Source: Tribonema minus
Taxonomy: Eukaryota; Sar; Xanthophyceae; Tribonematales; Tribonemataceae
Assembly: GCA_017506865.1 (NCBI GenBank)
Contig: JAFCMP010000079.1
Coordinates: 930,001-994,000 of the forward strand
Reading direction: 5' to 3'
Length of the DNA: 64,000 bases
In this document: positions 1 through 64,000 of the stretch, piece by piece
Numbering within the stretch: position 1 is the first letter of the stretch
How the letters are laid out: each line of letters opens with the position of its first letter
Translations under genes and position numbers: made by a program
Notes under the pieces: generated by a model
Databases searched by the model: none
Seen by the model: only the letters and a program-made list of their open reading frames with translations
What the model was told of the DNA's origin: nothing

Positions 1-3000
1 CTACTGCGAGTCGATCCTGGAGTTGATCCGTGCGCACCAGGTCGTCTTGGTCAGCGGCGAGACGGGCTGCGGCAAGAGCACGCAGGTGAACTGCTGCGGC
101 GATTCAGTTCTGGCGCGCGTGCATATGCACACGCTTGCGTCCTTGCCTATCGTACAGCGCTGTGAGTATGTAGACTGCGCAGCGCACTGCGGCGTTCGAG
201 ACCGTGGCACGCGTATAGGCAGCACGAGCGCGTTCTTGCCGATTGTACGGCTGCGGCAAGAGTACGCAGGTGATGCTGCGAGCTGCGGCGGTTGAGTTCC
301 GGCGCGCGCGCGTGTGCACATGCGTGCTCAATGTCATCTGCGTGAGCCCAGGACCAACTTCCAGTTGTAGCTGCTTGTGGAGTGGATAGATGGTTTTGTA
401 GTTCGTAGTGTGCGTCCCTGCCTGTCGTAAAACGCCGCGGGCTCGTAGGCGGCGCAGCGGACTGCGGCGTTCGAGTCCCTGACACGCCCGCGAAGTTGCA
501 GTCTCGCCCATTGTATGGCGTCAGTTGCGCAAGGTGACCTCCTCATGCAATGTGGACGGCTGTGCGCGCGCGCGCTGCCGCCTCTCGCGCGCATCTCTCC
601 TCGGGTGCCGTGTGACAAGGTAAGGCGCGCGCACCCGACACGTGTCCCTGCCGCCACCTGCCGCTGCCGCCGCGCCTCATTGCATCGCAAGGACGTCACC
701 TGCATGTCACCTGCGTGAAACTGACGCAACCACCGTGCTGTCGCACAGGTGCCGCAGTTCATCCACGACGACAATCGTGCAGGGGCCGCGTTGCATGATC
801 ACGTGCGCACAGCCGCGCCGCCTCTCCCTTGCTGCAACTCCCGTAACCGCGGCAACCGCCGTGCCGCCACCGCGCAGGTGCCGCAGTTTATCTTGGACAA
901 CGCCGCGCAGGGCGCGCGCTGCATGATCACGTGCACACAGCCTCGCCCCATCTCTTCAACTGCTGTAACCGCCGTAACCATTGCAACCGCCGCGCAGGTG
1001 CCACAGTTCATCCTGGACGACGCAGCGCAGGAGGCGCGCTGCACGACCGCGTGCGCGCAGCCGCGCCGCATCTTAACCGCTGTAACCGCCGTAACCGCCG
1101 CGCTGCTGAGCAGGTGCCGCAGTTCATCCTGGACGACGCCGCGCAGGGCGCGCGCTGCATGATCGCGTGCACGCAGCCGCGCCGCATCTCTGCCATCGCC
1201 GTCGCGGAGCGCATCGCGGAGGAGCGCTGCGAGGAGGCGGGCGCCGTCGTCGGCTACACGATCCGCCTCGAGAGCGCCATGAGCAGCAGCGTGCAGGTGG
1301 GCGGTGGGCATGCAGCGCGCTGAGCGCCAGCGTCGGGCGAGGTGACGGGTGTTGAACTTGGGCTGTTGTTGAACTTCAGCTGTTGATGTGGCGGCGTGCC
1401 GCGGATGTGTGTGTGTGTGTGGTCGCGTCGGTGGTGGAGAGCGCCGTCAGCGCTGGCATCAGGCGCTGTGTTGACCGGCGGTGTGCGGCCTGCGTGTGCT
1501 TGATAGTTCGATGTGAGACAGGCGTATTGACGCGACGTCGATCCGCATGTTGCAGGTACATTGGTAATGTTGTTCAATGACACGATGACCTGGGTGTGCT
1601 TGACATTACTACGTGAGACAGGCGTGTTGACGTAATAGCACTCCCCGCTCCCCGTGTTGCAGGTGCACTATGCACTGATCTGCTGTGCTTCTGACTGACA
1701 GCAAAAGTTGCTGTCTGATGAGGTACTGGGCTCATATCTGACATGTCATGTCGCGTAGTTGCATGTCATCTACGTGCTGGACCTCCTGTATGCTACTTCA
1801 AGGGGCATACTACAACCAGTTGCAGTTTGACACGTTCTGCACAACGATCAAGTCACATGCCCTGGTCTCATGCATTTTGTGCGCATGTTGCAACCTTCAT
1901 CGGCGCCACCGTGCGTCACGGGATTCTTCAGCATTTCACTGAAATGCGCTGCTAACTTCATTTTTCAACTTCACCTTTGCTGACGCCCCGCCGCAGCTGT
2001 GCATGATGACCCCCGGAGTACTGTTGAAGAAGCTGAACACCGACCCGATGCTGCAGCAGTACACGCACGTCATCATCGATGAGGTACGCAGCCCAGATTG
2101 GACATAGCCTGCGTGCCGCGCTGAGTTTCTTGTCAGTTTCATGAACTTGTCAACGAGAGCACCTGCGTGATTTGTCATGAGTCGCTGCAAAGTCATGTCT
2201 GGCCCTTGGCCAGGTTCAGCCGTTAGTGTGACAGTGCGCCGGACGCCTCGATCTGGAGACGCAAGTGCAACTTCAACTTTCCTGTCAAGTACAAACTTCA
2301 TAGGCAGTTGTGGGCTTGGTTTTGTGGCAGCCAAATCGTTTTTTCTGCGTCGAGGGGCCGCCATTGAGCGGCCCATGCTCGATATTGATTCCTGCTGCTC
2401 GCAACGACACATACCGTGTATACGGCAGTCCCGCTCCCGCGCTCGTGCGCTGTCCACGCCGCCGCGCTGCAGCGCGCCGGCGCCCAGCCCCCCCCCCCCC
2501 CCCCCCCTCGCCTCCACTTTGCATCGCTGCTCAACATGTGCGGCTGCATGAATGCGGCGGCACAACTTGCACTGCGCCACTCGCAGCCGCTGCTGCCAAG
2601 CACTGAGCACTGCTGCATTCACAATCACGGTCGCCCGCGTGCATCGTTTCGCGTGCCCCCCCGTCCTTACCTTTGCTGATGCCGTCGTCCCCCCCTCTCC
2701 CCCCCCCTGAAACCCCTGCTTGCCCCCCCTGCGTGCGGGTGCACAGGTCCACGAACGTGACAAGAGCACGGAGTTCCTGCTCATCGTGCTGCGCGACCTG
2801 CTGCCGCTGCGCCCCGAGCTCAAGGTCGTGCTCATGAGCGCGACGCTGCAGCAGGGCAAGTACGCAGCGTACTTTGGCGGCTGCCCCATCACCACCATCG
2901 GCGCGCGCACGTTCCCCGTGCAGGTGCGCAACTCCCGTGTGCCCCTCATGCTGTGGAAACGGGAATCGCATCGATGCGGGGCGCGGCGCTGCGCGGGTGC

Positions 3001-6000
3001 ACGTAACCGCTCCGAGGCGCCTGCGCTGAGCGCTGCTGTCACGCCGCGTCGCGACCGGGCTCGCTGCCTCCTATCGCCGCGCCATATGCGTGCACGATGA
3101 CATGCTGCAACCGCAGCGACCGCGCCATCACCGCTTGCGTAGCCGGCACGTGCGCACCATCCGCGCGCGCCGCGGCAGCGCAGCCACCGCCCTGTTGCCC
3201 ACTCGTCGCGCTCACGCGCCGCCCGCCCCCCCCCTCCCCTCTTACGACGGCAGGAGTTCTTCCTGGAGGACGTGCTCCTGCAGACGGGGTACCTGGACGG
3301 CGCGGAGGGCGCGCAGCAGCAGCGCTCAGCGGCGGGGCGCGCGGCTCAAGCGGGGGGCGCGCTGCCGTCGCTGCAGGAGCTCGCGGCGTCGCTCGCGGCG
3401 GGCGCGGCGCCGACGTTCGCGTGCGCGCTGTGTGGGCGCAGGGCGTTCCGCAGCGCGGAGGAGCTGGGGACGCACGTGGCCATGTGCTTCGGGGGGGAGG
3501 ATGCGGGGGGCGGCGGCGGCGCTGGCGCGACTGCGGTGAGGGTCGGCTGTTGCTCGCTGTGTTTCAAGTGGGAAGGTTGTCGAGGGGTGCAGGTATGGGT
3601 GTGTGCGTTGGGGGGGGTGGCGGCGACGGTGCTGGTGCAACTGCGGTGAGGAGGGGCGCGTATTGCCCCCCCTTACTTTGAGTATGAGCATTGTCGTAGC
3701 GCAGACTTCGGCAGCGCGAATGTGGTGATGCCGTGCGTGCATTCAGGGGGCCGGGGCACGCTGTGAAGCGTGGGCGCAGGCGATGCGAGCGTCAGACCGT
3801 CATCTGAGCGGTCCCGTGCTAGTGAGATGCGCGCCGGTGAGGCAGGCGGCGACGGCGCCCGCCGCAGAGTGCACGGGGGTACTGTGTACTGCACGTGGTG
3901 CTGTACCGCGCTCGTCGCAGGGTGCACGGGTGTACTGTGTACTGAGAGGCTATGTGTGCTGATCGTGCGTGACGGGGCAGTCGCGATGCACGCATGTGCA
4001 ATTGATGTTTGCAGCCGGCGCCAACCGCCGGTGCTGCGTGGAGCCGAGCTCGTTTGATTGATGTTGACACGCGTCCCTACACAGTTTATCTAGGTGTGTG
4101 GAGTCCTGAGACCGTCGCCTACCCATTAGTCCCAGCATAGATGTTGCGCTCTTGCACCACTGAGCATGGAACAGTCTCGCTCGCTGCAGCATACGCCGCC
4201 GTGGCGCCGTCGGTGAAGCACGCTTGACGCGCGCGGCCAGCCACTCCGGAAAGCAGCCCAGCCACTCCCGAAAGCACTCCCGAAAACACTCCCGAAAGCA
4301 CTGGAAAGCAGCCCAGCTACTCCCGAAAGCACCCGAAAGCAGCAGAGCCACTCCCAAAAGCGGTCGAGCCAGTGCCGAAACCAGTCCCGAAAGTCCCGAA
4401 AGCGGTCCCGAAAATCCCGAAAGCGGTCGGGCCACCCCGAAAGCAGTCCCGAAAGCAGTCGAGCCAGTCCCGAAAGCGGTCCCGAAAGCAGAAAGCAGTC
4501 GCGCCAGTCCCGAAAGCGGTCGGGCCACTCCCAAAAGCAGTCCCGAAAAGCCGAAAGCAGTCGGGCCACTCCGGAAAGCAGTCCCGAACAGCAGTCGAGC
4601 CAGTCCCGAAAGCAGTCCCAAAAGTCCCGAAGCGGTTGCGCCACTCCCGAAACCAGTCCCGAAAGCAGTCCCGAACGTCCCGAAAGCGGTCGGGACACCC
4701 CAAAAGCAGTCCCGAAAGCAGTCGAGCCAGTGCCGAAAGCAGGCCCGAAACTTGCATCACCGCTGCTGCGCTTCTTGCGTTTCTGCCAGTCAGATGCTGC
4801 GCTTTATGTTGCGGTCAGCTTGATGCCGTGATTCTCATCAAGCGTATCCATTCGCGTCGCGTGCATCGCTCGCCACAGCCGCTGCTGCTCAACGGCATAG
4901 AGCTGCCGCAGCAGGACTCAATCATGGAAGGCTACTGCGACGAGGACGCACTTCCGGAGGACAGTCCCGAGAACGCTTTGGAAGACCAGGAACCGTCTTC
5001 GGATCTGGCGCCGATCCTTGAGGACGAGGCTGATATAACGGCCGTTACAGGCGTCGTGCCGGCGAAGGTGGTCTGGGATGGCGTGGGCGCGTTCGGCATG
5101 CGCACGGCGGATCACCAGGTGCGCTGCGCGTATATACATACGGTATAGCCCAATTTGTCGGACATCGTGCACTTCAGGTACCTCGAACTGTGCAAGCTGG
5201 CTTCTTGTCAGCTTTGTTGCAATGCGGTACGGCAACCGCGCGTGTTGTTGGTCAAAGTTGCGAGGTCTCTCAATGAGATATTTCAAGTACTTCAGGTGCT
5301 TCTATGGTGATGCAGCACAGCACACTGCCACAGCTATAGCAGTCAAGGCTGTGCTCCTGGCCGATGAGCACTGCCACACCGGGCTCCTGTGTTGACCCCT
5401 CCGTCGCACATGAACCACCCCACCGCTGCTGTATCACCCTCTCGGCAGTCCGATTGACGTGCGTCCGTGTCCAGCAGTCGAGTGCTGCCGTACCGTGTCG
5501 AGCGCTGCCGTACCGTGTCAGCGCTCGACACTGTCTCAGCAATCGACCTTGCAGCCCGCACCTGATCTCAAGGCCGACTCCGTGCGCGCGGGGCGCCCGC
5601 CGCGCCGTGCAGCCGCTTATATGCCCACTTCAAATGTGACGTGCCTTGCGCCGTGCTCGGCGCCCACGCACTGCAATAGCCGCTTGTACATATACTTCAG
5701 CTGTGACATGCCTGCCCCGCGCTCGGCGCCCACGCACTTTCAGTAGTCTTCTACAGCCGCTCGTATGCCTACTTCAACTGTGACGCGCCTTGCGCCCACG
5801 CACCTCAACAGCCGCTCGTACGCATACTTCGACTGTGACATGCCCGCCCCCGCGCGCTACGCCCCATGCACTTTAACAGGCGGAAGACCTCCTGGCACGC
5901 TACCAATTCTCCTTCGACGACGAGATGGTCGACTACGACCTCATCGCGGCGCTGCTGCGCTACATCTGCGAGAGCGCGTACGAGGAGGTGAGGGGGGCGC

Positions 6001-9000
6001 TGAGCTGTGACCGCAGTCGCTACCGTATGTATACCTATTGCCCCACTACTGTAGCACTGCTCGGTTACAGTTGCCAGAGAGCGCATGCGTGGGAATAAGA
6101 GGGGTGACTCGGTGTGCCACGCCCACAGCCTCCGTCACGCGCGGCGCTGCTGCGCTGCGTCTGCGGGAACGCTTGTGAGGAGGTGAGGGGGCGCCGAGGG
6201 ACCGCATTCACTACCGTATGTATGGAAACGAATCAAAAGATCGTAGAGCTCACTTCAGTATGGCAGCAAGCGCTGCTCAGTAATGGCTGCGGGAGCGCGT
6301 GCGTGGGGATGTGCGGGGTGACGCGCTGTGGAGCGCCCCCCGCCTCCGTCGCGCGCGGCGCTGCTGCGTTACATGTGCGAGAGCGCGTACGAGGAGGTGA
6401 GGGGGGCGCTGAGCCGTGACCGCATTCGCTACCGTATGTATACCTATTGCCTCAGTACTGCAGCGCTGCTCAGGTGCGGGGACTGCGCGAGCGCATGCGC
6501 GTGTGGGGGTACGGAGGGGTGACGCGCTGTGGAACGCCCGTCGCCTCCGTCGTGCGCGGCGCTGCTCCGCTATGACTGCGAGAGGTGAGGGGGTGCTGAG
6601 CTGGTGACCGCAGTCACTGCGCATTGCCTCATTTCGGTGGCGCTGCCAGGTGTCTGTCTGCGTGGGAGCACGCGTGGGGGTACGGAGCGGCGACGTGCTG
6701 TGAGATGCCCATCGCCTCTGTTGCACGCGGCGCTGCTCCGCTGCGTTTGCGTTAGCGCGCTCGGCGAGGCCAGCAGCGCCGCGGCGTCACCGCAGTCTCT
6801 TTATCGCCTGCTCACTGCACAGCAGTGCTCCGCTACTTCATGTCTAAGTGCGTGCACCTACGCAAAGGGGGCGATGACCGCGCATGGCCTCGTCTTCAAC
6901 GCTGCTGCGTAGCGCTGCTGCATCTGCTATAACGACGCGCGCTTCGCCTCCGCATTGTGCAGCGCTGCTCCGCTACGTCTGTGAGAAAGATTGTGAGAAT
7001 GTGCAATGTCGTGCGTGGCAGCAACCGCGCAGATTGTCATGATGATGGGCTGTCTGATAATCTGTGTATCTCCAGCCTGCGTCTTCATCCTGCGCGGCTC
7101 TAGCTGAAGGCAGGTGAGGGTGGGGTCGAAAGCGCATTGAACTTCAATGGACGGCTCTTAGCGTCGAGATGCAAGTATGTAGCACTGGCATGCCTTGATG
7201 GTTTGCGCAAGCCGACGTCGCATGAAAGTGGGCCACACGCAGCGTTGCTCAGCAGCGTGTCAAGATCTTCTTATCTCTGCACCACATTGCGACGTCAGTG
7301 TCAGCGTTCGCGGCAGAGGTCAGGGTGAGGGTAAGAGTAGGATCAGGGTTAGGCACGCAGCGTTGCCCTGGGCGTTTCGACCACCGCAGCTGGCCAACAA
7401 ACAGACAAAATGCGAGTGAGCCACCATTTTCAGGCCAACTCACTCTCTGAACACGTCCCTCCTCTGTGTGCAGGGCGCGGTGCTGGTGTTTCTGCCCGGC
7501 TGGGATGACATAACGCGGCAGACGGACTGCCTCCAGCGCCACCCGTACTTTGCGGGGCAGCAGCTGCGCTTCCGCATACTTCAACTGCACAGGTACACTT
7601 GAAGTTTCACATCGACAGCAGCAGCAGCGCAGTCGCATGCTTCGGCCACACAGGCACGTGCATAGCGCGCGCGCGTACTCGTATACTTCTAAGTCGCTGT
7701 CGCAAGCGCGCGACGGAGCGGCCGCTTCATGCCGGCTGCGGCGCGCAGCACAGCGGCGCAGGTGTGCTGACTGCCGTACGCAGTGCGGCGTGTAGAGCAA
7801 CAGGTGTTTGATGTGTGTCAACTGCGCAGACACCCGGCGCGCTTTGCAGACGGTAGAGATGAGCGCTGCTGCACACTGCTGAGCGCTGTTGCGAACCGCT
7901 GAGCACGCTGTTGTGAACTGCTGAGCACTGCTGTGCAACACCGGCGATCCCGGCGGATTGCAACAGTGATAGTGCTTTACGTCACACATATGTACAGGAG
8001 CGGCAGAAACGCTGTCATCAGGCATCCGCAGCCCTGCCTCACTCGTCCCGCCGCGGCGCGCTGGCGGCACGCACAGTTCCGCAGCAGCGCCCACTGGTGT
8101 TTGCCAGTTGCCATGCATGTGACGCGACCCAAATCGCGCCAAACCCTGCAGAGCGGCACTCCTCAACTGCATACACCGCAGCTGCGCAGCGCGCCTCTCC
8201 GCAGCCCACCCGCTGACAGACCCCCTCCCCCCCTCCTCCTTGCAACCCCCCCCCCACCCCCCCTCAAATAGCGGCGTGCCCACCAAGCGGCAGCGCGAGG
8301 TGTTCGTGCGGCCGCCGCCGGGCGTGCGCAAGATCATCCTGTCGACCAACATCGCAGAGACGTCGGTGACGATCGACGACGTGGCGTTTGTGGTCGACAG
8401 CGGCCGCGCCAAGGAGCAGTCGTACGACCCCCACCTCAAGCTCAAGACGCTCGTGCCGCAGTGGGTCAGCAAGGCCAGGTGAGGGGGGGCGAGCGGGGTG
8501 CCGGGGGCGGCGGGGGGGGGGGGGGGGTAGATTGACAAGTCATGCTGGGCGTTGTGCACACACAGAGCTGAGGCTGCCTGCGATGACGCCCTCTGCGGCG
8601 TGCAGGGGGCGCGTGCGTCTCCGCGCCGCTGCCGCGACAGACGGGCCAGTGTGCGGAGTGGTGGGTCACAATACAGGTCGATGGAGGTCCGACGCTCGCT
8701 GCCACCTGCGGTTCAGCATGCACAGTGCGAGGGTGAGGGCTAGTATTAGGCCATGCTCAGCATCACACAGCGCCATGATCGCTGATGCCCGTTACCGCCT
8801 GGCCCCCGCGTCGCCGCCGCACGCAGCGCCAAGGTCGCATGATTTTGTAGGGTTGGTCCTTATGAGTTGGTCATGAGCTGGGGCTAATGCCGAGCATCCA
8901 CACACGTGCCGTGACCGCTGTCGTTCTGAGGCAGCTCCCCCCCCTCCCTTCCCCCTTCCTTGTGCGCCGCCGCACGCAGCGCCAAGCAGCGCTTTCACAT

Positions 9001-12000
9001 GCTTTTCAGCTAGAAGAGGGTCACGTTGAGTGTTCGAGGAAGTTAGGGGTTGCAACAAATTGAGGTCATGCTGAGCGTTTGCCACCCGCCCCCGCATCGC
9101 CGCCGCACGCAGCGCCAAGCAGCGCTAGAGGCGCGCGTGCCGCAGGCGTGCCGCCACACATTCCTCAACGTGCAGACGGCTAACGTTGGGGTGCACACTG
9201 TGCATCACACAGCGCCATGACTGCTGATGCCCATTGCCCCCCCCCCCCTCCCCCTTCCTTGCGCGCAGCGCCAAGCAGCGCAAGGGGCGCGCGGGCCGCA
9301 CCAAGGCCGGCGTGTGCTTCCACCTGTTCAGCGCACGCAGGCACGGCGCGCTGCGCGACCACCGCGAGAGCGAGCTGCTGTGCTCGCCGCTCGAGGAGCT
9401 GTGCCTGCAGGCAAAGGTGAGCATGCGTGCCTGCCGAGATGTCATGATCTGCATTGCGCGGGCCTGAGAGCAGCTGAATGGCTTTGTTGCAGAGTGCTCG
9501 CGAGGGGAGCTGATATCGCAAATGGCATGGCTCTGTGAATAAGCCAAGGTGAGCGCGCACGCGCTAGCACACGTCCAGCGACGATTGCAAGGCAATTTGA
9601 CTTGATGATGTGCGTATGGGTGACACTGACAACTGGACTCTGTGGAAGCTTTGTGGAGACATGACAAATGGCTCGAGCGCAGGCTGGTAGGCTGGCCCCC
9701 CTCACATTGCGAGTGGCTTCGCTTTGTGCATGTACTCGAGGGTAGAACACCGGGCCCACAGCACGTGCACGTGTGTTTGCGCACTGTGGCCTCCGATCAA
9801 TTCAGCAGAGAGACTGGTGTCTTGTGTTTCGACCGCCTTGTGCTGTAGCTCTGGCTTCATGTTCTAGCGCAGCCTGACAGAGTCACGTGAGACGTGTTGT
9901 GGCTTCCTCAATGTACTCACGGAGCGAACAAGGGGACCATCGCAAGTGCATGAGTGTTTGTAAACCGTGCCCTCTGACCACTGCGGCAGGGAGTCCGGGA
10001 AACAAACTTATCCATAAAGCTCTGGGTTTGCTGCTGCGCCGGCTGCAGCGTCACCTGCACCGAGCTGTCTACTAGTAGCCCCGCGCATCCCACCACCATC
10101 ACGACACAACACACTCACACTGATGCTGCTTTGTCAGCAGCGGCGTAGTGCTTCCGTAGCACTTCCGCTTGTGATTTGTGTGCACGCTCTGTCGTGCCGC
10201 AAACTAAGTACATGCGTTTTACTGTGTGTGCACTCTGCATTGCCCCCCTCCCCCTCCCCCAGGTCATGGGTCTCGCACAGGGGGCACCCGGCGAGCCGGA
10301 CTCCATCGCAGCGTTCCTCGGCAAGGCCATGGACCCCCCACACAGGCAAGTGCTGCTTTTGAATTGCACACCTGAGGGTCCCCCTCCAGTACCTCTGACC
10401 CTCATAAACTTCAACCTGAAGATCATCATCGCTTCAACTCAGCATGTGTCACCACATGTTACACGCGCTCGTCAAGCGCGTGGGCACTGCTCAAGAGGTA
10501 CTGTACTGGAATTTGCTCGCGACATGCCTGCCTCGTGCGGCAACGTCAACTGCTACTCCCGCTAGCAGCGCATCCGAGCTCAGTCACAGCAGCTCATCAG
10601 GCCTGTGGGCACTGCTCAACAGATGCGCAAATTCATGACGCCCACAAAGCATCGTCCCGGCTCCCCCCGCCTCAACTGCAATTCTTATTTGCTCTTACTG
10701 CCACCAGAAATACCAAGTTATACCGTGCCACTGCAGTTCTGCGCCCTGTACTGTACTATACCGCAACCACATGACCCCCTCTCCCCAGCCATGCATCCAC
10801 TCCCCCCCCCCCCCCCCCCCCCTGTCCCACCCCCCGCAGCCTCTCCGGGTGCGTGTCTGGTTGTGCTGGCCTGTGTGAAGCAACACGCGCTGCCGCTCTA
10901 CTCAGGACCCCATGTGAAAACCATGTGTTCTCAGCGCCCCCCCCCCCCCCGTCCCACCCCCCACAGCCTCTCTGTGCGCAACGCGGTGGAGCTGCTCCAG
11001 AGCATCGGCGCGCTGGACGAGCGCGAGGGCGTGACGGACCTGGGCGCGCGCCTCGCGCAGCTGAGCGTTGACCCGCGCGTCGGCAAGATGATGCTCTGGG
11101 CGTACATGCTGGGCTGCGCGGGGACGGCGGTCGCCGTGGCGTGCGCCATGAGCTACAAGGTGAGGGGGGGGGGCAGGGGGGGCGTTGCTGAGCACTGCTG
11201 CAGTTCTCTCTACCAGGAAAGTATTATTAGCGGTGTCCGCGGCATTGAGCTACAAGCTGGGACGGGCTGGGACGGGGGGGGCGCGTGTCGCTGAGCGCTG
11301 GTGCAGTGCTGTCGCAGCGGTGTGTTTCACTGTCCTTCTGCAGCATTTCAGCGGTCCCAGCACCGTGTCACAATCTGACGACGAAAGCCGGTCGTCCGCT
11401 GCTGCTGACCCGCCCTGCATGTGCCCCCCCCCCCCCCCCCCCCTGCTCCCCCCTTTTTTGCAACCAAGGACCCCTTCGTACTGCCCATGAGCGCAGCGCA
11501 GAAGCGGGAGGCGAAGGCCGCCAAGCTCGCGCTAGCCAGCGGCGCCGAGAGCGACCTCGTGGCGCTGCTCAGGGCCATGGAGGGCTACGCGAGCGCGCGG
11601 CGCGGCGGCGGCGGCCACGGCGCCGCGCACGCATTCGCCGACAGGAACTTCCTTTCGGCGAACACCCTCGGCATGGTGGTGGACATCACGCATCAGGCAA
11701 GTTGCAGTTGAAGTTGATCCGCCAGTTTTTATATGTTGCGATAAGCTGGCGTTGTTGCTGGTTTCGGACACGGCGCCGCGCACATGTTTGCCAACAGGAA
11801 CTTCCTGTCTGCGAACACCCTCGGCATGGTTGTGGACATCACGCATCAGGCAAGAGGGGAGGCGTTGTAGCTGAAGTCAACACGTTGTGTTGTCTGCATG
11901 GCAATGGAAACTGGTGCTGTTTGGTGTGTGTGCGGGCATGGTGGTGGACATCTCGCACCAGGCGAGGGAGGCGGTGTATAGCTGACGTTGAAACTTGCAT

Positions 12001-15000
12001 TTTTCGAATCGTGGGGGAGGCTGGCGCTGCTGGTGTGTGGGGACGCGGCGTGGTCGCTTGCGAGTGCTGCAGCAGCGCACGTCAGCGATCGGTGTCGCTG
12101 CCGTGTCTGTTGACCTCGCTGCGTGTGCGCGCGCGCCGCGTCTGCATCGTTGAAGGCCTCCAGAAGACGTGTTGCAGGTTATGATCGCATTCAGTGCAGA
12201 AAAAGAAGCTCATACCATCGCCTTTTTATCTGCGACCCACTATGTTGCCAGCCGGCCGGTATGCCCCCTGTCCAATAGATGGCCCTCTGCCCTGCGGCAT
12301 CGGCAGGAAAACGAATGGCACGCGCTCGGCTTGTCACTTTTCGAGGCCCCGCTAGCAATCTTGCCGGAGTTCTGCCGCCGCTGCTGGCCGCACACTATCG
12401 CCACAACTTCTGCTCTAGAGTACTTCACTAGGCATAACCTCAACACGCTTACCCTTGTCTGCCTGCACTGCAACCGCATGACCCCCCCCCCCCCACGCAC
12501 ACACATACACACACAGTATGCGTGAGCCACGATAATGCGAGCAGGGGTAGCAGCCCAAACATGCACTCGCTGCGCTGTCTACCCCCCCCCCCCCCCCTCA
12601 CACACACACACAGACACAGTTGACGACGTGAGCCGCGATCATGCTCCCACCCTTACCACAAGCCCCCCTCCCCCCCCCCCCCCCCCCAGATTGGCCGTGA
12701 GCTGCAGTCACTGGGCCTGCCACTGCCGACCTCACCAGGCCCCGCCAACGCCAACGCCGGCGATCTCTCGCTGCTGGCCAGCGTGCTGTGCGCAGGGCTG
12801 TACCCCAACGTCGCGCACCGCGGCCCGGGTGCGACAAACTTCAGGACGCTGGGTGAGTGTTGTTGAAGTTGTGCTGCGTGCGGCGGGGTTGAAGGGCGTC
12901 TGCTACGGCGGCGCGGCGGCGGCCGTGTGTTCAGTTGCGTATAGTGAAACTGCCGGTGTAGGGAGTCCGGATGTGCTGTGCCGCTGTTTTTGCCTGCGTT
13001 CGCGGCACCTCAGGACGCTGGGTGAGGGTTATTGAAGCTGTGCTGCGTGCGGCGAGTGACAAGGGCGTCTCCTATGGCGGCGCAGCGGCGGTTGTGTGTT
13101 CGGTTGTGTGTGGAGAAAGAACCCTGGTATGGAATACAAATGAAAAACGAATCAAAAAGATCGTTGAGCTCTAAGTGACAAGGGATGGTTAGCCGCAAGT
13201 CCCTTCCCAACAAATGTCATATGCCGCTTTCTGTGCACAGCGTGCGTTTTCCAGGGGCGGCAGCTGGCCTGTATGCGCGGCCCGCCCCCGCTTCTTCAAC
13301 CGCCGTCCCTGCATCCTGCATCCATACCTGCAGTACTAATACTGCGCAAAGGCAGCCAGCTCTCGGGACAGCAGGTTCTGCTAGCTACGGCGCTTGTGCT
13401 GTGCCCGTTGGCGCTAGCCATGTCCACTGCCACATCGGCAGGTGCACGGTGCGCAAGGGGGTCAACAGCATGACGACGGAGGCGTGTCACTTGCCCTCGG
13501 GATTAGGGCTAGGGTTACCCAAATGACTTGACGCCCGATGCAACGCTCCAGGCGTCTCCATAGCCCTCACCATAACCCTATCTCCAAGGGCTCGCTTTGG
13601 CAGCCCGCCCGTCCCCCGTCGCTCATTCACCCCAGACGCACCGCTCAGCCTCTGCCGTCGTAAAATTGGCTTTGGTTGGGCTTCGTGTCATCTGCTGTCA
13701 AGGTACCAGTAATATCATTTCATATTTGGTGATCGCCGCGTTTGTTGTCAGTCGCTGTCAAAGCACCAGTATCACCATTTCATATTTGACGTACCGCTGC
13801 GCCTTACCTTTAGGCGGACACCTGACCAAGGTCCACCAGAGCTCCGTCAACAGCGGCAGGGGGCAGCGCCTAAGCGAGCCTGCGGACTTGCGCGGCAGCG
13901 GCGACTTCGTCGCGTTCGGCGAGATCACCCGGAACGCTCAGCTCTTTGTCATGAGCAACACGACGCCCGTGCCGGCGCTGGCGCTGCTGCTGCTGTGCGG
14001 CAACGTGACGGCGGCGGCGCGCGGGGGGGACGAGGGGGAGGGGGACGGGGAGGGGGGGGATGACGCGCAGGAGGAGGTCAGTGTACGCTGTACTGCGGTG
14101 AACTCGCGTTGGACTCGCGTTGGATGCGGTCAGAGCACTGTGTGTAGTGCACTGTGGTGCAATGGAATGCGGGTCGAAGGAGGTTGTACGCATGCCGGGC
14201 GTGCTGTCATCAGCGTGTGTTGCGTGGCAGTGATCGCATGCAGTGCGGCGCGTAACGGCGGCGTGCGCGCAAGGCACTGGCATTGCCCGCCACCGCGTCA
14301 ACGCAATTAGGATGGCGGCGGCAACAGGGTTCGAGCGATCTGAGGCACTAAGGCATCACAGGACCGTCCCGCAATGACAGCGGTGCTGCCGCCGTCCAGC
14401 TCTGAGTGTAGGGGAAGGCATGTGATGAGGCCGTTGTGCGCCAGATGAGGTAATCGGCCACTGTTTTCTGCGGCTTTTGCGCCGGCGGCGATGTGTTAAG
14501 CTCGCTCGCGCCTTACACAGCATGCGACAGTATTCACGACTGCTGGTGGCACCTTTGCTGGCGCTACGGCACATGTGCGCTCTGTCCACCAGCTTTCAAG
14601 TGCACCTCGCATACAGTGCCATCTCTTGGGGGCCGTTGCCATCGCTCAGCCGCTGCTGCTGACCACGCCCTCAGCGCTGAAATTGTAGCCCATGCCAAGC
14701 GGAGCGCTGCCACTGACCCATGTGAGCATTCAGCACACCAGCGTCTGCTGTCTTCGCGCCTGCAACTCTCACTCACAGACACATCCATATGCACATGCCT
14801 CGCCGTGCCGTGCAGCCGCCCGAGCTGGTGCTCACGCTCGACGACTGCGTGTCGCTGGCGGCGCCGCGGCAGCTGGGCGAGCGGCTGCTGGTGCTGCGCC
14901 AGCGGCTGCACAGGGCGTTTGCGACGCGCGTTCGCGCGCCCGCGCGGTCGCTCGGCGCGGCGTACGACGACACCGTCAGGTGCGAGTTGCAGCGCGCTGC

Positions 15001-16261
15001 TGGAGTTGTTTCGAGCGCACTTTGAAGCACAGCGCTGGTAGCGCGGCAGGCATGGCATTATCCTGAAAGCTTTCGTCATACTTCGAAGTAGAAGCCTAGC
15101 CAATCAGGTGCGCGTCGCAGCGCGCTGTTTGGGGTGCACTTTGAAGCACAGCGCTGGTAGCGCCGCAGGCATGCTAATATTCTGAAAGCTTTCGTTATAG
15201 AAGCCTAGCCAATCAAGTGCAAAATCACTCCTTTTAAGAGACCAATATACTGGTCTCAATTTAATAACGTGTAATAAGTTGACATATGTCAATGTCAATC
15301 AATGTGTACTCGCTTTTGCTTTGCGATCACGAAATCTGGTGGCAGAGTGCGGTGGTCGTAGCGGTCGCTTTGGTTGTTCACAGGGCCTCGTGCATGCCGT
15401 TGCAGCTGTTGCGATACGCCGTCGCCACCGGCGCAGGTCTGCATGCAAGTGTGTCAATCCGCCGTGCCTGACTTGGTGTCATTATGAGCGAGCGGCTGTG
15501 ATTGGCATGCGGTGCCTGTGGGCAGGCCGCTCACGACGCCACGCTCTGCATGCGGAGGACGCACTTCGGTGCTTGTTGAACATGTACAAGAGCCGCAGCC
15601 GCAGCGCGCACGCACGCTCCGGGACGGCAGCCTCACACGCTGAGCAACGCCCCCCTACACGCGAACACCACAGCTTCGCGACCTGGTGTACTGCGCCTGT
15701 ACTTGCTTGACCTGGCACCTGATCCCCCCTGCCCCCCCCCCCCCTCTCGCCTGCCGCCGCGCCGCCCTCTACAGGGTTGTCGTCGCGCTGCTGCACGACC
15801 CCGTCATAGCGCGCTCCGCTGCCAAGTCGCACAACGCTGCGGTGGCGCTCAGCATGCGGGTCGGCGGCGGCGGCCGCAACGGCACGAGCGGCAGCGGCGG
15901 CCGCAACGGCACCAGCGGCGGCGGCGGCGGCGGCAGGGGCGGCGTGCACACGGCGCACTCCGCCGGGAGGGGACGGGGCGGAGCGGCACTTGCTGTTCAC
16001 CACGTGCAGCCCCACCCGCGCGTGCAGATTCTGCCGCGCAGCGGCGGCGGCGGCGGCGGCAGAGGTGCAGCGGGCAGTAAGAGCCATCATCCGCCACAGC
16101 AGCAGCAGCTGCAGCAGCAGCAGCAGCGACCGTCTCAGGCGCCGAGCCGCGCGGACGAGAGTGCGACGCAGGGCGACAAGCGGCCCGCGCGCCGCCGCTC
16201 GAGGGGGACCAAGGGCAGCAGCAGCGCCGGCAGCGGTGGTGGCGGCGGCGGCGGCGCATAG
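1..16261 (+). CDS. DExH-box RNA helicase (DHX29/36/57 type), 5'-partial
   Basis: ATP-dependent RNA helicase of the DEAH/RHA group. Exons: 1-85, 1114-1296, 1997-2083, 2747-2923, 3254-3535, about 4879-5118 (5' limit unsure), 5880-5987, 7474-7592, 8272-8478, 9269-9416, 10263-10345, 10967-11159, 11469-11696, 12690-12852, 13814-14076, 14816-14979, 15775-16261 (TAG). About 1,071 residues are in the window; the N-terminus lies upstream. Motifs seen in order: GETGCGKST (I), CTQPRRIS (Ia), DEVH (II), SAT (III), VFLPGWDD (IV), [11 protein letters not shown] (V), QRKGRAGR (VI), then winged-helix/HA2 ([15 protein letters not shown]) and OB-fold segments ([16 protein letters not shown]). The exon at 3254 inserts a C2HC zinc finger (CALC...H-x3-C) after the first RecA domain. 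The tail has NGTSG/Gly repeats and a poly-Gln stretch. Donors at 10346 and 11697 are GC. DHX57, DHX29 and DHX36 assignment is not resolved; the DEVH box and linker fit this subgroup. Confidence 0.9.
86..1113 (+). repeat. Helicase intron 1 with copies of both exon ends
   Basis: Downstream of the donor at 86, the last about 20 nt of the P-loop exon and its donor recur at 249-273, within a larger imperfect repeat of about 60-220 against 250-490. Upstream of the true acceptor (exon start 1114) the first about 80 nt of the next exon recur with their CAG acceptor at 749, 878 and 998, spaced 129, 120 and 116 nt. Translations start [16 protein letters not shown] and VPQFILDD. Only the copy at 1114 continues into the rest of the exon. 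Confidence 0.9.
3536..3655 (+). repeat. Degenerate copy of helicase exon 5 donor end
   Basis: The Gly-rich end of the exon and its donor (ends 3535, ACTGCG then GTGAGG) recurs at about 3607-3652, again ending ACTGCG followed by GTGAGG. It lies inside the intron. Confidence 0.7.
4236..4752. repeat. CCCGAAAGC minisatellite in helicase intron
   Basis: About 500 bases of tandem, irregular units built on TCCCGAAAGCAGTC and GTCGAGCCAG. All three forward frames can be read through parts of it (Ser-Arg-Lys-Gln, Pro-Lys-Ala-Val), which produces long spurious open frames on both strands. It sits between the zinc-finger exon and the acidic exon ending at 5118, and is taken as intronic because no frame joins smoothly to an exon. 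Confidence 0.85.
5605..5879 (+). repeat. Tandem copies of the acceptor region before the helicase 5880 exon
   Basis: Four to five units of about 60-70 nt, each with an AG followed by a CCGCT-like or GCGGA start, a Tyr-rich ACTTC-ANNTGTGAC core, and GCCCACGCAC. AGs fall near 5611, 5681, 5754, 5815 and the true acceptor at 5879. Confidence 0.75.
5988..7000 (+). repeat. Five downstream copies of helicase exon end ([14 protein letters not shown]) with donors
   Basis: The real exon ends at 5987. Copies of its final 30-45 nt start at about 6142, 6357, 6557, 6728 and 6958, 170-230 nt apart. Several keep GAGGAG or GAG followed by GTGAGG; translations include [28 protein letters not shown] and [10 protein letters not shown]. 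The following intron sequence (GCTACCGTATGTATACCTAT) is repeated too. Divergence rises with distance. Confidence 0.9.
6219..6251. repeat. Dispersed AT-rich motif, copy 1 (copy 2 at 13140-13172)
   Basis: AAACGAATCAAAAGATCGTA here and AAACGAATCAAAAAGATCGT at 13145, each followed by (T/A)GAGCTC. Two introns of the same gene, 6.9 kb apart, share it although their surroundings differ. Confidence 0.7.
8767..9268 (+). repeat. Three upstream copies of the acceptor before the motif VI exon
   Basis: The true exon starts at 9269 after GCGCAG with CGCCAAGCAGCG. The same acceptor and first codons recur with exon-copy starts at 8827, 8980 and 9113; the intron segment CAGCGCCATGA-GCTGATGCCC also occurs twice (8769 and 9210). 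Confidence 0.85.
10770..10966 (+). repeat. Upstream copy of acceptor and exon start (HA2 exon)
   Basis: A poly-C tract plus CTGTCCCACCCCCCGCAG and the codons CCTCTCCGGGTGCG (copy start 10840) match the real poly-C, CAG and CCTCTCTGTGCG at 10967. Confidence 0.8.
11697..11970 (+). repeat. Two downstream copies of an exon end carrying the rare GC donor
   Basis: The real exon ends 11696 (CATCAG, then GCAAGT). Its last about 84 nt recur at 11766-11849 (again CATCAG, GCAAGA), and its last about 30 nt at 11932-11961 (CACCAG, GCGAGG). The first copy keeps the reading [19 protein letters not shown]. Confidence 0.9.
12834..13110 (+). repeat. Downstream copy of exon end CAGGACGCTGG plus intron
   Basis: The exon end and about 100 nt of the following intron (12843-12945) are repeated at about 13012-13110, donor included, with an offset of 169. 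Confidence 0.85.
14975..15225 (+). repeat. Tandem duplication after the exon ending 14979
   Basis: About 115-130 nt starting at the donor (CAGGTGCGAGTTGCAGCGCG) are repeated from 15105 (CAGGTGCGCGTCGCAGCGCG), with shared AGCACAGCGCTGGTAGCG and GAAGCCTAGCCAATCA. A third trace ends near 15210. Confidence 0.9.
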
Positions 16262-18348
16262 TCATGGCAGCGCGCCGGTGCGTCCGTGTTGTGCTTGAAG
16301 TTGTGCACATGTACAAAGCAGACGAATGAGAGAATGGAGCAGATAGTTATGGGGTGTGTGCGCCGCGTCAAAACATTGCTGTGAAAGGTCGCCGGCAGGT
16401 GTCGCACGTGCAAGTCACAACGCGGAGCCTGTGTAGTGCAGGGAGCATATTTTGTAGATGTTTACAAGGTCGTGTTATGCACAGCAGCGGTTTTTAATCC
16501 CCCCCGCTATTGTGTAAGATAATGTGCGTGCGTCGGCCACGGTCTTGCGAAGCGTGACGCGTTGACGCCACTGCGGCTGCAGAGGTGTCTTGGCGTGAAG
16601 CAGAGCACGGTGCGTCTGCACGGGTCACAGCACACCTTGCTTTCCACCTGTCATGCGCGTGTGCGCAGGACCCGCGCGCCACAGCTGACAATCCCTTCGT
16701 TTTGTTCTCGTGTTTCTGCTTGTGCAACACCAGCACCAGCATCGGCAGCAAAACTGCACCGCCATCAGCAACGAAGGCGACGCTGAAGCAGTCAGCGCCG
16801 CTGCCAGCGTGGCCATGGCGACATCAACCGGCGGCATATGCAGCACATTGCTGCAACAGGAGTCATCACCTCACGCGCTCAAGACGGCGGTGCCCCAGCT
16901 AGGCGATCGGCACATCATCACATCAGTGCTGGCAGCAGGAGACAGCGCCTACGGAACAGCAGACAGCGCCGGCGGCAATGGCACGACTACGCCGCATGAC
17001 AGCCGCAGCGCTCGCGCCGTGTCAGTGGCAAAGTTGTGAGGCATGCTGCTGCGGGTGGCAGTGGCAGCACGGCTACGCGCTTGCTGATGGCAGTGATTAA
17101 GATGCAGCCCTCGCTGCTCGCGCTGACCATCACAGCGCGCTGGTGCCACAACAGTGACTTCGCCCCAACACGAGCAGTCGTCGCATGATGCGTACACGCC
17201 TCTGTGAGAGACGCTCAGGGGGGCAGTTAGAGGGGTCTACTCTGCTCAGCGCCGAGTGCCACTTAAAACAGCGATCGATTGTACACAGTCTCGTTCTCGT
17301 GGTACATGCACAATTGCGGCCTGTTGGCAGTGAGATAAATGCGGCCGTCACCGCTGCATGTGCTAGCATTGCGACACGCAGTGTCATGTTCTACACCATT
17401 CTGCGCCGATGACGCAGAGCGTTGCGTCCAATCTGTAAGTATGCGCGTGTAGCAGAGTGTGCTGCAGTCATCGCCCCCCATTTGGTGTTGCAACTTGGCA
17501 TTGGCATAGACGCGTGAGTGACACAGTGACACCCGTCAGATGCCGCATGCTCTCGGCAAACGTGGTGGTCCGTCAATGTCCGAGGGCTGCAATGATCATG
17601 TAATGTATGCCTCGTCGTACTTTAAATCGTGCACCTCCGCGTTGCAGCGCCATCATAAATGCAGCTCCTGGCGTACAGTACAACAAACACTGCAGTACTG
17701 CCTCCGCAGCAGATGATCAGCAAGCGCCTGAAGCCGCGTAGCATTCTTGCTCTGCCGCAAAAGCACTGATTGGATTAAAATGATCTCGTGACGTGCACTG
17801 CTGGCCGCTGTCTGTCAAGCTCATTGCCACTTTCACATTCAGGGTGCCAGCAGTGTTGACTCAATGGCGGATTTGACTTCACCACCTCACTCAATGGTGA
17901 CTTTTTTGAGGTGCAACCTGCATCAAGCGCGCTCTTTAGGCACCTGTAGTACACAGACTTGGTGATGTAGTGAGAGGCAAGTGCTCATGACACAAAACCC
18001 TTCATCTCAGACAGGTTGCAAACACTGATGTGCATTGCATAGAGTCACCAACGACGAATTGCAGTCAAAGCACACGCTTGTTTACACAAATCTTCAAGGA
18101 GAGAAGTCAGGCGAGGCGCGTTATTTGCCAGCATGGTCCATGTGTTCTATTAACCCTGTATCAATGGAGCAGGACCTCCCTGGCATGCGCTGTGTGATCC
18201 CCAAACGAAGCAGAAACCTCTCGCCGGTCATCAACACGTATGCGACCCTCAACGTTCAAATGCACATCAACGATGCACCTTACTCCGGTAGACAAAATCT
18301 CCGGTCAAAAATGAGCATGCGTATGTTTGGCAGTAGCGACCGAGCGCG
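16262..18348. other. Convergent intergenic region, helicase / COX15
   Basis: Holds the 3' ends of two convergent genes. Short frames exist (for example a Ser/Ala/Thr-rich one at 16710-17039) but none has splice or homology support. No RNA gene or mobile element is seen. Confidence 0.6.
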
Positions 18349-21300
18349 CTACGGCTTGGCGGCGCGCTGCGCAGCGAGCCGCAGCGCGCCGCCGCGCGCA
18401 AAGCGCAGCGCGTGCACGGACCATACGCTCGTGCCCAGCAGCGCCAGCGCGCCCGCCTGGTGTGCAGCGGCGAGCGGCAGCGGCACGTACAGCAGCAGCG
18501 TGGCGACGCCGAGGGTGACCTGCGATGTGGCAGAAAGTGTGATTGCAACGACGCGCATGAGTTGAGCGTGTTTGACGAAAAGTTTGTTGTGTGTGGCTTC
18601 CGTTGTTAGTCCTGTGGAGACCGTCGCCGCCGTGGCAGACGTGCGCAGACATAAACGTTGGTCACCATGACTGGCGCGCTCGGCCGGGACCACCCGGCGA
18701 TGCGAGTCTTTTGCATTAAAACGCGACATGCAAGGTCCACTGTCGCGAGTGCACAACCGATTTACGAAAGCCATCAGAAGTGCGACAACGGTCGCGAGGG
18801 ACCTGACCAACGACAGCCTTGCTCGCGCCAGCACGGCAGCCTGAGCGACTTGCTCGCAAAAGAGCAGTCGCAGGTGCACCGCCAAGATTGCGCCTCCAAC
18901 TTTGAGATTTGAGATGGTGTTCAAGAGCAGGAGGCACGTATTCGCTCCCCAGCTTACCATCAAAGAACTTGAAGAACCATTTTGTACCTGTTGCATGTAC
19001 TTCGAAGTATCTTCGAAGTGTCTGTTGCAAGCGGCCAAAAAAATCTGAACTAAAACTGACTGCATCTGATGCGAGCGGTTTCAGAACCTGATGCATCTGT
19101 TACAAGCGGTTTACGTCAGTCAGTGCCCACCTGCCCGGTCGCAACTGTAGCCATGGCCAGCTGCGCGCGGCGCGCCTCCGCCGGCAGCGCAGACCACAGC
19201 GCGCCGGCGCCGCCGCGCCGCGCCGCGAGCAGCGTCGCCGCGACGGCGCCCAGCGTGGTGAAGGCGAGCGTGCGGTGCGACGCCTGCACGGTCGCCGTGT
19301 TTTCGAAGAAGTTGCGCCATAGCGGCTGTGGCGCAGGGGGGGGGCGGGCAGAATAAGGGCGGGGGGGGAAGGGGAGTGGGCCAGTCTGATGATGCTAGCA
19401 AGGGTGTGTGCATGCCATTGGATGTTGATGGTGTCGCAGCAGAAGCACCCGCAATGCATTTGGCACGCGCTTGGATGGTTATATGGAGAGCGGCGCTTCA
19501 AGCGAGCGGCGAGTGCGCATGCTGTTGCAGAGGTGCAGGTCCTACCCCGTGAATACGTGACATAACAGTTGCCACCAAGGATGATCCGGATGAGTGTGAA
19601 CTGGCACGCAGCATGCTCATCACAGCTGAACTGCCTCCAACAAAATACGTCCGACGAAAAAATGGTGCTGGAGCTGCTGCCCATGCTCATATGAGGCTGT
19701 CACTGCATCTTCACCAGCTGGCAGCCAGGCAAGCCAGTAACTGGAAGTCATACTGTGACGCTCCACATGGATAGAAAGCAGTGCTCAGCAGTGCACAGCA
19801 TGACGCACAGCGAGTCGTGTTGCCCCTGGACTCTGCCCTAGGAACGTGAGCGTGGCACACGCTACCAGCCAATCTGAAAGTTTGATACAGATTGCAGCTC
19901 GCGTAGCAACAAAAAGTCCGAATAGGGGTAACCGGGTAGGAGTAGCCATGCACAGTGCCACGCTACTTCAATTTCTCCCACCTGCATGTTGAGTATCTCC
20001 TCCGGCAGCCACCGGTCGTACGTCATCTTGGGGAAGGTGTTGTACGCGTGGCCCGCGTCGTTGCCGGCGACGAACGCGCCGCTCATGGCGGTTACAAACG
20101 CCAGCGCGGCCGTCCCGATCGTGGCGCGGCGCAGCACGCCCGCCGGCGCCAGCAGCTGCTTGCCGAAAGCGGCGAGCGCCTGCCGATTGCGGAGACCGGA
20201 GAGGCATGCAGACTGACGCTGAGCGCACTACTAAAGACATAAGTTGTGTGCACGATTTTCGCTAGGATGCAACACAGAGGTGATTGCGCGTTGTGTCGTC
20301 GCCGTGCTGCCCAGAATCCCGCTCTGGACTGCCCAGTCGCAACCGCGTGGAGTGGGTTTAGCATGAACAGCACCGCATCACAAGCGCAAGCTCCCCAAGT
20401 CACCAAAGTCAGAGCGACGGCTTATCAGCGCCGAGACAAACACGGCAAGAGCGCTGATCCCCGTACACACTTCAAGTGAGCACTTAAACTGCTTACCTCG
20501 AAGTGAGCACATGCTGAGCACGGGGACGCGCACTACCAGCAGCAGCGCGCGCAGCGCCCGTGGCAACGGCGCTGCTGCGAGTGAGCACACGAGATGCGCA
20601 AGGAGCTGGCCTGTTTCCTCACAGCGCAGCCCGTTTGTTGCAACGCGACCACAGCTTCCAGCACATCCGGGGCGCACTCACTCTATGTCCAAACTTCAAC
20701 TTCTCACCTCATTGGCGGCGCCGGGGCCGCGCAGCGCGTCGAGCCCCGTGTGCACGAGCAGCCCGAACGTCGTGAACGCCATGGCCAGGTGCGTCGCGAG
20801 CCGGTAGGGGCTCACGCGGACCTGCGCCCCCTCCCCCTCCCCCAGCTTCGCGGCCGTCTCCTCCTGCAGTCCGCTCTTGACCATCCACCAGCCTACGAGG
20901 CCCTGAGTGCCGCCGAGCACGAGCAGCGCGGCGGCGCGCGCGCGGATGTGCGGCGGCAGCGCTCCGCGCGCCGCAAAGTAGAGCAGCGGCGCGCCGTAGA
21001 CGACGCCGAGCGCGCGCCCGAGCATGCGGTGGCCGTACTCCCACCTGAGGGGAATTGGGTGGGTGTGTGGGGGGGGGGGAGGGGGGGGGGGGATGCGGGG
21101 GTGTGCGTAAGGCGGGGCGTTGCGGCGCACCATGGCGCGTCATGTGCAGCAGTACTAGGGGTGGGGGGGGGGGGGATTGTGTTGGATTTGGCTGACTCAC
21201 GACAATGACCCAGAGTCTGAGTTGTGCGGAGGTCCCATACATGTCAATTGTCATGCATGTTTTAGGATGTATGGACTATGACATGTGGTGCAATCAATGC

Positions 21301-22137
21301 GCTGTAACCTCTGGTGACTGTTGCGCTCACCAAAATATGGACTTGAAGTCGTCCACGGTCATTCCCTGCTGCCGCCGCTGCTGATACTCCGGAAACTGCT
21401 TGTACCTGTTGAACTCCGCCTCCCACTCTGCTGCATTCATGGGCGGCATCGAGCCCTGAATATGCAGCAGCACCAAGTACACAGGAGAGAGGTTGAGCAA
21501 AACATGCTAGGGCTTCCACAATCCTCTGACACACAGCGCTCTGTTGTCAGTGGAAGTCAAAAGACTGGTGGCAGTCAGCAGTGTGAGTGAACGCGCTCAG
21601 GCCTCAGAGAGCTACAAGTTGGTAGCACAAAATCTTTGCGTCAATGCCAATGAATGCAATTATGTCCCACGCTGTTGACGCGCCCCTGAAAGTCCGCGAG
21701 CTTTTCCGCGCCAGTGACTACTTCGTTCCGCTACAAAGTGACCCTCGTGCATTCACAGCAAACAGTGAAGAGGATATATACGACCGTTGAGATACATGCA
21801 GAACATCCCTGGACAGACACGCTGCACACCAACTACAGGCACGCTGCTGCTGGCAGCCTGCTGCGTACCAGAGCAACCACAGCACCTGCAATTTCCAATC
21901 TGTCATGGACAGCCCAGATCGTGTCAGCCTCGTCATTCCTCCGACCGTCACCATGACTCCCACGGCACCCGCAGTTCCAAAGAGCCACATCGCCACAGGC
22001 TTGCTGGTTGCTGCGGATTGCGAGCCAAGCCGAGGTGCCTCAGCTCTCAGTGCATCCGAAGTGGAAGATAGAAGGCGTCTGCCACTGCGCATTCGCAGCA
22101 GACTGCTGCTTGCACGTGAACACGCCATCATGGCCAC
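18349..22137 (-). CDS. COX15: Cytochrome c oxidase assembly protein COX15 / heme A synthase
   Basis: Oxidises the C8 methyl of heme O to give heme A for cytochrome oxidase; a multi-pass protein of the inner mitochondrial membrane. Six exons in transcript order: 22137-21886, 21455-21331, 21044-20708, 20179-19982, 19325-19131, 18519-18349 (stop TAG). They sum to 1,278 nt, 425 residues, the usual COX15 length. The N-terminus is rich in Arg and Ser and free of acids, as expected for a mitochondrial presequence. Family landmarks: [23 protein letters not shown]...[79 protein letters not shown] and [15 protein letters not shown]. The four heme-ligand histidines (EYGHR, ATHLA, ASHRT, AAHQA) are all present. 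Alternative start Mets at residues 3 and 4 cannot be excluded. Divergent from the giant gene at 22431. Confidence 0.92.
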
Positions 22138-22430
22138 AGCAACAAATCAGCGAAAAGCAAGGTATTGCCTCCAGGGTAGCCACAACGTGAGTCACAAAAA
22201 AAATTGTAGTTGACTCTCCCCTGCCGATGAAACCGGAGGTAGTGACCCTAATTCGGCGCGGTTACTGCGAACCTGCCATCACGATGATGTGAACATACAT
22301 GATGGCAGCCAGGGAGCTGGCAGCGTCCTATCCGCGCCGCCATAAGCACTCGGTGCGAGGCTAGTTCATCCTGCTGAAAGTGGACAGCCCTTCAGCATGC
22401 TCAGAATGACACAACAATATTAGCACACAC
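22138..22430. promoter_or_regulatory. Divergent upstream region, COX15 / giant gene
   Basis: Only 293 bases separate the two start codons, so both promoters must lie here or within the 5' transcribed parts. It is less GC-rich than the exons. No TATA box or known element was recognised. Confidence 0.5.
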
Positions 22431-25400
22431 ATGGTGTGCGAAGCCGCAGCCGCAGCACCGCTGCAGCCGACTGCCTGGTCGGGCAAGCGCAAGCGGATTA
22501 GGCCAATACCTGCAGACCTTCTTGTACTGCTCGGCGATGGTACTGACAGGCAGCGACGACCTGGCAACCAGGTGCAGCTGCGAGCATCCTCGTCTGACGC
22601 TGCTGCCAAATCTGGGTGGCAGGCCGATCCCGACCTCCTGAAACGCGTCGAGGCTGTGACATATAGGCTGCCAGATATATCTCGCTCTATTACAGCTCGT
22701 GATGCCGCCAGGAGCAGCACTACGCCTGTCGTTGATGTCTTTCGGCGGCAATCGGAAGACAGGACATTGCAGCATGGTGCAGAGCTATGCAAGGCGCAAC
22801 AGCACCGCTTAAACTCCGGTGAGGGGCTCAGCACCAGAGCATTACTCGAGGTCAAGGACACAACCAGGGAGGTGGACATTCTCGATGGCGCAAGACGGCT
22901 CCTGTCATTGGTGCCCGACATGGCAGACGCTTCGCCAGCGACCGCCCAACTCGTCGATGACGACAGCCCTGCGCTGCAGCGCCAGATCGACGCCAGGCGC
23001 GCGGACCTCTGCCGCCGCGAGCACCTCCACCGCCGCCTGCACGAAGGCCACCTCGCGCTGACCGCCGCTCAGATTCAAGCCGCCGACGCCATGCTCGCGG
23101 CCACAGCAGCGGAGCGCGCAGAGCACGACAGCGCCGCCGCCGCGGAGGCGGCGCGCGCGGCGGCCGCAGATTTCGACGCCGTCGCCACGCAGCGCCGCGT
23201 CTGGCTGCAGGAGCGGCAGCACGCACAGGACCGCCACGGCGACTACCGCGCCGCCGTCGCCTCGCTGGCGGCGACGCGCCGCGAGTGGGAGCCCGACCTC
23301 GCGCGCGTGTTTGGCGGCTCGCTGCGCGATGCGGCGGAGGCGGGCGCGGCGGCGGCGGCAGCGGCGGCGGCGGCGGCGGCGGCGGAGGCTGCGGACGGCG
23401 ACGGCGAGCCCATGTGGGTGCTCGGCACCACCGAGGTCGGGCCGGACGGGGAGGGCGTTGGCAGCGTGCTGTACTGTGCGCGGTCTGCGGCGCCGGACCC
23501 CCCGTGCAGCGGCTGGCACCTGTACTGCCAGAGGGGGCGCTGGGAGGGCGCGGCGGGGATGCTCAAAACGGCGCCGGCGCCCGAGCTGACGCTGCGGCCG
23601 CTCGCAAGCCGCCCCGTGGAGCGCTGCGGCGCGCCGCCGCCGCCGGCGGGCTGGGTCGTGAGCGGCGTGCCTGGCGGCGCCGCCGCCGCCAACGGGCGGT
23701 ACCTGCAGGACGACGGAGGAGCGCTGCTGTGCGGCGCGCCGTGCTTCCGCGCCGCGCTGGGCGACCTCGCGATCTTCCGACACGTTCACCTCACGTCGCA
23801 GGACCTGCGCGCGGACGCGCGTGCGGACGCGGACGGTGCTGCTGATGGCGGCGGCAGCGGCGGCGGCAGCGCGCTGGCTGATCCCGCAGCGGCGGCAGCG
23901 CTGTACCGCAGGCTCGTGAGGGCGTCTCTGCGCTCGTCGCGGCTTGCGACGAGTGCTGCTGCGGGCGGCGGCGGCATTGGTGTTTCGGTGCAGCAAACTG
24001 ATAGCGAGGCAGCGGCGGCGCGCGCGCAGCAGGGGGAAAAGCACGGGTGGTGGGGGCAAGCGTCTGCGGCGGCTGCGGCGCAGAGAGCTCAGACGGCGCA
24101 GGCGCTGTCCTGCCGGTGCACGGAAAGTGGAACAGCAGAAGGAATTACTCAGCGGACAACACATTCGCCCTCGCGTCAAAAATTAGCGCCAGCTAGTCAG
24201 GCGGAGCGATGGCCTACACAAATTAGGGCTCAGACAGCGGCAGCGGCGGTGGAGCGCGGAGCGCGGGGCGGCGGGCGCTGCGCGGCAACGCAGGGGGAGG
24301 CGGCAGAGGCAGCGCTAGCAGTGCGTGTTCTGGAGCAGATCGTTCTGCGCGAGGATCTGTTGGAGCATGCACAAGGTCAGTACTGTGCGTAGGGAAATAT
24401 GCAGATGTAGCCATGCTTGCCGCAAAGGCTTGGTTTGGAAAGCGCCCTTCACTGGGAGCATGCACTCTGTCGTGTGGGCACAGCCACGCTCATCCCTCCG
24501 CAGGCTTGTGTGAACTGGGACAGGGTCTTGTACAAAGCAGCTGGTGCAGAGGACAGCATTGATGGTTGTGCAACTATCGCTGCACAAGTCGTGTTGATGA
24601 AAGCACCTGGGCATGCCGACAGCCCCTCGGGTCTCTGAACCTCTGCGTCAATTACTTTCCGCGTGTACGCACTCGACGGCGCTGTGCTCATGACACCGTG
24701 CATCAAGCGACAAAGCATCTGCTGCTGTGGCAACTTCATCTGGAAAGTACCCGCTGCGCCGCACCGCGCCTGCATGCACTCAGCCAGCCTACCCACGTGC
24801 ACAGCACCCGCTCTTCAGCGGCTTGCGGCAGACTTCAACTTCAACCGTTACAAGGGAGGGCAACCTTCCATTTCCTGATGCCAGCGCCACAGATACACAA
24901 CCTGAGTGCCTTTTGCAAACACCAGCGTGCCTTTTGATCACCATGTTGGCGAGAACACCAACGCCTCACACAAGCACGGCTCTCTCACTGCCCGCTCCCC
25001 CCGGCCCACTCCGCTCACCCCCCCCCACAGCCCTTTCCGCCGCCATCACCAAGCAAGCCTTGGAGGACGCCGCAACGGCCACCGGCACCACGGATGCGGT
25101 GGCGGCCGGCGTCGCCGCGCTGCTGTCGCTGCTCGACAGGCTGCGCCTCGCAAGCGTGCTGGCAGTGGAGGCGGTGGCCGCGTGGCAGCGCGCGCAGCGC
25201 AGCGGCGGCAGCAGCGCTCAGGGCGGCGCGCGAGAGTGGATTGCAACGATCACGCTGCCCGGCGCGGCGCAGCTGTGCGGCGCGTCGCCCGCCGTGACGA
25301 CAGGTGAGAGCTGCTGCTGTTGTTGTTCAAGTTTGAAGTGCGCGGTTGTGCGGCGCGGCGCCCGCCGTGACGACAGGTGACCGCTGCTGCTGTTGTTGTT

Positions 25401-28400
25401 CGAGTTTGAAGTGCGCGGCTGTGCCGCGCGTCGCCCGCCGTGACAACCGGTGAGCGTTGCTGCTGTTGTTGTTCAAGTTTGAAGTGCGCGGCTGTGCGGC
25501 TGGTTGCCCGCCGTGACGACCGGTGAGAGGGGGGTGGCTGCTGTTGTTATTGTTGTTGTTCAAGTTTGAAGTGTGCGGCACTGGCGCGCGTGCGAGAGCG
25601 GTGCGGGCGCAGCGGCGAGAGTGGCGTGTACGCAGGCTGGTGAAAACGCGCCGTGCTCACTGTAGCAAGAGTTGCATTGCGGGCGGCGGCAGCAACACAG
25701 GCGTAAGGCGTGGCGTCCGCTGCACTTTTCATGGCGGCATGCTGTCGGCAGCCTCACACCAAAACCAGGGTAGATTGCACGAGACACTGTTGCTTGCGGC
25801 GTGGTGCGACGTCACATCACGCATGAGCCACCATAGTCAATGTGTCGACATGCACTGAGGCACAATGGCATCTACTTCTACCACTGCGAGTATACGTCAT
25901 GCGTCCGCCTGCCCACACGCGACCATCCATCACGCACACGCGCTGCGCTCTTGCGCACGCTGGACGATCCGCTCCATGTTGCATGCGCAGACCCCAACCC
26001 CCCTTCCCAAATCACCCACTGCCCTGCATATGCGACGCACGCACGTCGCAGGCGAGCGCAGGCGCCGCCGCCCACGCGCGCCCCCCCTGCAGTCCCACGA
26101 GACGCGCTTACTCGGCACATTCGCAACGCGCGAGGCGGCGGAGGACGCCTACGCCGCCGCTGCCGCGGAGGCGCGCTCGGGCCACGCCGCCGCGCCGCCG
26201 CCGCGCGCCGTGCGGCGCTCCTGCGGGCAGCACCGCGCAATCGTGAGCTGCGGCGCGGAGCCGCGGGAGCTGCGGCGCGGGTGCGAGCAGTGCGCGGCGC
26301 GGCTCGCGAGCGGCGTGCGCGCAGACCGCCCGCCCTTCTTGTGGCGCGGCGCCAGCTACCTGCGCAAGATGGCGACGGATCTGGACTTCCTGGGCGGGGT
26401 GGAGCCGCTCGCGGCGGCGCTCGCCCCCGGGTTCACGCTGTCCGGCAACCCGCTGCTGCTCGCGCCCGCGGTGCTGTCGCAGCTGGGCGCTGCCGCGGCG
26501 CCGGGCGGTTGCGCTGCCGCAGCGCAACTGGCCGCGTGCGACGGCGCCGCGAGCTCTGCTGCTGCTGAAGTGACAGCACCATTTGCATCGCTCGGCAGTG
26601 CAGTGGCGCCGCACTCAGGCTTTATCGATCAACGCGCTCCACCCTTCGGCCGAGGCGCTATGACACTGAGCAGTGCACAAGCAGGTGACCAGCTCTCTCA
26701 GCACATGCCGCAGCAAGCCGCCTCGTGGCAGGACAGCAGCGGCAGCAGCGCCGGGCGCGCGCGGCCTGTCACAGCGCTGCCGCCGCCGGCGGCGTTGCCG
26801 CTGCCGTGCGCAGCCGCCTCGGCGCACCGCCCCGCCACCACCGCTTCTCACCAAGCATCTGTGTCCAGCATCACGGGCAGCAGCTGCTTCCGCCGCGACG
26901 GCGACGGCGCGCGCAGCCTCGCGTTCGGCACGCCCGGCGAATCCGCCGTCGCGCACGCGAACGGCGTCGTGGAGTGGAGGGGCGTCGCCGCCGCCGCCGG
27001 CGACTTTACACTGTGCCACGGCTCAGCCTGGGACAGCAGCAGCGCGTGGGACGCGGACCCGTTCGCGCAGCCGCGGCCGGTGCCGCGCGCGGCGGCGGCG
27101 GCGGCGGCGGCAGCAACCCCGGACGCGGCGTGGAGCACCCCCTTGCTGAGCGGCGCTGCTGCTGCTGCGGGGGGGCTGCGCGCACAGGTGCTTGGCGCGG
27201 AGCGCGTGCGCGCCGCCGCTGCGCGCATCGCGTTCGAGCACGCGCCGCCGCGCGCCGCCGCCGTCGAGCAGCGCAGCGCTGATGCCGCTGCCGCTGCTGC
27301 GGCGGCAGCGGCTGGTGCAGCTGCCGCTGCCAGCGCCGGCGACGCGGTGACGACGGTGTACAGGGACTGGGGCGCGGCGCTGGTGCTGCCGCAGCGCCGC
27401 CTGCCACACCCGTGCCGCGAGCCGGGCGTCTTCTGCCGGCCCGATGCCGGTGAGCGCAGCGGCGCGGCCTTGCGCGTTCAACTGCGTTCAACTGCGTGTC
27501 ACTGTTGTAGTCAGATAACCATACACAAGACAAGGATGCAAGCCAGCACAAGTGCTGCACTGACAGGCCAACATACGCGTTTGAGAATGCTGTCGCGTGT
27601 GACGCACGATATGCTCGCGCTGCGGCCGCCGCGCCGCCGCCGCCGCCGATGCGTGTTGGCATCGCTGTGCAGACGTTGCAGAAATTCTGCTTTTGCTGGT
27701 CTGCGCAGCACTGCACGCATAGCTTGCCAGCGCGAGCGACGCACCCCTTCAGCAGTCTGCCGCGCTCTCGACTGCGCACACGCTGCAATGCTCATCCACT
27801 GCCAACTACCGCTTCATTCAACACTCGCGCCGCGCGCCGCGCTGCCGCAGGCGAGTGGCGCGGGCTGCGCGCGGGCCGCCACGTGCGCGCGCTGCTGGAC
27901 CGCCGCGCGGCGCGCGCCGCCGCCGCTGCGCGTGCCGCCGAGCGCGCCGCCGCCGCCGCGGCGCTCAGCGCGACCGCCGCGATGCTGCGCGAGCCGGCGA
28001 AGGAGGGGGAGGAGGGTGACGCGTGGGAGGCCCCCCTGCGGGAACTGGTGCGGGGGGCGCGGGCGCTGGGCGGCGCGGCGGTCGCGCAGCAGTGCGACGC
28101 CGTGGAGGCGGCGCTGCGCGCGCGGTGAGCGCCCCGTGCGGCAGCGCTCGACTGTCGTTTGCCGCTTGGTAGTGGAGATGGTGATGGCTGCGGAGGTTGT
28201 TGTGCCGTGCGCGGGGGTGATTGCGGGCACAAGCGCTGATGCAGTTTTGGCGCGGCGGCATGTATGTTGAGCGTCAGACGTGTCATGGTGGCTGCGCTGG
28301 TGGCGCCGCGAGCGCCTGCATCGAGGCCTGACTCTAGCGCCTGTTGCGGCATGCAGTGGCAGTCGTGTGATGCCTGCGCTGCTCTGACAGCAAGCACGCC

Positions 28401-31400
28401 AACTCCGCCCTACCAATGTTGTCGCTGCCTCAATTTGTTATCAAATAGCTTTACACAATGGGCCCTTTGACGCCCCCCCCTAGCCACTTTGCAATGCCTT
28501 TGACAAGCTGCCAACAACTTCAAAGTACGAATATTGCAGTGCGTCCTCAGCGACATGCGTTCTTCTCTCCAAGCAGGCGACCCCCAACGCCGACCGTGCA
28601 AGACCTGGAGGCCACCGCAGCGCAAGAGGCAGCGGCGGCGGCGGCAGCGGCAGCGGCGGCGAGCGCGCGCTCCGCCGCCATCGCCGCTGCCGCCGCGCGC
28701 ACCGCTGCGCACGTCATGGCGACGGGCACGCGCGCCGCGCTGCGCGCCATTCGCACGCCGCTGCACGCGTGCGGCGCGGCGGTGGGAGGGCGTAGGCTGT
28801 TGGTGCGGGTGTTTGTGGCCGCAGGTGCGTTTTGATGACTTCACGTAGTGACTTTGCGCGACGCGAGGCAAGTGCGCCGCAAGCCCCGCTGCTGCTGCTG
28901 CTGCGGCTGCTGCTGCGGCTTGTGGTGAAGGACTCTGGGTACTTGTAAAGGAGTGCGCGGCTGCAGAACGGCATCTAATGCGCTGCCGACAAATGCTCAT
29001 GCACATCTCCGAGCGCCTCGTCCTCTCATGACATCCCACAGTTGGGGCCCGGGATGCACGATCATTGCGCCATCAGCTTTGGCCTTAGGCCGCAGTTGAC
29101 ACTCTAACTTCAATTTCAACTCCTTCGCGCTGTACCCCTCCCCCTCCATCCCAGGTCCCAAGCGGAGGGAGTGGGCATCCCCGCCCTGCAGCGCTGCTAG
29201 GGCGACAGCAGAACGCTTTGTCATTCGTGCATACGACCCGCTCAGCGGCGAGCGGTGGGCACTGTCCATGGACACAGCAGTGCTCGCAAGAAGGCTGCTA
29301 GAGGCTGCTGCCGCCGCTGCCGCCGCTGCGCAGTATGGGTTGCAGGCGCCACCTTGGTTGCCGAGCACGGCGTTGACAGAAGTGCTGTCACAGGCATTTG
29401 CCGCTGGTGCCAACGCTCTGCCAGGTAGTCTGCAGCAGTACTATGGTTGCCGTGACATGCAAGGCACATGCAACCGCACGAACAGCACAGCGACAGGGCA
29501 CGGCAGGTCCACCCTCGTGCCGCCGGCAACAGCAGCGGGCGCAGCGGCAGCGGCGGCGGCGCTCTTGCACGTTTCGCAGCACAGCGGGGAGTGTCGCGTC
29601 GACACAGCCGCCGCCGCCAACGCAGCTGCGCCGCAGCACATCTGGCAGCCGGCTGCGCACGCGCTGCAGCTGAGGGAAGAGGCAGAAGCAGCATCATCAG
29701 CGGCGGCGGCGGCGCGCGCCGACGCGGACGCGGCGGTGGCGGCAGATGCGGAGGCGGCGGCAGCGCTCGCGGCAGCACTGGCGCCGACGGAACGTGCCCT
29801 GATGGCGTTTGAAGACCGACTGCAGGGCTGGGCGGTGCTGGGGGAGAGGAGGGACGCGGCGAGCGCGGCGGCAGCGAAGGCGCTGGCGTTCTCGGCGTTG
29901 GCCAAGGAGCAGATGAGCAATGTGAGGGGCAGGATTGAATGCGTGATGCGCGCCAGCTGCGACGTCTGCATTCAGGGGCTAGATGTAGGGCCAGGGTTGG
30001 GGTGAGCATCGATGTCGGCATTCAGTAAGTCAATGCGCGGTGAGTAGTGCACGTCAATTCCTGCGGCGCTGTACAAGGCGCTCTGATTGCAAATGGCGTG
30101 CCACCTTTACGCCGCACCTGCACCATCTGTCGGAGAACACGGAGCGAATGCTCACCAGCCATGAGCTGCAGAACCAAACGCTCTCTGCACCCCTCGTGAA
30201 ATGATGATGATGAGCAGCACAACATGCTGAGCACCGCGATGCTTTGACACGCCGACGACCGCAACTGCCGCCGCTCGCACAGGTGACTGCGGAGGACTGG
30301 GCGCAGGGGTGGGAGCCCCTGGAAGGGGACGGTGGCTGGCAAACGCTTATCACCAAGCGGCGCGCCGAATCAGCGTACGCCGTGGGCTGCACAACGCTCG
30401 AAGCTGCCGCCGCCGCCGCCGCCGCCGCTGCCGCTGCACGAGATGCCCTGAACGCGGCGGCGCGCGCCGCAAGCGCTGCCGCCGCGTGCTTGGAGCGCGC
30501 CGCCCGCGACGCGGACGCAGCAGCGGCGGCGGCAGCGGCGGCGGCGCGGACAGCGCGGCGACACGCGCGCGAGGGCGCGCGCGGGCTCGTGCAGCTCTCG
30601 CGCCTGCGCCGCGCCGCAACGGGCCCCGTGCCGCACTGGCGCCTCACTCCTCACGAGCACCGCTGGGACGGGCCCGATGAGTCAGCGGCAGAGGCGCTCA
30701 TCGACGGCCGGGTGGTGACGCTCAGCGGTCCCGCGGGCATACCGTCGTGGGCGGCGGGCGCCGCGGAGTGCGCGCCGCCGCCGCCGCCGCCGCTGCGCCG
30801 CGCCATGCGCGGGGCGTGGGAGGCGCTGGCGCGGCTGCGCGTCTGCGCGGCGGCGCCGCGGCCGCCGCGCGGCGACAGCGCCGGTGCTGCTGCTGCGCGC
30901 GCGCTGACGGTGACGGTGCTGCGGCACGCGCGCAGTGGCGCTGTGCGCATGGAGGCGGTGGCGGGCGACAAGAGCTTGATTGTGGGGGAAGTTGTGATGG
31001 CGGCGGCGGAGGTCGTGCGCGTGGTGCTAGAGGCGGGGCGAGGGGACCTGCTGGAGCCATTGTGCGGCGGCGGAGGTGAGCAGCGGCAAGAAGCAGCAGC
31101 AGTGCTCAGTGTGCCTGGTGCAGCGGCGTGCTTTGGTACCGCGGTTTGGGGGAGAGTTGCCTTTGGAAGAGTGTTGTAGGGGACTGAAGACCGTTGTCAA
31201 CTACTTTGTGCTGCAGTTGTGCATTTTGTCGGCAGTGGTGGCGCCGCGCACACAACGGAGAGCTGGCGTGTTGGTGTTGGACGAGACTCTTGATGCAGTT
31301 GTGAGCGTACATGCGTCAAATGGACTACAGTAAGCACGCTTTGTCGCTGCTTGCGGTTGCGCTCGCTGCGGGCTGCGCCTATGCCGCTCGCGATAACTCC

Positions 31401-34400
31401 ACTGGGTGATGATCGCAGCCGTCCTACCGCCCTTGCAACACCCCCAAAACATCCACCGCCGTACGTATCGCTGCAGCTTCAGTCGCTTGTGCATGCACTT
31501 TCCGCTGCCCTTCCGCCCGCGCCTGTCCCTGCACCATACGACCCCAATCCCCCATACCCCCACCTGCTCCAAGCGACCTGCCAATCACTCGCTGCTCAGA
31601 GCGATTGCCGCGCACGCTGTCTCAGCACGCCCCCGCCGCTTGCCGCCGCCGCCGCCGCCGCCGCCGCTTGCACGCACAGGCTACGCGGTGCGACAGGCAG
31701 CAGCGCTCACCCGCCAGGCCGCGCTCGCGCGCGCCCTCGCCGCAGCGCTGCGCCTCTGCCCCTACACAAGCGCGCTGCAGGCGGGGCGCCTGAGCCACCA
31801 CCGCGCGTGCGCGCGCACGGCCGCGGCGCTGTCGCGCAGCCAGTGGGGCGGCGACGTGAGGGCAGGGGGCGGCAGCGCGGCGCGCGGCGCGACGCTGCTG
31901 CGCGAGTGGCGCGTTGTTGGCGGCGGCGGCGGCGGCGGCGGTGGCGCGGAGGTGCTGGCGGTCGTGAGCGCGGCGCGGCGCGGCGCGCTGCTGTTTGAGG
32001 GGTACTGCACGCGCAGCGGGCGGGTGAGCAGCGCGTGCGACGTGTGCATGGACCGCGCTGAGCGTGGATGCACGCTTTAGCGTGGTGCGCGAGGGGTGTG
32101 TGTGTGCTGCGCTTTTGAGGTCGTGCACGGAGGGGGCTGCAGCGCGGGGGCGGCCTCTGGCTGAGCACTGCCACATGCAGACAGCAAGGAAGCAGCGCCC
32201 GTCGCAACGCTCTGCGCACTGAGACATTCCATTGCCCACGTTAACTGTCGCAGCGCCGCACCTCATTGACCCTCGCGCCTGCCGCGGGCGTGTGCTTTGC
32301 ACGACTGACTCACTGCCGTACGCTGCTGACCGTTTTGCCGCTCGTGGCAGGTCTACTGCGCGCGCCTCGCGCCGCACGAGATCATGCGGGCGCTGGCGAG
32401 CGCGCCGCGGATGCAGCGCGCGTACTGCGCCGCGGCGCCGACGTGCGCCTACGGCCCACGCCTGCTGCGCGGCATTCTCGACCGGCTGCAGCTGCGCCTG
32501 CCCGGCGCCGCCGCCGCGAGGGCGCCGCTCGCAGGAGAGTCGCCTCTCGTCGCGCTGCTGCCGAGTGGCACTGCACACGGGCCAGTCGCGGCCTGCGACG
32601 ACGGACGCTTCGCAGCACGCATGTCCGCGCGTGGCGACGTCACCATTGCTCAGTTGACGGCCGACGCCGGGCGCGCCGCGCAGCCGCCGGCGCTGGAGCT
32701 GCGCGCGGGGCAGGTGTGGCGTGCCGCTTGCGCGTGCGCACGCGCCGACCTGCTGCATCCCGCACTGCAGCCGCAGCTGCTGCGCTGGCTGCTGCGCTGC
32801 ACGCACACTGCCGTGGGCAGTGCTCCAGAGGATCCAACGGACGCTGCCTCCACAACAGCGGCGGCGGCGGAGGCGGCAATGCGCTTGAGGTATGCACGCT
32901 GGGCCAAGCGGTACTGCAACGGCGATGCCTCACCATTGCAGCGACCGGAGCACGCGCCGCTGCTGCAACAGGCGCCGCAGGAGCTGGTGCCAACTCTGCA
33001 CGTGCTGCTGCCCCGCAGCGGCGCCGGCCAGCGCAGCGCCTGCTGCAGCAGCAGCGCCGCCGCTGCCGCCGCGTCGCCGGCGCTGGAGGCGCCATGGGAG
33101 GGGAATCTGGGGCGCGGACGCCGCTGGTATCATGCCAGAGTGGCCGTGGCGCCGGTGGACCCGGACGGTACAGCAGCAGCACGCGCCTGCGGACCAATGT
33201 TGCAGGTGACACTTCTGCATGAAACGCGCGCGCAGATAGACGAACGCGTTGCAGGCGAGGAGCGTGCGCTCATGGCGGCGGAAGAGGCCGTGTCGGCTGC
33301 GATGACGGCGGAGCGCCGGGTGCAGCACCGCGCGGCAGCGGCCTTTGTGGCTGTGGCTCTGCGAGCGGTGGTCACGGCGGCGGCGGCAGCGGCGGCGTCG
33401 GCTGCAGCACAGCACGCAGCAGCGGTGCTGCCGGCAGTGGGGGCGCTGCGCGGCGCGGCCGCGGCGTGCGCTGCTGACGCTGCGCGCTCGGCGCAGGCCG
33501 CCGTGAGCCTCTTGATGCAGCGCAGGGGGGCGTCGGCGAGCGAGCGGCAAGGCGCTTCGCGCGCCCAGCCGATGCATGCCTGGATGTCGGCGACGCTGAT
33601 ACGTGCCGGATTGGCGCCGTCGCTGGAGCCCGCGAGCCTGGCAACGTGCGACTGGCAGCGCGAGACGCGGCGCCTGCTGCTGCGCGACGACGGCGCGGAG
33701 GATGACGCAGCGGAGCTCGAGCGCATCGCCCCCGGCGCGTGCGGCGCCGGCGGCGTGGCGTACGTCCTGCGGCAGAACCGGTTCGCGCTGCCCTACAACG
33801 CCGTGGCGTCCGCCCTGTGCGGCTGCGCCGTGCGCGGCGACATTGTGTGGCTCGCGGCAGCCGAGGGGGGGCGCAGCAGCAGCGCCGGGAGAAGCGCGGC
33901 CGCCGCAGCGCGCGCCCTGCGCGAGGCCAAAGCAGCGCTCCGCTCCGAGCACTGCGCAGCGGTGGCCGCCTGCAGCGCCACGGCGCGCCGCCGCCGCGCA
34001 GAGCTGGAGCCTGCACAGCAGCAGCTGCACACTGCCGTAGAGCGCAGGGCTGCAGAGCTGGCACCTGCGGCAGCGGCGGCGTTCATGGCGCCTGGCGCTG
34101 TGAGGTGCGGCTCCGAGGCAGCCGCGGTGCTTGACCTCGCGCGCTGCGCCGCCGGCTGCAGCCGGCAGCAGCTGTGCGACCCCTTCGAGCAGCTGCTGGA
34201 GTCTGCACTGGAACCGGCTGCGGACGCGGTGTTGCCGAGCGCACCGGACCAAGTGCCATGGCTGTTGTGGTGCGGCGTGCTGACAGCACACGCCGCCGCC
34301 TGCGCGCTGCCGCCGGCCGCGTGCACCGTGCCGTGCTGCGGCGACTCAAGGGTGAGCGCTGCTGCCTCAGTCCTGCCGCCCTGCAGCGATGACTGCAGCT

Positions 34401-35655
34401 CACATACGGCAGCAACGGCTCGTGCGCCTGCGACAGCGCTGCGTGCTGCAGTGGACGTGCATGCGGTGCAGTGGTGGGAGGTGCACGCGCACGTGCGCGC
34501 CTGCGCCGCGCCGCCCGCCGCCGCCGCTGCAGCTGACGCGCCGCACACAGCCGCCGTGCCGTGGCGCGAGGGTTGGGCACAGGCGGCGCTCATGGACGAT
34601 GCCCTCGCAGCGCCGCCGTGCGCGCACGTCGCGTTTCACGACGACGCTCGCGGCGCAGCGCCGGAGGCCCCGCGCGTGGTGGCGCGCTGCGCGGTCAGCG
34701 TGCGCTGCGCGCGCGCCCTCGCGCACGGCGCCGCCGCCGCGTCCGATGACCACACGGCCATCGCCGAGGCGATTCTTTTGCGCGTGATGGCGGCGCCGTC
34801 CGAGCCCGGCGGCGTGGCGGTGAGCAGGGCGTGCGCGTGCTGCGTCAGAGATGCCGGCGACGGGGCGACGTATGCACTGGTGGCGGAGGCGCGCGACGAC
34901 GGCTCCCTACACGTAGCTGCGCAGCGAACCTGTGCCGGTGACGCTGGAGCAACTTCAAGTGCAAATGCCTGCAATGCAGCTGCTGCAACCGTCGTCACCG
35001 GGCTGGCTCTTGTCATCTCAGCGCAGCAGTTTGCGACGATCAGCGCAGCGCTAAACCCGCACGAAGCGCTCGCTCGCGTCGAGATCCGGACATTCAAGCA
35101 GCGGCGCAGGCTGGTTCTAAATCACGGCGAACGCGCCCCCGTGCGAGCGAAGCGGACAAGAGATGCAGTTGCACCAGTCTCCCAGTATGCATTGCACGCT
35201 GCAACTGTGCCACCAAAGCATGAGCAAGAGCAGGTGGCACTCGCTATGGAGCAGCTGCGGGCGCAGTGCGAGGCGCAGGAGATCGTGGCGCAGCTCGAGC
35301 GCATCCGGCGCGCCGCGGCGGCGACCGCAGCGCAGCGCCGCCGTGGCGAGGCAGCGGTGGCATGTGCGGAGTGGGCGCGCGCAGCGCGAGAGGACGCCGC
35401 GGCGCACGAGCTCGCGCTGCGCGCGGTGCTGACCTGCTCGCGCAGCGTGGAGGCAGCAGCGCTCAGCAGCTTTGCCGCCGTCGACAGGGACGCGGACGGC
35501 GCGCTGGCGCAGGGCGACATTGACGCCGTCCAGACGTACGCGCGCGCGGTGCTGCGCAGGCGCACGGAGGCTATCGCGGCGGCAGAGGCGGAGGTGGCGG
35601 CGGCGACAGAAGCGGCGGCGGCGGCGGCGGCGGCGGGGGTGGAGGCGGCGGCGGC

Positions 35656-35706
<51 letters not shown>

Positions 35707-35992
35707 GACTGCGGCGGGCACAAAGAACAGCCGCCAGCTGTCTGTGTCTCGGGTTGCTGCGCCACCGCCGCCGCCGCCACCGCCTTTGCCGGCCATCCTT
35801 CGGGAGCCACCCTGGCCTACGGATGCAGACACCATGAGTGCCCTTGCCGGCATCTGGAGCCGCGGAGTGCCGGTGGGCCGCGCATGCTATGTTGCGTGGT
35901 GGGCGTTGGCGCTGAGCGACATTGACCTGCATGTGAAGGCGCACATACTGCCGGGGCATGCTGAAGGCGGCAGCGGTGGTGCAGTGCCATGA
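22431..35992 (+). CDS. Giant alanine-rich multi-module protein, function unknown
   Basis: Nine exons with matching phases: 22431-24375, 25031-25303, about 26052-27449 (5' limit least sure), 27851-28124, 28577-28824, 29155-29921, 30283-31075, 31680-32023, 32351-35992 (TGA). Total 9,684 nt, about 3,227 residues; the last exon alone encodes 1,213 residues without an intron. The protein alternates Ala/Arg/Glu-rich helical stretches (likely coiled coil) with Trp/Gly-containing globular blocks. Recognisable pieces: a block with WVVSGVPGG and AAANGRYLQDDGG near residue 430, an AP2-like LLGTFATREAAEDAY near residue 770, a VIRAYDPLSGERWALSMD block near residue 1400, and one EF-hand-like loop (DRDADGALAQGD) encoded at 35483-35518. 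A pure poly-Ala run follows, then a proline run. No signal peptide or membrane segment was seen. I do not recognise the family; scaffold or flagellar roles are only guesses. It could also be two adjacent genes. Confidence 0.72.
25288..25570 (+). repeat. Four tandem donor junctions in intron 2 of the giant gene
   Basis: The real exon ends at 25303 (ACGACAG, then GTGAGA). The segment GCCCGCCGTGACGACAGGTGA recurs at 25361, 25434 (ACAACCGGTGAG) and 25507 (ACGACCGGTGAG), period 73 nt, each followed by a TGTTGTTGTTCAAGTTTGAA block. Confidence 0.93.
35655..35706 (+). repeat. CTG/GCT microsatellite encoding poly-Ala
   Basis: About 16 perfect triplets within the last exon of the giant gene, read in the GCT frame as alanine and preceded by GCG-type alanine codons. 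The switch from mixed to pure GCT codons marks recent expansion. Confidence 0.9.
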
Positions 35993-37785
35993 TGAGCGAT
36001 GCTGCGTCGAAGTCACAGCCTACGTTGCGGCAACTTTGGTAGTAGACCTTTGGTATCACATTTATCACCGAAATGTCAGTCACCATTAGACGCATATGCG
36101 CATGTTTCTTTGCATCTGCCACATGTCGCTGTGCAGTACTGACTTGGATGACACTTCTATGACCTTCAAGAACCACCATGACCATGACCATTGTACTCTA
36201 CCACAGAGCAGACTTGCCTTTGTTGCTGATGTTGCCATTTCTTTTTTGCGTGCAGGTCATGCACTTTGTGTCAACACCCCCCACAAAATTCAATTAGGAC
36301 ACTCCACCTACCAGCCAGTACTGTATTGCTGACAGTAGGCCGGAGCACGCATTTGGCCGCAGCGGCACGCCTTGCATGTAAAGGTTCGTCATCACAAGCA
36401 ATTTTCAATGGTGCGACAGGACCACTTTGGTTGCTGGGCTGCCAGCACCACAGGCAGCATGACACGCCAGCTTCAATACTTCGTTATATGGCGCCACAGC
36501 ATTGAATGCGTGGCTGCAACACTATCTTGCGCCAACGGTGCAGTCACTGGTACAGTCTGAGAGAACTCCGAACTCCAACATACTTCTACAACAGACACTT
36601 GACAACCAATGGCATGCAGCAAGAACGACACACTTTCTAATGTTGACTTCAAGGTGCAGGGGTCTCCTGTACGCAGCAAACCACAGTCAGCAATGCCGAG
36701 GGGTGTTGACACAGGTCATGCGCTGATGCAGCATCAAAGACATGCGACCACAACATATTCCCGTAACGAAAAAGAGGGGAGCACTGCCATAAAACACTGT
36801 CCGACGAGTATACATTACTTACAGCACCGCTGCCATCGTGACCTGTGTGAAACTGTGTTGCGGCGCGGCGCCCGCAATCGAGCCACTGGCGGACGTAGCC
36901 GCCAGTGCAGCTCCCTCAAAAAGCATGTGGAAAATGCAGCCGCAAATGCGCGTGTGTGGCGCGTCACGCAAACTACTACCTAGCGCTCTCGTGCCCCCCT
37001 CACCCCAGCCAAACGCGGAACCAAAACGCGACTGTAGGTGCTCATATGAGGTGAATCGTTTCGAAACGTCTACTGCACCCCCAGCCAGCTCGCCCCCCCC
37101 CCCCCCTCTACACAGATAAAAGCCCCTGCCCCCGTCCACCCGCCCCCCCACACCGCACGTGTGCGCATCTCTGTCACGCACACGCAAGCGCAGCCCATGG
37201 CGCGCTTCCTGCAGGTCAGCGCACCGCTAGTATACGTGGCCACACTTCTACCGTACGGACCACAGACCCCCCCCACCCCCCCGCCCCTTCCCTCGCTCAC
37301 CCCCCTAACCCCCCCCCACACTCACTTCACTGCTTCAAATCTGTCGATGTCATTGCGCCGCCTCCTCGACGCCCCCCCTTCATTAAAATAGAGCACAGAG
37401 CGGGGGCGCCTAGAAAAGTTGCGCAACGACACCAGACACGCGTCGCAACCGCGCTCCGCACAAACTGCGGCCTGAAAAAAAACCTCAGGTCATGCGAACA
37501 CGCCACCGCCATCGCCATCGCCACACCAAGAACAAGTGGCGGCAGAAACTCAGGTCAATTTCTACTGCCGACGCAGCACAGCTGACAGCTTAGAAAATGC
37601 ACTCCTGCTGCGCAACCCCCCCCCCCCCCCCTCCCCTCCCCCCCTTTTCCCCGTAGGGTACCCACATCGAGGCTGCGTAGAAACGGGGGGGGGGGGGGGG
37701 GGAGGCGTCATGCGCAGCAGCAGCGCCTGCGAGAACTCTGTGTGCGCGCGTGCGCGCGCATCGCACCATTCAACCCCCCCCCCCC
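35993..37785. other. Convergent intergenic region, giant gene / fibrillin-like gene
   Basis: About 1.8 kb, lower GC in the first half, poly-C and poly-G tracts in 37090-37720. No supported gene. A further 3' exon of the minus-strand gene could hide here if the GTAAGG at 37790 acts as a donor. Confidence 0.55.
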
Positions 37786-39305
37786 TTACAGGGGCCAGAA
37801 CCACTGCTCGCCGCTGCTGCAGCACTGCTCGGCGCCGTCAGCGCACGCGCACTCGGGCGCCGCGAGCAGGCGGCGGAAGACGCGCAGCTCGCCGTTCGTG
37901 CCGCGCTCGATGCGCAGGTTCTGCGACGCATACGTGACGACCGCGCAGCTGCCGATGGCGGCAGCAGCGGCGGCGGCGGCGCCGCTGCGGCGCAGCACGC
38001 GGCGCAGCAGCACGCCGCTGGCGCTGGAGCCGCTGCGCGCGGTCTCCGCAAACAGCAGGCGCCACGCTCCGCCGCCGGCGCGCGCCGCGTTGCCTGTGCG
38101 ATTGGGGTGGGGGGTACGTGCGTGTCAGGATCAGGCTGATGGAGTGGTGCTATTGTGCGCCTAGAAAAAGGGGGGAGGGTGGGGGGGGGGGGGCTTTGGG
38201 TGGAGAAATGCTGCCGCTGCCGTGCGGCACTCAGGCCCGTCCACAACAAGCGTTCATCTGTCGTGACTGCTGCAATAGATTTGGCGCTACAATCAACAGT
38301 GTCTCTCTGCTGTCTGAAGAGCTCAACAGTCGAGTGAGGCGCGATACCTGGAAGGGGGGGGGAGATTGACTCACCAATGTGCACGCCTGCCTCTGCTGCG
38401 GCCGCCGCCGCCGCCGCCTCCGCCGCCTGCAGCGCTTCAAGCTCGCCGCTCAGGCGGTGCACCTCGTTGAGCTCCATCTTGGAGGGCTTGCCGCCGGCGA
38501 TGCGCAGCAGGGATTGAAGTTCGGCCTCGAGCTCGAGGGAGCGGCGGCGCTTCTCGACGATGGAGTGGCGGATGCCGCGGCGTCGCAGGACTTCCTCGTC
38601 GACGGCATGCGGCGTGGCGGTGGCGGCGATGGCCGCGGCGTCGGACGTCGTTCCGGTGCGTCCGCCTGCGTTGGCACGCCGAGCGCAGAGAGGGAGGCAA
38701 CGGTGTGGGTATTAATCAGTCTGGTGGGGGGGGCAGCAGGAGAGGCAGGAGAGGTAAAATTTGGACGAGCCAACAAAAAAGTGGCTTTGAGGGCATTGAA
38801 AGGCCCTGATTTTTGGCGAACCAGCCAGCTGAAAAAAAAAAGTGGAAATCAAAACAAGCATTCACAAGGTTTGGTGCGTGATCGACTGAACTAGGATCTT
38901 GTTCCATCCATGCCTTGCAGAAGAAATGCAAAGTTTGATTTTCGGCTGACTCCTTTGCGGATGAAAACTGCAGGTGACGTGAAAACAGACTCTGGTCACT
39001 CTGCTTGACTTTCCGGAAGGAAGCTGCCACGGGCTTATGAAAATGTGTTTTGATGGCGAGGTCGATCAGGTCAAAAAGCTTCCTCCGCACAGCTTACCCC
39101 AGATTATCGCATCAAGCCTGGACGCGATGTTCTCGATGCTGGAGGCCCAAGAAGAGAGCTGGTGCGTGGGTGTCGCTTGGGCCGTGGAGCTGGCAGCGAT
39201 ATGTCTGTTGTTGCCGGCAGGGCCATTTGGTGCCGCCGGCGTGAAGGCGTTGGCGCACTTGTCTCCCACGAACGCGAATACCAGAGCGGCTATAACACGG
39301 CGCAT
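37786..39305 (-). CDS. PAP/fibrillin-like plastid lipid-associated protein (probable)
   Basis: Three exons in transcript order: 39305-39098, 38665-38375, 38093-37786 (TAA); 807 nt, 268 residues. I chose the ATG at 39305 because it opens a signal peptide (MRRVIAALVFAFVG...) ending CANA|FTPA, an Ala|Phe cleavage site typical of proteins imported into secondary red plastids; an upstream in-frame Met at 39497 has no such property. Residues 70-165 form a charged helical region (LRRRGIRHSIVEKRRR, then LLRIAGGKPSKMELNEV and LEALQAAEAA), resembling the start of PAP/fibrillin domains. The C-terminal exon has GAWRLLFAE and TYASQNLRIERGTNGELRVF, which resembles the C-terminal part of algal PAP/fibrillin proteins. 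Those bind lipid in plastoglobules and thylakoids. The stop overlaps a possible GTAAGG donor, so a further 3' exon cannot be ruled out. Family call is from memory of motif style and is moderate. Confidence 0.6.
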
Positions 39306-39907
39306 GAACGATGTCTCGTGCGATCTGCTCCTCCGTACGAAGCTCTGAGGTGTTGTTGGTCTGTGCAGCGCAAAGCAGGCAGCAGCGGGGTGCAACTTGC
39401 TGTAATATCCGTGTTCTATGTCATGGGGGTGCAGAGCCTCGCCGTGGCGCGGCTGATGTCGGTGATGTGGCATACTGAAAGGGATAACGCTCGACACAGA
39501 CTATGCACTTCAGCCATCGTCTGCGACCTGTAGCACACCAGAAGCTGCCCACAGGCAGGCACACACGTATCTCGAAGCATGCGATGGGTTCATACACACC
39601 GTACCTGACAGAACAGGAGCGAGCGACAGGAAACTTGCAGTCCTCTGTGCACCCAGCGCAAGAAAAGGTTGACGCCGTCGCTTGTGTGGTCTCCGAATGT
39701 CGTCGTGCGCGTGCAAGAGATGGAGCTTGAAAAATCGCACACGGAAGGGGTCACGATGACGTGAACCCCCCGGACAGACTTGAGGTTTCACGAAGTTCAA
39801 CTCGTGCGTATTGTCAGAGCCTGTGACATCTGCCCCGCTGCGTGTGCTCCTTTGAGGTCCCTTCTTCATATACCTGTACAGCACTGCTGCTGGTTTCAGC
39901 AGGCGCC
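39306..39907. promoter_or_regulatory. Divergent upstream region of two plastid-targeted genes
   Basis: 602 bases between the start codons of the fibrillin-like and FKBP-MsrA genes. Shared regulation is possible given shared destination; no motif was recognised. Confidence 0.45.
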
Positions 39908-42900
39908 ATGAACAACTTCATGAAGGTGGCAACAGTGGGATTGCTGACTGGATACACGTCTTGCCAGGCTTTCGTATGCCCCGCAGGACAGCACCTGTCA
40001 TCCGCAGTGTGCAGAGGCGCAAGCAGCAGCTCAGCAGCTACATTATCTATGGTGGCGAAGGGTGATGTCGTAACAGTGGATCTGCAGGTGAAGGATGTGA
40101 AAACTGGCAAGCCCTTTGACAGCACGTTTGACCAGGGGCAAGTGAGGTTCGTCGTTGGAGCCGGCGGCTTCCTACCTGCTATTCACAAGGCCGTCGAAAA
40201 GATGCAGGTGAGCTCGCACGCTGTATATGGGTAATACCGCAGCAAGCTCTTGCTGGCTGCAATGGTGGAACCATTTGGCAGAACAAAGCAAAGCTCCTCC
40301 AGGGTTCTTCCAAGCTTGGTAACATGCTGAGATTCAATTGGATGAACGCAGTGGGCACATCATCCCCTGATGGTGCACACACAATCAAGTTTTGAGTGGC
40401 CAGCACTGGTGTGATGGCCCATTTCTTATTCCAAGATCACTTAACTTCAACCTGAACCAAGGGTTTGCAGCAATGCTGTGCGTTCCACAATTCTCGATGC
40501 TTTGGCAGCACCATCATTTGTCATGATAGAAGGTGCAGCTTGAGCTGCTTCAACAACTGAGCAGTCACATGGCACATGCCACGACACGCCATTCGCGCTG
40601 TGCTTCGCGTTTGAATCCGACGAACACTGTTGGGGGTGCCGCCGATCACCACCATACATACCCGATACACACCTTGAACATCAGAAAGACGCGGCCCTTC
40701 ACGCACCGCACTCTCGCCGCGTCTCCGCTCCGCGCCAGCTCGGCGAGGCGAAGGAGCTGGAGCTGAGCGGCGATGACGCGTACGGCGACGCCGACGCAGC
40801 GCTCGTGGCGACGCTCCCCCTGCGCCTCCCAACCCGCATATATACCGTTTAGACCACACAAAGTGTCAGAAAAACGCGACCCTTCACGCACCGCACCCCC
40901 CTCGCTACGTCACCCCCCGCGCCGCTCCGCGCCAGGTGGGCGAGGCGAAGGAGCTCCAGCTGAGCGGTGATGACGCGTACGGCGACGCGGACGAAGCGCT
41001 CATTGCGACGCTGCCCCTGGACCAGGCGCCGCCCAACCTGCAGCGCGGCCAGGTCCTGCGGCTGTGGACGGGGCAGAAGGCGCGCGTGACGGACGTGACG
41101 GCGGACGCGTTCACGCTCGACATGAACAGGCTCAACGCGGGCGCGGTGCTGAGCGTTGCGCTGCGCGTGCTGGACGCCGCGCCGCCGTCGACGCTGGAGA
41201 CGGCGGACTTTGCGGCGGGCTGCTTCTGGTGAGAACAAGTGATACCTTGAAATACAACTGTTGCGTTAGCCTAATTGACGTCACGACTTACCTCTGCAGG
41301 TCTCCGAAAGAGGCGCTACCGCGGTGGCGTCGGCGGCGGCGGTGTCAGCTCTCTCATTGAATGGGCGCCCGCCGCCTGTGCGACAGCGCTTTGGCTGCGT
41401 AGGTACGTGTGGTGCATTTGCTGATGGCCCATGTTGCGGCGTGCGTACGCAAGGCGGTCAATGTCGTTGGCGAGCAGCGGCGGTTGAAGGGATGTGCGCG
41501 CTGCACGTGATGTCACTCCGCTGGCTTGGACGTGTCTTTCAGCAAGGCGCGCATCTGTGCGCGGTGGCGCGCGCCGGTCATGCTAGAGAGCCTGTGTGTG
41601 TGCACAGTGCACACAGGATGTCATGGCGTCACCCATCAGCGCAGCTTTCAGACGCCTTCCACGGTCTTTGGCAGTGAGTTGGCAGCCCAATAACATGTGC
41701 AGTGGCGCGTGTGAGTTTTTGGAGTGTTGCCGGTGGTGCGTGTGCGGCAGTGCAAACTGCAACCTGCGCCTGCGTTGGCGATGGCAGCCATTGTCGTCGT
41801 GATCTCAGCGCCAACGCTCGGCACCCAGCAGAACTGCCACAGACATGTTCACGATCGTCCGAAGTATGCGCGGGCGTGCGATGAAGCGCGAGCGACCACA
41901 CGTGGGCACACTCGAACTTGAAGCTCACACTTCTTCAAGCTGTGGTTGAAGTTCACGGTTCTCATACTTGAAGTTCACACTTCGATTGTTGTACAATTTA
42001 CAGGCGTGGGCACTATGCGGCGGCAGCACATGCAGTGGCTTGCGTAGCAAAAACACCACCGGCACCTGACTTGCCTCCCCTTGTTCTGCGAGGCCTTGGC
42101 GCGACAACACACTGCCGCAGCAGTGCAGTACCCGGAAGCGCTCTTGGGCGCGCTGGACCCCCTTACATCAGGCCTTCGCCAGCAGCACCGACCACATTGC
42201 ACAGCCTCAGCCGCCCCTGGCGGGACCACCGCCATCACTGTTTTCTCGCCCTGTGTTGACCGACTTGCAATTTTGTAAGAGATGTTGCCGATGGCGCAGT
42301 GACCGTTGCACGTGCTGTTCCGCGCCATCAGGGGGCTGGAGCTGGCGTTCCAACGCGCGCCGGGGGTGGTGTCCACAAAAGTGGGGTACACGCAGGTACG
42401 GAGCGCTGCTTCACATACGTACATACCCTGGTGCCGGCAAGTGAGGTGGTGCCGCGAACGCCGTCGACAGCGCGCTTCCACTCGAATTGCGTGAAGCGCC
42501 GTTGCATTGTCAGCAACGATGCGCGACATTTCTTGGATCTGTTCTTCAAAGGTTCCAGCCTCGCAGCAGGGCTGACTAGCGCAATGCAAACGCTGCTGGC
42601 GGCTCACACGGTGCCCAGTGACCCACGTCTCACCGCGTGCGAGCTCAGCCGCTCGCACCTGGCTTCAGACGCCCATTTTTCCAGTCCTGCAAGTGCTGCC
42701 GGCCGCGTGATGGCAAGCAGTGCTGACAAGGGCGTTTGTGTCGACAGTTGCGGCTCGCTTCGTCTTCCATGTGTGCTAACAAGGGCGTCTGTGTCAACAG
42801 TTGCGGCTCGCTTCGTCTTCCATGTGCCCGGTTCAAGTGGAAGGTACTGGTCGCTCCTGCGCTTGTGTCTTGCCTGAACATCCATGTCGTCGCCTGTGAG

Positions 42901-45506
42901 CCTTCCCCTGTGGGTTTTTCACATGCTGCGGAGACGTGACGCAAGCCCTCGAGGCGCGTCACAGCAGTGCTCAACTGGTGTATGCATTACGTTGACACTC
43001 TCAATGGGCAGCCGCATGAACGTCCATCCAGACCGCTCACAAGTGTGCCCTGGGTCACGTACGCGAGACGTTCGTCATCGCAATGACGGCTGCCCGGCGG
43101 TACAGTGGTCACTTCCGTGTGCAACACCGGCCACCCATATGTGTAGTTCAAGTCGCAGTTTGCTTTCGGCTGAGGGTGTTTATGCTGCCAAGCTGCCGTA
43201 TGATCGTGTGCGAATCGATACCACACGCTCTACTGTTCTGTAGTGCCCGGCCGCTCAGCGGTTGAGAAGGCCACATCTCAAACCTCGAAGCACACAACCT
43301 AAAATTCACGACACTCCGCCTGTGCCGTGTGAGCGCGCGCTCGCAGGGCGCAAAGAAAGACCCAACCTACACGGAGGTGTGCGCGGGGACTACGGGGCAC
43401 GCCGAGGCTGTGCGCGTCCTCTTTGACCCCGCGCAGACGACGTTTGACGCGCTGCTGGACGTGTTCTGGGGCCGGCACGACCCCACGCAGCTCAACGGGC
43501 AGGGCAACGACCTCGGCACGCAGTGAGTGCCCGCACGCACATACATATCGAACGCTGAAAAGCTTGCTAGTGCCCGCACGCACACATATACTGAACGTTG
43601 AAAAGCTCGCACACAGAGGTCTTTTGACTAATGTGGGTATGGTGGCACTGTTTTGACTCGTGGCCAACTGCCGCAGCAGCGGCAACTGCGGTTGTTGGTG
43701 GAAGGCATTCAGTTTGACGGTTAACCACACCTTGTCACCTAGAGCTCTGCGATCTATTGGTTCGTTTTCATGTAGATGCACATAGTCTGGACGCAGTACT
43801 GCCGCGTTCGATGTTTAGGTGTGAGGCGTTGGGTGGTTCTTTCGCCGCCACGCGTTATTGGTGTTTCAAGGCGCTGATGGCGTGGCGGTGCAGGGCAAAG
43901 AGGGCAGCGCGCTGAAGTGTCGGTGGCCCGCTGCCCAGTGCTTGCACTGCACTCTCCTCGTTCTGTCCTCGCACGCAGATCATCCGGTCTCCAACTCTCT
44001 GCACTCTCTCCCCTGCTCAAAGGGCAGAGTGACGACATCAGTGTGCAGCCAAGGCCCATAGCGCCGTTGGCCCTGGTGTTGATGCAGCAATCTGCTCGCG
44101 GACAACTGGTGTCGCAGACCGGACTGTGCGAGCGAGACTGTGGCGTCACGCAGCCTTTCCGGCACGAGCGCGTTGCTACAGCAGCTCCTGCTGAAGGCCG
44201 ACTGCCACCGTCTCTCATCTCATGTGCTGCCTTGGCAGGCGAGACTCTGACCGTTTCCGATGTAGTTGACCTCCTCGCTCCGAGCGCTGCGCAGATACAC
44301 CGCCCAATTTTCATCACACGCCTGTTTGATGGGGCGTTGTATTTTCGCTTCCAACGCTGTGAAAAAAATCCGCCCACTTTCTGTCAGACCCTTGTGTGAT
44401 GGGGAGTTGAAGTTGCGCCCCGCTCGCCGCCCCTCCCCTCGTGCAAACGCCCAGGTACTGCGGCGGCGTGTACTATCACGGCAACGCGCAGAAGGCGGCC
44501 CTCGAGGCTTCGCTTCCAACGCTGTGAAACCAAACCGCCCACTTTCCATCAGACACCCTTGTGTGATGGGGTGTTGAAGTTGCGCCGTGCCCGCCCCCCC
44601 CCCTCACCCAGGTACCGCGGCGGCGTGTACTACCACAGCGAGGCGCAGAAGGCGGCCATCGAGGAGAGCCGCGCGCGCGAGCAGGCCAAGCACGACAAGC
44701 CCATCGTGACGGAGGTGCTGCCCGCGGCGACGTTCTGGGACGCGGAGGACTACCACCAGCAGTACCTGGAGAAAGGTGAGCTGCGCGCGCTGCCGCTGCT
44801 GCTGCTGCTGCTGCTGCTGCTGTCGCTGCTGGTGGTGGTGCCGCAGCTGCGGGTGCTGCTGCTGCTGCCGCTGCTGCTGCTGGTGCTGCCGCTGCTGGTG
44901 GTGGTGGTGCCGCTGCTGCAGGGCGTACGCTTGTACTGGCGCATGTCACACACTGCACTGTGCACTCGCCGGCGCACTGCGTGCCCTAATGCCGCTTCAG
45001 CGCTCATGCTTAAGCCGCCGTTGGTCACTGCTCCGTTGATGTCGAGCTGAGCACTGCGCAGTTTCGCAGTTTCGGTAGGCGCACAGCCGGGCAACCCATA
45101 AACACATGCACCAGTGCTCATGGCGCTCGAATCTCCCGCCCCCCCCTGCACCCCGTCGGTCGCTCCACGAGGCACAGCACGACCTGGTCAATCAGTCTCT
45201 CAACTCCAGCTCACCGATTGAAGGGGACTTGACCCTTACGCTGCCCTACTCGTGCGCCGCCACGTGTGAGCATGCCATTTAAAGATGTCATCGCTGCGCG
45301 CCATGAGCGTTGCACTACGAGAAGGGCCACTGCGCGCAGCACTGCGCATCGGTCGTTCGCAGGCCGCCGCGTCTCATGCACAACTACCCTATCCCCCTGC
45401 ACGCGCTAGTTATACCTACCCTATCTGTACCATTCGGTCTCGTCCCGCTGCAGGCGGGCAGATCGCCAAGAAGGCGGCGAGCGAGACGATCCGCTGCTAC
45501 GGATGA
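39908..45506 (+). CDS. Plastid-targeted fusion of FKBP-type peptidyl-prolyl isomerase and methionine sulfoxide reductase A
   Basis: Six exons: 39908-40207, 40936-41228, 42332-42395, 43347-43522, 44612-44775, 45454-45506 (TGA); 1,050 nt, 349 residues. Residues 1-20 are a signal peptide with cleavage SCQA|FVCP, the Ala-Phe motif of secondary plastid preproteins. Residues about 50-190 are an FKBP domain of the SlyD-like kind ([55 protein letters not shown]). Residues about 193-349 are MsrA: AAGCFW with the catalytic Cys about 196, [46 protein letters not shown], a Tyr-rich GGVYYHS block and a C-terminal IRCYG with a likely resolving Cys, as in plant-type MsrA. MsrA reduces methionine-S-sulfoxide; FKBP accelerates prolyl isomerisation, so the fusion suggests repair plus refolding of oxidised plastid proteins. 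The junction lies inside one exon, so the fusion is not an exon-joining guess. Confidence 0.9.
40650..40935 (+). repeat. Upstream duplicate of FKBP-MsrA exon 2 start
   Basis: A copy of about 80 nt of intron plus about 90 nt of exon: acceptor CGCGCCAG at 40738 and the reading [19 protein letters not shown], ending in a stop at about 40850. The true exon starts at 40936 with [19 protein letters not shown]. The copy lacks the rest of the exon and any donor. Confidence 0.92.
43523..43615 (+). repeat. Short tandem repeat after FKBP-MsrA exon 4 donor
   Basis: GTGCCCGCACGCACATACAT with the following GAACGCTGAAAAGCT recurs about 43 nt downstream with few changes. Confidence 0.85.
44295..44611 (+). 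repeat. Upstream copies of the acceptor and start of the MsrA GGVYYH exon
   Basis: The true exon starts at 44612 ([15 protein letters not shown]). A copy with CAG acceptor starts at 44455 ([15 protein letters not shown]) and runs into a stop. The intron part (CCGCCCACTTTC-TCAGAC, TGTGATGGGG-GTTGAAGTTG) is repeated with period 159, and a third, worse copy lies at about 44303-44345. Confidence 0.92.
44786..44925 (+). repeat. CTG/GTG triplet-rich tract in FKBP-MsrA intron 5
   Basis: Impure CTG repeats with GTG and CCG interruptions just downstream of the donor at 44776. Confidence 0.85.
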
Positions 45507-46902
45507 GCACGAGCGCAAGCGTACGGTAACAGCGCTCCGAAACTACCGCCAGCGCCGCAATGCGTACGTGCGCCTACCAAGTGGCGCATGGCAGATGCGA
45601 GCCGAAGGCACGGTTGCTATGTGCTGGCGCAGCGTGTTTGGCGCTGGCGCGGCAGCGGGGGGCGCATGTCGCCTTGGACATAAATAACCCCGGGGGACCA
45701 GGCCTGACTAGCCTTAGAGCCTCCGCGTATTTGCCACGCACAAGTATGGCTGTATCATTTTCCACCATCACAACGGCAATGGCAGAGCTAGGACTACGAG
45801 TCACCTGCGTATTGTACACAGAGGAAGGGGGGGAGCACAGCTCCTTGTAAGAGGGGCGCGCGCTGCGTAGCGGCAGCTACCCTCTTTTTAGCATCTCCTC
45901 TGAAGTCATGCATGCGTCATAAAGCAAGCGGGTTGAGAAGCAAGTGTCTGGTCACGTTACAATGGTAGTGGCTGCAATGAACAGCGTTTGACCATGCCAC
46001 TGCGCGGATCGGAAGCTCTTCGTTACTGCCTGCTGTAGCTCTCTTTACCGCGGCGGCGATGCGATGCGTCTGTGCAAGCAATATCTGCCAATATAATGCA
46101 TGCTGCAATCCGCATGTAATTGTCGCTTGCCACGTGCGCATTACTGTTCTGCCTGGCTGCGTGCCGTGGCAGCAAGGGGGGCCTGCTTATCAACGCAATC
46201 ATCTGTTGCCCTCCGGCACGCCGAGGACGTTGCCCATGTGTGACATGCGCAGATAGTTGAGAGCCTGGCTGACCAGGGCCGTCCCTTGTTTCAAAAGGAG
46301 CAAATGCCATGCTTAGGTGTACTCAGTGTCCGTACTTGCGGCGCATGGCCACGATAACCCTTACGTCAAGCCTCTATGGATACGCCTGTCGTGCATGTAT
46401 AGGTATTCATAGCAATGCTATACATAATACTTGGGAGTTGGTCAAATGAAGTTCCCTGCGCAAGCGATGGGGCAAGATTCATGGAAGCAATGTGGGTGCA
46501 ACAGAGAACGCACACCAGCACTCAGATATGTGTGATCCCCCTATACATTACAAACACGGAACCACCTGCTGGTGCCAAGACAGCAGCGAAATGCGTCATC
46601 GTTGTGGTGCTGGCGCACGACTCTCCTGCTGTTGTCCAGCCACATTATATACTTCAGCATCACAACAGCACCTCCACAAGCACCGTTGCGCCATAATACA
46701 CCCAAACAGTCCACAGAAACCCAAATACTTCCAAGTACGACGCCTGGGGGCGCGCGCGAGCGAGCACCAGCCTGCCGCTCACACCGCGCTGCCACGGGGC
46801 CGCAGCAGCAGTGCTCAGCGACACCCGCAAAGCGGCACAGCCGGCAGCAGCAGCAGCAGCAGCGCGCAGCAGCGGCGCAACCGCCGCGGAGCATCATCAG
46901 CT
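45507..46902. other. Convergent intergenic region, FKBP-MsrA / prominin-like
   Basis: About 1.4 kb with no supported gene, RNA or repeat of note. Confidence 0.55.
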
Positions 46903-49900
46903 CTACCGGAAGCCGCGCTCCTGCGCGCCGCCGAGCAGCGGCGTGGGCGAGCCCGGCCACGCCGCGGAGGTGGGTGTCGTCGGCGACGCAGGCATGGGCG
47001 ACGGCGGCGCCGATGGCACCTGCAGCACACACGGGGCAAGTCGCAGTGGCGTGTTGAGTTGGTTGAGCAGTGGCTGTTGAGTGCTTTGGGGGGGCAGCGT
47101 GGAGCGCGCGGCAGGGTTAGGGTTGGGATTAGGGTTGGGGTTAGGGTTGGCAGCAGTGCGCACGTCGCGCGCTGAGGTTGGACGTACGGGCCGGCGTACG
47201 ATGATGCTGCTGTGGATGCCGGCACCTGCTTGGGTCTGACAGAGCTCGGAGAGCCGCGCAGCACGCGGTCGAGGGCAAAGGGTGTGACCGCTTTGGGGTC
47301 GGTGGGCTGCGCTCTGAGGCGGCGGGCGCACGGTGCGCGCGACGAGCAGCACAGCACATCACGCTACTGCAGAGCGAGGAGTGACTGTAATAGGATAAAA
47401 TGCACCTCTGAAGCACACGGTTTTCACATGCGGTGCAGCACCGTGCACTGCGCCGCCTACCAAAAACACGGACCCTCCAGTGAGTGGTGTTAGAACCTGG
47501 CTCCCTGAGCTGCATCTGGCCCTGCGCGAGACTCTACTCAGATGAAAGCGCGCGCTCGCGAGTGTCAGGCTCCTGAGCTTCCTCTGACCCTGCACGATGT
47601 TCGTGTGAAAGCGCACACGCTCATGAGTACAGCAAACTAACTGCGTGAGGACGCTGACCTCCGTGTGCGCCTGCGACTCGCCCGGCAGGTGCCGCGACCG
47701 CGGTCCGCCGCCGCCGCCGCCGCGCCGCTCGTCGTGGTGGTGCCTGCGCCGCGGCTTGTGGTCGGAGTGGGGCTTCCGCGTGCGCGGGTGATCGCTGGCG
47801 AACTCGGGGCTCGAGCCGACGCCGCCGCCGCCGCGCGGCGTCGCTTCGCCGCCCCACGACTGCGGCCGCATCACCAGCACCACGTCGCCTGCGCGCCGCA
47901 GCGTGCAGAGCGGCAGGTCGATGAGGGTTAGGGCTTGGGGTTAAGGGGGCGCGTTGGGCGGGCGCTGTCGATGACGGCTTGTGCATTGCGCCGCGGGGCA
48001 GGGCCGCTGTGACGCTGAGAGCGCTCAAGCAGAAGCGTACCGCGTGCGAGTTTACGCTAGCCATATAGAAGCTGCCTACTGCACGTAGCCGGCGCGCTTC
48101 GAGGCCGCCATTCAGCGCAGCGCGCAAGCAGTCGTCGCAGGCCTGACGCAGTGAGTGAGGTTCATGCCATGCGCGGGTTTGCATCCACCCGGTAGTGGGC
48201 TCCAAGTGCTTTTGTGTGGTTGTGGCTGGAGGCTCTGGGACGGCATTGTGGCGACAGGCGTAGACTGTCTAACCTAGGAGTAAAATGCAACACAGCGGCA
48301 CTGCGCTGGGGCGCGGCGGTGGCGCTGCGCCGCTCGGCGTCTTTGCCGCGCTGTCCTCAACTTCAACCTCAACGCGTGACACTACATCACAGCAGCATCA
48401 CCACCCCTCACACGCAAGACACACTCCGCACCACGTGGAGCGCGAGCCTCACAGTAAATCCGCTTCAACACGCTCCAGCAACTCGCACGCGTCCGACTCT
48501 GCGCATGACCATCCAACTTCACTGCGTGTGCGCACCTGACTCGGCGAGAGACGCTGCGGCGGCGGCGGCGTCGCGCTTCGCCGCGGCGTCAGCGGCGCTG
48601 TGCCACGAGGCGGCGCCGCCGTCGCTGTTGCGCATGCCGGCGCCGTTCGGCGACTTGCCGCCGCCCTTCTTGTCCAAGACGAGCGTCGAGGGCTCGGGGC
48701 GCGCACGCATCGCCGGCGCGAGCCACGCGTAGAGCACAAAGGCGACGAGCATGAGGCACGCCACGAAGAGGATGGGGACAGCGATGTCGCGCAGGTTGCC
48801 CTGGCGCGGTGAGGGGGGGGGGGGGGGAGGGGGGGGCATGTCAGACGCTGCTGTAGAGGGTTGGACACGTGGCGGAGGGGGATACTGGGGCTACAATGCG
48901 CACTCAAGGGTGGGGGGGGGAGGGGTGCAGTGCGTGTCAGCAGCTTGTGAGGTGGTGCACACATGGCAAGGGTGTGGTGACGGTGTCCGTGCGCGTCGGT
49001 GCGCGCGCGCGCACGCGACGTGGCGCAGATTGCGCCCCCCGCTGCAGGGAGAGCAAGCAGCGCGTGGTGCCGACTTGCGCGTAGTGTTACATGTAATGGC
49101 AGATTACACGCGGACGCAGGCGCCCTCTGCGCGCGCGGCGCAACGACGACACGGCGGTGCGCGCCGTTGCTCACCTGAAACCCCTCGCACACGGCGCCGA
49201 GGTACACGCTCTGGTAGAAGTCGCCGATGAAGCCGCACATGGAGTACGCGTCGGCCTTCATGAACACGCCGTTGACCGCGACGATGCTGGCGGCGAGCTG
49301 CGCCATTTTGTCGACGGCTGCGTGAACGCTCGCGTCCATCACGACCACCTGATCCGCGACGGCGTTGTCGGCGGCGGCCATGGTGTCCATGGCGGTGTCC
49401 AGTGCGTCGAGGTCGGTGGTCATGGTGGCGAGGTTCGGGCGCAGCGCTGCGGCGTCGGCGCGGAACGCCGTGTTCGTGGCCGCGTAGGCATTGACGGTGA
49501 CGGTCATGGCGGCGAGGGTGGTGGCGTACGTGCTGCGCGGCGCGCGCGAGAAAGGGAGGATTAGGATGTGTGTGTGTGTATGTGCGTGCGTGCGTGCGTG
49601 CGCGCGCGCTCAGGCTATGTGAGTGCACTCGTATTTTGGCAATGCCCGTGACCGAAACTCCGCTGCGCGCTTTTGTAGAGCATCATGCACGTTCTCACGC
49701 ACTCAGAACGTCGTTCTGAGTGCGTGCGCGCACTTAGGGGTGATGGGCGAACCTACACGTGGAGCCACGTAGATTATCATTCCAGTAGGCACTCTTTCTG
49801 TAGTCGCCCAATCAGATCGCAGCAGGTCGCTGAGACGAGATGGTATGTGCACGCTGCGACACGGCGCCGGACTGCGCTCCACATAAGCACTTGCGCGCCT

Positions 49901-52900
49901 GGCCTACTGGTAGCACTCTTGGATGCGGACAGAAGTGCCATCAGTATTCTGCGCCCTCAAGCGCATACGCAGAAGGAACTGGGGTCGCGCATCTACGGCG
50001 AGCACAAGCAGCACTCCGTAGGGCACAGATCAGGGCTTCGATCAGGGCAGATTAGGTCAAGGTTTGCAAGAAGGGTTGGGGCTGGGGTGCGTGGCTGAGT
50101 TCGAGTTTCAAGTCAGGGTTTGGGCCCTAGCATCCGCACGGCATGCTTAATTTCACGCGCCACTCACCACAGCAGGTCATCGTCGCCAGCGTTCGCGTAC
50201 CACACGTAACCGCTCCCGTCGACCGCCTTGTCGTTGTTCGCGTCCTTGAACTTGGCGCCGCAGTAGTAGTTGGTGGCAGCGTCCGCATCAACGAGCGCCG
50301 CCACCTGCGCGAACGTCAGCGGCAGCGCCAGCGCGTGCCCCGCGTCCGTCGCCGGGTCGTAGCACTTCGTGGCATCCACGGGGTAGCTGGCGGCGGACGC
50401 GTCGCGCACCGACGCAAGCATGGCGCTCAAGTTGTTGAGCGCTGTCGTGTACAGCGGCAGCGTGTTGGTCACCGTCGCCCACCGGAAGTTCGCCGTCTGC
50501 AGGTACTCTGTCTCGAACAGCGCCGCCTGGGGGCGGCGGCGGCGGCGGCAGCAGCAGTGGCGGTGGCGCAGTGAGCAACTGGCAGCGCAGCGTGGACACA
50601 CGTGCATTTTGGGGTTAGGGTTAGGGTTAGGGTTAGTGTTGCGGCTCTGTACGCCACCTTCTGCGGTTGTGCAGGTCCTTGCCCCCAGCAGTGAGACGTG
50701 GCTTGAAGTGTTTTTCGGGTGCATTCCCCAAGTCAGGTAGCACTTCAGGTAATGAGGTGCTCATGCTGGGGGGGCGTGTTGTGCCGATGGTTCATGAGCC
50801 TGATAGGAGTTGGGTTCAAGACATGATGACACCACTGCACCATAGGACCGACTCGGGAGTTGAAACGTATGCGCCATGTGACGTGCGGGATACCCAAGTA
50901 CGCAACGGTTGTGTGCAGAGCATTAGGACATGTGCGCTCCGCCGCAAAGAGCAAGCAACACGCTGACCATTGCAGTCTTCCGCATACCAACCGGTTGTGC
51001 CGATTTGGTCAGGTGCAACAAACCAGGTCATCGGTGCCCACACCTGTGCGCTGCTGCTGCTGTGCGCCCAGACGCTGCCCACGCAGCTCATGTCGGTGCC
51101 TGTGCAACGCTCACGCCGCACAAAGACCAAGACGCGTATTTCATACAAATGCCGAGATGCGTTGCTCTACTGTAATGTTGTGCAGGTACCGAAATGCGTT
51201 GAATCGAGAACACCCGGGCGCACGCTGGACGCTTCCCCCCACAATGACCATATAAAAAGAAACAGTCGGCATGCATGACCCCAGTGGGCAAACCCCTGCA
51301 GCATGCCTGATGCCGTCCGATCGGCACACGCGGCAACAAAGCAGCCATGCAGCCCTTTCGCTTCAGGCGCGGTCGGTAACATTGTGGGCAGAGTGCGATT
51401 CACTCCCAGGCGCTGCTGCTGAGCCGCTGACACCCGCTCCACATGCACGCCGAAATTGCTGTGGCACAGCTCGCGCTGCCGCTCCCGCGCACGCTCAGAG
51501 AAGATGGCCTCAGAACTAGGGTTATAACTGTAGGGTTAGGTCGAGGGCCTCACCTGCTGGACATTGTCGCGATCAAACGGCTCGGGCGGCAGCTGCGCGA
51601 GCCGTGCGTCGAGCGCCGCCGTGGCAGTGGCCCCCACATACTGCGCCCTCGCCCCCGTGTACGCATAGGGGTCGAGCTGGTCAAGCTGCGTGGTGATGTC
51701 CGCCGTGCTCGTGATGATGCTCAGAATGGTGGGCGCCAGGCCGGTGACGGTGCCGCTGGCGTCGGTCAGCGGGCCTGTCGCGACGCGCACACAGGCGGCG
51801 GGGGAGGTGTGTGGGTGCGCAGCGGCGGCGGCGGCGCCGAGCACTGATTCTGAGTCTGGAGCGGCGGCGGCGGCGCGTCCGTCCCGCGTGCGGCTCACGA
51901 TCGCGCATGGCAAAGGTGTGTAGATAGGAGTGGCGTGGTGCCGTACACGCGTTTGAAACTAAACTACATACATCCAGGGGCGCTTGCTGTGGCGTGGCGC
52001 AGCGAGCGCTCAGTGTGCGTGCGATGGAAACACTCGTCGTGTGGCTGTCGACTTGAGAGCCGCGGCACCAGCAGCGCAGGCCCTCGAGTGCTAGTTGCGC
52101 CGGGCGGGGCCAGATAGCTCACACCAGACCCCGCACCAGCACCCGCTGCAGGGGCAGAAACTTCCGTGGAGGACACCTGCGGTGTGCATGCAGGGCAGGG
52201 TCCTGCTCCACATGGCACTGCACAAGCCTTCCCGCCTCCTTCATCACCGCTTGATCGCTCCAGGGCCTCGGTCACGACATCCCTGCATATCTTGTAGACT
52301 AGGCAACTCGGCCGATGCATTTTTTTAAAAAACAAATTTTCGGTGCACAGTCTCGCAAGAGGTTAGCCCAGAGTCGCGTCATGTCGCCGCAGGAGGCAGT
52401 GGACGCATGACAGCGCTCCGTCGCGACGCGCGCTCCGCAGAGCGCGCTAGCGCGGTACCGCACCGCCAGCGCCCAGAGGACCGCCGTACAGGGGGACCAG
52501 GCGTAGAGGGGGTGCCTTGTGCAAGCCCCTGGGAGAGCCGGCAGTGTGGCAGATCGCACCTCCTGCTGACAGGGCAGCCAAAGCGTGTCAGGCGCAGCTG
52601 CAGTAGAGGCGATAGCCGGCAGACACAGTTTGGTGCATGCGCGCGCACGCGCAGCGCTCGCCGCACCTGACATGTCAAACGCCTCGCCGATCCCAAAGAT
52701 GTCCACCAGGTTGTTGGTGGCGGTGGGGGCCTCGGGGTACACGCCGGTGCACTCGAGCGCGCCCACGATGCCGACGCCAAGCGGCGTGGATGTCACGCCG
52801 CGCACCGGCACCGTGACGTCCAGGTTGGTCACGATGATCTCCTTGTGCTGCGCGCCAACGCAATTAACAGGACAGCGAATGGAATGTCAGACTCGGCGCG

Positions 52901-55900
52901 CGTGCGTGGGCTCTTGCCCTACTGCGGCCGCGCGCGCCACAGCTGATGACAATCATATGTTGCCATCGTGGGCTCTTGCCCTGCTGCGGCCGCGCGCGCC
53001 ACAGCTAATGACAATCATATGTTGCCGCGTCGAGGCAAGGCATTGAGCATGAGGTAGGGCTAGGGCTACGCCACGAGGGCAGCGCCAAGCGGCGCAGATG
53101 TCACGCCGCGCACCGGCACCGTGGCGTCCAGGTTGGTCACGATGATGTCCTCGTGCTGCGCGCCGCCGGCCGCAGCAACTGAAACAAGAGCGAACGGGCG
53201 TCAGACTCGGCGCGCGCGCGTGAGCTCTCGACTGCTGCAGCCGCGCGCGCCACAGGATGTGATGATCGTATGTGCCGTGTCGAGGCATTGCGCATGATTT
53301 GAATTTAGGGTTACGGTGAGGGTTAGGGTTTGGGTTTGGGTTCGTGTTGGGCGTTACGCGCCCGCCGCCGCTTATCCACACGGGTGCCATGGAGGCTGCT
53401 TGGGCTGCAGATCGAGGCTGCGGAACCGTCAAGGGTGCGCTGGCGGCATCAGCAAGTGCTTGCTGTGCTGCAGTGCGGCCGTTTAGATGTGTGCGCGTGT
53501 GTAGGCTTACACGGCAGGGGTTCAACGATTGAAGAAGGGGGGGGCGCTCAGGGGGAGGGGGAGACCTGGCGCTGAGCACTGAGACCTTACTGCGGTAGGA
53601 CCGCCTACGGTGACCATCCCTGAATCTCATGATAATTGTGCTCTGGCTGGACTTGCCCGCAAGCAGCATTGCCGTGCGAGGATTGGGGCTTGCCTCTGTC
53701 CCAAGACGAGATGCACCCGGAGCGCGACCAAACGCGCACATGCGCCGAGCAGCAAACATGTAGTATACGCAGCGCACGCAGGGAGCGCCACATGGCCTAC
53801 ATCACGCGCGTGCCAGTACCACAGCGCCTTAGGTTGGCAGGCCAGGGCGAGAGTGGCCGGCCAAGGATTACTATTAGGGGTAACAGCCACACATGCACCC
53901 GCTGCGCCTTCTCCAATCTGCCTCCCCTCCCTCCCCCCATCAGATGAGGCCACCATTGATGCACCGAGCGCCAAAGCAAGCGACTCCCCTCTCCCCTCCG
54001 CCCCCCCCCCCCCCCCCCCCGCGGCCTCAGCTCACCACGAACCTGACCCTTGCGCTTACCCCCGGCACTCCCCCTCTCTCACCTGCTTGCACACGTCGCC
54101 GTTGAGCTTCATGAGCAGCAGCGCGAGGCCCGCGACGAGGCAGAACGCGCCCTGCGTCCAGTACCCGAACGCCATGCCCAGGTAGAAGGGCTTGGGCGTG
54201 CGGCACAGCCCCGCGCACGCCGCTGTTGCCAGCAGCACGAGCCCGGGTAGCAGCACGATGCCGGAAACGGCGAGAACGCCCGTGCTGAAGTGGCGCGATA
54301 CGGTGTCGTACGCGGTTTCGGCGGGACCGGTTTGGAAGGCGTACACGCGCGCGGACGCGTTGACGATGCGCGTGCTGAGCGCTGACGTCGCGGCAAGCGC
54401 CGCGCCGCGCAGGTCGGGGCCGCCGAGCTCGTTGTTCTGCATAGGAGAGAAGGGGGGGGGGGCGTTCAATGGCGCAACGGTGACTGGCGCGTCCGTGCAA
54501 ACATGGACTTTTGCCTTTGTTGTTGTGTTCTTGCTCCTGTGCAGCAGGCTGTTGAGATGATCACACGACGCGACCCCTCTGTCAAGCCTCCGAGCGACAG
54601 TCAGAGCCAGTGCGCTTGAGAGCGCTGAGGTGACGGACGGCGGCACAGGGTATAATGCCCTCACAGCCCATGCTGCTCCCTCCGTGCGAGGCCGTTTTCC
54701 GTCAGAACCAGGGCTAGCTAACCCAGGCCTAAACCTAACCCTAGCCCTGAGGCACTGCGCGCACCTCGCCACCACCAGCAGCAGCAGCGCGCGCACCTGC
54801 TTGTTGTCCAGCTGATACCAGGACCAGGGCTAAGTAACCCTAGCCTAAACCTAACCCTAACCCCAGCTTTGCGCCGCGGCACGCGCCCCCGCCGCCGCCG
54901 CGCCGTTGCCGCCAGCAGCAGCAGCGCTCGCACGCACCTTCACAAGTCCAGCTGGTACCAGAACCAGGGCTAAGTAGCCCTAGCCTGAACCTAACTCTGA
55001 CCATGAGCCACTGCACCGCGGCGCGCCCCCCCTGCCGTCGCTGCGCCCTCGCCAGCAGCAGCGCTCGTACGCACCTTCACATCGTCCAGCTGATACCAGA
55101 ACCAGGGCTAACTAACCCTAGCCTAAAGCTAACCCTGACCCTGAAGCACTGCGCCGCAGCCGCCGCCGCGCCGCCATTACCGTGTGCACCTTCACATCGT
55201 CCAGCTGGTACCAGACCTAGGGCTAAGTAACCCTAGCCCAAACCAAACGTTACCACCGGCATCGCGCCGCGGCGCTTCCCCCCCCCCCGCCGCCGCGCCG
55301 TCGCCAGCAGCAGCGCTCAACGCACCTTCACATCGTCGAGCTGGTACGACAGGCGCATGAGGTCCGACGTCGGCGATACCATGATGTCGTACGTCGTCTG
55401 ATTTGCGGCCTGCGTCGCCGCCGCCGTCGCGCCGATGGTGACGGCGTCCGCCGCGACGCGCAGCTCGTCGTCGGCGGTCACGTTGGGGACCGCAAAGGTG
55501 AAGTCGTAGCGCGCGTAGGTGGCGAAGAAATCGGTCCAGTTCCCCGCGTATGTGCCGATGTCGGGGATCAGCGTGGCCTCCGTCGCCTGCGCGCGCGCGT
55601 GCGGCGGCGGCAGCAGGGGGGTAATCGAGAGCGGCCCTTTGCGTTGGGGTGCGTCAGGGGTAGCGCGAACATGAGCTACAAGGGTTTTGCAGACAGCATG
55701 CCTGTGTCAGGGGTAGGGTGAGCACGAGGTGCTTTAATAAAGGTTTGCAGAGGACACGCCTGCGCATGTGCAACTGCGACGCTGCACTTCCGCCGCCACA
55801 TGAGGCAGACGCGAGCGCTCAAGTTGGCGAAGGATACATACCGGTTCCCGATAGCAAGCTGTATGTCCACATCTGGGCCTTTACCACGCCCTCAGCGACA

Positions 55901-57305
55901 ATCAATAGAATGTACGCCGCAGAGTGCGCCCTGCCGGCTCACCGATGCGCTCCGCAGCGCGCGAGCCGTAAACACACAGTATGCGCACGTGTGGCCATGC
56001 GCTGCGGCAGCCGCTTGCTACTCACGTCCCCCCCGCGCACGCACCTGCGTGTCGCTCATCACCCCCGTCTGCATCGCCATCGCGTCGAACGGCGCCTGCA
56101 CGCCGCTGAGCTGGTCTATCCACGCGACCGCGGCGGCGAACGTGCCCACCATGGTCGTCTGCACCGCGAGCACGTAGTCGCCCACGGAGCCGTCCGCGCA
56201 CTTCGCGTCGCTGCCCGTGGAGCACAGCGCGAGCTGGACGTCCGTGAGGAACGCGCTGGTGCCGTCGTACGCGTCGTCGACCGTGTTGAGCGTCTTGCGC
56301 GCCGCGGAGTACGACGCCGCGCCGCACGCGACGTAGGCGATGATGAGCGCGAGGGTGGCGCCCCAGAGGTAGCGCCTGCAACGCGCGGGGCGCGCGTAGC
56401 GTATGCGCGCGCGTGCTGCGGTGAGAGGCTGCTGCTCGTAATGCGGGCGTAGTGGCCTCGACTTGAGGTTACAATGTAAGTAAGTGGCGGTGGGATGGAT
56501 GCGGCGGCGTGAGAGAGCTGTGCACGCAACAGCTGTGGACCAACTGAGAGGAAGACGCACTTGCAGCAGCGTTGATGGGCTTGCGCTGGTGCGAGGCAAG
56601 GCGTTTTGAAATGTCACAGGGTGTTCAAGGAGCGGCCCTTGCCAGTGCGGTCATGGCACAAAAGCAGAGACCTTGGCAAGCACGCGTCTGACACAGTGCG
56701 CAGGCAGTCACGGTTTGTGTCGTGGGTGCTACATCATGCCATGCCGCCGTGCTGTCGCCGTAGAGGCAGCGCCGACTGCACGACAAGTATGTTAGTGTAC
56801 CAGCTATGAACATGAGTCTAATGCTGCCTCTGAAAAGATGTGGTTCGTGCGCAAGCAACATGTTCAGGTGCTTGCGTAGCTTCCGTGATGCGTGACGCTG
56901 CAGCCTGTATTTGACCCGGCCACTTCCACTGGCGCTGGCGCCAGCTACTCACTTGTGCTTCCTGGCCTGGTCACCGATGTTGTGGTAGGCGTAGTCAGCG
57001 TCGGGAAAGGCCTTGTCCCCCAGGAAACTGCCCTCAGCCACAGCTCGGTCCCTCCTCCCCATCCGGCAGCACCTCACGCAGCTGACCAGGCAGCAGATCG
57101 TCATGATAATGCCAAAGAGGATCGCCACTCCCACGCCCACTCCTGCCGTTGCCTTGACAATCTCGATGCCATAGGATTTGACTTCAGGATCCTGGAGCTT
57201 CAGGGTTTGCAGCTTGACATCGGCCGGGAAACCGGCCTCTACTGCCTGCAGCAGCAGCAGCGCGCACGCGGCGGTAGAGACAGCCATGCCGCTGAGTTGC
57301 CCCAT
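46903..57305 (-). CDS. Prominin-like pentaspan membrane glycoprotein
   Basis: Eleven exons in transcript order: 57305-56953, 56375-56045, 55586-55326, 54436-54083, 52847-52667, 51774-51554, 50526-50168, 49532-49175, 48800-48536, 47888-47659, 47019-46903 (TAG). All phases match; 3,030 nt, 1,009 residues. Signal peptide (residues 1-24, ACALLLLQAVEA). TM1 about 55-75 runs into a Cys-rich turn (CCLVSCVRCC), TM2 about 120-140, extracellular loop about 140-365 with NWT, NVT and NQT sequons, TM3 and TM4 in exon 4 (about residues 365-425), a second loop of about 370 residues, TM5 (PILFVACLMLVAFVLYAWL) at about 812, then a basic, His- and Gly-rich cytoplasmic tail. Signal peptide, Cys-rich TM1-TM2 turn and two large loops match prominin; the tweety family has a similar five-span plan. 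Role in membrane protrusions is inferred from the animal family. The last two exons are the least certain. Confidence 0.7.
47113..47150. repeat. Interstitial telomere-like tract
   Basis: Five imperfect TTAGGG/TTGGG units inside the last intron of the prominin-like gene. Similar tracts: 50611-50638 (four clean GGTTAG units), 53304-53345, 54838-54865 (as CCTAA), 47928-47940, 7318-7352 and 13500-13520. Confidence 0.85.
49696..49726. other. Perfect 14-bp inverted repeat with 3-nt loop
   Basis: CACGCACTCAGAAC and GTTCTGAGTGCGTG are exact reverse complements separated by GTC. It lies in the intron between prominin exons 7 and 8. Confidence 0.9.
52848..53166 (-). repeat. Copy of the 5' part of prominin exon 5 in the preceding intron
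   Basis: The true exon starts at 52847 reading HKEIIVTNLDVTVPVRGVTS. A copy at about 53146-53055 has its own CAG and reads HEDIIVTNLDATVPVRGVTS before a stop. Between them two units with CGGCCGCGCGCGCCACAGCT and ATGACAATCATATGTTGCC repeat in tandem. Confidence 0.9.
54785..55325 (-). repeat. Four downstream copies of prominin exon 3 end with donor
   Basis: The real donor is at 55325 after GACGATGTGAAG. Copies of the last 20-30 nt of the exon occur at about 55190-55214, 55070-55094, 54939-54962 and 54794-54819. On the + strand they read CACCTTCACATCGTCCAGCT and variants. The units, 120-145 nt, also contain CCAGGGCTAAGTAACCCTAG and CCTAAACCTAACCCT. Confidence 0.9.
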
Positions 57306-57925
57306 GATGGTACTACGTGGCCATGCGATTTCGAAGCTGTCCGCTGGGTGCTACTTAGACTGGAGTATATGCGTGCTTTAGGTGCTGTGCGCCTAACATA
57401 CACAATCACCGAGGGTTGATGGAGCCAAGCACCAGCAACACAAACGGATCCCCAGATGCAACGGTTTCATCACAGAAGTTCCCGAGAACGGTTTTCCCGG
57501 GAACAAATGATTTCTCTGCCGAACTCATGAACTCATGACAACAATCTAGGAGCATGCTGCCTGCGCAGCAAACGTGGCACCGCTCAAAAAAGGCACTCTG
57601 GGCCGGCAGCGAGGATGCTGACGCAGCATCAGTTATGGTTTATCAATCAATGTCATTCATTGTGCAGGTGATTGTGCAGGTGACAACAATGCTAGCGAGC
57701 GCGGCGCCCGCCACCACGCTCAGCAACCCATTCGTGAGTAGAGACTATGCAGACAGACACAACGCGACATAACGTGCAGGCAGCCGCTCGTGCAGAACAC
57801 CGCTGCAGAGCGCATGCCCCCCTCCCCCCCCCCCCCCCCCCCTGCTCTCAACCATACCGCTGCAGCCTGGCGCAGCCTAACAATGTGGGCGCTATTGGGG
57901 CGCCCCACCAAGCGAACCGCCGCCA
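57306..57925. other. Spacer between TrpEG 3' end and prominin-like start
   Basis: Both genes run on the minus strand. The spacer must carry the TrpEG transcript end and the prominin-like promoter. It contains the partly palindromic GTTCCCGAGAACGGTTTTCC with CGGGAAC at 57478-57504. Confidence 0.5.
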
Positions 57926-60900
57926 TCATTCCCGCGGGAACTCGAGGTGCTTCAGGCAGTTGGCGAGGATCGTGAGGCCGTGCTTGGGGTTGGTCAGGAT
58001 GGACTCCGGGTGGAACTGCACGGCCGCAAAGGGCAGCTCCGTGTGCTCCACCGCCATGACGATGCCGTCCTCCGTCTCCGCGAGCGGCTTGAGGACGCGC
58101 GGCAGCTTCTCGCGCACGCCGTACAGCGAGTGATACCGCGCGACCTGATGCGGGGGGGGGGGGGGTTGAGTGGAAGCGCAGGAGCGGGGCTGCAGTGCGC
58201 TGTGGCAGCGATGCTTGCGCGTAGAGACGCGCGCGCAGCGATCAATCCTGCAGGCCGTGCAGCTTCGCGACGCCGCATGACGCGTGGCGTCAGTGAGCGG
58301 CGTACAGGCGCCACGACAGCGCTCTGCGCGGGGCACATGCGCATGGCGCGTGGCGCACAGCATCGCGCTGTGGGGCATGCAGTGCATATGTGTGCTGCTG
58401 TGCGGGCGTGCAGCCCACGCGCAGGCGAGTGACATCCCCCAACACGTGCGACATCGCGATGGCCACGTTGCAGCAAGGGGCGCAAGCATGAAGGATGTTG
58501 GAGAAGCATGGGGAAAGGTGAAGTGCGCGCAACGATACCAGAGTGGCTGAAAGGAGCGCACGCCAGACGGCGAGTGCTGCTGCCGATGCGAGCCTGCAGA
58601 TGGTCCCATGGACACTGTAATGGTAGTTGGCAGGGCAGCCACTACTGCAGGCTCAGCGGCGTGCGTAGGCCTGTTGACAATGATGTTCAATGCCCTCCTT
58701 GGCGCCGGCGCGTTTCAGCACGTTGAGACGGAGCAAATTGATGAACATGGAACTGCAGCAGATGCAGGTCCGCGGCTGCGCATGCTCGCATGTGCAGTGA
58801 CAAAGCACCAGCGATGCAGCCAGGGTGCAGAACTTTCAAACTGACAGCTCAGTAGCACACGTTCTAAACACAGCGGGGCTGCGCTGCAACGCACCTCAAA
58901 TTCGTCGGGGATCCCGTCGAAGATGTTCCGTTTCTGGTCCGCCCTGTCTGTGATGGTGACCATGGACGGCTTTCCATGCATGGGGTACCCCAGAACCCCC
59001 AGCTCCCCCCCCCAGTGCTCCACCATCCCCTGCCGCGGCATAACGAGGCGTGACAGAGGTCAGAACCGCGCCTCAGGCACTGAAGAGAATGTGTGCGCAT
59101 AAGAAGCGCACAAATTCAATGGCCAGTCAAACTGGTCCAAAAGATTGAGCAAAGCAGTCAGGCTCAGGGGTGCAGAACGGGACACTGTGAGCACGTGCTG
59201 CAGATCCAAACAACAGAGCGCGTCGCAGACACACAGGCGTCACCGCTCCCCCCCCCCCCCATGGGGGCACTGGCACAGCCTTACTCACAAGCTCGGTAAA
59301 CTGTGTGCACGCAGGCTCGACACACTGCAAGTGCGCTAGACAAACTGCAAGTGTGCCGGATCGCAGGCTCAACCAACTGCAAACGACAACGCCGCAAGTG
59401 TGCCACTGTAGACTGAATCGGCGGCGCCGCACCTGCAGCCCCAGGCACACGCCGAAGCCCGGTATGCGCAGCGCCTCGAGGTTCGCCAGCGACTCGCTCA
59501 GGCCAAAGTCGCTCGGGTTGCCGGGCCCGGGGGACAGCACCGCGAGATGCGGGCGCGCGCGCGTGCCGGAGCGAATTTGGTCGAACGCCTCGCGCGCGGG
59601 TCCGCCTGCGCGCACCGTGGTCACCTCCGCGCCGGTCTGGCGCAGGTAGTTGCCGAGCGTGTGCACAAAGGAGTCCTGCACGGGTTGGGGTGGGGGGGGA
59701 GGGGGGCATTGCAGGGGGGATGTGCAGAGAGCAGGCGGGGGGGGGGGGTCAGTGCTTGCTGGGGGATTTGTTCGCAACGCGCGCAGCAGAGAAGAGGGCC
59801 AGCCTGGAAGTGTCGTTACCGGACGCCTGGGCCAGCACAAGTGCGTGATGGACCGTCGCATACGCGAGCATTCCACACACTTCATAAATAAAGCCTCCCC
59901 ATGAACAAGGGGCCTGCACGCCCCCCTCCTCTTGTGTCGTCACGAGCGCACTGTGGCAACACAGACAAGCGCTGTGGCAATTTGGTCGGTCACCCGAAGA
60001 ATCAGGACAACCGTAGACGTAGTGTGACGGCCATTCTTAAAGGTGGGTCGCAAATACATCACGTCCCATTCCACCGACGAGTGCGGAAATCAAATGATAC
60101 ACTTATATTATATATATATATATGTGCAAGGTCAGGTCTGTATGTGTACGCGTTTACAGGTGCATCGTCATGTGTTTCGGTGGCGTGACCGAAGTGCACG
60201 ACATGGTGTACATACACACGAGGTATGCATGAAGAGTCACACCAGCCATTGCGCACCTGGTGGTCGATCAGCAGAATGCGCTTCCCCTTGCCAACAGAGA
60301 TCTGCTCCGCAAATGCCTCGGCGCTTCCGCTGTGGGCAGCGGGCAAGCAGCAGTGGTGAGCACTGACATCACCGCCAACAACGGCCACATTGCTACGCAT
60401 ATTTAGGAGCCATGCGCATCCAATGACGGAACAGTAGACAACTGAGGGCCTGGCACGAAGGGCATGAAATGAGTGAGCACTGACGTCACCGGCAATCCCA
60501 GCCACATTGCTGTGCATAATGTCAGCAAGCCATGCGAGTCTATGACGGGCGGAACAGTAGAGAACTGTGGGCTTGGTAAGAAGGGCATGGATTGAGCAGC
60601 GGCCGCGGCTCAACGCTCTGATGATGAACATCAACTTCAGCAATTGCCGAGGGCACAAGTGACACCACGCAAACGCCATGCAACCAGCAACGTGCATACA
60701 TGCAAGTATACATCCATCCATGCAGGCGCATGCAAACAACAGAGATATTTGCTGGTGACCTTTTGGCAGTTGCAATGTCGATCAACAACAACCACGCAAA
60801 CAGCCATGCGCTTGCCTTGTAATGCATGAGATCATTACATTGTCTGTCCCCCAAAGCAGCTCACCTTGACCCTGGTGGCGGGTCCTCACGTGTGATGGCG

Positions 60901-63087
60901 TCGATCATGGCGCTCGCTTTGAGCTCCGTCTCCGCCTCCTCTGCCGCTGGATCCGAGTCATACAGCAGCGTGGCTCCTGCGCGCACCTGTGTATGAGGAG
61001 TACAATGGTGACAATGGTCAGAGGTGAATGAAAGATATCTGTCTGCCAAAGTACAAGTATGCAGCAAAACAGAACTACAAATCATTGTACACTCAGGCTC
61101 CAGTGCGCACCTGTGCAGGGAGGGGGCCAGACAGAGTTATCACTGTGCGTGAGTGAGGTGCACAAACTACCCGCTCTGCCGAAACAACGGCATACGTGTA
61201 CTCAAGGGCATACTTCATCTTGAAGCACTGAATGTTGCAGACGGTGCATGACGCTGGCAGACTGACGGCGACAACGCGGTGCCGCAACTTGGCGATACCA
61301 AGTAGACAATACAACAGCGCAGCTATTTGTGGGTCACGGCTGCGCCGCTCGCGCCCCGCGCCGCGCCGTGTGCACAGGAAGCAGCAGCGTCACAACTGAA
61401 GCAGACCCACGCCACAGCGTAGCTATGCGCGCCACCGCCGCTCAGCCTTCACAAGCAGGAATGTCATGAAGGGAAGCAGACCGCGCACCGCAACACCGCA
61501 AGCCGCTGCTGTGTGACGCGCGCGCGCGCGCCCCCTCAAAACAGAAACTTCAACTCCATGTTGAACAAAAACTCAAATGTTGGTGCTGGTTAACTTAATC
61601 CTGATCACACCAACTTCAACGGCCAGCCACCCCCACCTGCGCGACGCCGCGCAGCACACGCACCGTGCGCAGCGTGAGCCCTGGGCCTGCTGCTATCTTA
61701 CAAGCATGCACATGATCTCTCGCGCCAACGTCTGCGCCTCCGCCCCGTGTCTGACAAAGACGAAGCCGCAAACAAAATGCGCACTGTTGGTGAACACCAA
61801 CTTCAATCGTCAGCCACTCACCTGCGCGACGCCGCGCAGCACGCGCACCGTGCGCAGCGTGAGACCCGTGTTGAGGTGGCCGTCGCAGCCCACCACGCCG
61901 ACGGCGCCGCCGTACCACGCGCGCGCACTCGCCTCGTGTACTTGGTAACGCCGAAACCGCAGACGAAAGTGCGCACTGTTCGTGACCACCAACACTTCAA
62001 CTGTCAGCCACCCACCTGCGCGACGCCGCGCAGCACGCGCACCGTGCGCAGCGTGAGCCCCGTGTTGAGGTGGCCGTCGAAGCCAACCACGCCGCCGTAC
62101 CACGCGCGCGCGCACGCCTCGTGTACTTGGTAAAGACGAAACCGCAGACAAAAGTGCGCACTGTTCGTGACCACCAACACTTCAACTGTCGCTCACCTGC
62201 GCGACGCCGCGCAGCACGCGCACCGTGCGCAGCGTGAGCCCCGTGTTGAGGTGGCCGTCGAAGCCGACGACGCCGACGGCGCCGCCGTACCACGCGCGCG
62301 CGCTCGCCTCGTGGCGCTCGATGAACTGTATCGCCCACGTCTTGGGCGCGCCCGTGACGGTGACGGCCCACGTGTGGCAGAGGAACGCGTCGAGGGCGTC
62401 AAAGCCGGGGCGCAGGTAGCCCTCCACGTGGTCCACCGTGTGGATGAGCTTGGAGTACATCTCGATCTGGCGCCGCCCGAGGACGCGCACGCTGCCTGCA
62501 GGGGGAGCAAGGGGGGGGGGGGGGGGGGGCGGGTACACAGGGGGGGAACGGGCACATCAGGGGGGCGTGGGGGGTCAGCGGCAGTACGGGGACAGCAGCA
62601 GGAGCAAGGGGGGGGTAGGAGTGGCAGGTTGCGTGCATCTGCCTCGCAGATGGAGGCGCCGCTGGGCTAACGCGGCGCTCTGTGAATCTGCACGCTGGAA
62701 TCGTGGGTATCGCAGCGTCCACCCCCCCTGCAGCGCTGTCAACGTGGGAAGGAGGGGGGGGCGTCACTCTTGTCTCATGCCGCAAGATTCACAAGGAGCA
62801 CATGACTGCTGCACACAGAGCAATGCCTGATACTGTCTGTGGAGCAGGCGCAGGTCGCCGCTCACGTTCTGAGCACTGACATAGGGGCCCTAATCATGAC
62901 CAAACCCTAATCCTAGCGTCAGCAGTCGGGGCTGCGCGTCAGCGCTCACCGGGCTCGCAGATGCGGCTCTTGTCGTTGCGGTCCACGTCCGTGCACATGG
63001 TGAGCTCGCTCTCCTCCTTGGGGCTCGCCAGCAGCGCGCGCACGGCGGCGGCGTCCTCCAGCGCATTGGCGCCGCGCGCGATGGTGC
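57926..63087 (-). CDS. trpEG: Anthranilate synthase, fused TrpE-TrpG type, 5'-partial in window
   Basis: Makes anthranilate from chorismate and glutamine, the first step of tryptophan synthesis. Exons in transcript order: 63087-62950, 62495-62197, 60986-60865, 60329-60257, 59675-59433, 59029-58895, 58144-57926 (TGA). The N-terminal third of TrpE lies beyond the window. TrpE part: [99 protein letters not shown] short linker leads to the TrpG amidotransferase: [32 protein letters not shown], nucleophile Cys in [24 protein letters not shown], and His/Glu in QFHPESI. The residues match the single-chain form known from rhizobia and some cyanobacteria and algae, rather than separate TrpE and TrpG chains. 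Plastid location is expected but the targeting sequence is not in view. Confidence 0.92.
60107..60123. repeat. TA microsatellite
   Basis: About eight TA units within the TrpG intron, next to the exon ending 60257. Confidence 0.85.
61085..61130 (-). repeat. Upstream copy of acceptor and start of TrpE exon 60986-60865
   Basis: On the minus strand CTGCACAG followed by GTGCGCACTGGAGCCTG (exon-copy start 61112) matches CACACAG and GTGCGCGCAGGAGCCACG at the real exon. The copy hits a stop after five codons. Confidence 0.75.
61634..62140 (-). repeat. Three downstream copies of the end of a TrpE exon with donor
   Basis: The true exon ends at 62197 ([15 protein letters not shown], then GTGAGC). Its last about 115 nt recur with donor at 62014-62125 and 61821-61943, and the last about 45 nt at 61637-61680, spaced 183-195 nt, with the intron string AGTGCGCACTGTTCGTGACC between. 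Confidence 0.93.
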
Positions 63088-64000
63088 CTGCGCACGCAGC
63101 GAGTGTCACGGCGCGGCGAGACGGCTACAGTCAGTGCCATGGCTGTGACTCCGCTGGTGAGAAGTGGTGAAGGGAGAGTGGACCAGTAGTTTGTGGGAGT
63201 GCAGCGCATGGGTTTTGCAATCAGCAGTGCTCAGTGGTCCGCAGTGCGCATCAGACGGTCCTCTGTGGCGAGGCAGCCCGTCAGCGCAACGGCTGCGATT
63301 CTGCTGCTGAGCGTGGATGCATGGAGAGTGGACCAGTATTTTGTGGGAGCGTTGCGCATGGGTTTTGCAATCAGCAGTGCTCAGCAAGAGGACCTGCGGA
63401 GAGGCGGCCGCTGTCAGGGAGCGGAACGGCTGTGATTCTGCTGCAGACCAGTGCATGCATGGAGAGTGGACCAGTAGTTTTCGGAGCGCACCGCATGCGT
63501 TCGGCGGTCAGCAGCGCTCATCAGGTGGTCCTGCGGGGTCCTCCATCAGGCCGCACGCGACGCGCTAGCGCCATCGGCCATGCAGCGCAGCACTGCCTTG
63601 CGCAGCCTACACTGTCAATTCGAGCCTGCCAATGCCAACTTCGTCATAATGACATCAACCAGCCTTGGCGATGTCAGCATATGGCACATGCATGTCGGTA
63701 CCCCAGCTCAGGCGTGCCATGCCCGTTGTCCCTGCTGCCGCAGCATTCTGTCTTACCCTGGCTGCATGCTGTCACGGACCTAAGCCCCCGGTACAGCGCA
63801 GCTCAAAGCAGTTCTGGCTCTGTCGCTGTGGCGAGTCAGGTCATCGAGCGTCGCGCTACCCAGACTGACTGTGGCTTGACCGTTTCGACCGCGCTGTAAC
63901 TGTCACATGACTCGTCATGAAAGCAGAGGATGCTGTGCTGCCGCGAGGTATATGCGATCTCTGACCATACCCCCACATACATACATACCCGAGATGGGGC
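63088..64000 (-). other. TrpEG intron running off the window
   Basis: No earlier TrpE exon could be found here; it holds the tandem repeat at 63125-63560 and otherwise nothing recognised. Confidence 0.6.
63125..63560. repeat. Three-copy tandem repeat in the TrpE intron at the window edge
   Basis: Units of about 140-155 nt marked by GAGAGTGGACCAGTA and GCGCATGGGTTTTGCAATCA start near 63175, 63331 and 63463. No exon motif of TrpE is visible in them. Confidence 0.88.

Follow-up and report, generated by a model that had tools for sequence, protein, structure and literature searches.

What places copies of exon ends, together with their splice sites, inside the introns next to them? In the window (the whole stretch of 64,000 nucleotides of Tribonema minus DNA analysed here), a first-pass annotation had reported such copies at 17 or more junctions, 17 of them listed, in units of 70-230 nt and with up to five extra copies, and had read them as the work of a general process acting on splice junctions. 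The usual explanations for how introns lengthen and arise are transposons or single duplications that occur only rarely. Short duplications that fall repeatedly on splice junctions would provide many parallel natural experiments, in which a true site is set against near-identical neighbouring copies, and the same system bears on whether gene structure shapes the placement of duplications.

Copies of exon ends in the window

Each junction was represented by a piece of 90 nt of exon plus 40 nt of intron, which was aligned with the next 1000 nt intronward and compared with 60 shuffles per junction. Intronic copies of the exon end and its splice site were found at 14 of the 17 junctions (Table 1), with scores of 43-210 against shuffle maxima of 25-36; the extra copies numbered 1 to 4 per positive junction and their identity ranged from 0.73 to 0.98, the exonic share being smallest at acceptor 10966 and donor 12853. 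The other three did not hold up: the arrays at donor 14980 and acceptor 5879 merely abut the junction and are both essentially intronic, and the junction-centred alignment gave no intronic copy at acceptor 60987 within the 1000 nt searched. Five extra copies proved too high a figure, the maximum at a window junction being four (donor 5988), and the periods of the window arrays are 62-195 nt. The location in five unrelated genes on both strands is consistent with our gene models, although these fuse 47.4-63.6 kb into a single model, which was split by eye into a membrane-protein gene and the TrpE gene. An Rfam gathering scan of the window returned 0 matches.

Table 1. Arrays and copies at junctions of the window; the fourth column gives the outcome of the junction-centred alignment.
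Feature	Positions	Strand	Exon end and splice site copied	Details
Array at donor 86, DEAH-helicase-like gene	65..487	+	yes	one copy; matched unit 21 nt exon + 37 nt intron
Array at acceptor 1113, DEAH-helicase-like gene	716..1191	+	yes	three extra copies; exon up to 78 nt
Donor 3536	3505..3652	+	yes	one weak copy, 31 nt exon + 6 nt intron, identity 0.86; absent from BLAST arrays
Array ending 5 nt before acceptor 5879	5610..5874	+	abuts	without exon sequence
Array at donor 5988	5945..6751	+	yes	four extra copies, exon 43 nt
Acceptor 9268	8937..9300	+	yes	two copies, 22-32 nt exon + 32-35 nt intron
Acceptor 10966	10809..10972	+	yes	one copy, exon part 6 nt
GC donor 11697 (CAG|GCAAGT)	11612..11967	+	yes	two copies, exon 85 and 27 nt
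Array at donor 12853	12838..13118	+	yes	one copy, exon 15 nt
Array beginning 4 nt before donor 14980	14976..15220	+	abuts	no junction-alignment match above score 40
Array at donor 25304, large gene at 22.9-36 kb	25267..25591	+	yes	three extra copies, period 73, exon 37 nt
Array at acceptor 40935, MsrA-containing gene	40681..41042	+	yes	one copy, exon 107 nt
Array at acceptor 44611, MsrA exon (PF01625)	44344..44664	+	yes	one copy, exon 53 nt
Array at acceptor 52848	52763..53287	-	yes	one copy, 85 nt exon + 9 nt intron
Array at donor 55325	54703..55347	-	yes	three extra copies, exon 22 nt
Array at donor 62196, TrpE (chorismate-binding) gene	61607..62313	-	yes	three extra copies, exon 117 nt, period 187

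Arrays in the genome sample

The pattern is widespread in the genome. A sample of 314 kb from 11 contigs held 81 tandem arrays, each made of head-to-tail copies of a single local unit, as in a minisatellite, and 77 of them had a period below 200 nt. The adjoining exon end was found copied at 44 of the 346 supported junctions in this sample, whereas the control queries gave 0 copies (exon end of another junction) and 3 copies (reverse complement of the own end), with at most 346 tried for each and with self-draws and introns of up to 30 nt skipped. Exon-end copies were also present in 4 of 8 kinase loci picked by homology, at 8 of the 24 ends of their 12 core exons. Donor and acceptor sides are both affected (29 and 21, respectively), while 30 of the 81 arrays make no contact with any called exon and have periods similar to those of the others (Mann-Whitney p 0.25). 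All gene models are ab initio, made without transcripts, and they missed the sites 11697 and 12853. The idea of a general process on splice junctions thus gains from the occurrence on several contigs and from the junction excess described below, but does not cover the 30 arrays away from called exons.

An assembly error is unlikely, because the copies have diverged, differing by about 9-16% and by many indels. A mobile element had been denied by the first-pass annotation, and our searches bear this out, also for an introner (introners measure 100-200 nt): the units are local, 13 spacers compared with the 314 kb matched only themselves or their own gene, and a 2 kb piece compared with the whole genome gave two weak matches besides those to its own sequence and arrays. 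GC content was rejected as a driver, the GC of the units being that of the intron background (0.544/0.552/0.553).

Junction excess over tolerated placement

Both the tandem structure of the copies and their excess at junctions over a tolerance-aware null are plain in these data. A junction is straddled by 47 of 77 arrays, whereas 19.5 are expected if duplications of the same size are placed at random at nearby tolerated positions; the ratio is 2.41 (cluster-bootstrap 95% interval 1.96-2.93), and enrichment at exon ends, set beforehand as the test of the first-pass proposal, is therefore positive. These counts omit arrays located entirely within an exon or extending across one or more complete exons (6/81 at exon score 8, 4/81 at 12 or 20). 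The local null replaced one of uniform placement, which gave a larger excess. One DOCK-like gene contributes part of the excess: in it all 19 arrays straddle a junction, as against 8.7 expected, and with this gene removed 28 of 58 do so, as against 11.6. Position independent of gene structure, which would mark the arrays as minisatellites, is not what these numbers show. Coding starts and stops had copies at none of the four testable ends (n=4 only).

Part of this pattern would arise on a plain background, in which tandem duplication is uniform and junctions are highlighted by purifying selection on exons and by the longer detectability of constrained exon copies. Tolerated placement alone yields the expected counts given above, in the whole set and in the DOCK-like gene, and exonic copies do stay recognisable longer, the exonic part of the copies diverging by 9.1% and the intronic part by 16.0%. 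However, the excess persists when called exons are masked and arrays have to be detected from what is left of the DNA (35/62 arrays straddling versus 16.7 expected, z 5.7); the bootstrap interval also argues against such a background, and exonic array edges shun the far half of the exon, lying past 0.565 of it in 1 of 47 arrays when 21% are expected. We consider it unlikely that a uniform background suffices.

Could a mechanism instead be aimed at the splice junctions themselves, coupled to transcription, to splicing or to exon nucleosomes, and copy the junction into the intron? The excess, masked and unmasked, is what it would produce. At 23 of 35 junctions, 149-185 nt separate the true junction from its nearest junction-reaching copy, and at 34 of 35 the distance is less than 200 nt, a spacing close to the nucleosome repeat size, and some copies stop a few nt from the splice site and share no intron past that point. 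The AG|GT context is stronger at array junctions, acceptors being followed by GT in 9/21 cases versus 25/159 at the rest and donors preceded by AG in 21/28 versus 72/150, figures that gene-model error also depresses for the non-array junctions. However, the exon-free arrays have similar periods, and no single splicing step fits the involvement of donors and acceptors alike; we doubt that the junctions themselves are the target. The frequency of AG|GT at array junctions would also suit intron gain of the Rogers type, in which AGGT-containing exon segments are tandemly duplicated and the arrays are young introns, but of 133 introns whose flanks were supported, a single one carried the signature of such gain (an intron start resembling the downstream exon start, or an intron end resembling the upstream exon end), and this origin is extremely improbable.

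Fate of the copies and choice of splice site

The gene model retains the outer copy in 45 of 50 arrays and the inner side in 5. That the real site is always the outermost one is no sign of a junction-specific process, since contiguous tandem duplication leaves the exon intact only in the outer copy. As judged from protein homology, the outermost sites are in use in TrpE and MsrA, with seamless joins: the outer donor and acceptor of TrpE give a match to PF00425 of 120 residues on 120 positions, whereas the three inner donors tried all run into the same stop, and the MsrA join reads NDLGTQ|YRGGVYY, the PF01625 match spanning the junction.

The copies look unused and are decaying without coding constraint. 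Of their indels, 67/75 shift the reading frame, copy-private substitutions fall on codon positions 1/2/3 in numbers of 62/57/75, and the periods are even modulo 3 (16/17/18). These figures, and the stops behind the inner TrpE donors, speak against functional copies that selection would maintain as alternative exon ends or splicing decoys; alternative tandem exon ends in particular fail on coding constraint, both in indels and in copy-private substitutions. Function would account for the retention of GT or AG in 101 of 112 copies, a number that by our estimate is near the prediction of site-by-site decay, for the exonic parts that are about 92% identical where the intron parts are unshared, and for the third-position excess in differences between all pairs of copies (0.106/0.104/0.155), which was probably inherited from the exon between the births of the copies. 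We hold function to be very improbable.

Significant homology past the splice site is lacking in 25 of 66 junction-reaching copies. Mean exonic identity is 0.918 in copies with an intron extension of up to 12 nt (n=20) versus 0.913 in those with more than 30 nt (n=36). In the multi-copy arrays, visual inspection showed no clear rise of divergence with depth into the intron. Arrays of this kind mislead gene finders, because the copies look exon-like; indeed, three TrpE copies were called as exons by the one used here.

Discussion

The explanation that we favour, with a probability of about one half, is that short tandem duplications arise often in genic DNA, preferentially in segments of which one end lies in an exon, and that events internal to exons are purged. 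The segments duplicated in this genome would, with few exceptions, be shorter than 200 nt. Duplications inside exons would break the protein and be purged, and those straddling a donor or an acceptor would be tolerated, as the outer copy preserves exon and splice site; the surplus exon end and surplus splice site would end up in the intron and be removed by splicing. Inner sites may be silenced by exon definition, and the copies would decay as unused DNA while further rounds enlarge the arrays. Beyond this tolerance filter, placement would favour, about 2.4-fold, segments of which one end falls within an exon close to its border, and exonic DNA may be a preferred breakpoint zone, for example via chromatin-sized replication or repair units.

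Certain observations count against this explanation: (i) the 25 junction-reaching copies without homology past the splice site do not fit it, and exonic identity is no lower where the intron extension is short, unlike what simple duplication with equal decay would give; copies restricted to the exon end, or gene conversion with the exon as donor, would predict it. (ii) A uniform process does not predict the rarity of far exonic edges. (iii) The third-position excess, the retained inner sides and the ab initio gene models were also weighed against it. That duplication in this lineage is physically targeted to exon-intron borders, by exon-positioned nucleosomes, Okazaki-fragment-sized units, or transcription or splicing, and that introns grow via dead splice junctions, seems to us rather unlikely.

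Searches of CC-licensed PMC papers listed no account of the junction-copy pattern, and the term 'exon-intron' is absent from the main text of a study of Ectocarpus repeats (PMC12477816). Known systems share some of its features: (i) In the potato RdRp gene, a tandem duplication across an exon-intron boundary made a new intron (Ma, Lan and Niu 2016, PMC4974935). Here too the duplication crosses the boundary and carries the splice signals along; however, potato RdRp is one event with a new intron, whereas we see dozens, many of them with several copies, on the donor and the acceptor side alike, and the old splice sites are still used in the two genes tested. (ii) Rogers-type gain likewise involves the tandem repetition of a segment that contains AG|GT, but the segment duplicated here is partly intron, and the signature is confined to the single intron mentioned above. 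(iii) For introns in tandem repeats with dual-specific splice sites, intron length is a multiple of the surrounding repeat (Duan et al. 2024, PMC10809524); splice-site-bearing repeats and AGGT motifs in introns are common to both, whereas our repeats sit at the intron edge and reach into one exon. (iv) Introners are genic and tied to nucleosome linkers (Gozashti et al. 2022, PMC9860276); our arrays are genic as well, but an introner is one element in many genes, and the units examined here are unique to their own gene. (v) With ordinary minisatellites the arrays share tandem structure, units of 60-200 nt, divergence and expansion; unlike them, they are tied to exon borders above random placement.

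Results

Duplication in this genome is enriched at exon–intron junctions, as the first-pass annotation had proposed: 47 of 77 arrays (tandem copies of a local unit) straddle a junction against 19.5 expected (exon score 12; cluster-bootstrap ratio 1.96-2.93). In the null, units of unchanged length were moved randomly within 1.5 kb, the permitted positions being those that avoid exons or cross a single junction. The sample comprised the window (G000:C79:930001-994000) and 250 kb more of the same genome, that is 314 kb from 11 contigs, or ~0.2% of 158 Mb in 554 contigs. A fragment of a light-harvesting protein encoded on contig C20 agrees with PDB chain 9m4f_8 ('light-harvesting protein XLH8') at all aligned positions apart from XXX filler; XLH being a xanthophyte protein name, the genome is probably that of a yellow-green alga such as Tribonema minus. 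The excess is present in the window (10/16 arrays; 4.2 expected), in the same contig outside it (6/12; 2.9) and in the other contigs (31/49; 12.5). It persists when the DOCK-like gene, an array-rich gene of contig C5, is left out (28/58; 11.6) and when exon thresholds and distances are varied (44-47 of 75-77; 14.2-22.3).

Since copies of constrained exon sequence remain visible longer, called exons were masked and only arrays still detected from DNA outside them were kept; 35 of 62 straddled a junction against 16.7 expected (z 5.7), and 32 of 65 against 13.4 with a stricter exon threshold. Gene models came from an ab initio finder and are approximate (47.4-63.6 kb is fused into a single model). 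Each array was collapsed to one unit before prediction, so the copies were unable to create exons. The finder accepts GT donors only, hence the absence of the GC donor at 11697 from the models. A finder-independent test used eight loci around Pfam kinase exons, examined besides the 314 kb sample; of 24 ends of 12 core exons, 8, in 4 of the 8 loci, had exon-end copies in the flanking DNA, one of which begins 16 nt inside the core edge.

Within the window, self-BLAST found 16 arrays of local direct repeats, 13 of them at or against the 17 junctions where the first-pass annotation had reported copies. Tested singly, 14 of these 17 carry intronic exon sequence with its splice site, whereas the other three do not (Table). 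Short local duplications thus occur at most junctions examined, and the sequence itself makes them visible, as in TrpE, where one exon end comes after another with GTG(A/G)G directly behind each. Copies are spread unevenly: in the DOCK-like gene they occur at 21 of 48 junctions versus 23 of 298 elsewhere, and the 10 kb sampled from contig C40 held no arrays.

Table. Coordinates of individual features (window positions unless a contig or piece is named).
Feature	Position	Strand	Observation
Junction	14980		array only abutting it
Junction	5879		array only abutting it
Junction	60987		no copies found in the single-junction test
GC donor	11697		CAG|GCAAGT; copied together with the end of its exon, as GT donors are
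Anthranilate synthase	57942-63087	-	in the gene model, TrpE exons directly upstream of exons resembling a TrpG glutamine amidotransferase by eye; possibly one fused gene
MsrA gene model	40936-44924	+	FKBP/SlyD-type-looking domain (by eye) ahead of MsrA; no Pfam match for that domain
Minisatellite	4239-4750		CCCGAAAGCAGTC-like units inside the helicase-like gene model, at no called junction
Telomere-like TTAGGG/CCCTAA runs	47113-47150; 50612-50640		short; also in DOCK-like gene introns (L027/L018)
DOCK-like gene	C5:190001-220000		sampled pieces L027, L018, L026
Intron of 406 nt	L018 ~6330-6740 (C5 joined coordinates 16330-16736)		internal copies of both flanking exon edges; gene order: upstream-exon-end copy, short intron-like stretch, downstream-exon-start copy

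The arrays are compact, with a period below 200 nt in 77 of 81 (median 144). The exonic part of the 47 junction units measures 17-104 nt (5-95%; median 55) and the intronic part 31-146 (median 86); the exonic edge passes 0.565 of the exon in one array of 47, against 21% expected. Both sides are affected (29 donors, 21 acceptors), and in 23 of the 35 junctions having a junction-reaching copy the nearest lies at 149-185 nt. Nucleosome repeats and Okazaki fragments are similar in size to the near-200 nt limit and to this peak.

The exons beside the arrays are genuine. When 20 were scanned singly against Pfam, six scored above the family cut-off (PF01625 MsrA, PF00425 TrpE, PF00398, PF11838, PF00232, PF06414), four matched below it, E being no higher than 0.01 (DHR-2, PF20422; P-loop families in a helicase exon; PF03639 and PF17652 of GH81) and ten had no Pfam match. 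The claim that the real splice site is always the outermost agrees with TrpE and MsrA, where protein homology shows the outer sites in use: read through them, TrpE residues 2-121 align with PF00425 positions 138-257 and MsrA residues 1-100 with PF01625 positions 32-133, and three inner TrpE donors lead to the same stop. However, the rule is forced, because when a junction is duplicated contiguously only the outer copy can form the border of an unbroken exon.

The copies decay without coding constraint. Exon and copy diverge by 9.1% in the exonic and 16.0% in the intronic part, and copies from one another by 12.2% and 18.3%. Differences by codon position are 0.072/0.065/0.137 between exon and copy, the third-position excess arising because the exon itself drifts under constraint, and 0.106/0.104/0.155 between copies, where the same drift accounts for it if copy births differ in time. 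Copy-private substitutions are nearly even (62/57/75), and 67 of 75 exonic-part indels (per 4785 columns) are not multiples of three; the copies therefore do not look translated. Alignable intron parts, counted only in extensions of at least 30 nt, show 98 indels per 2851, ~2x the exonic rate; such a ratio is predicted if exonic parts can vary freely in just one of the two lineages compared. What does not fit is that 25 of 66 copies lack significant homology in the intron, and that exonic identity is no lower in copies sharing no intron sequence; this would be accounted for by exon-derived conversion, or by a copying process confined to the end of the exon.

Discussion

We propose that duplication breakpoints may be biased in placement, that exon-internal duplications would be purged, and that exon definition could keep the inner splice sites silent. 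A search of the CC-licensed PMC literature found no case of genome-wide, junction-biased duplication. Internal gene duplication has reportedly been treated by Gao and Lynch. Published cases include one junction-crossing duplication in potato (PMC4974935) and introns in tandem repeats of human genes (PMC10809524).
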